Below are positions 1 to 64,000 of a stretch of DNA of 64,000 nt, piece by piece. A program made the translations under genes and the position numbers. Origin of the DNA: Gracilaria domingensis (lineage: Eukaryota > Rhodophyta > Florideophyceae > Gracilariales > Gracilariaceae); assembly GCA_022539475.1 (NCBI GenBank), contig VCMS01000296.1, positions 61,707 to 125,706 of the forward strand. The letters are read 5' to 3'. The notes beneath the pieces were generated by a model, which saw only the letters and a program-made list of their open reading frames with translations, was not told the DNA's origin and did no database searches. Every line of letters starts with the position of its first letter. The first letter of the stretch is position 1.

Positions 1-893
1 GAGCTTGAATTCACACCAGTTTGGATATCTTCCGTTATTTCCCTATCTTCTTCGGCGACAGGCCCCGGTTATGCCGCAGTATTCGGTGTTATTTCGTTAT
101 CGGAACTATCTTCATGTGCCATAGCCTTAGACACGAGAGGCTGCAGGCATTCTGTGTCCACCCTTGGCACGGCTCCGAGCTCCAACTCCCGTGTCTGTCC
201 TCCTCCATTGCATGGTATATCAGATGAATTGGGCCTCGTACGAGCTGCAACGGCCCCCGTTCTGGAAAGAGGGGAAGGTCGAAAAGTAACTCGTCTATCA
301 GTTGTCTCTCGATTTCTTATTGTCTTTCTCCCTTGTCCGGACCCATTGCGAGGCATGATACGATTCATAGCGGCCCCAGTTCTAGAAGACAGGGATGGAA
401 GTGACGATCTTAATATACTAGGGCTCTCACGACTTCTCGTCATTGTCCCTTGTTGTCCAGATCCACTGGGCGGCGTAACCCGCGCCCCAGTAGCTCCGGT
501 CTTCGATATCGGCCGGGGACATGAAGGTTTTGGTGTCATACGAACCTCTTCGGTTCCAGTTGTCATGCCCTCCTGTCCTGACCCGCTGGGCCGAGTTACC
601 TCATCTTCTTGAGGAGCAGAGACAGATGCACGATTTGCATTATCGGTAGTTGACGGCACGACATCGTTCGCTGATCCACGAATTCTTGACGCAATCCCGG
701 AAGACGCTCCGCTACGAGATGGGCGAGAGAGTCCTGTAGAAGGACGCTCACTGACTCTCTCCTTCGTCGAGGACGACTTCCGTTTAGGAAGTGCGGTGCT
801 TGTAGCCTGATTCGTATCATCCGATGCTCTTCTCTTCTTCTGTCCACTCTTGTTCCGCTGCGTACTATTTCGCTTTCTCGGCGTTATACCCAT
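1..893 (-). pseudogene. Element block A: N-terminal part of the disordered/coiled-coil gene, cut by the window edge
   Basis: Third gene of the element, running off the left edge. It starts at ATG 893 (MGITPRKRNSTQRNKSG...). The product is rich in Ser, Thr, Arg, Pro and Gly and looks disordered. It contains an imperfect repeated module built around P-(S/N)-GSGQ, with at least three copies between residues of about 100 and 200. The equivalent gene in block C (46,407-48,638) has one long module fewer. An in-frame TAA at 69-71 replaces a Leu codon of the block C copy; beyond it the frame continues to the edge, so this copy is broken. It lies downstream of, and on the same strand as, the methyltransferase-SET gene. 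The function is unknown and no enzyme domain was recognised; basic N-terminal clusters would suit a nuclear protein (inference). Confidence 0.7.
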
Positions 894-1141
894 GTTGTGG
901 AGATAAACAGGGTAATGAAACGAAATTGTTGGGGAGGGGGGGAGGGGGTGGGGGGGGGTGCATGGTTCAGATATTCCGGGAGACTCCGCAGTTCCTGCTT
1001 TTTAGGAATTTGAGGTGCCCAATGGGTCGCAAATATCGCCGTTACAGATGAAGAGCTCCAGTGCACATGTACAACAACGCGTATTGCAGGCAGCTGCAAC
1101 ACTCACAAGCATATTTACTTTCTCTTCGGTACTGAACTCAT
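894..1141. other. Block A spacer between the MTase-SET and coiled-coil genes, with poly-G runs
   Basis: This short spacer is conserved in block C (48,639-48,897) and, in part, in block B (44,034-44,173). It holds the 5' region of the coiled-coil gene. At about 930-960 the + strand is almost pure G, as it is at about 48,677-48,715 in block C. Run lengths differ between copies, so exact lengths may be unreliable. Confidence 0.6.
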
Positions 1142-4100
1142 CTATTGCTCCAATGTCAGAGCCCAATCCCAGGCGTACTGCTCTCCGTAGTTGAAATACA
1201 ACTCTTCGCCCCTCTCAATATCTCTTACTGCTCTACAACGAAGTAGAGCATAGTTAAAAAGGTCTGACTTAAACTGTATCACGGACTTCGCTTCCACCAC
1301 CTGCACATTGGCACTTCGAGTCCTGTTTGACCGGGGCTCCGATAAATCGGGATCCCCGGCATGATATCCGGCGTCGTTAATGTAGCCCCCGATACAAAAA
1401 GGCGCCGGGACAATGTAGACTTCGCTCTCCTTTCTATCCTGAGCCTGTCCTGGTCTGTTCCTCAGGTGCAGAAACTCCGTACCAGTCACAGTGACCATCA
1501 TAGAAAACAACTTGTACCGCACTGGAGTTGCTCCGAGACAGCCACTTCCATACGTTAAGTGTCTTTCCTTCCGGTTCGTCAGATCCGTGTATACCAAAGT
1601 TCCATAGAAATGACAGATAGTTTCCCCAGCCAATATCTTATGTTCCGTGAACACCCCCATACCAGCACGGGGATGTCGAATCTTAGAAGATGCTATATGT
1701 AAGCGATAGCGATTGGCTTCAACAGTCAACAGCATATGCATATCCATAAGATTCAGAGCTCCTCGGTACTTCCCCTCCCAAAGATCTACAGTACGCTGTC
1801 CACACTTCTCGACAAAGTCCCAGTCCTTCCAGTATCTTTCTAGGAACTGAGTAATATGTCCAGGCATCACTTGGTACTGGGGGTAACCAAATGGAGCCTC
1901 CCATTCAAGCCGACCTCGGTCCCGATGTGGAACCCGTTCATAGGTCGTTGAAGCCGCATCCACCACCTCCTGTTCAACCAGGATGTCATTCTTCCCCCCG
2001 CGAATAACTTCGGCCATAAGAGTCGTTAGATGGTGCTTTGCATGGCTGAAACATGGCCTATTCTTCTCGCACCCTAAGAACTTCCTATGCTTTGTCAGCG
2101 ATAGGCACGCCATACCCGTAGAAAGAGTTCCCGCGAACATGTCCATGACAAGATCACCCGGTCTTGTGAAGCGACATATCAACTCCTTCATCAACTCCCT
2201 CGACTTCTGCTCCGGTCTTATGTACTGCCCACCTGGTACTGAACTACCTGGCTCATGTACCTTCCATGTCAACCACTCCCCCGCTCTCGGTTTGGGCACC
2301 CAGTCAATTACATTCCTGTTAGCCGGGAAAGTAGAAGGAATGAAATTGTTCTCCTCAAATGGAGTAAGACTGGCTTCCTCCGATGATCGCAATCCACGCT
2401 TCACCCCATGAACGGCGTACTCCGTTACGGGCTGTATCCCAAACTTCCGTGGATCCTCCAACATTACTGCGATCCCGGATGAACACCAGTGGATTCGCAT
2501 CCACTTTAAACGAAAGCATGAGTTCTGGTTTACCTTCGCTTCCAGCTTCATCTTTCGTACTCGCTGTTTCCGAAAGTATCCTGTGCCACACATGAAACTG
2601 TGCCATGGCACAAATATAATGAAGTGCCCACCTGACCGAAGCGCGGAACTTATTAAGTCAGCCGTACGGATCATGTCTTCCTCACTGAAGACATCGTGAC
2701 CACTATTCCGTTTGTTCCTCTTCCTTCGAGTGTTAAAGGGAGGGTCTGTTAGGACAAGCTGTGCCTCACCACATAAAATCTCACTCTGATTCACAAACGT
2801 TTCGTGTGTGTGCCTCAGGTCCGTCATGTCACAGTTGTACGCTACAAAGTGTGACTTTCTCATCCCCTTCCACACCTTGTGCATATTCATTCGAAGGAGA
2901 CTGGATATCCCCTTCATGGGCGGCTCAATACCAGTCTTTTGGATGTTGTAACCGGCAACCCGAGATTCATGCTCCGCAAGATTCACCGGCTTCTCGAACT
3001 CGTCGCTATCGGAGCTCACGAGGTTCATATATCTCGACGAGGTGGGGGTGGGGCAGACTTGGTCGAAGAAGGTTCGGCATTACCGGAAGTTTTAGGGGTT
3101 TTCGTCAGTTCAATATCAGGTTTCGCGTGAATGCCGACATGGAACCCTGCCGCATGACGCATATCCTGTATCGGTTTCCATAGCAACTCCGAAAACTTCT
3201 GAAATCGAGCAGGCAACTCACCGGAGTCAGAGCTAGATACGGTATCCATCCGTATCTCCGAAAACTCTATCCAGTTCCTCATCTGATCAACCCGTAAGCT
3301 ATAGAGGCTATCGTGGGTGCATATGGTTTCGAGGTCTGTCAAAAACTCCTTAGCCAGTATTCGCAGGTTTGTATCGCATTCATCACTCAAGGTCTCCACC
3401 GATCCACTAGTACTGCTCTGTGGCACATCCTTTGTGTTGAATCGAGTACTCTGGCTCGGCGGGGCATAACCAGACTCCCGTGTCTCTAGCGCTGTATACT
3501 TCAACGTCTGCATATTCATGTAAATGTATGGTTTCACCATGTGCTGAACGTTCGTGTATCCAAGATGAGCCGCAAAACAACTCCATGCCCATACGACCTC
3601 ACTGATAGCGAATCCCAGTCGATCACAGTTGTCTTTGGAGAACCACGTAAAAGTGGGTATGTACACAGATGGTGCATGGTTCACTTTTCGTTTCTTTTTC
3701 GGTTGTTTCTTCTTCATCATTCGGATGTTGTCGTTCTCTCCCATTATGTGGCCGAGGTATGATAAGTATATAACGACCTCAAATGGGTTCACAGCTGTTG
3801 GTGGGATGAACACTGTCGTCTTCAGAACCTGCTTTCTCCTGGTCATGAAATAACCAACCAGGCATCGCACCGGTAGGTATATACCCATATCCATAGAGAG
3901 AAGGAAAAAATCGCGCAGTCTCTGGTCCTCATCCCCGTCCTTCTTGTCAAGAAGCTTCGTTACAAGATATCGTGTTCCACAGGTTTGTTATTCACAACAC
4001 TCTTTCGCAGCTGTTGCAGTGTCAAGTTCTGCAGGTTCTTGGAGTTAGTGGCCTCCTCAAACATCTTCCTTGCCTCCGGAATATCCTTATAGTTCTCGGC

Positions 4101-4273
4101 GCAGAACTCTATTAACCCTCTAAACCCCACGTCCCGTGGCGATCAGGGCCTCCATCGCTGTTTGCCAAAGCATCGCGAAGAACCAAGAAAAGTCTGACAT
4201 ATGCATGGAACGCCGGAGGCGGAGCACTCATGTCGATAGGATGTATCTCCTCTCCAACATCGGTGGAATCCAT
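1142..4273 (-). pseudogene. Element block A: DNA methyltransferase-SET domain fusion, frameshifted
   Basis: A predicted chromatin writer with two catalytic modules. Reading from ATG 4,273 on the minus strand there is an N-terminal helical region, then a classical nuclear localisation signal (KKKQPKKKRKVNH). Next is a beta-class exocyclic-amine DNA methyltransferase with motif IV DPPF (near 2,735) followed by motif I FAGT (near 2,130). A C-terminal SET domain (about 1,170-1,690) has INDAGY, SANVQ and GEELYFNYG motifs. DPPF favours N6-adenine methylation in this family, which is inference. The gene is broken by single-base indels near 3,030, 3,975 and 4,137. The region near 3,750 keeps two bases that blocks B and C have both lost, so this copy preserves the frame there. 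It is divergent to the ParB-dioxygenase gene across the palindrome region. Full length would be about 1,045 residues. Confidence 0.85.
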
Positions 4274-4290
4274 CGCTTCAGCGCAAACAA

Positions 4291-4388
4291 CGGAGGCGAG
4301 CCTTTAAATGGCGACTTACGCTGGGCACCCCCGCTTTCGGCAGCTCCTCCCAGCGCACTGCCAGTCTCGTCCGTGTCCGTGTCCGCTC
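4291..4388 (-). promoter_or_regulatory. Block A, mirror promoter of the MTase-SET gene
   Basis: About 100 bp just upstream of the MTase-SET start. It contains a TATA-like TTTAAA about 35-40 bp before the ATG. It is an almost exact inverted copy of 5,555-5,649, which sits in front of the divergent ParB-dioxygenase gene. The same pair occurs in block C (52,045-52,145 and 53,608-53,702). The promoter role is inferred from position, conservation and the TTTAAA. Confidence 0.6.
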
Positions 4389-4448
4389 GGAGCGATAGCG
4401 TCGCGTCGGAGCGATAGCGTCGCGTGTCGGAGCGATAGCGTCGCGTGT
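4388..4448. repeat. Three tandem copies of a 19-bp GATAGCGTCGCG-containing unit
   Basis: The unit CGGAGCGATAGCGTCGCGT is repeated at 4,388, 4,407 and 4,428; the third copy is separated by GT. Block C has only a single equivalent near 52,180-52,200. It lies between the MTase-side promoter and the palindrome array. Confidence 0.85.
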
Positions 4449-4572
4449 CGGCCACGTCGCGATTCGGAGCTATTGCAACGGTCCCGTATTGTGCTAAAAG
4501 TCGCGGATCAAGTGGGTGTGAAGCGCTAGTTTTCTCTAGTTTGATATATGTGCACGGCGTGTGCAGCGAAAT

Positions 4573-5290
4573 CACTGCCGGAAGTGCCGGGAGGAGTGTT
4601 TTGGGAGGTCTCCGGAAGGCGCCGGAATGTGCCAGAACGTGCCCGCGGGCGGGGGGGTCGGTCGTGTTAGGGTAGCTACCCTAACACGACCGGACCCCCC
4701 CGCCCGCGGGCATAAAATCGCACATTTTTCAAAAAATCGTCCAAAAGTGCCCGCGGGCGGGGGGGTCCAGTCGTGTTAGGGTAGCTACCCTAACACGACC
4801 GACCCCCCCCCGCCCGCGGGCACGTTTTGGACGATTTTTTGACACCCTCCGGAGACCTCCCAAAACACTCCTCCCGGCACTTCCTGTACCCACTGCGTCA
4901 CCTCAGTGCACCATCCCGGAAATTAGGGAGTGTCTGGAGGGTGGAGAAGACGGGATGGTCACCTCAGTGCACCATCCCGGAAATTAGGGAGTGTCTGGAG
5001 GGTGAAGATGACGGGATGGTGCACTAAGGTGACGCAGTGGGTACAGGAAGTGCCGGGAGGAGTGTTTTGGGAGGTCTCCGGAGGGTGCCAAAATGTGGCC
5101 AGAACGTGCCCGCGGGCGGGGGGGGTCGGTCGTGTTAGGGTAGCTACCCTAACACGACCGACCCCCCCCCGCCCGCGGCACGTTTTGGGCGATTTTTTGA
5201 AAAATGTGCGATTTTATGCCCGCGGGCGGGGGGGTCCGGTCGTGTTAGGGTACCTACCCTAACACGACCGACCCCCCCCGCCCGCGGGCA
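4573..5290. repeat. Block A palindrome array in the divergent intergenic region
   Basis: Four units of 73-75 bp: 4,640-4,712, 4,748-4,822, 5,107-5,180 and 5,217-5,290. Each is a near-perfect palindrome. The outer arms are GCCCGCGGGC plus a G-run, the inner arms are GGTCGTGTTAGGGTA and its complement, and the centre is TAGCTA or a CC/GG variant. Units are joined by a linker of the type CGTTTTGGACGATTTTTTG. A second level of symmetry surrounds them: an arm containing GGGAGGTCTCCGG occurs at 4,573-4,628 (+), 4,843-4,918 (inverted) and 5,012-5,088 (+). A 61-bp tandem duplication lies between the latter two (4,898-5,018). No coding capacity is credible here. Confidence 0.9.
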
Positions 5291-5554
5291 CGTTCTGGCC
5301 ACATTCCGGGCCTTCCCGGGACCTCGCAAAACACGCCGCCGCGCAGTGATTTCGCTACACCCGGCCGCCGGTACGTTGGCGCCGCTGTCCACGTGTATTT
5401 GCGGGAGTAGGCTGTACATGGAAGTGAATGAGTGTACTCTTGACTACTATGCAAAGCATTTGAAGAGCATGATTGAGAACGCGACCATTGCTCGCGTGAG
5501 TCATCATTGCGCGAACTCCACGACTCTAAAGCGTACAATCAGTGTGCGAGCGGC

Positions 5555-5649
5555 CACGGACAGACACGGACGAGACTGGCAGTGCGCTGGGAGGAGCTGC
5601 CGAAAGCGGGGGTGCCCAGCGTAAGTCGCCATTTAAAGGCTCGCCTCCG
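5555..5649 (+). promoter_or_regulatory. Block A, mirror promoter of the ParB-dioxygenase gene
   Basis: Inverted duplicate of 4,291-4,388, sharing the stretch from ACGGACGAGACTGGCAG to TTTAAAGGCTCGCCTCC. A leader of about 60 bp separates it from ATG 5,713. It is conserved in blocks B (33,335-33,427) and C. The promoter function is inferred. Confidence 0.6.
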
Positions 5650-5712
5650 TTTTGTATCGTCCAGAGCGAGCGTATTGTTGATATACACCTTTCACTGCAA
5701 TAGCTGTTCAAC

Positions 5713-8700
5713 ATGAAGCCAACTCGTGTTCGAAAGCGTACGCAAAGCGTGACTCCTCGCACTCGGCGGAGCACTCGATTATTGCAAGGTGGAATGCGGG
5801 TTTCTCTGCAGATGGATATTGAGGATGAAGGAAAGGTGATAGTCGGGGAAGCGTTGTTGCATGGAATTGGAAGTGTTCTACGCCGCGAGTTGCACGGGAA
5901 GCAATTGGACCCAGGTCTTGTGGTGGTTCATAATATTCTCATCAGTCGAAGCGGTCAGACGTTCTACCCTTACCGGGCGGAGGGCCTGGATCTTCCACAA
6001 TATATCCAGGATCTCCGGACGGCCGCTCCTTGGGATGAGAAAATGATGGAACCGGTGGCAGCCAGCATTCCGGCGTCGAAGCGAGGAACGGTGAGCGCTA
6101 TGAGTGAGGTGATGACGCCGACAAGCCGCACGGAGCCAATTCGAAGTTCATCAACACCGAGAGGTAGCGCATCAGTACCACCTCCGCGGGCAGGTCCGTC
6201 GTCTGTTACGAAGCGGTCTATGGAGACGAGAGATCCCCAGCTACGAAGCGGACAGGTCAAACAAAGTCTACCTCCGCTACGAAGCCCACTGCGTCGAAAA
6301 GGGCTTCTCCTGCGATGAATCAGACCGTCGACACAAGGGGATCTTCTGCGTCGAAACAGACGGTTCAGCAGGGGACGGCTGTGCAAGAGGAGGAAGATGA
6401 GATCATGAAAGGTCCCCTTCCAGACGCGGATGCGCAATCCGCGCAAGGAGCTGGTCCATCTGTACCCCAAACTGCACCAGAAACTGCGGAGCAGCAGGAC
6501 GATGACGTTGTGTTTCTGTCCGCAAGAATGGCACGTTCAAGTGTTTCTGGCGAGCGGTCTGGAACACAAGGGACACCTACTCGGAGCAAGACGTACAGAC
6601 GAATTCGTCAGAAGGTACCAAAGGTGAACCTCAATTACTACCGGNCCAAACTGCACCAAAACTGCGGAGCAGCAGGACGATGACGTTGTGCTTCTGTCGC
6701 AAGAATGGCTACGTTCAACATGTTTCTGGCGTAGCGGTCCGGAACATCAAGGGGACCACCTACTAGGAGCAAGACGTACACGACGAATCGTCAGAGGTAC
6801 CAAGGTGAACCTCAATCAGTACCGGACTGGTGTTGTTATTTGTTGACATCACTCTGGTGGACGACCCGCCCCAATTTACTGACTCCCGTTGGAGTAAGTA
6901 TACGCCACGTTGAAGCCTTGTGAGGGTATGGAGGTAGGGGGGATATTGGCAGTCGGGGATGGGTTCTCCAGTGGTGGCCTTACAAGATGCTATCACGGAG
7001 AGAGGGATAGCCTGACAAGGAACGCCTAAAAGAGAAGTGCTGTGATTGTAGATGGTTTTGCATCGTCTGAAGCTATACATATTTGGCATCCCGCGACTGG
7101 TGCAACCGATGGAAAGGATTAGCCAAGTTTTGGCGTTGCAATCCTCTGATACGAAGAGATGGGAGGCCCATTGGGATGGAAGGAATTGTTATGTGTCTGT
7201 TGTAGCCTCAATGAGTCGACGAGTACCAATGGTCGAAGGATGATGTTTGGCAGACAAGATACACTCTATAAGGTTGTGTGGTCCCCCCGGCCCCCCATTT
7301 TTCCTAAAAAAATAAAAGTGAAAAATTTTTTTTTTTTTTTTTTGGGGGGCCAAGTGGGGGTGGACCCGCCCCCGGCAGACGCTGGTATCCTGCAGAAGTG
7401 ACAGAAGTGTGAAGGAGAGCCACTGATTGGGACTGGTGTCAAGAGCGTCTAGTACGTAATATGCGAATGTCGCCCTGCCAACTCATGTCTCGTGAGGAAT
7501 GCTTGGCCATTTCGAGGATATATGTGAGACTGTGACGTGACAATAGGTTCACACATCTGTCCAATACTTCCGCTATATGTTTGCGATGGCCGGAGAGTTT
7601 CCTTCATCTTGATTGTCTTCCAGATGTTTCTATTGAGGGCAATCGACGAAGACAAAGCAACTGGAAAACGCTTTGAGGAGTTCGAGGTTTTCTTTTATGA
7701 TAGAGCAGTGTCCCCTCTGTTCCGCGGCGGCTAGAGCAATGAGGAATGACTGAACGAGGAAGAGTCTGCATGGCCGTGTTCACTACACCACCGACAACGC
7801 GAAGTCAGTCTTCTGCTCATCGAATGAAAGATTACATTGAAGACCCAGAACAAAAGCAGCTTGTGTACGAGTTCCTTTTGGACAAGTTGTGACTTCACAC
7901 GATTGCGCGGTTGTTCGAGCATAGGACGAACTCAATTAGAAATGCCACGACATCCGTTCATGCAATCGATTGGACGATGCTCACGGTTATCCCCCGCACC
8001 AGTTAAGCAGTCCGTGACGGAAGAGGAGGACTCCAGCGTTGCTGCTGCAACATCTCGCATGAAGAAGGGAAGCGCGAGAAAGTGCAACGAGAGGGCGCAG
8101 GTGCGTTATAGGCCGAAATTTGAGCACGGCAGAAATCGAGTGCCATAGAAGTTCTGATAGTCTGAAGAAGAACAGTCGGGCTCCGCCGAGGAACGCACGG
8201 GAAAGACTTTACCAACAGATGAGTATCTACTCTGAACAGATGAACACCGATGAAACTGATGTCTCAACTAATGAACATGGCTGAGAGAAGTTCGATCGAC
8301 AAAGGTCAGTTCGTGGCATTGGGGAGAGGGAGCATGCATGAGAACGCAGGCAGGTTCTGCATTCCGTGGATTGAGATGAGCTTCTTTCTGTGACAGTTCC
8401 ACGGGTGTCAGCATGAGAAAGATTGCTGCGTCCAGAGATAAGCAAGAGACAGGTGGGGGGTCATTTGAATGACGAGTTACATCACAGCTTTCCGGAATCT
8501 GAGGAGCACGGCACTTGTTCGAGGTGACCCATAATGATGGCCCACCGAACCCATCATGGTGGCGGGGCATGCCCAGGCTGATAACGTCAGGAAGGCAAGG
8601 GAAGAACGTAATTGGAGCACAAGGCCCTGCTCAGAGTCATTCACTGCCCGAAGGGACATAGTCGAGCTGCCCTAAGTTCTCGAGATCTCAGAGATGACAA

Positions 8701-9180
8701 CCATTTGTCTTTGTGGCAGCGCTGCAAGGGCTGAACATCGCCTACGGGCGGAGACTTGGTACGCAGTATGCCTCGTAACTGAAACGACAGGTATGTGATG
8801 ATGAAGAGGTGCTGTGGTTGCCGCGGAAGGAGCATGACAAATTTGGGCAAAGTTCTTCGCCGAATGAGCAAGCTGAGATAAGGCGAAATGGAATATGTGT
8901 GCTTGATGGTCGCGGACGGATAATGGTGTCCCTAGAATGGGAGGTAGTTGGAAGAAGGTTCGGAGTTTCGCGAGATGATGCTGGGAAGGTGGTGGACTTC
9001 TTCGAAGAATGAGTATGGAGCGCATGCCGGATATACGGAAAGGAGAGGAACAGAAATGTTTGTGTCAAATAATCAACCGTGATGGAAGGAGGAAAGACGG
9101 TAGCGATGGATCCATTTGAGGGGGAGAGTGATGTCGACACGTGGGGGTAGGTGGAGAAGCCGGAGGATAACGAAGGAGTC
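5713..9180 (+). pseudogene. Element block A: ParB-like/2OG-dioxygenase fusion, heavily disrupted
   Basis: The start (ATG 5,713, MKPTRVRKRTQSV...) and about 165 codons match blocks B and C, after which a frameshift near 6,230 breaks the frame. An N at 6,645 follows, and the preceding 178 bp are then repeated with errors (6,646-6,825). From there to 9,180 the sequence follows the block C gene but with indels every few tens of bases. A foreign-looking homopolymer stretch sits at about 7,281-7,370. The ParB region (about 6,830-7,250), the basic middle part and the beginning of the dioxygenase part (8,790-9,040) can be followed. Homology ends near 9,180 inside the dioxygenase region. This copy spans the joint that blocks C and R lack, showing that the ParB and dioxygenase parts belong to one gene. 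Much of the damage may be assembly error, not biology. Confidence 0.75.
6467..6825. repeat. Error-containing direct duplication around an assembly N
   Basis: 6,467-6,644 is followed by N at 6,645 and then by a second, indel-rich version of the same sequence to 6,825. Blocks B and C carry this sequence once. It is best read as an unmerged gap-fill or contig overlap. Confidence 0.85.
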
Positions 9181-10138
9181 AAGATCGTCTTGTGTTTTCC
9201 GGGATGCCTAGTTACCAGTCCAAAATCGCGCAGAAAAAAAATGCTAGTAATTCAAGTTAATTGCGATTAGTGGAAGTTTGAAGTGGAAGAAAAACTAGAG
9301 TAGAACCCAAGAATTCTGCAGTAGGTTTGAATGGAATTGCTAAGGCTTGACTTTCAAACTACGAGCTATTTCTAGAAAATATGAAAGTTGCTAGAATCTT
9401 AGCATAACTTCCATTCTGCTAGTTCACTAGTATTCCGTGCATTCGTCGCAAAACAGCCCCATAAACGGTGCCGAAAGCAGGTGGAAGTTCCATTCCTAGC
9501 AGAAATGAATTGTTATTGATGCAGTATTGCGGTTCAGCAGGTATAAAGCCACCCGACATAAAAACAGGTCCAAACCGGTCATCGTACACAGTCCTCCACT
9601 CCTACTTTCACCCCCGAAATCCATTCTGACATCACCAAAGAAGCCCTGTAATTCCATTTGAAGACAATTACCATGAAACTCACCGAATAGATACCCTGAA
9701 AATGCTCATCCGTTGCCTCAATGTTGACATCGCCTTGGTTAGGTTTTTGTTGCATATTCTCTTCGTCCTCCAACATGGAAATAAACACTTACCTCGAACA
9801 TTTCTTCCGCCCCATCCTTCATCTCCCCAACTCCTCGATAAACAATCTAACTGCACAATTTCCAGCACACGCCACAGATCCATTGTCATCCAACGCACCT
9901 GCACATCACCAACACGGCTAGTTCAAATACTCCGTTAGATACTTTTCATCTCGAAACTTTCCAATCCGCACTTATCGACTTACATGTGTCCTACCTCACC
10001 AATCGCCTCGGAAAACACGAATAAAACTGTCCCGAAATCTGCACATTAACACAAAACAGTAACACAGTTAGCATTCTTACAGAACTCGAAGCAAAAAACT
10101 TCGTTTCTTACCCCGACGCGTACCCTGCCATCTCACAC

Positions 10139-10253
10139 GAACTCTGACGAACAAGAATTTGGATTAATGGGCAAAGAATGAATTACCTTGGAAGGCCTCC
10201 GTTGAGGTAATCAATTCTTCCTTTGACCCAAACTCTGTGTTCGTCAGAGTTCG
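10139..10253. repeat. 115-bp imperfect hairpin
   Basis: The outer arms CGAACTCTGACGAACA and TGTTCGTCAGAGTTCG are perfectly complementary over 16 bp. Inner arm segments (AAAGAAT/ATTCTT, ATTACCT/AGGTAAT) also pair around a short loop. The form is like a small fold-back element or an element-end hairpin. Confidence 0.85.
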
Positions 10254-10325
10254 GGTATTAGCATGATTCCTCTAGGAAACCACCCCCACACATCGATACC
10301 ATTCTCCTATCCACTTCACCCAAAA

Positions 10326-10379
10326 AAACACGTTACACATAGGAACTGAACTTTCGTTCCACCTATGTGTAACGTGTTT
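10326..10379. repeat. 54-bp hairpin with 18-bp perfect arms
   Basis: AAACACGTTACACATAGG pairs perfectly with its inverted copy across an 18-bp loop. It lies 70 bp from the previous hairpin and is of unrelated sequence. Confidence 0.9.
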
Positions 10380-11799
10380 CTGGATTGAATGCTTGATAGT
10401 AAACCACGCTCCGCCCCATCCATTCAACTTCAATCCAAGATCCCGTCACGCTATAGACTCATGAACCTATCGCGCTCATTCTCGCAAACAGCCCCGCCGC
10501 CGTCCACATATCCGTAACTAACCTTCGCTCTTCGGAAACGATTCTCAAATGAAACTCATCTATACCACGTGTCCTTACTCACAATCCTCGACAACACGCA
10601 TCAAACTGTCCAAATGCCTACGCTACGCATACACATTATCAGTTTCGAATTCCACATCAAAAGTGAACAAAAAGCTTCGAGAGGGAGCTTACCGGGCCAA
10701 GGCCCCGCTCGAAGAGCAGTTCCGGCTAACCGTGCGGCCATAGAAGCTGCCCGTGCGTGCGACGGCAGTAAGTTAGGCGTTCACGGTTGCTATATGATCA
10801 AATCAGAGCATCAGCGAGTCAAAGGGTGCTCACTTACATGGAGACCCATTCATGTACGGCTGCCCAACGATAAAAACGCTGATACGTATCCGCGTTCCGA
10901 ATCGCAGGAAGATCGCACGCTCAGCGTTCAGACCTGTCGGCGCCATTCTCGACACAAAGCGGCGGCGCAGAAGCATCGGGGCAGGAGGCTCGCGGAGCAG
11001 ATTCGCCGATAAAGTCAAACGTTACGCCTCGGACTTGCCTTGGCCGACGTTCACGATCGTGCCAGGAGGGCGGGAGGAGCAGAGGCAACGCGCAGCTGAA
11101 GCCCACAGAAAAAACTCAATCGCAGCCGACACTGTAGCGATCAATCGACGCCGGCCCGCGGTATATGCGCCGATCCCGAAAATTTTCGACAGTTTGTGTT
11201 CAAAAGTGTCGAAGATCCTGCCCACACTGAAACATGCAGGAAAAAGTAGAGTAAACGATCAAGCACGGGTGGAGTTGTGCTATAAACACACTTTATACTG
11301 CTCCCGCTGGGTGCTCCTAGATTCTGCGCCGCACCATCACCACCGACCTCCCTGCTGCAAGCAACTTCCCTCTACTACTTTCATCACCTCTCACGCAGCG
11401 ATGCAACTGTTGGTTTCCGCCCGCTGCTCATATCATACACAGTCCCTCGGCCTCTCTCGCTCCAGCATGCTAGAAGCGATGCAGACACCACGAGCTGACG
11501 CCGAAACCGTTTGCTCCACGCGCACAGACCCTCATTGCGAGGATCCACTCCTCCCCGACCAGCGCCGCAGACTACAGCCGAGAACCCTTCCTTCCCCCTC
11601 GTAACCGGCCCCGTCGGATAACGTAGCACTCGCAGACGACGAGCCTTATCTCCAGGACAGCTGTCTTCTCTCAACGCTCATCACGGAGCACGACTTAATC
11701 AGCCCGCATCACCACTTCGCCTCGCGAGTCCCTTCCAACAGGCTCAGGTAAGCCTTTCTCCCCCTCTCGCACCCCACAGAAAGAACCGACCTCCATCAT

Positions 11800-14215
11800 C
11801 CGTCACCTATATTCCTCTATCGCGCCACAAAACTCGAGAAGCGTATCTGCTGCCACGGAGCTCATCAACGATTCTCGAGGCATTCCACATTTCCCTCTTC
11901 CCTTCTTCCAGACATCCATCCTTCCGCTGCGGAAGTGTCTGAAACTGCACCGCGCAAAATCTTCGAAGAAACAGTTCCTCATTGGGTTCCACCCTCAACA
12001 TGCAAAACCATGACAAAAACCCAAATAACTTCTCCGCACACCTCTCTACGCTCAGGGGACCCGTTCAGGTGTCTTCTACAACAGACTTCGTCTCGAATGC
12101 CCACAGCAACTCTTCTTCATCCACTCAAGACAGTTCTCAGAACAGAATACCGACGCAAATGTGCATCACCCTAACTGCTTCGGAACTCGCCGCCATGTGT
12201 CCCCGACTATCAAGCAGCGCATACTCATGGCATTCTCGACGGACGCCGACGTCATTGGCACGATCGCCAGATCACCGAACAGAACCGTTTCGTCGGCCTC
12301 GTTCAACTATGAATTCAGACAAGTCTGCACCACTCTTGTGAAAAGTTCTTCTTGTTACAACTCGATGCCTCTTCACAGATCCACCTCCTCATTGTCAATG
12401 GACAGCGTTCCGCAGGAAAGTGCATCGAAAACCGGCCAGCTACCACACGTGCGTCGGATACATAGCCACATGGTTCAGCGTCCGACGCGTCTCACTGACA
12501 CAGATTTACCTTGGAAGTTCGCTCCCTCACCCAGCGTCGACCTCGCATTGTGCGCATGGCAGCTCGTCCAGGAGTCCCCAAGAAGACAGGCTCCAAACCT
12601 GCTGTATCATATCGTATGAAGGTTTGCCCTTCGCGACGCCAAAGGATCCCTTCGTCAATGCCTCCAGTCATCCTCCACACAGGCGTGACATCCCTAAGAG
12701 AGGAACATTTCTCGCAGTAGCTCTCAGCCGCAGGCAGAGAGCAAGCAGACCTGCCACCGGTGTCTCTCCGTCGTTAAAACTGCAACCTCTACCGAACGCT
12801 TACTCTCGACAGAGCGAACCCTCTCACAACACTTGTGCAAACAGAAAAAGACATGATGAACCTACTTTCTCGCAGGCGCAGATTCTGCTGTCCCGTCCCC
12901 TAGACACGGGTCAAGGAACCTCAAAGAAAGAAGCTGCAGAACTTCTCCACTGCCACCTCTCTCTCTTCCATACAGGTCTTTCTGGAATCTTAGCCCTCTT
13001 CTCAACATCTCTGACGTGCTTCACTCCTTATTTCCCAATCTTTCCCTTCGAGACCGTTCACAACTTTCACGCTGGGCATCTCTAAACTCATCAAACGCGC
13101 CACAATCGAACGCCTAAAGTTCCCGATTCTCTCACACTTCCGTGCTTCAATGGATCCTCCAGGTTTTCGGTCCATAAGAACATCTATTCTCTCACCGCAA
13201 CCCATCCCTAGCTGACCATCGACCGCTCGTTTCGGCTCCAGGGTTCATATGATTCTCGACATCTGAAAAGGAATTCTCACGGCGTTTAACCACTGACGAT
13301 CAGAGGCTGCTAGAAGCAACAGACTGATCGCGCCCTGGACATGGTCTTCCCTTCATCGGTTGCATTCTCGCCGTTGCTGGGTGAAGTATTCCCGCCCAAT
13401 AATCCACCATTGATTCCACCTCTTAACGTCATCTCGTCAATTACGTTATTCACTACCACACGCCCCGAATGACTGATGACGCTTACGCTCTTTTGGAGAA
13501 TCTCACAAGGCATTCAAGACTCAAGACTGTCAGTTTGGGTCATACAGGCATCCAACTTCGTAACTCTCAATTCATCTGCTGGATCAACATCACAGACATC
13601 CGTCCGATACGGAGACTCCATTTCGAGTGATGCGGTTTGTACGGAGCACGCGCATCTTCCCTGTTCAAGGAAACATCTACGCCGTACCTCCGCAGAAATC
13701 AACTGCGCATAAGGAAACAGTGGACTCAATCCAAGAGTCGCAAGATTTCTTACACTGCATCTCGGTAAGGAACACTTCTCCATGTACCAACTCGGCAGTC
13801 GTTTGTCGGCAGACGGCTGTCTCCATGAGTTGTGACGGTTAGTTCACTTCTCCTATTCGCATATCACGGCCGACAAAGTATCCTACGGTCCATCCAAAAC
13901 GTCCGGTCAAACTGCTCTCACTGATTTTGTTCTCCAACCTACATTGCAGTTCATGACACCAATCTCCCGCGAACGCACCTCTCTTCTTCGTACCCTACAT
14001 TAGAAACTCTTCAACGTTGGAACAATCCACATGACATAAAATCACCGTCGTAACTCCGCTTACATGTTCTGATTCTGCCCCTCGCTGGATACTACGATCG
14101 GTCACACTTTCAATGCTAGACTGCTGAGAGCCGGAGGTCTCTCTTGTGTGAAACGTATTTTTCAACCACTTTCTTTCGCCCTTCCCAAGTCCAAATTCTC
14201 TAAAACGTCCTGGTT
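11800..14215 (+). pseudogene. Block D: degraded Plavaka-like transposase
   Basis: A strongly mutated relative of the 29,285 transposase in the same orientation. Recognisable colinear pieces are 12,020-12,070 (matching the KFSATLYTRDPVQ region), 12,290-12,345 (matching GLLQVYTDKSSTTLK), 13,030-13,115 (matching FEPLHNLHLGISKLI) and 13,305-13,370 (matching the LEAKNYKALDMVFPF region). Between them are frequent stops and indels, and no long frame survives. The 5' part (10,800-11,800) probably contains the N-terminus, but I could not align it. Its order relative to the next three relics is the same as in blocks A-C. The end coordinate is approximate. Confidence 0.65.
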
Positions 14216-16620
14216 AATGGAACTCCTCGTCCTCCCTCCCGTTGTGAGCTCCGGACGCAGGGTATGCAAGTCTTTGCCCTGGTCGCTTTAGCAGATGTAA
14301 CCAAAGCAATTCGATTCTCATTTGCCTTTGTTCGCATTCCTTCTTCGAGTAACGGAGCCGTGAGTAACCCTTGACGAATCTTGAACTTGCAATTACCGTC
14401 CGCTGGGCACGGATGACGAGAAGATGACACATTGCAAACCCATTCTCGGTAAAACGAGTCAACGAACTGACATCTGTTCCCCATGGTTCGGTCTCGTCCC
14501 CATTCTCCTTCGAATCAAAGGCTCGGACACATCCTCCGACAAAAACTAATCCCGCACAGCCCCTTTTCTCCATTGCATGGAATTCCAGCCGATTCTACTT
14601 AACAATTCACGAATCCCCGAGCTCGTTTACACTACCATTCCAATCACAAACTTTCGGTACGTAACCATAATCATTAGTGAGTTCTATCCAATTCTCCTCA
14701 TGTAATCCTTCTGCACAGACTTTCCTCATGATCTCTTACTCTGCAAGTTTATGCTCGTAGAAATACGGTCTCCCGACTGCAGCATCCAAACATAGCAAAT
14801 CAGTACAGCTCCGACTCTCAGAGATCTCTCCCATAACACTCTGCCGGAACAGCAAGGTACTTTCCTTTTCACGGAATCGCAGTAAACCACAGTGCCCACC
14901 GGTCAATATTTCCATGCGCGATCTTCAAGCATTCGATGGCCATTCCTGAACTCTGTTGGATAACTCTGCTGCGCATGCGAACCTCACGTCTTTCATAACT
15001 CTCACAGCCAGTGTAGATATTTCCGAACAAGTGAGAGATCAACACTTGTCCTTACCACCGTTCTCCCTCGTTAGATCGGTCGCGCGAACAAAGGACGCGA
15101 TCCAGCATCAGACGTGCCAGATGCATAATTGTTCATCCACGGACTCCCTCTCTTCGGTATTCCCTCGAACTTTGTTTGTAAAACGATCGTAGCCATGAAC
15201 TCCACGCAGCACCTCTCAAGCTCAGGGCTGTTCCGAAAAGCAAGTCACAATGTGTCATCTTCGGTTGCATGTCGGGGTTAAGCCGAGAAACATAAATCTC
15301 CCCTTCTGAGTTCTCCCCACGACGACAGCAAATCTCACATCCATTTGCATCTTCGGGTAGGAGTTTTTACGTACCTGTCCTGGTTTGTGCATTTCATACT
15401 TGTTCCTGCTCCATCATCATTTATTATCCGGGTCTTTACCAAGGCATGTCGTAACCTAGTCCATAATAACTTCTCCTTCGCAAGGCGTTCGATAACCTAT
15501 TGCACTCACTAAAGCCTGTTTTCAAACCTTCTGCGCAATCAATGTCTGCGTTGACTGTTCAACACAGTCATCCTTCCATTTTCATTCCTCCGATCGATTC
15601 ATACGTCTGGCTTAATTACCTCCCGTCTCCACAATTGCATCAACAAATTGGTTCGCCTCCACCACGTACGGATGCGTGTACGCCCTCATTTCATGGCAGA
15701 TCCCTGGCACTGGCACATATCTTTCATCAACAACCAAGCACACCTGTCGTCTTTCTCAGGTCAACTGTCTCCTTCGGTTGCCCAGTTCCTTGCCCGGTAT
15801 ACTAAATGATCATCTCGAAACATAGCTCTCTTGTCCTCGTTTGGCGTATTGAAGTATGGAGCATAACGGCTCTCGCAACACAACAACTCGTGTCACGTCA
15901 TGTTGGTACCGCTTCCCTGCTCTGTTACTGTCAGTGTTCTTTCCTCGAAGGTCTGACGAGCCTCCTCTCAAAGAGTTATGAGAACTCTTGTTCTCTGACT
16001 TAACCTGCCAGTTGCTCTATGTTCATTCTGAGCAAGTCGATCGCTCATTTTCAGACTGTGGCTATCCTCTAGGTACGATCCGAATCTCCCTTCAGTTTCC
16101 CGATCTTTCCAAAGGTCGTATCGGGAGTAAGAGGATTCCATTCATCTTCTTCCAATTGCACCACTGCAGGGAAAGCTACCGTGACAAAGCACCACGAATC
16201 AAACATCTTATCGTTCCCATACTTGCTCTACGGGCGTTTCTAGTGACGGTGCCGATCGTTTCCACCCGTCATTCTCATTTCCAGTGGTTCGTCTTCTTCT
16301 GACTGATTGAAAACTTTTCTCGTGACGCAACATGTGACTGGGTCGGTTGTATCTCGTTTTCGTCTTCGTTTCTGTGTCTGGACCCATAGAGGGACGCGGA
16401 ATCATCCTGCCTACAGATGGGGAGCCATTGCGTGCATCTCCGGCCGTCCACGTTGTCGTTCGCCTCACGTATCCTTGTCCTCGAGCTCACTGGATAACTG
16501 ACTGCGTCCGTGTGACTCTGCCTGCTCCTTCTTACTAACTGCCTTTCTGGCACGAGAGACACCTCTTCATTTCCGTTCCCTCTTCACTTTTCTCGAATCA
16601 TACTGTTAAACGGTTCTGTT
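14216..16620 (-). pseudogene. Block D: probable relic of the disordered/coiled-coil gene
   Basis: Assigned mainly by position: it fills the gap between the transposase and MTase-SET relics, as the coiled-coil gene does in block C. The minus strand at 16,275-16,562 reads as Arg/Ser/Thr-rich sequence resembling the basic N-terminus of that gene. No extended alignment could be made by eye for the C-terminal part. Many stops are present. Boundaries are approximate. Confidence 0.35.
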
Positions 16621-17579
16621 CGGCGCGCTCTTGGGTATCCTCCAATCCCCAGGTTCGCTCTAGTTGCGGCTCTCACGATGGCGAATTTCCAACGGTTCAT
16701 CTCCGCATGTCATCCGCAGTTCTCACCTTGTTCGAAACAATCATACGATACGAGGAACATTCTGTTCCTCCACTGCCTCTTGTCTCCTTACATTCTGACG
16801 CCCGTTCTTCTCTATTTTCCTTTCATGCTTTAACTAATTTCATCATCACTACCTTCGCTCTAACATTGCAGCATGTGCGTGTAAACAAGGCCACCATTGC
16901 ACATTCTTGCTGAACGTACTCACGTCCGTTCCGTAGTGCATGTGGAGAGTCCTGACCTCCTCTCGTTTTACTTCCGAATACTGTAATGACAGAATTTGGT
17001 TGCGAAAGTCCAGGCAGCGAGGTGCCGCCTCGGCTACTTCGCCATTATACACTACTTCGTGAGACGACCGGCGCTCCTACGTTTGAGCCACCCCCAGTAA
17101 TCCCAGCGCCCAGGCGTACCGATGCCTACGCGGTTTGTACCACTGCATAGCTCCGCACGTGAGGAGCCATCCGAGATCCTTCGGTTCGGTCGGGTGTATT
17201 AACGGAACAGATATAGAAACGTGAACGATACTGAAGGTACTAGTGATTAGAGTGATAGTGAGGGTCACGTACTCGAGTGGCAGGAACTGAATGTGAATGG
17301 GAGTGAATTTAAGCTCGGTACTGCATATATGGAGAAAAGCATTCTGCAGCACTTTGTGCGGATTCGGCTTAATTTTGGAGACCTTTTACCGGTCCATATT
17401 CCGGACTTGGTCGAATTTTCCCGAGTCTGCGTCCCTGCATATAGCAAGTAAGGGGCACTTTCACAAGATCTTCATACACTATAATGCAATCAATTGTTAC
17501 ACAGACAGTTGAGTGTACATATGAGTACATTTCTGCAATCAAAGTAGCAAATTTCAATACAATTTACTTCAGTCAAAAA
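16621..17579. other. Block D spacer, nothing identified
   Basis: No credible gene, repeat or RNA was recognised. By position it corresponds to the spacer between the coiled-coil and MTase-SET genes, though it is longer than in block C. Confidence 0.4.
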
Positions 17580-20500
17580 CAAAAAGCTTGGTCTCACTAC
17601 GTTGCAGCCCATTACGAAGTCCAAGGAAATTGCTGAGGAACCTGGTTAACCTTTCCAAGGATATTGGGTCAATTAGTCACGTAAATTCGTCGTGCTCCTT
17701 AATGTCCCTTGAGGAGTGACTACGAGGAGTTGTAGTTCTCGCAAAAGCCCCAAAGTTGTAGCCATGATACTCTGTGAGGGCGGCGAATAATCATTGGTTT
17801 GCGTGCATGTAGAACCATTTTCTGCCAATTTCCTTGTCCTCATCACGCTCCCGAATGAGCGCATTGATAATAGCCGCTACACAGAAAGGAGGCACGGACT
17901 ATTCCAGGCGATGACCAGCGGTTGACCTTCAGTATCATAATGCGGAGAGTGTTGTACATTTGCGCTTCACCTCACTTGTCATGCAATACTTCCTGAACCG
18001 AGATCAAGGTGGCCCCAGCAATATCCGTTCCATACGTCAATGGTGGTATTGCGTCGGGCTTGATCATGATACAACAACCAAGGTCCATAAAGTATCCATA
18101 ACCTCCCTTCGGAAAACGCCTATCGTAATACTGTCCATTTCCACTTGCTGCCATGTTGATATTCGAGCTTCTTCACATAGAGGCATAGGCGTCGCCCTCG
18201 CAGAGAGTAGTGTGAACTGTCCAACGTAGTCATCGTCCCTTTGTTAAGGCAAAGTGGCCACGTCATGAACGGTTTCTTTTTGTACGTTAGGATAAAGACC
18301 AGGTTATGTCCAATGGTGGATAGGTCACAGATATGGAATGGGAAAATTGGTACATGGGAACGCTTGGGTCATTCCATTGTCGAAGTCTTTGTCGTTTCCG
18401 TTCAGAAATTTGGGCATCCCACCACAATAGACGCTTGAACTACTCATTCGAACCGGTCTTTATCTCAATTCATTGCGCCACACTTTTGCGAAGTTGCACA
18501 ATAGATTGTGCTTGGCATGCGAGAAACACTAGCTGCATCTGCTCACTCCAATGAAACGCCGAGGCCCTTCAATATTCCCTACATCCACCGCGCACGAGAA
18601 CGTCTCGGATAGCAGATCCAACCACAAACATCCCTGGGATTCGAAACCTCGCTTATCAGCTCCATCAGTAGTTGCCTCGACTTTTGTTCTGGACGAGCGT
18701 TCGCGGTTCGAATTCTTCTACCACTCTTCACTCTCCACGGAGACCTCACCCAGGGCGGTAAGATTTGGAACTGGTCACTGATGAATAAGTGCCAGGAAAT
18801 AGCGACGCTGACAACAGTGTTGAAGTTCTGATAGTTCACCATTACCTCTGCGCCGACTTGGTTTCATTCTCACGCATGCCCGGCGTACTCAGTCGCCCCA
18901 AACAGGCGAGTAGTTATGACGCGCAGGGTTCTTCAAGGGGGTTCGAAGAAAGAACGAAGAAGTTTCATGGGCGTCGATCCAACCATAGAATGATGCGGTT
19001 TTCTTTCCGCTTTGGCCTGACTTGTGCTCTCCGCAAAATCTTCTTCGCATCTCTCAACTGTCGATAAATGGCAGAACAAAACGAAATGTCCTCCTGGTGT
19101 CGGAAGCATGGATGCATGATGTCGCAGTATTGTCCAATCATCGTAGCCAATTCAGTCGACTCGCTCGTCGCGGATGCCCAAATGGTGGGTCTGTGAAGCA
19201 CCGAACTGAACGTTGCCTTCAAAGAATGTATCGATGCGACGACTCGTACCATGAGCCTTGACGCTAGTTCGTCATATCCAGTCACAATGGCATTGAGAAT
19301 TGCTTCTCATGCTTCCGTCGCACCATATCTAAGCATTTAAACGTGCGCGTGTCCATCAAAGTACATGAGGGGGAGAACCCCATCTGGAAACGTTATCTTT
19401 CGCCGCAACAGAGGCAACCAGGTGTAATCACCTTCTTCAGTTGTCGCTAATCTGAGACTGACGGTGACAAATCGCGAGTTTAACTGAGCTTGTTCCCTGC
19501 GGCGTTTCCTCTTGGGAGGAGCTCGGGAATCTGTATCCGAGTCCTCAACCTTAACCGTGACGGTAAATACTTCCTCATCTGCCTGAAGGCGGCCCTAGGG
19601 AGTAATGTGAGATGGTTGGGGTTTATGTACAGACATCGCTTGACGAAAGTAGAAGAGCAGTACTCTTTGGAGAATACATTGAAACGGGTGGTACTCGTGC
19701 GGGCGGCCAGGCTGAAGCTTTCCAACAATTCCAATCTTGAACGTTTGGGGACATTTGTATAGGAAGGGCCATTCAATCCAATCTTGCTGAAACATCCTGC
19801 CAAGAATCCCTTGCAACGCTCCCGTACGTTGGCGTCGAATGATCCGGAGAGTTATGAACCCAAGAAAGGTGTCGAGGTGCACATCCAACCGTGGGTTTCC
19901 AGTTCTCCCCAACCGTATGAAAGCGAACTCCGGACTGTAAACGCCAAAAGCGGAGTCTCATCATGGAACCAGCGACTTTTTTCTATAACAAGCAGTATGG
20001 ACAGCAACATCTGCTCACCATCACCAAGCCTAAGGTTGGGACAAGAATCGCCATCCCTTTACAAATCGTTTTGCACTGCATGTGCCTTCCGCTACTCCCG
20101 TCGTCTATTCGAAGCTATGTAGCCGTCGACGATGGCACAGCTCTAGGTTTTCCCTCCCCGTCTTTTCTCCTCTTCGCCGCTGGAGGAGAATTTCCTCTCG
20201 AAGTTATATGCTTCACGAAAGAGAAGAATAGAGTAATGCTGAAACGCAGTGGGAGGCCCAATTCTGAACGGTAGAGTTTCTCTCGTCGCTTCAAGCTGGA
20301 GCGAGGACCATGTCGTTCTGAACGAGGTATTGCCAAGAGAATGTCTCGTTCTACGATTGAAGCGACAATTCCGTGTCGACACTCCTGTAAGGAACTCCAA
20401 GTAAACAAATCTCCACGCGCCGATCAACATTCCGTCGTCTAATCAGTGATACGCCATATTGTAGCCTGCTCAGAATACGCACGTCCCAGACAGATCTCGG

Positions 20501-21190
20501 TGACTTCCTTTGCGGAGTAAGTTTTGGAAGTGCCCTCTGAACGCGCAGTGGTGGTATGAACTCGTGCTACATGCCAGGTTCACGGTTTGAATACAGCGTT
20601 CCACAAATTTCTGTGTGACCCAACTCACGCGGATTCCAGTAACCCCACTTCTTGAAGCGGCATAACGCATCTCGCAACTCTAAGGTGAACAACCCCCAAC
20701 ATTAGAAACGCGTTGCCATGCCTGGCTTGAATCGAACGACGGGCGCTAGAGATGAGGCGCTAAGCGGATACCAAACTGTCGCCGTGGTTCTCATCGGCGC
20801 AAGCACATCTGCTTACAGTCCGAGGAGGTCATGTTTCCGGTGGAGACGCCATTGCTTAATAACTGAGAATCAGAAAGGACGGCGCAGGTAAACGAGTTTG
20901 TGAAACGGTAGACAAGTTTTCGGAGATGGTTTAAATGGGTGGGAGAGCCGACGGTAAACGTCGGAAGCGTCGGAAACAATGGGTGGGACGCGTTGCGGAC
21001 GGATACCTGGAGAACTGGCGGTCTGAAAGAGACGAGAGTGGGATCTAACACATCAAAGGTGGGGCACGTCAGTGATGTGCAGTGCATTATATGTCTAGTA
21101 TGGTAAACCAACGTAAGAAAACATGGGTTGTAATCTTTGAACATCGGCCCCGGAGGCGCGGTGTAGGGATGATCGCGGTTCGGAGTCATC
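17580..21190 (-). pseudogene. Block D: degraded DNA methyltransferase-SET gene
   Basis: The clearest match is at 18,600-18,700 on the minus strand, where RPEQKSRQLLMELIS...P-D aligns with RPEQKSRELMKELICRFTRPGDL, just before methyltransferase motif I. At 20,800-21,189 the minus strand begins APPGPMFKDYNPCFLTL. This resembles the N-terminal SAPPPAFHAYVRVFLVL of block C and gives the approximate gene start. Weak SET-region similarity lies around 17,700-18,100. The frame is destroyed throughout. The distance between these landmarks fits the size of the intact gene plus insertions. Confidence 0.5.
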
Positions 21191-22400
21191 AGCCGAGATC
21201 ATAGCTATGGAATCGGATATGAACGGCGAACCGCGTTCGGGCACGGCGCTCTGAGAAACGCCACTGTAACGCCGAAGTACGCCCCGCCTTAAGGACCGCC
21301 GGAGACACTTCTACTACACAATGGCCACCACAGCACCTGTTTCGCACCCACGACACCACTACCTGTGGTTTCGCTGGCGTTATATGGCCAGTGAATAAGT
21401 TGACGCCCCGTCGATCGGCCGCCGCCCTCCGTGCGCTGCCGCCCAGCATGTCTTCTCCTCCTCAAGCCCTTCCTCCGTCTTCACGCTTGCTACACATGTG
21501 TGAAGTGTCATCCGCGTTCCATGCTCTCCCGTTATTCGACGTCACTGCACATAAAACGCACAGCAACAGGGGTTCCTTCCAGGGGGGTCATCAAGGGGGG
21601 TCCTTCGGCGGTGATACAACAGGGCGTTTGTCAGATGCAGCGTGCCCGGAACCGCGCTCGCGAGTTATAGCGAGATCATAGCTATGATCTCGGCTATGAA
21701 CTCGGCGAACGCGGTTCCCTAACGGCGCTCGGCGATTTCAAAGATGATGAAAAGCCGGGGGACGAGGTGGTAACCAGGACGTGAATCAGACCATGATACC
21801 AAACCCATTTATAACATCAGGAATGTAGCCCAACTGGATGGGAATTGCTAGCCGTTTTGAAAACGTGAGTGGTTGCGTCCATTGTGCTCACGCGAAGAAT
21901 AGGGCCGGAGATTCGAACACGAGCGGTTGCAACTTGTCACGGGATGCAACGTACGGATTGAAGACACTCAGGAAGTCGTGTATATCACACAAACACTGGC
22001 ACCATATACAGGTAATGCAGGGGACTGGGAAAGGGTCAAATGGAACGCTCTTCGGAGAAGGTGAAAGAACCGTCGACGAACCATGGCACCACAACTTCGG
22101 AGCGGGACCAGAACTGCTGACGAACGCACGGACGGGGAAGCATCCACAGCTATGAAGTGAGCCCGCACTCAGCAAGCAAGTGACGCCTTTTGTTGGGAGG
22201 GGCAGGAGGGATAGCAAAGCAGCGATTGGAAGCTGTTTCCTCGTTGAAGTGGGCTGTGGAGGGCAGAGCAACGTTTCAGTGAAGGGAAATGCATGGACAA
22301 CTCTGCAGGGAAAACCAGTGAGGTGAAAGATGTAGTTTGGTATACTTGGCGGAGGCGAAGATATCTCAGTGAAGCTGACGATTCCTATCCCTTATCTCTT
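21190..22400. promoter_or_regulatory. Block D divergent intergenic region with its own palindromes
   Basis: Lies between the MTase-SET and ParB relics, at the place where blocks A-C keep their palindrome array. The sequence differs, but it too is built of inverted repeats. A 44-bp palindrome sits at 21,661-21,704, centred on GATCATAGCTATGATC. A diverged copy at 21,190-21,265 is inverted relative to 21,620-21,690 (shared motifs CGGGCAC, TCTGA and AAACGCC). The TAGCTA centre is shared with blocks A-C. Nothing else was recognised up to 22,400. Confidence 0.6.
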
Positions 22401-25400
22401 TAGTGTACCGATGAAGATTACTGTTCCGAAGACATTTGAAGACAAACAGGCCCCGGGTTTCTAACGCCTGGGACCTGCTGAACTTAATGTCTAAGGTGGG
22501 TGACGTCGTAAGCGCTGATGGAAGGAGACACAGGGTGCTCCGAGATTCCTAAATCGTCGCTGAGAAGCATCGAATACTGCTGTGAAATCGGGTGCGAGTT
22601 GTAGAACTAAAACTTCCCTCAGTGCCCGAAAGCGCAATGGAGATGGAATTGTGGTCATGTTACAACCCGCGAATCGCTTAAAAAACGCCAAGGCGGGAAA
22701 CAAGCGCCAGTAACCGAAAGGGAAAACCACCATCGAACGTACGGTGGTGGCAAGCAATGCAAGAATTCAAGATTGACACGACCCAGAGAGTCTGTAATCC
22801 GAGCTATTCAAAACAAACTGTACGATTGGTGCAGTCTGGAACATCGAGGAACAGCACTGCGGGAAGCTATTACTCAGGCTGGAAATCGCAGTGGAGTGAA
22901 ATGGAAGGGATTGACGTGGACGAAGACGAAGACGAAGAAACGTGGTTCTGTGAAGGAAAGCCTTGGAAGCAACGTCAATGAACTTTTGAGAAGGTGATGT
23001 GACTACCTCCTGATGATGTCAGATACGAGTTTTAGGCGAGTTTGGTAGTTTGACTTAATAAATTAGAGTATGTGTCTGTAAGTCGATATTGAGCTCAAAT
23101 TCAAAGTTCCGGGAAATGACTCTGAGAGGGTCTGATTCCGGGAACAATGTGAGGCTCTGAAAGAAGAGATTGGACGCAAAACTTCTACAGGCCCACTTGG
23201 GACCATGAGCGTTGCTAGTCTGTTCAGGATGTGTCCGAGAAGGACATAGTCAGAAAATGCGCTTGATATGAATTGTGTGCTGATTGATAGCGAGCTCATC
23301 GTTATGTAGCACTCAAAGAGCTCTGTGAACTAATGCCCAACATTAGGGAAATCTATGTGGGGTCTTTCTGGTTTCGGCTGTGGAAAGAGAAAAGATGGAC
23401 AGAAAAGATGACCACGAGGGAAAATTTGAAGCCTGTTTGGCAATGTGCTAACGATGAATTGAAGCAAGCTCGTCTTATGTGGTTGGCGACAAGGTGCATT
23501 CTTATGTGCTCATTTTATGTAGGGTCTGGGTTGAGGAAGAGAGAAGGACTGTGAGCAAGATGCGAGGACCGTCTGTCGCAGGGTGCAACTAAGTGTTTGC
23601 GGTAATCATTGGACCAGTACAATATCGAACGCTTATTGGAAGATTTGCAGAGATGGGGTTAAGGTGGCGAGAATCTGATTGCCTGGAACATTTGGAGGGA
23701 CTGTGGGGACTCCCATGAATGGAATTCTTGGTATATCAAGTAGGATGAATTCTTAACAATGGATAGCATACAACCCAACTTCCACGCTCGACGAAATCTG
23801 GTTGCCATACTTGCCCAGGAGGCGAGTGTCGAAACTGACCGGTCGTTTGAAGAGCGTAGGCATACTTCGTTTACTTGCTGCAGAGGCGTCAATCTTTTGC
23901 CAGAAGGAGCGTTCGAAGTAAGAAGAAAGTTACATTGGAAAGAAGCCGTTGCATGAAGGTGAAGTGAAAAGGTTTGGAATGCGCACCGTTCCGTGAGTAC
24001 CTTGCAACACAAGCAGCAGAATGATGTACTCGAATAAGAAGCTCTGGAGAAGGATTTCAGAAGAATCTGGATTGCTCGTGATAAGCTGTGGCAAAGAGTT
24101 TAGGATGATATGTTGAAACCTGCCACGGTCTTACGGCCGACTGAAACACAGTCTGAACAAATCGGGTAGAAGCGAGTCTAGCACGCGAGAATGGCACCAC
24201 GTCGGGCCATAGTAGGAAGGCAAAGCGCAGTGCGAGTGCTTAAGGATCTGATGTAGACAAGTGAGAATATTGCCATCGAGAGACAAGAACATGAGATCAA
24301 GACGAAGCCGTCGGACGAAGGAATGAATGAGAGACGTGAACCTAATCAACAGAAGAAGTCAAGGAGGAGGATTCAATTGTTCCATGAGTTATGCAGTCTA
24401 TCTGCGGGTCTTGGTGCGAAAGGGGTGCAAAACGTGTTGAAATGTCAGACAGATTATCATTGGAGGCGCACAGATCAGATGGAGTACCAATGGTGGTTCA
24501 CAGCAAGGGACACTGACCCGTTTCGAATGGACACTTACCGAGCAGTGTTGGCGACTGGCAAGTCGCTGAAGGAAGGCTGAGGAAGTAAGCATATGGAAGG
24601 TGACTGATTCGGGCTAAAGTGGTGAAGACGTTACCAACAAGGGCCGATGGAGTGGAGAAATGTCTAATCGGTACCGTGGATGGAATGCCGAAGAAACAGT
24701 CTCCCAGAAGCAACACCGAGCACTCGGTTGGACAGCGCCAAGACTTTGAACGTGTGCACGCATGCATCTTTGCATGTCACGTATAGTGACATAAACTCCT
24801 GAGCGGCAATGGGAGCAATGGAGTCGACGAGAAACGTTATGTGGGGATGCACTGAAATAACGCACTCTCTGCGTAGTCTATTTGTGAAGAATGAACGGGT
24901 GAAGCTTTGGAGAGAGGTTCGTATTCTGGACGGATGTGCCATCGGATGGGAGTTGGTGAAGGCTGAGAAGAGTTTGGCAGTCTCATGGACGGGGAGTTAG
25001 GTGGGCATTAATGGACTTTTCCAGGAAGGGACTCGAAAGGGCTCAACTTGATACCAAGAACGCGAATCACATGGATACCGATCATCAACGCAGATGGTGG
25101 GACGTATAAATGACTTACGAGAAGGAGGCCATAGTGGTGACATGGAGGCAGCCGTAGAAGACATGTGTGTGAAGAATAGAGAGCTTTACTGGATGCCCGA
25201 CTGGACAGATATGGGTTAATGGGTTTACAAGATAATAGGTGGAAAGGAGAGAGTAATGGCGCCGCAGACGGGGGGAGGGTTTATGTCACTGCAAGTTGGA
25301 TCAAGCGGCAGCAGGTTACAGGACATACGGATTTTCCGGACCTTGGGCGATGAGGATAACTGAAGAAAAGAAGAACCGGTAGCTCTTGATGGTGCCGGAA

Positions 25401-25870
25401 AGTGTGCCGTTTCCAATTGGGTTGTTGAAGGTCCATAACACCTACGCAGTTACGTCCAAGGCATTTGAAGGTTTGCCGGGGAATGTCTTTGTGAGGAAGT
25501 TTTTTGTTCGCCGAAGTCTATATTTATTGGAAGAGGTATGTTTGCATTTGCAGGCGCTCAGATGAAGGATGGAAGATTCGAGATCCCTTGTTTCGTTACC
25601 ACATGTACATGGTACCTTGAGAAATACAACTCCCAGATGCGCACACCTAACGCCACACTTTCGACCTCAGTTCAAGAGGATAAGACCTGGTTAGTATGAA
25701 GGAGAAGGAAGAGGAAGAACCAGAACAGTCGATATTGGAGGAGGGAGAATGAGTGATAGTAGGGAAGGGCAAGAAGCAGTATGAAGAAGATGACGAAGAT
25801 GAGAATCTGAGTGGACGGAGATTGAAACGACTCTTGAGGATGGCGAAGCAAGACTGAGTGAATATGGTGA
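22400..25870 (+). pseudogene. Block D: degraded ParB-like/2OG-dioxygenase gene
   Basis: 23,080-23,210 translates in one frame, with one stop, as VDIELKFKVPG...CEALKEEIG. This aligns with the start of the ParB domain of block C (VDITLIDTPPN...VEALVKSMEERG). Near the other end, 25,585-25,690 reads RYHMYMVP then LPDAHT and RPQF, matching RYHMYMVPEGYALPDAVHRVRDFRPTF of the dioxygenase part at 62,844-64,000. A purine-rich acidic tail (25,690-25,860) follows, as in the intact gene. This shows that the domain fusion is old and not a product of recent rearrangement. There are many stops and indels, and the start is uncertain. Confidence 0.65.
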
Positions 25871-28440
25871 GAACTTGTAGTAATTCTATGTGTCGAAATT
25901 AGTTCGAATAAATATCTTGTGAATCTGACGAGAAAGTTTAAAGAATTGTGAAGCGAGACGACTCTACCAAGATTGAAGGGTAGGATAGGATGCACTAACA
26001 CTTCAATCCTGGAAGCGTCATGGAATGATGTGGGAACGTATGTTTGAGAGAAGAGATTCTGTTAGTTGAAACATGTATTCAGTTAAGTCTGATGTGATAG
26101 CTATTGTCTCGCTACTTGTGAATGACGTCAGCCAGAAGGCAGTGACTGTTTGTCGGGGCTAGGGTGCTCACGCACAATGGCTCACAAGTATGGCTTGCGG
26201 TTGTATTCTTGGTGCGTGTTTGAGCGACTCCGTGACATACAAGAGTACAATGAACAAGGTGTTTGTGAGGGAGGGACGGGATACCTCTGTACGTAACCAA
26301 AGAATTCGGGGTCCTAAAGACTGGAAGTGTGTTGCGAGAGAAAACTGGGACGACTCGTTCAGACACAGTCTGATTAGAAAGCAGAATCCTGAAGGAAGAA
26401 AAGCTTTTCGGAACGATTTAGAATAGCAACGCAGTAGTATTAGCCTCTCTCCGGTATAGCCACGCGAGTTGGAGAGCGGAACTATGGTTTTGACGTATTG
26501 TTGTAGAGAAATAGATCCCAAAGTTTGATTGAGAATGTGAAGAAGCCGAAAAAAACCGGCCGGGGAAGAAGGAATACATGCAGTTTGAGAGAATCCATGA
26601 CATCCGATTGGAAGGGACGGAGCTGAGATAGGTGACGAAGATAGAGAAGGTTGAGGACGAATAGCCACCAGATGCTCATGAGCGAGGTATTTATCTCCTC
26701 AGTGCGAAACGTGCTGGATTGTGGACGGAGTCATTGGCATATGCGATCAACCTACATTGTGGGTGAGAGAGCAATGCAATCAAAACAGAATAATGTGAAA
26801 CATAGTTTCGAGCATTGCTGTATGCAGGATGGTGAATCCAGGTGTTCGTCGGAGAAAAAGCATCGGTAGAGAAAGAGGGGTTATGAGAGGCTTTATAATC
26901 CCATAGAGGCTCCTATGGCCTTGAACACGAAGAGGGAGAATGCCAAGAGAGAGGATAGCGAGAGCATGGTTCAGGGGATTACGGAAAAGACGCGAGCCTC
27001 TGACATGTAGTTTGGGTAGCTCTGAAGTGTCCCAAGTGTGTGTGAAAGGGAGGAGTTCAACGGATTCGTTATGAATTGAAACTGTCGTCAGTATGTCATA
27101 AACATAATGCACTAGTTCATCAGCGTTCGGGGGATAAAGGGTCTGGACATCTCGAACGTGTTCCCGTGTCCACGTTGTACTTCAAGTTGAAGCGTCGCAA
27201 AGTGAATGTATGTTCTATGGAAATGCGTTGAAATGGATAGGTATGAGAGTCAGTTTGGTGCGAACGTGTACATGGAACCTTGTGGTGTTTTGAAGGCCAT
27301 TGTGAGCTCTGCAGGCCTGTGGTAGTGGAAGAGGAGAAAAATGAAGATAAAGAAGGGCGAGGAGAAATTAATTTATGAAAGCGACGGCTGACAGATATTA
27401 GTATAGAGAGTGTAGTCGAAGGAGCTATATCTATTGTTTTGTTCTTTAAGGTTTGTAAATTTGAAGTGAAAGAGGTGTTATACCGATGGCGAACTAGCTT
27501 CTGTGAGGAAAGCTATGAGAGAAGGAGTACATGAATGAGTAAATGTAGGCGATGAAGAGGACGTGGAAGAATTATATAGGTAGTGGTGTAGGATTCATTT
27601 CCCTATACCTACTGGCATGAACATGTATGAAACGGGACGCCCTTCTCGAACGGTTGGGAGAACATCGGAGAAGGAGAAAGCATAGAGAGTGTTCAAAAGT
27701 GAAGACTTGTGCTATGTAAATTGAAAAATAATTGCGATCAGAGGTTGGACGGATATGAGCGGGTGCGGCGTACTACGTGTCATGGACGAAAGCGTCTACC
27801 TTGTAATAGACGTGATCGTTTGCGCAGGAAGACAGAGTTCTGTTCTTTTTCGGCTTCCCGTGATTTGCTCTCTTTTCGATATCCTTTTGCTGCTTCTACC
27901 AGATCTTCTACCACGAGCGTCCATGAACGATGACGCATTGGTTCGATGACATTATAGGGGTGGTCATGGGAGTCGACGAAGGGGTACGTGTCGACAAAAG
28001 TTAAAGAGTGTGTCGGAGGGGAAGAAAGGACGAGTGGATGTGGCCACGCAGTGTGGGTTGCGGGAGCGGTTGGGGAGGCATGGGAAGAATGGGTCGAACT
28101 GACGAAGAAGGTGACAGGTTCGTGGAAGGAATAGGGGCTGAAAAGAGGAGCAGAAGGAAATGATGAAAGAGCATTGAAATCTGGAGGGGAGCTCGGAAGG
28201 AGGTGAATGGGAAGGAGAGAAGGGCGGGTAAGGGGGTGTGAAGGAACGCCGGTAATCGGCGCGAAGACGAGATCNAGGAAGAAGAAAAAGGAAAGTGATC
28301 GGTTAGATTACCAGCAATCCATTCATCGTAAAACGCGAAAGGTCTCGAAGCAAGAACTCACAAGCAACGACACCGAGAATGCCCATGCGCAAACATACCG
28401 CAAGATGCGATAAACGAGACAGAAACCTATGTCTCAACCA
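25871..28440. other. Region right of block D, no gene identified
   Basis: The + strand is purine-rich with only short frames. The sequence just after 25,870 (TAGTAATTCTATGTGTC) still resembles the 3' flank of the dioxygenase gene at 62,800. The minus strand near 26,990-27,060 and 27,180-27,220 weakly recalls transposase segments (LPxxxxRG; a TLKFHLLDHLVDD-like stretch), but not enough to call a gene. One N lies at 28,275. Confidence 0.4.
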
Positions 28441-28503
28441 AGTACCAGATCGCCTATCCCGAACAGGCAGAGATCCAAGATCGCCGAGAAACCAACTTGG
28501 TTT

Positions 28504-28588
28504 GTTGCGCCATAGGCTTTAGCTTCTCGAGTCTTGCGCTACTTTTGAAAAGCAGCGCAAGACGCGAAGCTAGAGCCTATGGCGCAAC
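28504..28588. repeat. 85-bp hairpin
   Basis: The arms GTTGCGCCATAGGCT and AGCCTATGGCGCAAC are perfect. Inner TAGCTTC, GTCTTGCGCT and their complements continue the pairing to a short loop. Confidence 0.9.
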
Positions 28589-28647
28589 GAAATGAACTAT
28601 TGGTCGCGTACTTACAGTCGTCGGTTTGGGTTACCGGGTTCCCGTTT

Positions 28648-28699
28648 TCACCCTTCAACTCGTTCTATATCTTGAACAAATAGAAGAAGTTGAGGGTGA
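28648..28699. repeat. 52-bp hairpin
   Basis: TCACCCTTCAACT pairs with AGTTGAGGGTGA, and TTCTAT with ATAGAA further in. Confidence 0.8.
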
Positions 28700-28841
28700 T
28701 TAGCTTATTTCCTGCCGTTTCCATGTCGCAGAGCGCGAAGAAACGCGGTGAGGATTGGTTAGTTTAGAGCAAAGATACGTGGAAGGATATGGGAGAACGT
28801 ACGAAAAGACTGCACGGAAAACATCCCTGAGATACGGATGA

Positions 28842-28915
28842 CTCCGTCCTACTTTCTTCCGCCCTCTACTTTATGGAGCTCCATAAAGTGGAGGGCGGGA
28901 AAAAGTACGACGGAG
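28842..28915. repeat. 74-bp near-perfect palindrome
   Basis: Symmetric around TGGAGCTCCA. The arms run from CTCCGTC through CCGCCCTC and ACTTTAT, with only a few mismatches. It is the third fold-back within 420 bp and lies just left of the start of block B. Confidence 0.9.
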
Positions 28916-29093
28916 CGGAGTATAACGCGATGATATCGATGGCATGGCTCACGACGGTAACGGAAGTTCGGACGTCGGAGGCGCGGCGGCGGCGGCGAAG
29001 GGAAGAGATTTATTTTTCTGTGCGAGATTGGACAAGTGTACAGCGTACAACGTTGGGAAACCACAGGTTTATAACCAGTGGTAGATAATACGA

Positions 29094-29284
29094 GAAGTAC
29101 ACCCTTGTGTTGAGGTCGACGTGTACCTACGTTCCTTTTTGAACGAAAGCACGTGATTTAAACTCAAAATATATTCTCCGTTCTGAGCAAGACGTCGATA
29201 TTGACTGTCGCTCGACCTCCTTCTCCCTTCGGACGCCCTTCCCTTGCAGTCTTTGTCGTCGTTTCTCGTTCAGTTCTTCTTCCC
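29094..29284 (+). promoter_or_regulatory. Block B left terminus and transposase 5' region
   Basis: Starting at GAAGTACACCC (29,094), about 100 bp are shared with 44,931-45,031 in front of the block C transposase, while the sequences to the left are unrelated. This marks 29,094 and 44,931 as the likely left ends of two element copies. The stretch also holds the transposase promoter and leader. No matching inverted terminus was found in the window. Confidence 0.6.
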
Positions 29285-32200
29285 ATGGTCTACTACTGTA
29301 CACATAAGAAGCGTGGGTGCCCCTTCGTTACTCGCCGAGGAGTCTTATCCATTCAACAGCATGTCAACCATTGCCCGTTTCGTCTGAAAGCAGCGCTGGA
29401 AGACGACAATAGCCGGCCCATTCGGAGAAGCAAGCGTCTCAAGCTTTCCGCACCCGCGCCCGCATCTTCCGAAACGGTCACTGCCCCTTGTCGCCTTCCC
29501 GAGCCTCCAGTGTCCGAGGACATCGTCGACCCCACTCCGTGCGCCCCTCCCATTCCGGACACTTCGCATTGTGTTTCTCCTTCCCCGGCTCCCGCGTCAT
29601 TAGAGCGAGAACACGGAAGCAGTTCCCGCCCAGTGCCTTCTGAGGAGGCCCTCGGTGATTTGCATATGGATTATCTCACGGTTTGTCTGGCTTCAGTAGC
29701 TTCCAACCTTGGTCATCGTGAGGCGGACGAGCTAATTGGGCTACTTCGGGACCCGCGATTCTCGCAAAAGCGATTCAACGAGACCATAACAAGTTCCAAG
29801 CGCTGTACAGAACTGAAGAACGCCATTTTCGAACGATACGCCTCAAAGGACGGTTTCAATCGCAGAACTGTCTCGCCAGAAGGATGTAAGTTCAGCGCCA
29901 CCCTCTACACGAGAGACCCCGTTCAGACACTTGTGAAACAGCTCCAGTTGGCTAACAACGAAAACTCATTCTTCCACCCTATACCTCAGACCCACTCCAC
30001 GAAAATATCTCACCCCATGTCCGGCTCTCTCGCAAGAGACGCCACCTCAAAACTTAAGGAAATGGTCATGGGCTCTTTGGATAGTAGAATAGTGTGGTAC
30101 TCCCAAGAAATAAGTTACAGTGAATCTTTCGTAGGTCTTCTGCAGGTATACACCGATAAGTCTTCAACAACTCTAAAGCAAACATCGGTTACCGCCTATC
30201 CTCTTCACCTCATATTTCTCAACTTCTCCGACGAGCTTCGCCGTAAGTGTATCCGTGACGACCTCACAGTAGTGGCATACTTCCCTACCACACTGATCGA
30301 GGTTTCCGCATCTGAAGCAGACGCAATGCCATTTGTTTCTAGCAAGTCTCTACGCGAGTCCAGGATGCAAATCCTTCAAGAATCTCTTCGTCAAGTCCTG
30401 GAGCCCATTCTAAATCTCACGCAGAAAGGTTTTCAGTTCATCGGCGAAGACAAACTAAGTCGAGTGTGCCATCCTCTGCTTGCAAGTTATTGTGCGGACA
30501 TTCCTGAGGCTAAGGACATTCTGTCCATTCTTCATGGGACCAAAACGGAAAGCCCGTGTCATAGATGCAAAGCCCCTCGCTCATCTTTATGCAGTCCTAT
30601 TCCCACCTCATTCAACGGACGTTCTCAGAAGCACACGAAAAGCATCCGAAAGACATACACAGCTATCTTGCAACATGCACAAAAAGACGAGGCGGAAAGA
30701 CGTCCACGTCGTGCGAGGGAGAGGAGATCTCAAGCGGATACTCTGATGCGTTCAAATTCCATATCTCTCATTCCTTCGTTCCTCGAAACTTCCGTAAGCC
30801 TTGGAATGGTCTCGGGATTGTCTCCATACAGTCTGTTCTCATTCGAACCATTACACAACTTGCATCTCGGCATCTCAAAGTTGATAAAAACGGCCACAAT
30901 CGAGAGACTGCAGTCAGACACCCTGTGCACCACAATAGGAACATCTGCATCGCGTTCATTTCGAACGATACGCACCCAACTCCTCAACCATGCAAACGCA
31001 ATTCTAGCTGCCATAGAACGCGATTCTCCTGCCAAAGGTTTACATATCGATTTCTCCACGCAGGAGAAAGGCAAATCTTTGAATGGTATCTTCACGAAAG
31101 ACGGTCTCCGTGGAATGCTGGAGGCCAAAAACTACAAAGCACTTGACATGGTCTTTCCCTTCATAGGAGCATTCTTTGACATATGCTGTGGAGAACAGGA
31201 CGTTGCCCCAATCACAACCGTTTTCTCTCAGTACTCGGACTTGCTCTCGACCTTATTCAGATACAATCGTGACCCGTATTGGACTGAAAGCTCTCTCCTG
31301 TGTCTTAGTTCGGAGATTGAAGCCTTCAAGCGTTCCGCAACAAAGACTCTGGCGGATTTTCATCCCTCCAGACTGGGAACTCTGAAGTTTCATCTTCTCG
31401 ATCATCTCGTGGACGATATCCGCCGTCTGGGAAGTATCAAGTACTACGACGCAGGCATATACGAACATGCACACCTGCTATTTAAAAGACACTACAAAAA
31501 GACGTCCAGAAGAACAGCAACGGCTGTGGAGGAGACTATTCGCTCCATTGAGCACGGACATGTTAGAAAGCAATGGAATGGCAATACTCCTTACCAGCGT
31601 AATCCAGGTTTACCAGGAACTTCCACACAGCTTCCTCAGTTTGCAATGAGAGGGCGTTCTTTCACTTTACGAGCTCTTCAACATTGTGTTTCAAGTATGT
31701 CCAGTTCAAAAACATGGACTGCTGTTAGAGAGATGTTCTCAAGTAGGGACACAAGGTCGATTCTTGATCAAATTGGTGAACAGGCCCTTCCTTCTTTCCT
31801 CAGTATCGTGAAAGAAACACTGGATGAGCACTCTATTACATACTTCCCAGAAAAGACAAGGATAACTCTGGTGAATTCGGCCCTCGTGAAAGGCGGTTTC
31901 GTTCCGACTCTTGAACACTTCGATTCGTCTTCTAAGGCACTTAAGCTGGGACGACCCAAATACCCCATCATCCAACATGTCTTCGCTTCTCCAGCATTTG
32001 GTCCCAGTAGAAAGCCAAGGTTTTCCACTGTATTGGTAAGCGGAGAAGATTCAGAGACTTGGGTTGCCCAGGTAGTCGCTCTGATGTCGGCCACGTCGCG
32101 ATTCGGAGCTATTGCAAAGGTCGCGTATTGTGCCAAAAGTCGCGGATCAAGTGGGTGTGAAGCGCTAGTTTTCTCTAGTTTGATATATGTGCACGGCGTG

Positions 32201-32326
32201 TGCAGCGAAATCACTGCCGGAAGAGCCGGGAGGAGTGCTTTCGAAGGTCTCCGGAGGGTGCCAGCATGTGGCCAGAACGTGCCCGCGGGCGGGGGGGGGG
32301 GGGGGGGGTCGGTCGTGTTAGGGTAG
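29285..32326 (+). CDS. Plavaka-like DDE transposase, C-terminus replaced by a deletion junction
   Basis: The likely start is ATG 29,285 (MVYYCTHKKRGC...), giving a C2HC-type finger (C5, C12, H26, C30). A Ser/Pro-rich stretch follows, then a Plavaka-type catalytic region. Landmarks are VYTDKSSTTL (Asp about 292), DELRRKC, VAYFPTT, RVCHPLLASY, SPCHRCKAP (about 424), FEPLHNLHLGISKLI (about 519) and EHAHLLFKRHYKKTSRR. These follow the order of Plavaka/CMC-related transposases, which cut and paste large DNA elements in the nucleus. The frame is open to about 32,083. There it joins mid-codon to sequence normally lying in the divergent palindrome region and runs to a stop at 32,326 through a palindrome. 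The missing last 127 residues are seen at 46,028-46,410. The protein is therefore probably impaired, although the catalytic region is intact. Confidence 0.8.
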   Translation: MVYYCTHKKRGCPFVTRRGVLSIQQHVNHCPFRLKAALEDDNSRPIRRSKRLKLSAPAPASSETVTAPCRLPEPPVSEDIVDPTPCAPPIPDTSHCVSPSPAPASLEREHGSSSRPVPSEEALGDLHMDYLTVCLASVASNLGHREADELIGLLRDPRFSQKRFNETITSSKRCTELKNAIFERYASKDGFNRRTVSPEGCKFSATLYTRDPVQTLVKQLQLANNENSFFHPIPQTHSTKISHPMSGSLARDATSKLKEMVMGSLDSRIVWYSQEISYSESFVGLLQVYTDKSSTTLKQTSVTAYPLHLIFLNFSDELRRKCIRDDLTVVAYFPTTLIEVSASEADAMPFVSSKSLRESRMQILQESLRQVLEPILNLTQKGFQFIGEDKLSRVCHPLLASYCADIPEAKDILSILHGTKTESPCHRCKAPRSSLCSPIPTSFNGRSQKHTKSIRKTYTAILQHAQKDEAERRPRRARERRSQADTLMRSNSISLIPSFLETSVSLGMVSGLSPYSLFSFEPLHNLHLGISKLIKTATIERLQSDTLCTTIGTSASRSFRTIRTQLLNHANAILAAIERDSPAKGLHIDFSTQEKGKSLNGIFTKDGLRGMLEAKNYKALDMVFPFIGAFFDICCGEQDVAPITTVFSQYSDLLSTLFRYNRDPYWTESSLLCLSSEIEAFKRSATKTLADFHPSRLGTLKFHLLDHLVDDIRRLGSIKYYDAGIYEHAHLLFKRHYKKTSRRTATAVEETIRSIEHGHVRKQWNGNTPYQRNPGLPGTSTQLPQFAMRGRSFTLRALQHCVSSMSSSKTWTAVREMFSSRDTRSILDQIGEQALPSFLSIVKETLDEHSITYFPEKTRITLVNSALVKGGFVPTLEHFDSSSKALKLGRPKYPIIQHVFASPAFGPSRKPRFSTVLVSGEDSETWVAQVVALMSATSRFGAIAKVAYCAKSRGSSGCEALVFSSLIYVHGVCSEITAGRAGRSAFEGLRRVPACGQNVPAGGGGGGGSVVLG

Positions 32327-33492
32327 CTACCCTAACACGACCGGACCCCCCCGCCCGCGGGCACGTTTTGGACGATTTTTTGAAAAAGGTGCGATTTTAT
32401 GCCCGCGGGCGGGGGGGGTCGGTCGTGTTAGGGTAGCTACCCTAACACGACCGACCCCCTCCGCCCGCGGGCACGTTCTGGACGTTTTTTTGAAAAATTT
32501 GCGATTTTAAAATGTGCGATTTTATGCCCGCGGGCGGGGGGGGGGTCGGTCGTGTTAGGGTACCTACCCTAACACGACCGGACCCCCCCGCCCACGGGCA
32601 CGTTTTGGACGATTTTTTGAAAAATGTGCGATTTTATGCCCGCGGGCGGGGGGGTCGGTCGTGTTAGGGTAGGTACCCTAACACGACCGGACCCCCCGCC
32701 CGCGGGCACGTTTTGGACGATTTTTTGAAAAATTTGCGATTTTAAAATGTGCGATTTTATGCCCGCGGGCGGGGGGGGTCGGTCGTGTTAGGGTAGGTAC
32801 CCTAACACGACCGGACCCCCCCGCCCGCGGGCACGTTTTGGACGATTTTTTGAAAAATTTGCGATTTAAAATGTGCGATTTTATGCCCGCGGGCGGGGGG
32901 GTCGGTCGTGTTAGGGTAGCTACCCTAACACGACCGGACCCCCCCGCCCGCGGGCACGTTTTGGACGATTTTTTGAAAAATGTTCGATTTTATGCCCGCG
33001 GGCGGGGGGTCCGGTCGTGTTAGGGTAGGTACCCTAACACGACCGACCCCTCCCGCCCGCGGGCACGTTCTGGCCACATTCGGGCGCCTTCCCGGGATCT
33101 CCCAAAACACGCCGCCCCGCAGTGATTTCGGTACACCCGGCCGCCGGTACGTTGGCGCCGCTGTCCACGTGTATTTGCGGGAGTAGGCTCTACATGGAAG
33201 TGAATGAGTGTACTCTTGACTACTATGCAAAGCATTTGAAGATCACGATTAGACAGCGCGACCATTGCTCACGTGAGTCATCATTGCGTGAACTCCACGA
33301 CTCTAAAGCGTACAATCAGCGTGCGAGCGGCCACGGACAGGACAGGGACGAGACTGGCAGTGCGCTGGGAGGAGCTGCCGAAAGCGGGGGTGCCCAGCGT
33401 AAGTCGCCATTTAAAAGGCTCGCATCCGTTCTTGTATCGTCCAGAGCGAGCGTATTGTTGATATACACCTTTCACTGCAATAGCTGTTCAAC
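32083..33492. repeat. Block B palindrome array and ParB promoter
   Basis: Seven palindrome units, more than in blocks A (four) or C (five): 32,280-32,363, 32,400-32,473, 32,525-32,600, 32,637-32,708, 32,760-32,833, 32,884-32,956 and 32,993-33,065. Linkers contain CGTTTTGGACGATTTTTTG and often a duplicated GCGATTTTAAAATG. Only one outer arm on each side is present; the internal inverted arms of blocks A and C are absent. The ParB-side mirror promoter lies at 33,335-33,427. The MTase-side promoter was lost in the deletion that fuses the array to the transposase. Confidence 0.9.
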
Positions 33493-34964
33493 ATGAAGCC
33501 AACTCGTGTTCGAAAGCGTACGCAAAGCGTGACTCCTCGCACTCAGCGGAGCACTCGATTATTGCAAGGTGGAATGCGGGTTTCGCTGCAGATGGATATT
33601 GAGAATGAAGGAAAGGTGATAGTCGGGGAAGCGTTGTTGCATGGAATTGGAAGTGTTCTACGCCGCGAGTTGCACGGGAAGCAATTGGACCCAGGTCTTG
33701 TGGTGGTTCATAATATTCTCATCAGTCGAAGCAGTCAGACGTTCTACCCTTACCGGGCGGAGGGCCTGGATCTTCCACAATATATCCAGGATCTCCGGAC
33801 GGCCGCTCCTTGGGATGAGAAAATGATGGAACCGGTGGCAGCCAGCATTCCGGCCTCCAAGCGACGAACGGTGAGCGCTATGAGTGAAGCGATGACGCCG
33901 ACAAGCCGCACGGAGCCAATTCGAAGTTCATCAACACCGAGAGGTAGCGCATCAGTAGCACCTCCGCGGGCCGGTCCATCGTCTGTTGCGAAGCGGACTA
34001 AGGAGACAATATCATCCCCAGCTACGAAGCGGACAGGTCAAACAAAGTCTATCTCGGCTACGGAGCCCACTGCGTCGAAAAGGGCTTCTCCTGCGATGAA
34101 TCAGACCGTCGACACAAGGGGATCTTCTGCGTCGAAACAGACGGTTCAGCAGGGGACGGCTGTGCAAGAGGAGGAAGATGAGATCATGAAAGGTCCCCTT
34201 CCAGACGCGGATGCGCAATCCGCACAAGGAGCTGGTCCATCTGTACCCCAAACTGCACCAGAAACTGCGGAGCAGCAGGACGATGACGTTGTGCTTCTGT
34301 CCGCAAGAATGGCACGTTCAAGTGTTTCTGGCGAGCGGTCTGGAACACAAGGGACACCTACTCGGAGCAAGACGTACAGACGAATTCGTCAGAAGGTACC
34401 AAAGGTGAACCTCAATCACTACCGGATGGTTGTTGTTACTGTTAACATCACTCTGGTGGACACTCTGCCCAATTTACTCCGTGGAGTAAGTAAACGCCAC
34501 GTTGAAGCCCTTGTGAAGAGTATGGAGGAGCGGGGGATATTGCAGTCGATGGGTTCTCCAGTGGTGGCCTTACAAGATGCTACTACGGGAGAGAGGGATG
34601 CTGACAAGGGACGCCTAAGGAAGAAGTGCTTCATTGTAGATGGTTTGCATCGTCTGAAAGCTATACAATATTTGGCAGCGACTGGTGCACAGAAGTGGAA
34701 GCGATTAGTTAGGTTTTGGCGTTGCAATCTGCTGATACGAAGAGATGGGAGGCCCATTGGGATGAAAGAATTGTTATGTGTTGCTTCGTACCTCAATGAG
34801 TCGACGAGTACCATGCGAAGGATGATGTTTGCAGACAAGATACACTCTATAGTTAGTGTGGTCGCCATTCTAATTGAAGATGTTGAGGGGGTGACGCCGG
34901 CAGACGTGGATCCTGCAGAAGTGACAGAAGTGTTGAAGGAGAGCCAACTGATTGGGACTGTGCA
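33493..34964 (+). pseudogene. Block B: ParB-like/2OG-dioxygenase gene, cut after 490 codons by module X
   Basis: Starts at ATG 33,493 and is open for 490 codons. The first about 310 residues are basic and rich in Ser/Thr/Pro, with repeated A-T-K-R-T segments, and look disordered. From about 315 comes a ParB/sulfiredoxin-type domain: RHVEALVKSMEERG, SPVVAL, then VDGLHRLKAI, which corresponds to the G-x-H-R box of ParB proteins. These domains bind CTP or act as nucleases in other families, and which applies here is unknown. Module X begins within codon 491 (two bases, CA, could belong to either side). The truncated frame ends at 34,992. The rest of the gene is not in this block. Confidence 0.85.
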
Positions 34965-35032
34965 ATTCGCAATTGAACATGTAGCGTCCTAACATTTCTG
35001 AAACTGCACTTAAGGTTGCTTTTAAGAGAAGT

Positions 35033-35944
35033 ATGAAACTGAGAAGTCTATGCAGTTCCTGTCTATGCTGTACTTGTGGCAGTATGGTGACTGTATCAGG
35101 AAAAATGGCAGAGGAACAGAGAGACTTGGCGGAAATTTCACCAAATACCTTGTCTAAGTTCATATATGCCAATGGTTACGGTATATTAAGTTCCGTTGAT
35201 GGAACGTTGAGAAGAGAAGGAGAGTCAATTCCAGAAGAAGTTGTGAAGTGTATGAAGTTCATTGACGAACGTGTTGGTTTCGGACTTGTCACAGGGGGTG
35301 ATGTGGGCGACGTGGAGGGGAAAATGGAAGGACTCGGAGACTATAAGTTTGGTGTCTCGGCGAATCATGGAGCTTTCATGCGTTTCTCTGACGAGAGGGA
35401 AATTAAGGGTGCATTCAATGATCACACCCTTGACCACACTGTTGACGGACTACTGTTCCTGGCAAGGGATTTGAATAGGAGGCATGGTATTGTGAATGAT
35501 GATGAGAAGGGGTTCGTGGAGACCAGAAGTGATAGTGGCCTTCCCAATTTCGTGTACAACAAACTGTGGCAGTGGAAAGAAGAAGTGGATTCTGCTATTG
35601 GGGACCTGACGCAGAAGATGGATGCGTTTGTTATCTATCCCGGCGATAAAAGTTGCGAAATTGTGGACAAGCGATACACAAAAGGAAGCGGAGGAGAAAA
35701 TCTTGTGGATAATGAACCGAGATTTATTGATACGGATGACGTCGTGACGTTCGCAAGTGCTTTGAGCGACGGGCCTTTGCATGAGGTAGGCGTGTACGGC
35801 GTTCGCGTCAAAGAAGATTGTATCCCGGGTGGAGTACACAACCTGTTCGAAAGAGTGGAGGATGTGCATTCGACAATTATGCTGGTGGCTCTGTTGTACG
35901 GCTACGAGGAAAAGCAGCACGATAAAAACCACCATGAATCATAA
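35033..35944 (+). CDS. HAD-superfamily hydrolase-like protein lacking the nucleophile Asp
   Basis: 303 residues from ATG 35,033; a later ATG at 35,084 is also possible because copy 2 has lost the first one. The fold follows Cof/sucrose-phosphatase-like HAD enzymes: motif I region GILSSVDGT (54-58), motif II LVTGG, a cap region, and a motif IV region SALSDGP. In HAD phosphatases motif I is DxDGT and the first Asp is phosphorylated. Here it is Ser54 in both X copies, and motif II also lacks the usual TGR. It is therefore probably not a phosphatase, and could be a binding or regulatory paralogue of its neighbour. It is convergent with the second HAD gene, with a 52-bp gap containing polyadenylation-like signals. 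The Cys-rich N-terminus (residues 7-15) is unexplained. Confidence 0.8.
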   Translation: MKLRSLCSSCLCCTCGSMVTVSGKMAEEQRDLAEISPNTLSKFIYANGYGILSSVDGTLRREGESIPEEVVKCMKFIDERVGFGLVTGGDVGDVEGKMEGLGDYKFGVSANHGAFMRFSDEREIKGAFNDHTLDHTVDGLLFLARDLNRRHGIVNDDEKGFVETRSDSGLPNFVYNKLWQWKEEVDSAIGDLTQKMDAFVIYPGDKSCEIVDKRYTKGSGGENLVDNEPRFIDTDDVVTFASALSDGPLHEVGVYGVRVKEDCIPGGVHNLFERVEDVHSTIMLVALLYGYEEKQHDKNHHES

Positions 35945-35996
35945 AAGGGTATTGAGATATATACGACACTTTTATTACTGAGATCTCATATCATAG

Positions 35997-36869
35997 CTAA
36001 GTATTAAAGGCATCGTAGCACTTGAAACAAATTCCAAGAGCATTTCTAAACCATTGACATTTGCATTTTCTGTACCCGTACAGTTCTGCCACCCTTCTGA
36101 TGGTCTCATGCACGTCCTCCACCCCATCAACAAGATATGTTACCGCTGCTGGATGGTCTTCTCCCTTCACATGAACTGCCAGGGTTGCCATTTCATATAG
36201 AGGGCCATCATTGGAAGCATTCCCGAAAGCAACGATTAAATGTGTGTCGAACTGGGGGTCGTTTTCAACCAAGGCTAACGCCCCACTATTTTTCGTGAAA
36301 CGAATGTCCCCTATGTCACAGTTTTCATCTTGAGGGTACGCAACCAGGTTCGGAAAGGATGTCAACACTTTTGAAATACCGGAGTTAACTTCTGTTTTCC
36401 ACTTCGAGAGTCCATTGTACGTGAAGTTAGGGAGTCCACTGTCTTTTCTAGTGCTCACCACTGCTTCTTGACGCTCTTCGTGAAGTCCGTGCGATTCATT
36501 TAAGGAGAGTGCAAGTCTCTCAAGTTCGGCTGCACATCTTTCGTAACCTTCCCTGTCAAGGTCCTGATCAATTTCGGTACCATTGGATAATCTCACCCGT
36601 GCGCCTTGGTTTCCAGAGATGCCAAAAGTGTAGCCACCCAGGTGCTCCATGAAACTCTCGGCATCCTCTATATCTAGCCCAGTAGCAATTCCGAAACCAA
36701 CGCGTGCGTTGATGTACTTCATGCATTTGACTGTTTCGGCAGGAATGTTGTCCCCAGCTCTTTTCAGAGTACCGTCAACATCACTAATCACGGCGTAGCC
36801 ATTTTCGAATATTTCGTTAGCCAGCTGCTGAGGAGTTACTTCTTGGGCTCTAACTTCCGAGTTATACAT
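35997..36869 (-). CDS. HAD-superfamily hydrolase, Cof/SPP-like
   Basis: 290 residues from ATG 36,869 (MYNSEVRAQEV...); longer frames would need a non-ATG start. Motif I VISDVDGT is complete (both Asp). Motif II is IATG, a cap domain with GISGNQG follows, a Lys/Arg-containing motif III lies in RFTKNSG, and motif IV is GNASNDGP. The family hydrolyses phosphate esters of small metabolites or sugars; the substrate cannot be read from the sequence. In this copy the residue after IATG is Leu, where copy 2 has Arg as in typical TGR motifs, so activity may be reduced. It is paralogous to the convergent gene at 35,033-35,944. AATAAA-like sequence follows the stop. Confidence 0.82.
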   Translation of the reverse strand: MYNSEVRAQEVTPQQLANEIFENGYAVISDVDGTLKRAGDNIPAETVKCMKYINARVGFGIATGLDIEDAESFMEHLGGYTFGISGNQGARVRLSNGTEIDQDLDREGYERCAAELERLALSLNESHGLHEERQEAVVSTRKDSGLPNFTYNGLSKWKTEVNSGISKVLTSFPNLVAYPQDENCDIGDIRFTKNSGALALVENDPQFDTHLIVAFGNASNDGPLYEMATLAVHVKGEDHPAAVTYLVDGVEDVHETIRRVAELYGYRKCKCQWFRNALGICFKCYDAFNT

Positions 36870-37496
36870 GTTTTGAAAGCTTTCTAAAGGGTTCGTTTTG
36901 CAAGTGGGTGTGGGTATAGGAATGAGAAGGATGTGATTGATGTTCACAAGGTGTTTCGTAGTATACAAAGAGTCTAAGAACGACCATATACGGGTATTGT
37001 AGTACTGTTTTAAATCGTTACTAGGAGGAGAAGTTTTTGCATCGATTTGAAGTAAAGAAAGGATGATTTACTCATAAATTATATGTACGGGTTCAAGTGG
37101 GTAAAGAAAACTGTAAATATCTTTAACATGAGCTTAGAAATCAAGAAGAGTAAAACAACCTCCATTATGGGTTGAAACCCATAAAAGGTTTACCTTACTT
37201 TATACGGGTGCCCCAAGTAATGCAAACGCTTAGTTCTTCAGAAATATCACAATTTTTGTACTTGTTTCGTTACTAGTATCGTGCACTTTAATGATATGGA
37301 ATGACCATTTTCTATCTAGCAAAATCTTAGCGAAATATTAGTGATAAGGGATGTAGGATTTAAAGGGGCATATTTGAACCACAGAAGGACGAACAATATA
37401 AGTAATGTAATAGGAACAGGTCATTTCGATAAAGTAACTTTTATGTTTAACTATCTCTAAAAGGTTTACAACACCGAAAAGTCATGTGTTCTAACC
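36870..37496. promoter_or_regulatory. AT-rich intergenic region in X copy 1
   Basis: About 630 bp, upstream of the HAD gene and downstream of the reductase-like gene. AT-rich with no frame of note. A short fold-back at about 37,160-37,195 (AACCTCCATTATGGG... AAACCCATAAAAGGTTT) is conserved in copy 2. It presumably holds the HAD promoter. Confidence 0.5.
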
Positions 37497-38399
37497 TCAA
37501 AGCTGGGGGAATGGGGAGGGGGATAACTTTTCCTTAACAACGTTGACGTAGTTTGTATGAAAAGGAGCGGGGTCACCGCCTACAATGTTTCTTTCTTGGC
37601 GGGAAAAGTCGTAGAAGTACGCGTTCCTAAACTGAAAGTCGGAGAAAGAAGTAGGGAAGCCAACGAGAGTTTTCCCATATGCAAGAAGTCGCCCAACGGT
37701 CTCTTCCAGGTGGAAAGTAGTACCTGTCTTAAGCGAAACTATCTTCAACAGCTCTTTCATTATTGTGAGCACAACCGTACTGCACTCCGTAGCGACTACG
37801 TCCATAGGAATGAAACCTCTTGAGGCCCCGACGATGTTGAACGCTGATAGCCACACGAGCTTCTCATAATAGCTTACGAGAAATGTGTCTTCGTCGACAA
37901 CCCCGCAAGTGAGACCCATAGACCTAAACCTGTCTGCAACGTTGGAGGCCCACTTTCCTGTTGCGACAGTGAGACCATCCGGACTTTGAGGAGTGACACC
38001 ATCCTGCGGAGCTGCGTTTCTTGAGAGGACACCAACGTATAGGACAACTTTAGAACATTTGTCCACACCGAGCTTCGAAAGCAATGGTATGATGTCTCCA
38101 TTCTGGAAGAAAACGAGATTCTCTCTGAGCGAATAAGGGCAAGCCTGAATTACGGTCTCCAGGGTGTTCGTTCTTCCACAAACTAGTATCGGTACATCAG
38201 AAAGATGAGAGGTAGCAGCCATGCTGCAGAATTCGTGTGCGGAAATGACCGTATCTTCTTCGTTCGCCAGCATGGTACCTATACGCCCCCTTCCAACAAT
38301 AACGGCCCGAGTCCTTCGGGCGGGAGATGAGGCCTGAGGGACGTCAGAGTATCTGGGACTCGGAGGCGGAGTCGGAGGCATGTCGCACTGGGAGTTCAT
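37497..38399 (-). CDS. Ketopantoate-reductase-like NAD(P)-binding protein
   Basis: 300 residues from ATG 38,399 (MNSQCDMPPTPPPSPRYSD...), the usual length for this family. A Pro/Ser-rich N-terminus is followed by RAVIVGRGRIGTML, a Rossmann dinucleotide-binding turn. A central NGD segment comes next, then KLVWLSAFNIVGA in the C-terminal helical domain, resembling the conserved Lys/Asn segment of PanE/ApbA proteins. Enzymes of this type reduce 2-dehydropantoate in pantothenate synthesis, but eukaryotic relatives may have other substrates. Copy 2 (59,223-60,116) differs by a three-residue deletion and few substitutions and is also open. It lies upstream of, and on the same strand as, the HAD gene. 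Confidence 0.7.
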   Translation of the reverse strand: MNSQCDMPPTPPPSPRYSDVPQASSPARRTRAVIVGRGRIGTMLANEEDTVISAHEFCSMAATSHLSDVPILVCGRTNTLETVIQACPYSLRENLVFFQNGDIIPLLSKLGVDKCSKVVLYVGVLSRNAAPQDGVTPQSPDGLTVATGKWASNVADRFRSMGLTCGVVDEDTFLVSYYEKLVWLSAFNIVGASRGFIPMDVVATECSTVVLTIMKELLKIVSLKTGTTFHLEETVGRLLAYGKTLVGFPTSFSDFQFRNAYFYDFSRQERNIVGGDPAPFHTNYVNVVKEKLSPSPFPQL

Positions 38400-38796
38400 T
38401 GCAAGTGTTCGAATGTTTTTGTGTGACGATAGAAATGGAAGATGGGGCGGAGAACTGCTGGGGTAAAGAGTGATACGTAAGTACAAACGGTTGGGAAGCG
38501 CAGAACGGGAACATGGTTCACTTTGTGAAAGTGAGCGAAATGTATGATATGTGATTGTACTGAATGAATGATAGGCCTTGTATGAGACGACAAGCCACAA
38601 AGTGTGATGATGTTTTATGAAAGGTAGGTGGAAGAGTAGAAAGTGTGCAATGAATGAAACTGATTTCGAACCTGAGTTGTAAAGTAGTTGTAAAGTACGA
38701 GTTACGGGGAGCTTGAATACAGGATGAAAGAAGCCATTTTGGCTTCATAAATGAGGTGAACGGGTTTTATAGCTTCAATCGGATTGCCATAATTAA
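38400..38796 (-). promoter_or_regulatory. 5' region of the reductase-like gene
   Basis: About 400 bp without a credible gene, between the divergent reductase-like gene and the epimerase fragment. It is conserved in copy 2, including an 11-bp repeated motif TTGTAAAGTA near 38,680. It contains no N-terminal epimerase coding sequence. Confidence 0.45.
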
Positions 38797-39117
38797 AAGG
38801 ATGGAGTTGGATTGCGCCCGAATATGTCTATAAAGGTCGTAGAAGCACTTATGAAGGAAGGAGTTGTACACATGTTATTGTTGATGACGGTGGAGCCAGG
38901 GTTTGGAGGACAGGCGTTTATGGAGGGTGTTCTTGATAAGGTGCGACATGCAAGGAAGTTGTACCCAAGAATAGGGATACAGGTGGATGGAGGTATTGGA
39001 CTGAGTACTGTGAAAGCAGTAGTGAAGGCCGGTGCAAACATTTCAGTTGCAGGATCTGCCATCTTTGGCTCGAGTAACCCAGCTCATGTCATAGCTGGTT
39101 TTCGAAAGGTTGGTTAG
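38797..39117 (+). pseudogene. rpe: Ribulose-phosphate 3-epimerase, C-terminal fragment
   Basis: The reading frame begins after a TAA at 38,794 with KDGVGLRPN and continues through LLMTVEPGFGGQ, IQVDGGIG and VAGSAIFGSSNP. These are the phosphate-binding and catalytic C-terminal half of ribulose-phosphate 3-epimerase (a TIM barrel of the pentose phosphate and Calvin cycles). The N-terminal half is absent in both X copies and no ATG precedes the fragment, so it cannot make an active enzyme. Copy 2 keeps more family-typical residues (PNTSI, VVDML) than this copy (PNMSI, VVHML). It is probably a host-gene fragment captured when X formed. Confidence 0.88.
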
Positions 39118-39185
39118 AGATAGTAGCATAAATTTATTGTTTATTACATTGTTACCTTTACGTGTTATCACAACTAAATTCTCCG

Positions 39186-39545
39186 TCTCCATTGGAGATG
39201 TATTTCTCTTGTATGACAACCGGGAAAGGATGTGAGAGAACATAAATATATCCCCAGTGGACGCTGAGAGGGAGGATGAACTACTCTACGTGCTATCATT
39301 GTTACCCATCCGGTGTCGAGTGGTGACATATTCTTTTTTTGTCACAACCCACAAAGGATGTGACGGAAGAAGAACATGCCCCCAGTCGAGACAGAGGGTG
39401 AGCAACTCTAAGTACAATCCCTAGTCCCTAGCTTGCCTCCACTGGCAATATCTTCCTGTTTTGCTATAACCATCGAGTGGGGTTATGGTGGAAGAGAAAA
39501 ATATCGCCGGTCGAGGCGAGGTGGGTGGGGACTATGTGAAGAGGG
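39186..39545. repeat. Three diverged tandem hairpin units
   Basis: Three roughly 115-bp units, each with an internal dyad. The core of the middle unit is TTTGTCACAACC...AAAGGATGTGAC, flanked by GTCGAGTGG and CCCCAGTCGAGAC. The first unit has ATGACAACC/AAAGGATGTGAG and CCCCAGTGGA; the third has GCTATAACC/GGTTATGG and GTCGAGG. The set is retained in X copy 2 at about 58,085-58,445. It lies between the epimerase fragment and the coiled-coil gene; 39,118-39,185 and 39,546-39,750 show nothing else. Confidence 0.7.
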
Positions 39546-39750
39546 GACAGGGAGATGGCGCTTAAATAGTGGAAGGTGCGGAGGTGTACAGTGGATGTCT
39601 TTGCGGGAAATGGGATGAGGGAAACAGGGACAATCATGGTGCTGGATATAGCCCGTGTGGTTGGACAGTGGGGGTGGACAGCACAGTTTAGCTCGATTGC
39701 ACTGTATCGCAGCGGAAACTTCGATCCAACTACTACTTCTTTTTCTGAAG

Positions 39751-40680
39751 ATGTCGAACGGATACGTGAAGGATGAGGAGCTGTGGGTGCTGTTGGAGGG
39801 GAAGGAGGTACCGCAGACGCCGTCACCAAAGCGGGAAGAGGACGTGATTACGGCGGCTGGTCGGATGTCGCAGAAGAAGGAAGTGGCTGAGGAAGGAAAG
39901 AAGTGTGAGGCGAGGAGAGGGGATGGTGATGAGGTGGAGAAGGGGGTAGAATTGGAGGTGGAGGGGGTCGCAATGGAGAGAAGGGGTGCGGTGCATCTGA
40001 GTCAGTTAGAGGTTGGAGACCAGATAGAGAGTGGGGGCGGAGAGGGTGACAGGGAGATGCGGTTTGTGGGGGAGATGAAGGCGAGGGTGGGGATGTTGGG
40101 GTTGGTGATGAAGGAGCAACTGGACGATGGAATTGTGGAGATTGTAACGGAAATGGGCGGTGTGGTGCTGAGTGGGGGTGGTAGTGGTGTTTCGGTTGAG
40201 GCGATTTCAAGCCTGCGGAATTCGTTGTCGGTATTGGGAGTGGAGATGAGAAATCATGTGTATGGGATAGTGGAGTGTGCGGGAAGGGAGGTTGGAGAGT
40301 TGCGGGAGGAGAATAGGGTTCTGAACGAGAGGTTGGACGTGCTGGAGAAGGAGGTGAAGGAGCTGTGCAAGAGGCAAAGATTGGTGGAAGAGGAGACGGT
40401 GAAAGGAGGTGTGGAGGGAAAGACGGAGAAGGGAAGTGTGGGAAGGGTGGCGGTGCAGAAGGGGTCTCCTGTGACACCGAAGACAAAGGGTGGTGGGGTT
40501 GGGGATGGGAAGAGCCGTCTGAAGAAGAGGCGTAAGGAGATGAAGAAGGTGGTGGAGGAGGTGCCGCGGGAGGGAGTGGGAGCTCCGGTGGTGACTGGGT
40601 TTAGGAGTGCGGCGGACGTAGCGCGGACTGCGAAGGGGATTCTGAGGGGACAGGAGGAGAGAAGGATGGGAGGGATTTGA
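39751..40680 (+). CDS. Glu/Gly/Val-rich coiled-coil protein of module X
   Basis: 309 residues from ATG 39,751 (MSNGYVKDEELW...). The N-terminal two-thirds is acidic and Glu-rich. A short heptad segment (VGELREENRVLNERLDVLEKEVKEL, shown here only as a pattern of Leu/Val spacings near residues 188-212) predicts a coiled coil. The C-terminus is basic (KSRLKKRRKEMKKVVEE). The coding strand is extremely purine- and G-rich, unlike the other X genes. Copy 2 (56,942-57,871) is open with few substitutions, which suggests selection or recent duplication. No known family was recognised. It resembles a small DNA- or RNA-associated structural protein, but function is not assigned. Confidence 0.65.
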   Translation: MSNGYVKDEELWVLLEGKEVPQTPSPKREEDVITAAGRMSQKKEVAEEGKKCEARRGDGDEVEKGVELEVEGVAMERRGAVHLSQLEVGDQIESGGGEGDREMRFVGEMKARVGMLGLVMKEQLDDGIVEIVTEMGGVVLSGGGSGVSVEAISSLRNSLSVLGVEMRNHVYGIVECAGREVGELREENRVLNERLDVLEKEVKELCKRQRLVEEETVKGGVEGKTEKGSVGRVAVQKGSPVTPKTKGGGVGDGKSRLKKRRKEMKKVVEEVPREGVGAPVVTGFRSAADVARTAKGILRGQEERRMGGI

Positions 40681-41117
40681 AGCCGTTTTGGGGCGAGGCG
40701 GGTATACGAGAAGGGGGAGAGTTGTGCACCTGACTTCTACAAAATGAACGCGTGATGGGCGAGAAATGGGTAAATAGCGGGGGTGGTGTGGACTGGGAAG
40801 AAGTGATGGGATGATTGAGGTGGGATGAGTTGCGATTGGCATTGCAACATGGGAGAAAATGGAAACGCAAACTAGCACGAGTGCAGTTTTGAGAGAGGGT
40901 CGCGGAAAAGAGTGAATGGGGTGGTGCGGCGAAGTAGAACCTCTACAAAAACTAGGGGACCCAAGCACTAAACTGCGCGAAATGGAATTTAATATTCCAA
41001 AATTTCTTAATTTTTTGAGTGCCAGCCTCTGCTACCCCCTCGCGCGCCCCAAATAGCCCCAAAACTAGCTTAGTTTCCAAAGCGAACAGACTATATTCCA
41101 CTTTGCAGAACACAGAC
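40681..41117. other. Right end of module X copy 1
   Basis: Non-coding, ending at the junction with the MTase-SET gene. It contains the dyad AATTTAATATTCCAAAATTTCTTAA region and a CGCGCGCC stretch. The same sequence in reverse opens copy 2 at 56,474. Confidence 0.6.
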
Positions 41118-44013
41118 GAACCTGTGGAGCAACGATATCTTGTAACGAAGCTTCTTGACAAGAAGGACGGTGAGGAGGACCAGAGACTCCGCGATTTTTT
41201 CCTTCTCTCTATGGATATGGGTATATACCTACCGGTGCGATGCCTGGTAGGTTATTTCATGACCAGGAGAAAGCAGGTTCTGAAGACGACAGTGTTCATC
41301 CCACTAACAGCTGTGAACCCATTTGAGGTGGTTATATACTTATCATACCGGCCACATAATGGGAGAGAACGAAAACATCAGAATGATGAAGAAGAAACAA
41401 CCGAAAAAGAAACGAAAAGTGAACCATGCACCATCTGTGTACATACCCACTTTTACGTCGTTCTCCAAATACAACTGTGATCGACTGGGATTCGCTATCA
41501 GTGAGGTCGTATGGGCATGGAGTTGTTTTGCGGCTCATCTTGGATACACGAACGTTGAGCACATGATGAAACCATACATTTACATGAATATGCAGGCGTT
41601 GAAGTATACAGCGCTAGAGACACGGGAGTCTCGTTACGCCCCGCCGAGCCAGAGTACTCGATTCAACACACAGGATGTGCCACAGAGCAGTACTAGTGGA
41701 TCGGTGGAGACCTTGAGTGATGAATGCGATACAAACCTGCGAATACTGGCTAAGGAAGTTTTGACAGACCTCGAAACCATATGGACCCACGATAGCCTCT
41801 ATAGCTTACGGGTTGATCAGATGAGGAACTGTATAGAGTTTTCGGGGATACGGATGGATACCGTATCTGGTTCTGACTCCGGTGAGTTGCCTGCACGATT
41901 TCAGAACTTTTCGGAGTTGCTATGGAAACCGATACAGGATATGCGTCATGCGGCAGGGTTCAATGTGGGCATTCACGCGAAACCCGATATTGAACTGACG
42001 AAAACTCCTAAAACTTCCGGTAACGCCGAACTTTCTCCGACCAAGTCTGCCCCACCCCCACCTCGTCGAGAGTATATGGACCTCGTGAGCTCCGATAGCG
42101 ACGACTTCGAGAAGCCGGTGAATCGTGCCCAGCATGAATCTCGGGTTGCCGGGTACAACATTCAAAAGACTGGTATTAAGCCGCCTATGAAGGGGATATC
42201 CAGTCTCCTTCGAATGAATATGGACAAGGTGTGGAAGGGGATGAGAAAGTCATACTTTGTAGCGTACAACTGTGACATGAAGGACCTGAGGCACACACAC
42301 AAAACATTTGTGAATCAGAGTGAGATTTTATGGGGTGAGACAGAGCTTGTCCTAACAGACCCTCCCTTTAACACTCGAAGGAAGAGAAGCAAACGGAATA
42401 GTGCTCACGATGTCTTCAGTGACGATGACATGATCAGTACGGCTGACTTAATAAGTTCCGCGCTTCGGTCAGGTGGGCACTTCATTATATTCTGTGCCAT
42501 GGCACAGTTTCATGTTTGGCACAGGATACTCTCGGAAACGGCGAGTACGAAAGATGAAGCTGGAAGCGAAGGTAAGCCAGAACTCATGCTTTCGTTTAAA
42601 GTGGATGGGAATCCACTGGTGTTCATCCGGGATCGAAGTAATGTTGGAGGGAATCCACGGAAGTTTGGGATACAGCCCGTAACGGAGTACGCCGTTCATG
42701 GGGTGAGGCGTGGATTGCGACCATCGGAGGAAGCCAGTCTTACTCCATTTGAGGAGAACCATTTCATTCCTTCTACTTTCCCGGCTAGCAGGAATGTAAT
42801 TGACCGGGTGCCAAAACCGAGAGCGGAGGAGTGGTTGACATGGAAGGTAAATGAGCTAGGTAGTTCAGTACCAAGTGGGCAGTACATAACACCGGAGCAG
42901 AAGTCCAGGGAGTTGATGAAAGAGTTGATATGTCGGTTCACAAGACCGGGAGATCTTGTCATGGACATGTTCGCGGGAACTTTTTCTACGGGTATGGCGT
43001 GCCTATCGCTGACAAAGCATAGGAAGTTCTTGGGGTGCGAGAAAAATAGGCCATGTTTCATCCATGCGAAGCACCATGTAACGACTTTTAAGGCCGAAGT
43101 TCTTCGCGGGGGGAAGAGTGACATCGTGGTTGAACAGGAGGTGGTAGATGCTGCTTCAACGACTTATGAACGGGTTCCACATAGGGACCGAGGTCGGCTT
43201 GAATGGGAGGCTCCATTTGGATACCCCCAGTACCAAGTGATGCCTGCACATATTACTCAGTTCCTAGGAAGACACTGGAACGACTGGGAGTTTGTCGACA
43301 AGTGTGGACAGCATACTGTAGATCTTTGGGACGAGAAGTATCGAGGAGCTCTGAATCTAATGGATATGCATATGCTGTTGACGGTTGAAGCCAATCGCTA
43401 TCTCTTACATGTAGCATCTTCTAAGATTCGACATCCCCGTGCTGGTATGGGGGTGTTCACGGAACATAAGATATTGGCTGGAGAAACTATGTGTCATTTC
43501 TATGGAACTTTGGTATACACGGATCTGACGAACCGGAAGGAAAGACACTTAACGTATGGAAGTGGCTGTCTCGGGGCAACTCCAGTGCGTTACAAGTTGT
43601 TTTCTATGATGGTCACTGTGACTGGTTCGGACTTTCTGCACCTGAGGAACAGACCACGACAGGCTCAGGATAGAAAGGAGAGCGACGTCTACATTGTCCG
43701 GGCGCCTTTTTGTATCAAGGGCTACATTAACGACGCCGGATATCATGCCGGGGATCCCGATTTATCGCAGCCCCGGTCAAACAGGACTCGAAGTGCCAAT
43801 GTGCAGATGGTGGAAGCGAAGTCCGTGATACAGTTTAAGTCCGACCTTTCTAACTATGCTCTAGTTCGTTGTAGAGCAGTAAGAGATATTGAGAGGGGCG
43901 AAGAGTTGTATTTCAACTACGGAGAGCAGTACGCCTGGGACTGGGCTCTAGAGGTCTATTCGGTATTGAACTCATGTATTGCTCCAATGTCAGATCTGAC
44001 ATTGGAGCAATAG
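41118..44013 (+). pseudogene. Block B: DNA methyltransferase-SET gene, 5'-truncated and frameshifted
   Basis: Begins at about codon 104 (KPVEQRYLVTKLLDKKDGEE) directly at the X junction. A two-base deletion near 41,350, shared with block C but not block A, shifts the frame just before the nuclear localisation signal (KKKQPKKKRKVNH, near 41,390). From 41,323 one frame runs to 44,013 and holds all catalytic parts: DPPFNTRRKR (42,358), MDMFAGTFSTG (42,962) and the SET domain (about 43,430-43,930, with INDAGY, SANVQ and GEELYFNYG). An 896-residue protein starting internally is possible. The C-terminus differs from the other copies because an inverted duplication adds 16 residues before the usual LTLEQ end. 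Confidence 0.85.
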
Positions 44014-44033
44014 ATGAGTTCAATACCGAATAG
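43956..44033. repeat. 78-bp palindrome at the MTase-SET stop codon
   Basis: The last bases of the gene (TCTGACATTGGAGCAATAG and following) are preceded by an inverted copy of themselves, with one mismatch, centred on AGATCT. The other copies of the gene have only the right arm. It looks like a fold-back repair or template-switch product. Confidence 0.92.
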
Positions 44034-44930
44034 AAAGTAAATATGCTTGTGAATGTTGCAGCTGCCTGCAATACGCGTTGTACATGTACACTGGAGCTCT
44101 TCATCTATTTGTAGTGGCAATATTTGCGACCCAATGGGCACCTCAAATTCCTAAGAAGCAGGAACTGCGGAGTCACGGTAGACACCACCGGAGCGGAGCT
44201 ACGGACCATGCCAACCGGCGGGAACAGGTCCGACAGCGGAGCGACGCACTCAAAGGCGCCAAAAACAAACCCAATACTGGGGCAGAAGCGATACCTAAAC
44301 CAGGTGAACAAGTGCAAACAGCAAGACTCAACAGAGTGACAACAACAAGAATCAACAACAAAAACAAAACAAGAAACAACAAAAGACAACCGACACGACG
44401 GTAAAGACAATCAAAGATCCAAAGATGGCGAGACAAGTGCTTCTTTAGTGACCCTGAGGGGTAGTAGTGCCGATACCAGTCGTGGTCACTCTCCGGTTGG
44501 AGTCGTAGACCTACGTAGGCAGCAAGGTACTATGGCCCGATGCTGAACAGGATTCGACTTGACTGTCGACTCAGCTATCGATTTACTTGGAGGCTCAAGG
44601 GTGAGATCACCCGAGCATGTATACTATTACTATGTCTAAGGTGCACACTTCCCGTGGGTTCTACACGTGGACAACCCACTGTCAGGGGGTGGGGGTAATT
44701 CCGAGCGGGCGTGGCACAACTATCTGCAGGCCAACCTCCACACGTTGCCAACTGTTCCACTTACTCTACACTTCCCACAGGGGATTTACCAATCAAGGCT
44801 CCGTTAAAACCCTCCAAAAATTGCCCAAAATCAAGGAGAGTTTTCATAACTTCGCCACGTCACCGGCCATCGGTACCATCTCATTATGAGCGGCATGGTG
44901 CATCCGATAGCGGAAAGCCGTTGCTCCACT
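44034..44930. other. Leader remnant and unrelated sequence between blocks B and C
   Basis: 44,034-44,173 matches the spacer upstream of the coiled-coil gene (compare 48,730-48,870). From 44,174 the sequence matches nothing else in the window. It includes an A/C-rich stretch (about 44,330-44,400) and no credible gene. It could be flanking genomic DNA or a fragment of another element. Confidence 0.55.
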
Positions 44931-45031
44931 GAAGTACACCCTTGTGTTGAGGTCGACGTTTACCTACGTTCCTTTTTGAACGAAAGCACGTGATTTAAAC
45001 TCAAAATATATTCTCCATTCTCAGCTTGACG
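44931..45031 (+). promoter_or_regulatory. Block C left terminus and transposase leader
   Basis: Repeats 29,094-29,194 with few changes, beginning GAAGTACACCC. It then jumps directly into the transposase coding region at a point equivalent to 31,086, so the promoter is kept while the first ~600 codons are deleted. Confidence 0.65.
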
Positions 45032-46410
45032 CTATCTTCACGAAAGACGGTCTCTGTGGAATGCTGGAGGCCAAAAACTACAAAGCACTTGACATGGTCT
45101 TCCCCTTCATAGGAGCATTCTTTGACATATGCTGTGTAGAACAGGACGTTGCCCCAATCACAACCGTCTTCCCTCAGTACTCGGACTTGCTTTCGACTTT
45201 ATTCAGATACAATCGTGACCCGTATTTGACTGAAAGCTCTCTCCTGCGTCTTAGTTCGGAAATTGAAGCCTTCAAGCGTTCCGCAACAAAGACTTTGGCG
45301 GATTTTCATCCCTTCAGACTGGTAACTCTGAAGTTTCATCTTCTCGATCATCTCGTGGACGATATTCGTCGTCTGGGAAGTATCCAGTACTACGACGCAG
45401 GCATATACGAACATGCACATCTGCTATTTAAGAGACACTACAAAAAGACGTCCAGAAGAACAGCAACGGCTGTGGAGAAGACTATTCGCTCCATAGAGCA
45501 CGGACATGTTAGAAAGCAGTGGAATGGCAATACTCCTTACCAGCGTAATCCAGGTTTACCAGGAACTTCCACACAGCTTCCTCGATTTGCAATGAGAGGG
45601 CGTTCTTTCACTTTGCGAGCTCTTCAACATTGTGTTTCAAGTATGTCCGGTTCAAAAACATGAACTGCTGTTAGAGAGATGTTCTCAAGTACGGGCACAA
45701 GTTCGATTATTGACCAAATTAGTGAACAGGCCCTTCCTCCTTTCCTCAGTCTCGTGAAAGAAACACTGGATGAGCACTCTATTACATACTTCCCAGAAAA
45801 GACAAGGATAACTCTGGTGAATTCGGCCCTTGTGAAAGGCGGTTTCGTTCCGACTCTTGAACACTTCGATTCGTCTTCTAAGGCACTTAAGCTGGGACGA
45901 CCCAAATACCCCATCATCCAACGAGTCTTCGCTTCTCCAGCATTTGGTCCCAGTAGAAAGCCAAAGTTTTCCACTGTATTGGTAAGCGAAGAAGATTCAG
46001 AGACTTTGGTTGCCCAGGTAGTCGCTCTGATTCGAACATCTCTCCTTGATTCTGCACTTACCGCACCAGAGGTGGCATTCGTCCGGTATTTCGAGGTTTT
46101 AACCCCCGCAACATACATCGACCACATATTAAAATGCATATCTTTACGGTGGGCTACAAACGATGAAAAGAACCACACTCTTCCGTTCCCTCGTTATTCC
46201 AAAGCGGAGACTATCGTAGAGTTAACTCCTTGGTACGGGATAGTTCCGGCTTCTGCACTACAGGGAACTGTCCATGTTGTTCGATCAAACTACCCTGCTG
46301 CACCTTTTTGTCCTCCACTTCAATGGTTTCAACACCGATTCTACATCAATCGATTCTATCATGATTCTGATGAAGGACCAACTGAGCACGTTGATCTCGT
46401 GCAGCCTTAA
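45032..46410 (+). pseudogene. Block C: transposase with N-terminal internal deletion
   Basis: Contains residues from about 601 to the natural C-terminus of the Plavaka-like transposase, including the EHAHLLFKRHYKKTSRR region. A single in-frame TGA at 45,661-45,663 stands where block B has TGG (Trp). The last 127 residues (from RTSLLDSALTAPEV to EHVDLVQP) are seen only here and include a Pro/Trp/Tyr-rich tail. The TAA stop (46,408-46,410) overlaps the stop of the convergent coiled-coil gene, showing that the two are genuine tail-to-tail neighbours. It cannot make an active transposase. Confidence 0.85.
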
Positions 46411-48638
46411 ACATTAAGGGCTCCATCTTCTACATGTTCACCTTGTGGTGCCTTTTCTTGTGATCCTGTGTTACTTCCGAAATCGTTCATGTCCATTTCC
46501 TTGAACTCCATATCCCCTTCCTCGCATTCACCAACGAAACAATCGCTAATAGACCCCAATCTTCTGCTCACACTGTCAATAAAAAATTGTTCTTTCACAG
46601 TGAGGTAAAGTCTTCCGTTCGAAGGCATTCGATATCCAAATGTAGCCTCTCTCATGTCATTACCAAGAACCTTAGTCCAATCTTCCGTTGTCGTTCCAAA
46701 ATTATGAAACTCGCTGGAATTGGTCCTCAAGACATGCTGCCTGACATCCCCCAGAACATTCTTTAAACACAGAGGTAGCAGTTGGGCAAACTTCTTTGTA
46801 AACAGTTTCTGTGTCTGGCCACCCCTTGACACATCCGTACTTAGAAGGCTCGCAACCGTCAACAACCAAGCTTCCAAACGTGCGAGCAACAGTATTGTGC
46901 CATCTAAAAAGTTGCCCGTATTCTTGTCTTCCACATAATACCCAATAAACTCTTCCAGTACTTGTACCCCGACACGGTTTCGGAAGAACAAGTCTTGATC
47001 TTCCGTCGGCATATCCTCCACATTGTCCGCATTGGAGTACTTTAGACGAACAAATGGGGCTTTTCTCCACCATGAAGTGTTCGGTACACCATTTTCGTCA
47101 AGACGCAGTATGTTCACCTGCGCTTCCTTCAACTGCATTGTGAGTTCGTCAGCATTCTCTTCTACCAGCTTTGTTCTTCTTCAAATCAGATCGTACCCCA
47201 GGAGCAGAAATAGTTTATCCCTCGTATCTCTCTTCCGAACGCCCACGACGTCACTCATGGTCTCCCGCATTCTCTGCCTAAGGCATAAATCTGCACAAAG
47301 TTCCAGTATACACCTGTCGGTAAGAGACGCTTTTCTAATACCTTCCCAGCTCAACTCCTTCAACTCACTTTCAACCATTTTCTTCAGCAAAGCATCTGGC
47401 TCCCCCTCTACCGACGGTGTGAACATGCCAAAACTGCCCAAGAGCTACACGGGGTTTTTAGGAACCATGTATGAACCACCTTCCTCCGGCTCAATAAGCC
47501 CTTCCCCACTCTCAGTTGCGTCTTCCACCTTCTCGGCACGGTTAAACCAATTTCGGGTGAGCGACTCACCTTCGAGCCATAGCTCACTTTTTTCGCTCCT
47601 TGCCCAGGTCAGCATGTTGTGATACACTGCTCGAGCAACCCCTCGAAACTCGTCGCACATCTCAATTTTATGCTTCTTTCGACCTGTCTGCCCAGGTTCA
47701 CCAGCACGTGTACTCCTATCTCCCTCCTGTTTCAGTGCTCCTCTTAGCCCTTCAATAACTAGATCCTTCTCTTCAAGCCTCTTTTTCAAAGCCGTACTCT
47801 GCTCTTGGGCGACCTTCACTAGAATTCCCCGAACCATCAAGTCCTCTTGTAGCGTCTTAACCTTTTCTTTCAAGCAATTCAGTTCATTTAAAAGATCACG
47901 TCTGTTCATAGAGGTTGAATTTACATCAGTGTGGATATCTTCCGGTATTTCCCTAGCCTCTTCGGCGACAGGCCCCGGCAATGCCGCAGGATTCGGTGTT
48001 ATTTCGTTATCGGAACTATCCTCATGTGCCATACCCTTAGACACGAGAGGCTGCAGGCGTTCTGTGTCCACCCTTGGCACGACTCCGAGCTCCAGCTCCG
48101 CTGTCTGTCCTCCTCCATGGCATCGTATATCAGATGAATTGGGCCTCGTACGAGCTGCAACGGCCCCCGTTCTGGAAATAGGGGAAGGTCGAGGAGTAAC
48201 TCGTCTATCAGTTATTGTTTTTCTTCCTTGTCCGGACCCATTGCGAGGCATAATACGATTCATAGCCGACCCAGTTCTAGAAGACAGGGAGGGACGTGAC
48301 GATCTTGCCATGCTCTCCTGTCCAGACCCGCTGGGCCGAGTTACCTCATCTTCTTGAGGAGCAGAGACAGATGCACGATTTGCATTATCGGCAGTTGACG
48401 GCACGACATCGTTCGGTGATCCACGAATTCTTGACGCAGTCCCGGAAGACACTACGCTGCGAGATGGGCGAGAGAGTACTGTAGAACGACGCCCACTGAC
48501 TCTCCCCTTCGTCGAGGATGACTTCTGTGTAGGAATTGCGGTGCTTGTAGTCTGATTCGTATCATCCGATGCTCTTCTCTTCTTCTGTCCACTCTTGTTC
48601 CGCTGCGTACTATTTCGCTTTCTTGGCGTTATACCCAT
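46407..48638 (-). pseudogene. Block C: disordered/coiled-coil gene, two in-frame stops
   Basis: Reads in one frame for 743 codons from ATG 48,638 (MGITPRKRNST...), interrupted only by TAG at 47,445-47,447 and TGA at 47,181-47,183. Residues 1-240 are Ser/Arg/Thr/Pro-rich with two GSGQ modules. About 242-308 form a coiled coil (LLNELNCLKEKVKTLQEDL pattern). The C-terminal half (from about 400) is a folded-looking, helix-rich region with WARSEKSELW, WWRKAPFVRLKYS and FGYRMPSNGRLYLTVKEQF segments. No known domain was recognised. It is on the same strand as, and 260 bp downstream of, the MTase-SET gene. A structural or targeting partner of the element's enzymes is possible (inference). Confidence 0.75.
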
Positions 48639-48897
48639 GTTGTGGAGATAAACGGGGTAATGAAACAAAATTGTTGGGGGGGGGGGGGGGAGGGTGTGGG
48701 GAAGGGGGGGGGGTGCGTGGCTCAGATATTCCGGGAGACTCCGCAGTTCCTGCTTTTTAGGAATTTGAGGTGCCCAATGGGTCGCAAATATTGCCGTTAC
48801 AAATAGATCAAGAGCTCCAGTGTACATGTATAACGCGTACTGCAGGCAGCTGCAACATTCACAAGCATATTTACTTTCTATTCGGTACTGAACTCAT
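48639..48897. other. Block C spacer with poly-G tract
   Basis: Equivalent of 894-1,141. G-run at about 48,677-48,715. No gene. Confidence 0.6.
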
Positions 48898-51800
48898 CTA
48901 TTGCTCCAATGTCAGAGCCCAGTCCCAGGCGTACTGCTCTCCGTAGTTGAAATACAACTCTTCGCCCTTCTCAATATCTCTTACTGCTCTACAACGGAGT
49001 AGAGTATAGTTAGAAAGGTCGGACTTAAACTCTATCACGGACTTCGCTTCCACCATCTGCACATTGGCACTTGGAGTCCTGTTTGACCGCGGCTGCGGTA
49101 AATCGGGATCCCCGGCATGATATCCGGCGTCGTTAATGTAGCCCCCGATACAACAAGGCGCCGGGACAATGTAGACTTCGCTCTCTTTTCTATCCTGAGC
49201 CTGTCGTGGTCTGTTCTTCAGGTTCAGAAAGTCCGAACCAGTCACAGTGACCATCATAGAAAACAACTTGTAACGCACTGGAGTTGCTCCGAGACAGCCA
49301 CTTCCATACGTTAAGTGTCTTTCCTTCCGGTTAGTCAGATCCGTGTATACCAAAGTTCCATAAAAATGACACATAGTTTCCCCAGCCAATATCTTATGTT
49401 CCGTGAACACCCCCATACCAGCACGGGGATGTCGAATCTTGGAAGGTGCTACATGTAAGAGATAGCGATTGGCTTCAACCGTCAACAGCATATGCATATC
49501 CATTAGATTCAGAGCTCCTCGGTACTTCTCGTCCCAAAGATCTACAGTATGCTGTCCACACTTGTCGACAAACTCCCAGTCCTTCCAGTATCTTCCTAGG
49601 AACTGAGTAATATGTGCAGGCATCACTTGGTACTGAGAGTATCCAAATGGAGCCTCCCATTCAAGCCGACCTCGGTCCCGATGTGGAACCCGTTCATAAG
49701 TCGTTGAAGCCGCATCCACCACCTCCTGTTCAACCACGATGTCATTCTTCCCCCCGCGAAGAACTTCGGCCATAAGAGTCGTTACATGGTGCTTCGCATG
49801 GCTGAAACATGCTCTATTCTTCTCGCACCCCAAGAACTTCCTATGCTTTGTCAGCGATAGGCACGCCATACCCGTAGAAAAATTTCCAGCGAACATGTCC
49901 ATGACAAGATCACTCGGTCTTGTGAACCGACATATCAACTCTTTCATCAACTCCCTGGACTTCTGCTCCGGTCTTATGTACTGCCCACTTGGTACTGAAC
50001 TACCTGGCTCATTTACCTTCCATGTCAATCACTCCCCCGCTCTCGGTTTTGGCACCCGGTCAATTACATTCCTGCTAGCCGGGAAAGTAGAAGGAATGAA
50101 ATTGTTCTCCTCAAATGGAGTGAGATTGGCTTCCTCGGATGGGCGCAATCCACCTTTCACCCCATGAACGGCGTACTCCGTTACGGGCTGTATCCCAAAC
50201 TTCCGTGGATTCCCTCCAACATTACTTCGATCCCGGATGAACACCAGTCGATTCCCATCTACTTTAAACAAAGGTATGAGTTCTGGCTTAACTTCGCTTG
50301 TAGCTTCATATTTCGTACTCGCCGTTTCCGAAAGTATCCTGTGCCAAACATGAAACTGTGCCATGGCACAGAATATAATGAAGTGCCCACCTGACCGAAG
50401 CGCGGAACTTATTAAGTCAGCCGTACTGATCATGTCATCCTCACTGAAGACATCGTGAGCACTATTCCGTTTGCTTCTCTTCCTTCGAGTGTTAAAGGGA
50501 GGGTCTGTTAGGACAAGCTCTGTCTCACCCCATAAAATCTCACTCTGATTCACAAATGTTTTGTGTGTGTGCCTCAGGTCCTTCATTTCACAGTTGTACG
50601 CTACAAAGTATGACTTTCTCATCCCCTTCCACACCTTGTCCATATTCATTCGAAGGAGACTGGATATGCCCTTCATGGGCGGCTCAATACCAGTCTTTTG
50701 GATGTTTTACCCGGCAACCCGAGATTCATGCTGGCACGATTCACCGGCTTCTCGAAGTCGTCGCTATCGGAGCTCACGAGGTCCATATACTCTCGACGAG
50801 GTGGGGGTGGGGCAGACTTGGTCGGAGAAAGTTCGGCGTTACCGGAAGTTTTAGGAGTTTTCGTCAGTTCAATATCGGGTTTCGCGTGAATGCCCACATT
50901 GAACCCTTCCGCATGACGCAATCCTGTATCGGTTTCCATAGCAACTCCGAAAAGTTCTGAAATCGTGCAGGCAACTCACCGGAGTCAGAGCCAGATACGG
51001 TATCCATCCGCATCCCCGAAAACTCTATACAGTTCCTCATCTGATCAACCCGTAAGCTATAGAGGCTATCGTGGGTCCATATGGTTTCGAGGTCTGTCAA
51101 TACTTCCTTAGCCAGTATTCGGAGGTTTGTATCGCATTCATCACTCAAGGTCTCCACCGATCCACTAGTACTGCTCTGTGGCACATCCTGTGTGTTGAAT
51201 CGAGTACTCTGGCTCGGCGGGGCATAACGAGACTCCCGTGTCTCTAGCGCTGTATACTTCAACGTCTGCATATTCATGTAAATGTATGGATTCATCATGT
51301 GCTCAACGTTCGTGTATCCAATATGAGCCGCAAAACAACTCCATGCCCATACTAACTCACTGATAGGGAATCCCAGTCGATCACAGTTGTATTTGGAGAA
51401 CGACGTAAAAGTGGGTATGTACACAGATGGTGCATGGTTCACTTTTCGTTTCTTTTTCGGTTGTTTCTTCTTCATCATTCTGATGTTTTCGTTCTCTCCC
51501 ATTATGTGGCCGGTATGATAAGTATATAACCACCTCAAATGGGTTCACAGCTGTTAGTGGGATGAACACTGTCGTCTTCAGAACCTGCTTTCTCCTGGTC
51601 ATGAAATAACCAACCAGGCATCGCACCGGTAGGTATATACCCATATCCATAGAGAGAAGGAAAAAATCGCGGAGTTTCTGGTCCTCCTCACCGTCCTTCT
51701 TGTCAAGAAGCTTCGTTACAAGATATCGTTGCTCCACAGGTTTGTTATTCACAACACTCTTTCGCAGCTGTTGCAGTGTCAAGTTCTGCAGGTTCTTGGA

Positions 51801-52031
51801 GTTAGTGGCCTCCTCAAACATCTTCCTTGCCTCCGGAATATCCTTATAGTTCTCGGCGCAGAACTCTATTAGCCCTCTAAACCCCACGTCCCGTGGCCGA
51901 TCAGGGCCTCCATCGCTGTTTGCCAAAGCATCGCGAAGAACCAAGAAAACTCTGACATATGCATGGAATGCCGGAGGAGGAGCACTCATGTCGATAGGAT
52001 GTATCTCCTCTCCATCATCGGTGGAATTCAT
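48898..52031 (-). pseudogene. Block C: DNA methyltransferase-SET gene, multiply disrupted
   Basis: The only copy with a clean N-terminus: ATG 52,031, MNSTDDGEEIHPIDMSAPPP. It follows the same domain order as blocks A and B: NLS (near 51,455), DPPF (near 50,500), FAGN (near 49,895) and SET (49,440-48,940). Damage includes the two-base deletion near 51,515 shared with block B, single-base deletions near 50,915 and 50,735, TAC to TAA near 50,710, and a TGG to TGA change at 50,029-50,031. Downstream of that stop, 48,898-50,028 is open and covers motif I and the SET domain. The full length would be about 1,045 residues. Confidence 0.85.
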
Positions 52032-53764
52032 CGCTTCAGCGCAGACAACGGAGGCGAGGGGTTAAATGGCGACTTACGCTGGGCACCCCCGCTTTCGGCA
52101 GCTCCTCCCACCGCACTGCCAGTCTCGTCTGTGTCCGTGTCCGCTGGCTTCTGAGGTAGGTGTCCGTGCCGCTTCGAGCGGGTGCGATAGCGTCGCGTGT
52201 CGGCCACTTCGCGATTCGGAGCAATTGCGAAAGGTCGCCTATTGCGCTCATAGCCGCGGATCAAGCGGGTGCGAAGCGCTAGTTTTGTCTAGTTTGATAT
52301 ATGTGCACGGCGTGTGCAGCGAAATCACTGCCGGAAGTGCCGGGAGGAGTGTTTTGGGAGGTCTCCGGAGGGTGCCGGAATGTGGCCAGAACGTGCGCGC
52401 GGGCGAGGGGGTTTGTCGTGTTAGGGTAGGTACCCTAACACGACCGGACCCCCGCCCGCCCGCGGGCATAAAATCGCACATTTTTCAAAAAATCGCCCAG
52501 AACGTGCCCGCGGGCGGGGGGGTCCGGCCGTGTTAGGGTAGGTACCCTAACACGACCGACCCCCCCCCCCCCTATCCGCGGGCACGTTCTGGCCATATTC
52601 TGGCACCCTCCGGAGACCTCCCAAAACACTCCTCCCGCCACTTCCGGCACCCACCGCGTCACCTCAATGCACCAACGCGTCTTCTCCATCCCTCAAACGC
52701 TCCCTAATTCCCACGCGCACCACACCTACCCTCTCTGCGATCACGACATCCGAAAAAGCGCCGTTCTAAAGTTATTCGTAAGTAAACAAAGCTTTCTCTA
52801 CACTCTCCTACATAAGTTATGTTTGAGGTTAGCGTAGAGTTAAACATACAATGTAGAACACAACGAGAGCTGCCAGATCTACGTTGTATTGCAATTGCGA
52901 TTGCGATTGCACAAAGACTCCCAATCGCAATCGTGAGAAGACCCGTTGGTGCATTGAGGTGACGCGGTGGGTGCCGGAAGTGCCGGGAGGAGTGTTTTGG
53001 GAGGTCTCCGGAGGGTGCCAGAATGTGGCCAGAACGTGCCCGCGGGTGGGGGAGGGGTCGGTCGTGTTAGGGTACCTACCCTAACACGACCTGACCCCCC
53101 CGCCAGCCCGCACGTTCTGGGCGATTTTTTGAAAAATGTGCGATTTTATGCCCGCGGGCTGGGAGGGTCCGGTCGTGTTAGAGTACCTACCCTAACACGA
53201 CTGGACCCCCCCGCCCGCGGGCACGTTTTGGGCGAATTTTTGAAAAATGTGCGATTTTATGCCGGCGGGCGGGGGGTTCCGGTCGTGTTAGGGTACCTAC
53301 CCTAACACGACCGACCCCCCCCCCCCCTCCCCACCCGCGGGCACGTTCTGGCCACATTCCGGCCCCTTCCCGGGACCTCCCAAAACACGCCGCCCCGCAG
53401 TGATTTCACTACACCCGGCCGCCGATACGTTGGCGCCGCCGTCCACGTGTATTGGCGGGAGTAGGCTGTAAATGAAGGTGAATGAGTGTACTCTTGACTA
53501 CTATGCAAAGCATTTGAAGAGCAAGATTAGAGAGCGCCTCCATTGCTCCCGTGAGTCATCATTGCGCGAACTCCACGACTCTAAAGCGTACAATCAGCGT
53601 GCGAGCGGCCACGGACACGGACGAGACTGCCAGTGCGCTGGGAGGAGCTGCCGAAAGCGGGGGTGCCCAGCGTAAGTCGCCATTTAAAGTCTCGCCTCCG
53701 TTCTTGTATCGTCCAGAGCGAGCGTATTGTTGATATACACCTCTCACTGCAAGAGCTGTTCAAC
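52032..53764. repeat. Block C divergent region: mirror promoters and five palindromes
   Basis: The MTase-side promoter lies at 52,045-52,145 and its inverted twin at 53,608-53,702. Palindrome units are 52,394-52,468, 52,505-52,584, 53,037-53,112, 53,149-53,223 and 53,260-53,343. The large arms with GGGAGGTCTCCGG are at 52,325-52,380 (+), 52,602-52,680 (inverted) and 52,943-53,022 (+). A diverged arm lies on the ParB side near 53,363-53,410. Between the second and third arms is a 260-bp AT-richer spacer (52,685-52,942) with an ATTGCGATTGCGATTG run and its partial inverse, not found in blocks A or B. Confidence 0.85.
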
Positions 53765-56473
53765 ATGAAGCCAACTCGTGTTCGAAAGCGTACGCAAAGC
53801 GTGACTCCTCGCACTCGGCGGAGCACTCGATCATTGCAAGGTGGAATGCGGGTTTCTCTGCAGATGGATATTGAGAATGAAGGAAAGGTGATAGTCGGGG
53901 AAGCGTTGTTGCATGGAATTGGGAGTGTTCTACGCCGCGAGTTGAACGGGAAGCAATTGGACCCAGGTCTTGTGGTGGTTCATAATATTCTCATCAGTCG
54001 AAGCGGTCAGACGTTCTACCCTTACCGGGGGGAGGGCCGGGATCTTCCACCATACATCCAGGATCTCCGGACGGCCTCTCCTTGGGATGAGAAAATGATG
54101 GAACCGGTGGCAGCCAGCATTCCGGCGTCCAAGCGTGAAACGGTGAGCGCTATGAGTGAGGTGATGACGCCGACAAGCCGCACGGAGCCAATTCGAAGTT
54201 CATCAACACCGAGAGGTAGCGCATCAGTACCACCTCCGCAGGCAGGTCCGTCGTCTGTTACGAAGCGGTCTATGGAGACGAGAGCATCCCCAGCTACGAA
54301 GCGGACAGGTCAAACAAGGTCTACCTCCGCTACGGAGCCCACTGCGTCGAAAAGGGCTTCTCCTGCGATGAATCAGACCGTCGACACAAGGGGATCTTCT
54401 GCGTCGAAACAGACGGTTCAGCAGGGGACGGCTGTGCAAGAGGAGGAAGATGAGATCATGAAAGGTCCCCTTCCAGACGCGGATGCGCAATCCGCACAAG
54501 GAGCTGGTCCATCTGTACCCCAAACTGCACCAGAAACTGCGGAGCAGCAGGACGATGACGTTGTGCTTCTGTCCGCAAGAATGGCACGTTCAAGTGTTTC
54601 TGGCGAGCGGTCTGGAACACAAGGGACACCTACTCGGAGCAAGACGTACAGACGAATTCGTCAGAAGGTAGCAAAGGTGAACCTCAATCACTACCGGATG
54701 GTTGTTGTTACTGTTGACATCACTCTTATAGACACTCCGCCCAATTTACTGCTTGGAGTACGTAAACGCCATGTTGAAGCCCTTGTAAAGAGTATGGAGG
54801 AGCGGGGGATATTGCAATCGATGGGTTCTCCAGTGGTGGCCTTACAAGATGCTACTACGGGAGAGAGAGATACTGACAAGGGACGCCTAACGAAGAAGTG
54901 CTTCATTGTAGATGGTTTACATCGTCTGAAAGCTATAAAATATTTGGCAGCGACTGGTGCACCGAAGTGGAAGCGATTAGCCAAGTTTTGTTTTTGCAAT
55001 CTGCTGTTACGAAGAGATGGGAAGCCCATTGGGACGAAGGAATTCTTATGTGTTGCTTCGTACCTCAATGAGTCGACGAGTACCATGCGAAGGATGATGT
55101 TTGCAGACAAGATAAACTCTATAGTTAGTGTGGTCGCCACTCTAATTGAAGATGTTGAGGGGGTGACGCTGGCAGACGTGGATCCTGCAGAAGTGACAGA
55201 AGTGTTGAAGGAGAGCCAACTGATTGGGACTGTGCAAGAGCGTCAGTATCTGAGATATGCCAATGTCGCCCTGCAACTCATGTCTCGTGAGGGAATGCTG
55301 GCCCATTTCGAGGAAATATGTGAGACTGTGAATGACATAGGTCTCACACATCTGTCCCATACTCCGCTATATGTTTTGGATGCTGAGGAGTTTTCCTTCA
55401 TTCTTGATTGTCTTCAGATGTTTCTACTGAAGGGCAAGTCGACGAAGACAAAGCAATGGAAAAGCTTTGAGGAAGTTCGAGGTTTCTTTTATGATAGAGC
55501 AGTGTCTCTGTTCCGCGCGGCTCGAGCAGTGAGGAATGAAGTGAACGAGGAAGAGTCGATGGAAGTGTTTCTGAAACGCAAAGTCAGTCTTTCTGCTCCA
55601 TCGCATGAAGATGACGTTGAAGACCCAGACAACATCGCAGCTGTGAATCAGTTCCTTTTGGGACAAGTTGTGAACTTCAACACATTGCCGCGTGTTCGGA
55701 GCAGGACGAACTCAATTAGAACTGCCGCTACTTCCGTTCAGAATCGATTGCGGACGATGCTCAAGGTAATTCCGCCGCCCGCACCAGTGAAGCAGTCCGT
55801 GACAAAGAGGAGGACTCCCGCTCCTGCTGCTGCAACATCTGCCAGTGAAGAAGGGAAGCCGCGAAGAAATGCACGAGAACGGGCGCAGGTGAGTTATAGA
55901 GAAATTGAGCACGGCCGAAATCGAGGTGCCATAGAAGTTCTGGATAGCTCTGAAGAAGAACAGCGGGCTCCGCCGAGGAAGAAACAGAGAAAGACTTTCA
56001 CACAACAGATGAGATCTACTCTGAACAGCATGACACCGGATGACCTGATGTCTCAACTAAATGAACATGTGCTGAGAGGAAGGTCGATGAAGGTTCAGTT
56101 CGTGGAATTGGAAGAGGGAGGGAATGCAGAGAACGCAGGCAGTTCTGCATTTGTGGATGACGAAGAGCTTCTTGGTGTGACAGCTCTACGGGTTGTCACA
56201 GTCGAGCAAGAGGCTGCGCCAGACGATCAGCAAGAGACAGGTGGGGGGTCATTTGATGACGAGTTACCTACAGCTCTTCCGGAATCTGAGGAGCACGGAC
56301 TTGTTCGAGGAGACCCATATGATGGCCCACCGAACCCATCATGGTGCGGGTATGTCAGGCTGAGACCGCAGGAATGGCAAGGGAAGAACGTAATTGAACA
56401 CAAGGACCCCTGGCTCAGAGTCATTCACTTGCCAAAGGCACATAGGTCGGAGCTGCTAAGTGTCTCGAATGTC
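53765..56473 (+). pseudogene. Block C: ParB-like/2OG-dioxygenase gene, open for about 900 codons, then cut by module X
   Basis: The best copy of the N-terminal two-thirds. Residues 1-310 are a basic, disordered Ser/Thr/Pro-rich region. About 315-440 form a ParB-like domain (RHVEALVKSMEERG, SPVVALQ, VDGLHRLKAI). About 440-640 are helical, with HTH-like helices (SYLNESTSTMRRMMFADKI). A basic/acidic linker rich in KRR and EE follows, and a GDPYDGPPNPSWCGYVRLR segment leads into the lost dioxygenase part. The frame stays open into X and stops at 56,525-56,527. Together with 62,844-64,000 the full protein would have roughly 1,300 residues. A role as a sequence-recognising DNA-modification enzyme acting on the neighbouring palindromes is inference. 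Confidence 0.85.
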
Positions 56474-56941
56474 CGTTTGTGTTCTGCAAAGTGGAATATA
56501 GTCTGTTCGCTTTGGAAACTAAGCTAGTTTTGGGGCTATTTGGGGCGCGCGAGGGGATGCCAGAGGCTGGCACTCAAAAAATTAAGAAATTTTGGAATAT
56601 TAAATTCCATTTTGCGCAGTTTAGTTCTTGGGTCCCCTAGTTTTTGTAGAGGTTCTACTTCGCCGCACCACCCCATTCACTCTTTTCCGCGACCCTCTCT
56701 CAAAACTGCACTCGTGCTAGTTTGCGTTTCCATTTTCTCCCATGTTGCAATGCCAATCGCAACTCATCCCACCTCAATCATCCTATCACTTCTTCCCAGT
56801 CCACACCACCCCCGCTATTTACCCATTTCTCGCCCATCACGCGTTCCCATCCTCTCTCTCCCTCTCCGCAAACGTCATTTTGTAGAAGTCAGGTGGACAA
56901 CCCTCCCCCTTCTCGTATACCGGCCTCGCCCCAAAACGGCT

Positions 56942-57871
56942 TCAAATCCCTCCCATCCTTCTCTCCTCCTGTCCCCTCAGAATCCCCTTCGCAGTCCGCG
57001 CTACCTCCGCCGCACTCCTAAACCCAGTCACCACCGGAGCTCCCACTCCCTCCCGCGGCACCTCCTCCACCACCTTCTTCATCTCCTTACGCCTCTTCTT
57101 CAGACGGCTCTTCCCATCCCCAACCCCACCACCCTTTGTCTTCGGTGTCACAGGAGACCCCTTCTGCACCGCCACCCTTCCTACACTTCCCTTCTCCGTC
57201 TTTCCCTCCACACCTCCTTTCATCGTCTCCTCTTCCACCAATCTTTGCCCCTTGCCCAGCTCCTTCACCTCCTTCTCCAGCACGTCCAACCTCTCGTTCA
57301 GAACCCTATTCTCCTCCCGCAACTCTCCAACCTTCCTTCCCGCACACTCCACTATCCCATACACATGATTTCTCATCTCCACTCCCAATACCGACAACGA
57401 ATTCCGCAGGCTCGAAATCGCCTCAACCGAAACACCACTACCACCCCCACTCAGCACCACACCGCCCATTTCCGTTACAATCTCCACAATTCCATCGTCC
57501 AGTTGCTCCTTCATCACCAACCCCAACATCCCCACCCTCGCCTTCATCTCCCCCACAAACCGCATCTCCCTGTCACCCTCTCCGCCCCCACTCTCTATCT
57601 GGTCTCCAACCTCTAACTGACTCAGATGCACCGCACCCCTTCTCTCCATTGCGACCCCCTCCACCTCCAATTCTACCCCCTTCTCCACCTCATCACCATC
57701 CCCTCTCCTCGCCTCACACTTCTTTCCTTCATCAGCCACTTCCTTCTTCTGCGACATCCGACCAGCCGCCGTAATCACGTCCTCTTCCCGCTTTGGTGAC
57801 GGCGTCTGCGGTACCTCCTTCCCCTCCAACAGCGCCAACAGCTCCTCATCCTTCACGTATCCGTTCGACAT
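56942..57871 (-). CDS. Coiled-coil protein of module X, copy 2
   Basis: 309 residues from ATG 57,871, nearly identical to 39,751-40,680. Differences include ALLEGK for VLLEGK, ADEGKK for AEEGKK, GRKVGE for GREVGE and LGKGQR for LCKRQR. All are substitutions with no frame damage, so both copies could be expressed. The acidic N-terminal part, short coiled coil and basic C-terminus are as in copy 1. Family unknown. Confidence 0.65.
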   Translation of the reverse strand: MSNGYVKDEELLALLEGKEVPQTPSPKREEDVITAAGRMSQKKEVADEGKKCEARRGDGDEVEKGVELEVEGVAMERRGAVHLSQLEVGDQIESGGGEGDREMRFVGEMKARVGMLGLVMKEQLDDGIVEIVTEMGGVVLSGGGSGVSVEAISSLRNSLSVLGVEMRNHVYGIVECAGRKVGELREENRVLNERLDVLEKEVKELGKGQRLVEEETMKGGVEGKTEKGSVGRVAVQKGSPVTPKTKGGGVGDGKSRLKKRRKEMKKVVEEVPREGVGAPVVTGFRSAAEVARTAKGILRGQEERRMGGI

Positions 57872-58084
57872 CTTCAGAAGAAGAAGTAGTAGTTGGATCG
57901 AAGTTTCCGCTGCGATACAGTGCAATCGAGCTAAACTGTGCTGTCCAACCCCATTGTCCAACCACACGGGCTATATCCAGCACCATGATTGTCCCTGTTT
58001 CCCTCATCCCATTTCCCGCCAAAACATCTACTGTACACCTCCGCACCTTCCACTATTTAAGCGCCATCTCTCTGTCCCCTCTTC

Positions 58085-58445
58085 ACATAGTCCCCACCCA
58101 CCTCGCCTCGACCGGCGATATTTTTCTCTTCCACCATAACCCCACTCGATGGTTATAGCAAAACAGGAAGATATTGCCAGTGGAGGAAAGCTAGGGACTA
58201 GTGATTGTACTTAGAGTTGCTCACCCTCTGTCTCGACTGGGGGCATGTTCTTCTTCTGTCACATCCTTTGTGGGTTGTGACAAAAAAAGAATATGTCACC
58301 ACTCGACACCGGATGGGTAACAATGGTAGCACGTAGAGTAGTTCATCCTCCCTCTCAGCGTCCACTGGGGATATATTGATGTTCTCTCACATCCTTTCCC
58401 GGTTGTGATACAAGAGAAATACATCTCCAATGGAGACGGAGAATA
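58085..58445. repeat. Three tandem hairpin units, X copy 2
   Basis: Inverse of 39,186-39,545; all three units are retained with a few substitutions. Confidence 0.7.
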
Positions 58446-58504
58446 TAGTCGTGATAACACGTAAAGGTAACAATGTAATAAACAATAAATTTATGCTACT
58501 ATCT

Positions 58505-58825
58505 CTAACCAACCTTTCGAAAACCAACTATGACATGAGCTGGGTTACTCGAGCCAAAGATGGCAGATCCTGCGACTGAAATGTTTGCACCGGCCTTCAC
58601 TACTGCTTTCACAGTACTCAGTCCAATACCTCCATCCACCTGTATCCCTATTCTTGGGTACAACTTCCTTGCATGTCGCACCTTATCAAGAACACCCTCC
58701 ATAAACGCCTGTCCTCCAAACCCTGGCTCCACCGTCATCAACAATAACATGTCTACAACTCCTTCCTTCATAAGTGCTTCTACGACCTTTATAGACGTAT
58801 TCGGGCGCAATCCAACTCCATCCTT
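58505..58825 (-). pseudogene. rpe: Ribulose-phosphate 3-epimerase C-terminal fragment, X copy 2
   Basis: Same 5'-truncated fragment as 38,797-39,117. It keeps PNTSIKVVEAL and VVDMLLLMTVEPGFGG, which are closer to the family consensus than copy 1. Since both copies lack the N-terminal half, the truncation came before the duplication of X. Confidence 0.88.
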
Positions 58826-59222
58826 TTAATTATGGCAATCCGAGTGAAGCTATAAAACCCGTTCACGTCATTTATGAAGCCAAAATGGCTCCTTTCATCC
58901 TGTATTCAAGCTCCCCGTAACTCGTACTTTACAACTACTTTACAACTCAGGTTCGAAATCAGTTTCATTCATTGCACACTTTCTACTCTTCCACCTACCT
59001 TTCATAAAACATCATCACACTTTGTGGCTTGTCGTCTCATACAAGCCCTATCATTCATTCAGTACAATCACATATCATACATTTCGCTCACTTTCACAAA
59101 GTGAACCATGTTCCCGTTCTGCGCTTCCCAACCGTTTGTACTTCAGTATCACTCCTTACCCTAGCAGTTCTCCGCCCCATCTTTCATTTCTATCGTCACA
59201 CAAAAACAATCGAACACTTGCA

Positions 59223-60116
59223 ATGAACTCCCAGTCCGACATGCCTCCCAGTCCGCCTCCGAGTCCCAGATACTCTGACGTCCCTCAGGCCTCATCTCCC
59301 GCCCGAAGGACTCGGGCCGTTATTGTTGGAAGGGAGCGTATAGGTACCATGCTGGCGAACGAAGAAGATACGGTCATTTCCGCACACGAATTCTGCAGCA
59401 TGGCTGCTACCTTTCATCTTTCTGATGTACCGATACTAGTTTGTGGAAGAACGAACACCCTGGAGACCGTAATTCAGGCTTGCCCTTATTCGCTCAGAGA
59501 GAATCTCGTTTTCTTCCAGAATGGAGACATCATACCATTGGTTTCGAAGCTCGGTGTGGACAAATGTTCAAAAGTTGTCCTATACGTTGGTGTCCCCTCA
59601 AGAAACGCAGCTCCGCAGGATGGTGTCATTCCTCAAAGTCCGGATGGTCTCACTGTCGCAACAGGAAAGTGGGCCTCCAACGTTGCAGACAGGTTTAGGT
59701 CTATGGGTCTCACTTGCGGGGTTGTCGACGAAGACACATTTCTCGTAAGCTATTATGAGAAGCTCGTGTGGCTATCAGCGTTCAACATCGTCGGGGCCTC
59801 AAGAGGTTTCATCCCTATGGACGTAGTCGCTACGGAGTGCAGTACGGTTGTGCTCACAATAATGAAAGAGCTGTTGAAGATAGTTTCGCTTAAGACAGGT
59901 ACTACTTTCAACCTAGAAGAGACGGTTCTTGCATATGGGAAAACTCTCGTTGGCTTCCCTACATCTTTCTCCGACTTTCAGTTTAGGAACGCGTACTTCT
60001 ACGACTTTTTCCGCCAAGAAAGAAACATCGTAGGCGGTGACCCCGCTCCTTTTCATACAAACTACGTCAACGTTGTTAAGGAAAAGTTATCCCCCTCCCC
60101 ATTCCCCCAGCTTTGA
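59223..60116 (+). CDS. Ketopantoate-reductase-like protein, X copy 2
   Basis: 297 residues from ATG 59,223 (MNSQSDMPPSPPPSP...). The Rossmann turn is VIVGRERIGTML, in which the second motif Gly of copy 1 (GRGRIG) is Glu, possibly weakening cofactor binding. The C-terminal KLVWLSAFNIVGA segment is intact. Relative to copy 1, three residues (GRL) are missing after EETV, in frame. It ends at TGA 60,114-60,116, which shows that TGA is a normal stop here. Confidence 0.68.
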   Translation: MNSQSDMPPSPPPSPRYSDVPQASSPARRTRAVIVGRERIGTMLANEEDTVISAHEFCSMAATFHLSDVPILVCGRTNTLETVIQACPYSLRENLVFFQNGDIIPLVSKLGVDKCSKVVLYVGVPSRNAAPQDGVIPQSPDGLTVATGKWASNVADRFRSMGLTCGVVDEDTFLVSYYEKLVWLSAFNIVGASRGFIPMDVVATECSTVVLTIMKELLKIVSLKTGTTFNLEETVLAYGKTLVGFPTSFSDFQFRNAYFYDFFRQERNIVGGDPAPFHTNYVNVVKEKLSPSPFPQL

Positions 60117-60743
60117 GGTTAGAACACATGACTTTTCGGTGTTGTAAACCTTTTAGAGATAGTTAAACATAAAAGTTACTTTATCGAAATGACCTGTTCC
60201 TATTACATTACTTATATTGTTCGTCCTTCTGTGGTTCAAATATGCCTCTTTAAATCCTACATCCCTTATCACTAATATTTCGCTAAGATTTTGCTAGATA
60301 GAAAATGGTCATTCCATATCATTAAAGTGCACGATACTAGTAACGAAACAAGTACAAAAATTGTGATATTTCTGAAGAACTAAGCGTTTGCATTACTTGG
60401 GGCACCCGTATAAAGTAAGGTAAACCTTTTATGGGTTTCAACCCGTAATGGAGGTTGTTTTACTCTTCTTGATTTCTAAGCTCATGTTAAAGATATTTAC
60501 AGTTTTCTTTACCCACTTGAACCCGTACATATAATTTATGAGTAAATCATCCTTTCTTTACTTCAAATCGATGCAAAAACTTCTCCTCCTAGTAACGATT
60601 TAAAACAGTACTACAATACCCGTATATGGTCGTTCTTAGACTCTTTGTATACTACGAAACACCTTGTGAACATCAATCACATCCTTCTCATTCGTATACC
60701 CACACCCATTTGCAAAACGAACCCTTTCGAAAGCTTTCAAAAC
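60117..60743. promoter_or_regulatory. AT-rich intergenic region, X copy 2
   Basis: Counterpart of 36,870-37,496. No gene; AT-rich, with the same short fold-back near 60,425-60,465. Confidence 0.45.
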
Positions 60744-61615
60744 ATGTATAACTCGGAAGTTAGAGCCCAAGAAGTAACTCCTCAGCAGCTGGCTAACGAA
60801 ATATTCGAAAATGGCTAGGCCGTGATTAGTGATGTTGACGGTACTCTGAAAAGAGCTGGGGAGAACATTCCTGCCGAAGCAGTCAAATGCATGAAGTACA
60901 TCAACGCACGCGTTGGTTTCGGAATTGCTACTGGGCGAGATATAGAGGATGCCGAGAGTTTCATGGAGCACCTGGGTGGCTACACTTTTGGCATCTCTGG
61001 AAACCAAGGCGCACGGGTGAGATTATCCAATGGTACCGAAATTGATCAGGACCTTGACAGGGAAGGTTACGAAAGATGTGCAGCCGAACTTGAGAGACTT
61101 GCACTCTCCTTAAATGAATCGCACGGACTTCACGAAGAGCGTCAACAAGCAGTGATGAGCACTAGAAAAGACAGTGGACTCCCTAACTTCACGTACAATG
61201 GACTGTCGAAGTGGAAAACAGAAGTTAACTCCGGTATTTCAAAAGTGTTGACATCCTTTCCGAACTGGTTGCGTACCCTCAAGATGAAAACTGTGACATA
61301 GGGGACATTCGTTTCACGAAAAATAGTGGGGCGCTAGCCTTGGTTGAAAACGACCCCCAGTTCGACACACATTTAATCGTTGCTTTCGGGAATGCTTCCA
61401 ATGATGGCCCTATATATGAAATGGCAACCCTGGCAGTTCATGTGAAGGGAGAAGGCCATCCAGCAGCGGTAACATATCTTGTTGATGGCGTGGAGGACGT
61501 GCATGAGACCATCAGAAGGGTGGCAGAACTGTACGGGTACACAAAATGCAAGTGTCAAAGGTTTAGAAATGCTCTTGGAATTTGTTTCAAGTGCTACGAT
61601 GCCTTTAATACTTAG
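60744..61615 (+). pseudogene. HAD-superfamily hydrolase, X copy 2, inactivated
   Basis: Same gene as 35,997-36,869. A TAG replaces the Tyr codon of ENGYAV (near 60,815), and one base is missing near 61,266 (GAACTGG against GAACCTGG in copy 1). These two events destroy the frame. The catalytic motifs are otherwise preserved, including IATGRD with the family-typical Arg that copy 1 has changed to Leu. An internal frame beginning near 60,822 still covers motif I to the frameshift. Confidence 0.88.
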
Positions 61616-61667
61616 CTATGATATGAGATCTCAGTAATAAAAGTGTCGTGTATATCTCAATACCCTT

Positions 61668-62528
61668 TTATGAATCATGGTGGTTTTTATCGTGCTGCTT
61701 TTCCTCGTAGCCGTACAACAGAGCCACCAACATAATTGTCGAATGTACATCCTCCACGCTTTTGAACAGGTTGTGTACTCCACCCGGGATACAATCTTCT
61801 TTGACGTGAACGCCGTACACGCCTACCTCATGCAAAGGCCCGTCGCTCAAAGCACTTCCGAACGTCACGACGTCATCCGTATCAATAAATCTCGGTTCAT
61901 TATCCACAAGATTTTCTCCTCCGCTTCCTTTTGTGTATCGCTTGTCCACAATTTCGCAACTTTTATCGCCGGGATAGATAAAAAACGCATCCATCTTCTG
62001 CAACAGGTCCCCAATAGCAGAATCCACTTCTTCTTTCCACTGCCACAGTTTGTTGTACACGAAATTGGGAAGGCCACTATCACTTCTGGTCTCCACGAAC
62101 CCCTTGTCATCATCATTCACAATACCATGCCTCCTATTCAAATCCCTTGCCAGGAACAGTAGTCCGTCAACAGTGTGGTCAAGGGTGTGATCATTGAATG
62201 CACCCTTAATTTCCCTCTCGTCAGAGAAACGCAGGAAAGCTCCATGATTCGCCGAGACACCAAACTTATAGTCTCCGAGTCCTTCCATTTTCCCCTCCAC
62301 GTCGCCCACATCACCCCCTGTGACAAGTCCGAAACCAGCACGTTCGTCAATGAACTTCATACACTTCACAACTTCTTCTGGAATTGACTCTCCTTCTCTT
62401 CTCAACGTTCCATCAACGGAACTTAATATACCGTAACCATTGGCATATATGAACTTAGACAAGGTATTTGGTGAAATTTCCGCCAAGTCTCTCTGTTCCT
62501 CTGCCATTTTTCCTGATACAGTCACCAT
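61668..62528 (-). CDS. HAD-like protein without nucleophile, X copy 2
   Basis: Same gene as 35,033-35,944. The first ATG of copy 1 is GTG here (62,577-62,579), so I start at the next ATG, 62,528, giving 286 residues. GILSSVDGT again has Ser in place of the nucleophilic Asp. The frame is otherwise intact with only scattered substitutions. That an inactive-looking HAD stays open while its catalytically complete neighbour is broken argues that it may have a non-enzymatic role, or that decay is simply recent. Confidence 0.75.
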   Translation of the reverse strand: MVTVSGKMAEEQRDLAEISPNTLSKFIYANGYGILSSVDGTLRREGESIPEEVVKCMKFIDERAGFGLVTGGDVGDVEGKMEGLGDYKFGVSANHGAFLRFSDEREIKGAFNDHTLDHTVDGLLFLARDLNRRHGIVNDDDKGFVETRSDSGLPNFVYNKLWQWKEEVDSAIGDLLQKMDAFFIYPGDKSCEIVDKRYTKGSGGENLVDNEPRFIDTDDVVTFGSALSDGPLHEVGVYGVHVKEDCIPGGVHNLFKSVEDVHSTIMLVALLYGYEEKQHDKNHHDS

Positions 62529-62649
62529 ACTGCCACAAGTACCGCATAGACAGGAACTGTATAGACTTCTCAGTTTCACACTTCTCTTAAAAGCAACCTT
62601 AAGTGCAGTTTCAGAAATGTTAGGACGCTACATGTTCAATTGCGAATTG

Positions 62650-62843
62650 ACTGGTGCCACCAATGATGTTAACGATACCGAGCATTTGGCATGTTGCAAT
62701 TAGACGCAACTGGACCAAAGACGTTGGACATTTGTTCAATTACCAGCCTGCCGCACCTTTTCTATGTTCATATGTATAGCCTTGTAATAGTATACTACTC
62801 TTAATACTCGCAAGACACACATAATTTACTAAACATCTCATTC
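62650..62843. other. 3' flank of the dioxygenase gene up to the X junction
   Basis: AT-rich non-coding sequence. The first part resembles the sequence after the block D relic (about 25,880-25,920). The element's right terminus may be near, but none could be identified. Confidence 0.5.
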
Positions 62844-64000
62844 TCATCCACTTCGAGGCGCTCGCAGCCTCATTATTGGCAAATCGTCATCACTACTACT
62901 CTCGAGCACTTCGGTTCTACCGGCCTCCGCTTCCACACCAATCTCCACGACCACTTGGTCTTCTTCCATGTCAACCGCCCCACCCTTCTTATCGGACAAC
63001 AGTTCATCCTCCGCCTCCTCCTCCTCGTCACCATTGACAAACGTGGGTCGGAAATCCCGCACCCGATGAACAGCATCAGGTAGTGCGTAGCCCTCTGGTA
63101 CCATGTACATGTGGTATCTAACCAGCAAATCCATAGACTCGGGCCTATCCACCTTGTCCTTCCCACTTGCTCCAGCATGTGTCACATCACCACGGCCCAC
63201 GAATACAGAGTACGGTGGGATTATTATCTTCTTCGCTGGATACACCTCCGACATCACTCGCAACTGTTGGTTGTTCATCCCCACCAGTTGATGGCTTCCA
63301 GCGCTCACCCAGAGAGGAAAGCCCTCTTTCCCAGAGGCCATTACAAAGTATCCGGGGTTGCCAGTATTCATTGTTTCCTTCGTAACCAGACCACTGAAGT
63401 CGGTGTGCAGCGTCTGGCGCTTGCACTTTCTCGTCGTCCCCAGAAATCGACCACCAGTTTTCGGAGTGTACATCTTCACAGCTTCCCTTTCATTGTCCCA
63501 TAGTTCCAAAGCCGCAGCAATTGTACCCATTCGAACATCAAGTAAAGCACGCGACCTTACAACCCACCTGAGCTCCTCATTATCCTCCGGCTTCTCCACC
63601 GTACCACAACGTGTCGACATCACTCTCCCCTCAAATGGTCCATCGCTACCGTCCTTCCATCCTTCATCATCGTTGATTATTGAACAAACGATTTCTGTTC
63701 CTCTCCTTTCCGTATATCCGGCATCGCTCCATACTCATTCTCGAAGAAGTCCACCAACTTCCCCGACACATCTCCGAACTCCCGAACTTCTTCCAACTCC
63801 TCCCATTTAGGGACATCATTATCCGTCGCAAAGCCATCAAGCACGCAATATCCACTCTGCCTTAGCTCAGCTTGCATTCGGGCGAAGAACATTTGCCCAA
63901 ATTCGTCATGCTCCTTCGCAGCAACCCACAGCACCTCTTCATCATCCATACCTGTCGGTCGGTACGAGGATACTGCATACCAAATGCCTCCGCCCGTAGG
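62844..64000 (-). pseudogene. 2OG-Fe(II) dioxygenase part of the ParB-dioxygenase gene (block C end)
   Basis: The C-terminal third of the fusion gene, running off the right edge. From the edge: GGIWYAVSSYRPTGMDDEEVLW, a helical region, then a frameshift near 63,674 (one A missing relative to block A at about 9,064). The double-stranded beta-helix follows. LHTDFSG gives the iron-binding HxD, GRGDVTHAGAS gives the distal His, and DLLVRYHMYM gives the Arg expected to bind 2-oxoglutarate. An acidic tail (EEEEAEDE...SSSDDDLP) ends the protein at TGA 62,844-62,846. Such enzymes hydroxylate proteins, nucleic acids or small molecules. TET/JBP enzymes, which oxidise modified DNA bases, share this fold, but I cannot place this one in that branch by eye. 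Confidence 0.75.

Follow-up and report, generated by a model that had tools for sequence, protein, structure and literature searches.

Does the clustering of transposase, methylase-SET, ParB-like and dioxygenase-like genes in this DNA reflect a single mobile unit, and what would such a unit do with its genes? Within the window, meaning the whole 64-kb stretch of DNA that was analysed, four blocks (A, B, C and D) are derivatives of one unit. A sequence-only reading had derived all four from one layout, and parts of the genes were indeed located in every block. The locus as a whole is best explained, with reasonable probability, as a giant Plavaka/EnSpm (CMC) group DNA transposon residing in an intron-poor eukaryote, possibly a red alga.

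Composition and state of the copies

The ancestral order is a transposase (+), a coiled-coil gene (-), a methylase-SET gene (-), a palindrome array, and a ParB-like followed by a dioxygenase-like region (+). The composite core measures about 14.6 kb with four genes, or 21 kb if a further segment, H, is counted. Block C preserves the adjacencies from transposase through coiled-coil gene, methylase-SET and palindromes to ParB, block A those from methylase-SET through palindromes and ParB to the dioxygenase, and block D the complete ancestral order. Judged from these sequences, the gene set travels together.

Every copy in the 64-kb window is incomplete or damaged, and the earlier expectation of a fixed architecture in each block is not supported, given the rearrangements of B and C and the absence of a whole copy. 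Block B lacks the dioxygenase, has its coiled-coil gene reduced to 52 aa, and carries the methylase-SET gene, on the + strand, at the distal end of the block past a 6.2 kb segment. In block C, the dioxygenase lies on the - strand and is parted from ParB by the 6.2 kb segment in inverse orientation relative to B, and about 1.9 kb of the transposase is gone. The dioxygenase match of block A stops at 9192, and no transposase of this block was found inside the window.

Neither tRNA nor Rfam matches were found in the window. Six proteins encoded in the window had no relatives in IMG/VR and the palindrome pattern no match there, over 7 of 8 scans, and two proteins had no relatives among GTDB contigs; single-protein searches of this kind reach close relatives only, and the negatives carry little weight. 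Profiles built from two-row alignments of C and D and run against PDB produced a single chance-level match (E 2) in one search and none in the other.

Transposase and left end

The assignment to a Plavaka-like transposase is confirmed by Pfam (PF18759, 68.3 bits against a cut-off of 26.3, E 8.7e-19). In block B, the left end and the Plavaka/EnSpm-type transposase span 29094-32085 (+). The open reading frame runs from 29162 to 32323, its final 238 bases being palindrome-region sequence past a deletion junction at 32085 identified by blastn. Block C retains the left end, an internally deleted transposase and the C-terminus (44931-46407, +), with the counterpart of B 29194-31087 missing. The protein shows CHRC at 466, HNLH at 565 and YEHAH at 767, and the block D copy shows CHRC, HNFH and EHAHLLFK, with catalytic residues assigned by reading. 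In Plavaka/CMCT transposases, C(2)C and H(3-4)H motifs sit between the second D and the last E according to passages of PMC12730594, and the histidine spacing here is two versus three to four. The 3' part compared between B and C has a dN/dS of 0.41 (z 2.3; codons with gaps or stops are left out of this and all following ratios).

The search for shared termini that the sequence-only reading had proposed succeeded in part. A left end is common to B (29094) and C (44931), with unrelated flanks, and reads GAAGTACACC. Its first bases are not CA, and no inverted partner lies in the window; Plavaka/CMCT termini are mostly 5'-CA..TG-3' with a 2-5 bp target duplication, as passages of PMC12730594 describe. 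Within the 64-kb window, the search turned up neither a terminal inverted repeat nor a right terminus nor a target duplication.

Accessory genes

The disordered/coiled-coil gene of block C consists of two open reading frames assumed to form a single gene (46410-48893, -), of which the C-terminal one is also matched in D. Its 5' part in block A (1-1137, -) was recovered by tblastn to C, with 71% for the main piece. Between C and A, dN/dS is 0.93 (z 0.2), not significantly below 1.

The claimed fusion of a DNA methyltransferase with a SET domain is borne out by Pfam N6_N4_Mtase (1e-14) and SET (3e-7) matches, with 59.8 bits against a cut-off of 26.7 for PF01555 and 34.9 against 22.4 for PF00856. 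Block B carries it together with the first 52 aa of the coiled-coil gene at 41116-44174 (+), inverted relative to A and C, and its reading frame at 41317-44010 is uninterrupted over 898 codons from stop to stop, with the upstream part cut at 41116. The frame is broken in block C (48889-52046, -, including an upstream reading frame at 51384-52046) and in block A (1145-3987, -, by Pfam and tblastn). The best PHROG match of the methylase is phrog_67, comprising phage DNA methylases (8.5e-20). Its motifs are DPPF at 348 and FAGTFSTG at 552, which we take to stand in permuted (beta-class) order, and the DPPF motif suggests that the mark is probably N6-methyladenine. The D methylase keeps DPPF, and its counterpart of the second motif is degenerate. 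A PKKKRKV stretch presumably reads as a nuclear signal. In the SET part, YINDAGYH at 803 is taken as the place of the NHS motif, departing from NHS itself, and GEELYFNYG at 861 as that of the tyrosine motif. For the whole gene, dN/dS is 0.56 (z 2.4) between B and C and 0.59 (z 2.6) between B and A. The B-C values of the parts alone are not significantly below 1 (methylase 0.67, z 0.9; SET 0.57, z 1.6).

The ParB-like gene extends in block C up to the inversion breakpoint (53585-56468, +, with PHROG ParB matches). Block B holds a truncated 5' part (33307-34962, +, tblastn 88% to C), in which the ParB-like stretch is cut after about residue 197 of 327. A 110 aa domain has ParB families as all of its top four PHROG matches, with weak E values of 0.0015 to 0.15, and the whole protein of 980 aa has a ParB match at 0.054. 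The VDGLHR of C and IDSAHR of D occupy the place of a DGxHR-type motif. Pfam ParB models are unmatched by C and by D; only GmrSD_N at 0.09 appears in C, and two unrelated weak matches in D. Foldseek with an AlphaFold model of the region (pLDDT 40) gave no match under E 0.001, a result set aside as evidence. The ParB-like identity is weakly supported. Ratios of dN/dS are not significantly below 1 (B-C 0.71, z 1.2; C-A 0.88, z 0.2).

In block A, the ParB-like gene runs on into the dioxygenase-like region (5530-9192, +, error-rich after 6645). The two had been read as a fusion, which is putative: they are contiguous in this error-rich copy and lie at a similar distance in D. The dioxygenase-like region of block C is inverted, lies in two frames and runs to the window edge (62847-64000, -). 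Its putative identity is a matter of motif reading: an H-x-D, distal H and R set would correspond to HTD, THAG and RYH in C, and D retains HTD and RYH with F at the distal H position. A loose triad pattern arises in 589 of 2000 shuffles. A strict pattern, arising in 1 of 2000, was set aside as support, having been chosen after the sequence was viewed. No significant match was found in Pfam, PHROGs, NCBIfam or PDB sequences, and the AlphaFold model, with a pLDDT of 32, was too poor for fold comparison.

Palindromes

All four blocks contain palindromes, whose place in the common layout is between the divergent genes. Block C has five in an intergenic inverted-repeat region (52047-53702), block A four in the equivalent region (4286-5651), and block B an array of seven (32215-33121). 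Block D has two palindromic units (21191-21695) at the same position with a sequence unlike that of A-C. For the 26 bp palindrome, of which A, B and C together have 16, the arms show 99.5% pairwise identity, compared with 54% at the two central bases and 65% over the rest of the aligned units. The near-identity of the arms suggests that the palindromes are a candidate protein-bound site. Such an array between divergent enzyme genes is newly seen here.

A diverged copy in error-rich sequence

Block D was compared with the element using a frameshift-tolerant aligner and shows 30-44% protein identity. Seven of the 13 element pieces tested were found, all in the expected order and on the expected strands. 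They comprise the transposase body and C-terminus, the C-terminal half of the coiled-coil gene, SET, methylase, the ParB-like region and the dioxygenase-like core. The transposase is nearly full length (11304-14616, +) and scores 472 against a maximum of 76 in 12 shuffles, its C-terminus 100 against a maximum of 63 in 100. The remaining scores are reached by none of 100 shuffles each: 78 for the coiled-coil half (14768-15273, -), 117 for SET (17655-18412) and 195 for the methylase (18475-19194), which together span 17655-19194 (-), 73 for the ParB-like region (23054-23997, +; shuffle maximum 67) and 184 for the dioxygenase-like region (25180-25743, +). Offsets to the composite map stay between 11,227 and 11,731 for significant tblastn matches, and at 11,620 for the palindromes, over 13 kb. 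Plain tblastn raised only three genes above all 100 shuffles, and weak matches at other offsets (ParB, both coiled-coil pieces and one reading frame) were not counted.

The six pieces not found in D are the N-terminal ones of the coiled-coil gene and of the dioxygenase, two N-terminal methylase-SET pieces, and the two that flank the domain in the ParB gene. Two candidates for these were rejected. The N-terminal methylase reading frame scored best (63) on the + strand in the wrong place and 57 on the - strand in the expected one, against a shuffle maximum of 60. A ParB-gene piece scored 66 in the wrong place, a value that 1 of 100 shuffles reaches. Pfam gave nothing above cut-off on ten further reading frames, nine of them in or around D. 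An Umbravirus_LDM match in 12345-13082 (E 0.0095, 15.8 bits, cut-off 25) overlaps the D transposase and was taken as chance.

Because D keeps the order at 30-44% protein identity, the common layout was already in place when D diverged from A, B and C. The view of D as an old unit thus stands in its order and strands, and is not supported in taking a broken look as a sign of great age. The stretch 6646-28274, which lies between two single Ns (the second at 28275) and covers D and the end of A, is error-rich. Across the 6,686 nt of the seven pieces of D there are 146 frameshifts, about 22 per kb, as well as 12 stops, in a sum that excludes the unsupported pieces MTNN and MTN. In the noisy part of A the density is 28-37 frameshifts per kb, and HAD1 and HAD2, a well-read diverged pair 46-47% identical, have 0, 0 and 1. 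In this comparison with other sequences of the window, the frameshift density of D resembles that of error-rich A and is unlike that of the HAD1/HAD2 pair. We infer that D should not be taken as an established decayed relic; its broken look probably comes mainly from the error-rich sequence.

Alternative explanations and known systems

Unrelated genes joined by chance, or by assembly chimeras through misassembled repeats, could mimic a shared layout. The error-rich sequence of A at 6646-9178 after a single N, the second N and the odd junctions at segment H in B and C would fit such an origin. Order, strand and spacing recur in D, however, and at this identity they are not producible by misassembly of near-identical repeats, which leaves the explanation very improbable. 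Segment H itself spans 6.2 kb in block B (34963-41121) with two HAD-like genes, one of them above the Pfam cut-off for Hydrolase_3 in B, and a gene without family match containing a GRGRIG stretch. It is 97.7% identical to its inverted copy in block C (56471-62649, aligned as 62649-56471). H might be element cargo, making a unit of more than four genes and about 21 kb, and it does come after the same gene in B and C once the inversion in C is undone, even though B and C have different left flanks. Its genes were, however, not found in D, where their scores are equalled or exceeded by 12, 28 and 38 of 100 shuffles. H also diverges less between B and C (2.3%) than the element parts do (4 to 6.5%), which may reflect homogenisation or a history of its own. 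We regard cargo status as somewhat unlikely.

The element may instead belong to the giant En/Spm families of Chondrus crispus already in Repbase, its accessory genes known to curators and its novelty nil beyond annotation, a prospect only slightly short of even. Long intronless reading frames, in keeping with a red alga, count in favour of this. Passages of PMC6431247, citing Kojima, Bao and Jurka (2013), report C. crispus En/Spm families of 16-20 kb with 4-5 ORFs, so the class is already known; size and gene number match, as does the CMC-group transposase, in a comparison by description and not by ORF content. A table in PMC4455052 gives 1181 Repbase families for C. crispus. Against this, no methylase-SET gene in a giant En/Spm appears among the literature matches listed, which lie outside Repbase Reports. 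Fungal Plavaka and EnSpm transposons carry TET/JBP genes (Kojima 2025, PMC12730594, in passages), and the earlier claim that such a gene set was not known was too strong in view of both the algal and the fungal elements. The fungal elements share a Plavaka-type transposase and a dioxygenase-like gene thought to counter silencing. They differ in that theirs is a TET/JBP gene, whereas the one here is dioxygenase-like by motifs, and in that the PE type carried by Plavaka has an HxE hallmark and the element here HxD. The word ParB is absent from the main text of PMC12730594, and the passages used describe no methylase-SET gene in fungal TET+ elements.

The methylase-SET protein could also silence rather than protect, placing a repressive mark on the element or its rivals and holding the element's copy number in check. 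Repressive marks are common products of SET enzymes. In rotifers, a bacterial-type N6_N4 methylase acts in transposon silencing; yet this N4CMT is a horizontally acquired, host-maintained gene (PMC8885841, in part), and the neighbouring dioxygenase, if real, points to mark removal. We consider silencing unlikely. Bdelloid N4CMT resembles the protein here as a bacterial-type permuted N6_N4 methylase joined to a chromatin domain in a eukaryote, but has a chromodomain in place of SET and is not described as transposon-borne in the passages concerned, and the DPPF motif of the present protein favours adenine. Retrotransposons that have captured cytosine methylases likewise carry their own DNA methylase (PMC5890265, in part), although with a C5-cytosine enzyme, compared with the N6_N4 type in a DNA transposon here. 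Phage methylases (phrog_67) and ParB-like proteins are the best PHROG matches, whereas here they occur in a DNA transposon of a eukaryote, where the methylase is fused to SET.

Implications

Returning to the reading as a giant transposon, its gene set is in keeping with an element that may mark its own chromatin, as the sequence-only reading had suggested. The transposase would move the element, and the methylase-SET protein would mark both a DNA base and a lysine in the chromatin of the element itself. An element-encoded DNA-binding protein, most simply the ParB-like one, would bind the palindromes and concentrate these writing activities, along with the dioxygenase, at the shared promoter, which would stay open against host silencing. 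A more specific version is a partition-like module, in which the ParB-like protein binds the palindromes, spreads, and recruits the methylating enzyme and the oxygenase, giving the element a private chromatin state that it writes and maintains itself; we put this forward as a doubtful proposal. If intact copies act as inferred for the transposon, a single mobile element would carry one polypeptide able to write both a DNA mark and a protein mark, together with its own targeting site. The conserved palindromes lend themselves directly to binding tests. The element, if this is true, would be a compact natural model for studying how selfish elements establish their own chromatin state. It would also offer one possible way for bacterial-type adenine methylases to have entered eukaryotes.

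Architecture of the copies

Self-comparison of the window combined with protein mapping yielded a copy map containing no whole copy of the element, a giant Plavaka/EnSpm-type transposon. The ancestral unit was deduced from adjacencies, every one of which was observed at least once. Block A (1-9192) retains the 5' part of the coiled-coil gene (-), the methylase-SET fusion gene (-), an inverted-repeat region, the ParB-like gene (+) and the start of the dioxygenase-like region (+). Block B (29094-44174) comprises the transposase (+), the palindrome array, a truncated ParB-like gene (+), a 6.2 kb segment shared with block C (segment H), the methylase-SET gene and 52 residues of the coiled-coil protein. 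The transposase of block B abuts the palindrome array at 32085, with coiled-coil and methylase-SET absent between them, and the methylase-SET ORF lies uninterrupted on the + strand beyond segment H. Block C (44931-64000) carries a transposase lacking 1.9 kb, the coiled-coil gene (-), a methylase-SET gene with broken frames (-), palindromes, the ParB-like gene (+), segment H inverted and the dioxygenase-like region (-). The fixed architecture proposed in the sequence-only reading thus describes the ancestor and not the present state of B and C, both of which are rearranged. Both copies begin at the identical element base with unrelated flanks, as would a transposon end. Strong palindromes at 28527-28567 and 28859-28898 lie just left of the block B start, outside the element. 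A second ORF in another frame overlaps the methylase-SET ORF start in B and C (41115-41477 and 51384-52046); an intron, a frameshift or a separate gene are possible readings. In B only, a near-perfect 80 bp palindrome marks the methylase-SET 3' end (43955-44034).

Segment H (34963-41121 in B versus 56471-62649 in C, in opposite orientations) is 97.7% identical between the two copies and has diverged less than the transposon parts. It encodes two convergent HAD-like genes, 46-47% identical to one another, plus a third gene that contains GRGRIG and has no family match. The 64 kb window as a whole has a G+C content of 49.5% by base counts, long intron-free ORFs and gene content of eukaryotic type (Plavaka transposase, SET). 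Scans for tRNAs and Rfam families gave no match, and viral and prokaryote sequence scans revealed no relatives. A red algal host is a guess prompted by the scarcity of introns and by the En/Spm literature cited below.

A diverged and probably error-rich fourth copy

Single Ns occur at 6645 and 28275, with no further N between them, and block D, the most diverged copy, falls in that interval. The stretch 6646-9178, beginning after the first N, is error-rich: when this part of A is aligned to B or C, gaps open 52-70 times per kb, whereas the remaining alignments 400 bases or longer have 0 to 6.5 openings per kb outside palindromes and about 10-22 within them. The error-rich stretch probably extends to 28274. 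An unmerged 180-base overlap flanks the N at 6645 (6467-6644 matches 6646-6825).

Plain tblastn matched transposase, methylase and dioxygenase in D, each above 100 of 100 shuffles. Because sequence after 6645 is error-rich and D lies in the same N-free stretch, we wrote a frameshift-tolerant protein-to-DNA aligner and ran 16 pieces (13 from the element, three from segment H). The transposase matched over 2.9 kb (score 472 versus 76 for the best of 12 shuffles; 37% identity, 339/913). Matches above all 100 shuffles were obtained for the transposase C-terminus (40%, 36/90), coiled-coil C-terminal half (38%, 61/162), SET (34%, 86/253), methylase (36%, 86/236), ParB-like domain (30%, 92/305) and dioxygenase-like core (44%, 78/178). 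The weakest were the ParB-like match (73 versus a shuffle maximum of 67) and the coiled-coil piece (78 versus 63). Six of the 13 element pieces had no match in D under this alignment. Four of these are N-terminal (the coiled-coil ORF, two pieces of methylase-SET and one of the dioxygenase), and two come from ParB-gene sequence adjoining the domain. None of the genes of segment H was detected either, the scores of the three being attained by 12, 28 and 38 of 100 shuffles. The pieces found share the order and strands of the composite map, bearing out the earlier claim that D keeps the order. Offsets between D and the composite range from 11,227 to 11,731 for significant tblastn hits, and the palindromes fall at 11,620.

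Frameshifts in D are many and stops few, a pattern also seen in the noisy stretch of A, and a control pair whose identity somewhat exceeds that of D showed 0, 0 and 1 frameshifts. D is for these reasons better read as a diverged, badly sequenced relative than as a relic, with some decay possible besides sequencing error.

A constrained palindrome array

The palindrome core CGTGTTAGGGTA-NN-TACCCTAACACG occurs 16 times in the window (four in A, seven in B, five in C), 15 times exactly and once with a single mismatch, and never in 100 shuffles. Pairwise identity over the 16 units is 99.5% at the 24 arm positions, 54% at the two central bases and 65% in the remainder (40 bases either side, gaps counted). 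The array occupies the interval separating methylase-SET from the divergently oriented ParB gene and is nested in a longer inverted repeat; the outer arms of that repeat lie 5' of both genes (A, 92 nt, 4289-4380 and 5560-5651; C, 102 nt, 52047-52148 and 53601-53702). The arms give both genes a common inverted leader, roughly 100 bases long, in which GTAAGT resembles a splice donor, and a short leader intron is possible. At the corresponding place, two palindromic units occur in D; they differ in sequence from those of A-C, and one includes a perfect palindrome of 22 bp. A whole-window scan (gap up to 8) found no others of such strength inside D. A site coevolving with the protein that binds it would be expected to conserve its dyad around a freely varying centre, and to keep its position while its sequence changes, as seen here. 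Homogenisation through gene conversion is possible but fits less well, as the palindrome flanks are not homogenised.

Encoded proteins and selection

The transposase matches Pfam Plavaka (68.3 bits). A single 898-codon ORF encodes methylase-SET (N6_N4_Mtase, 55.5 bits; SET, 31.2 bits). The closest solved structures to the methylase are the adenine enzymes DpnA and CcrM, an N4-cytosine enzyme ranking lower, and the SET part is closest in PDB to KMT2A (E 0.007). The N-terminus contains PKKKRKV, which we take to be of nuclear-signal type. For the 110 aa ParB-like domain, the top four PHROG matches are all ParB-like partition proteins (E 0.0015, 0.0018, 0.035 and 0.15); Pfam gives only GmrSD_N (E 0.09), a related fold, and NCBIfam no useful match. 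The dioxygenase-like region had no significant match in family or PDB searches, and its putative identity derives from the motifs HTD, THAG and RYH; D keeps HTD and RYH and not the distal H.

Nei-Gojobori dN/dS over aligned codons, omitting gapped and stop codons, was 0.56 (B-C, z 2.4) and 0.59 (B-A, z 2.6) for methylase-SET and 0.41 (z 2.3) for the transposase 3' part. Values were not significantly below 1 for ParB (0.71, B-C; 0.88, C-A), coiled-coil (0.93, C-A), methylase alone (0.67 and 0.50), SET alone (0.57 and 0.76) and the segment H genes (0.40 to 1.37).

Relation to known elements and possible function

Iyer and colleagues reportedly published a paper on KDZ/Plavaka in 2014. Kojima 2025 (PMC12730594) describes TET/JBP genes carried by fungal Plavaka and EnSpm elements, and its sections covered here treat methylases as host enzymes and assign SET genes to other transposons; "ParB" is absent from its main text. 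Within the parts covered, PMC6431247 (probably Arkhipova and Yushenova 2019) describes Chondrus crispus En/Spm families of 16-20 kb with 4-5 ORFs, after Kojima et al. 2013, PMC8885841 a rotifer methylase and PMC5890265 retrotransposons with captured cytosine methylases, while giant methylase-SET-type elements do not appear in the corresponding parts of PMC13297926 or PMC9861306. No methylase-SET transposon was among the literature matches listed (e.g., the best 25 of 647 and best 30 of 2,575), which came mostly from open-access papers outside Repbase Reports. There is a fair chance that Repbase already contains these sequences.

Observation covers which genes the unit carries, the order in which they stand, how old the arrangement is relative to the split of D, and the constraint on the palindromes. 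From this we infer a cut-and-paste element of CMC type, with accessory proteins that would target the chromatin of the element itself. Of the two parts of the fusion protein, the methylase would place a mark on bases and SET one on lysine. A protein encoded by the element, in the simplest case the ParB-like one, would be anchored at the shared promoter by the palindromes, and the dioxygenase-like region, should it prove genuine, would strip or change a mark of the host. Self-silencing, with the accessory writers acting with opposite sign, is a live alternative. We favour a giant Plavaka/EnSpm element with a chromatin-writing gene set with moderate confidence, slightly reduced by the six element pieces missing in D and by the dN/dS of several parts not falling below 1. 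The blocks represent a genuine and old family of giant transposons with several genes each, marked by an unusual writer enzyme and by constrained palindromes arrayed inside the element.
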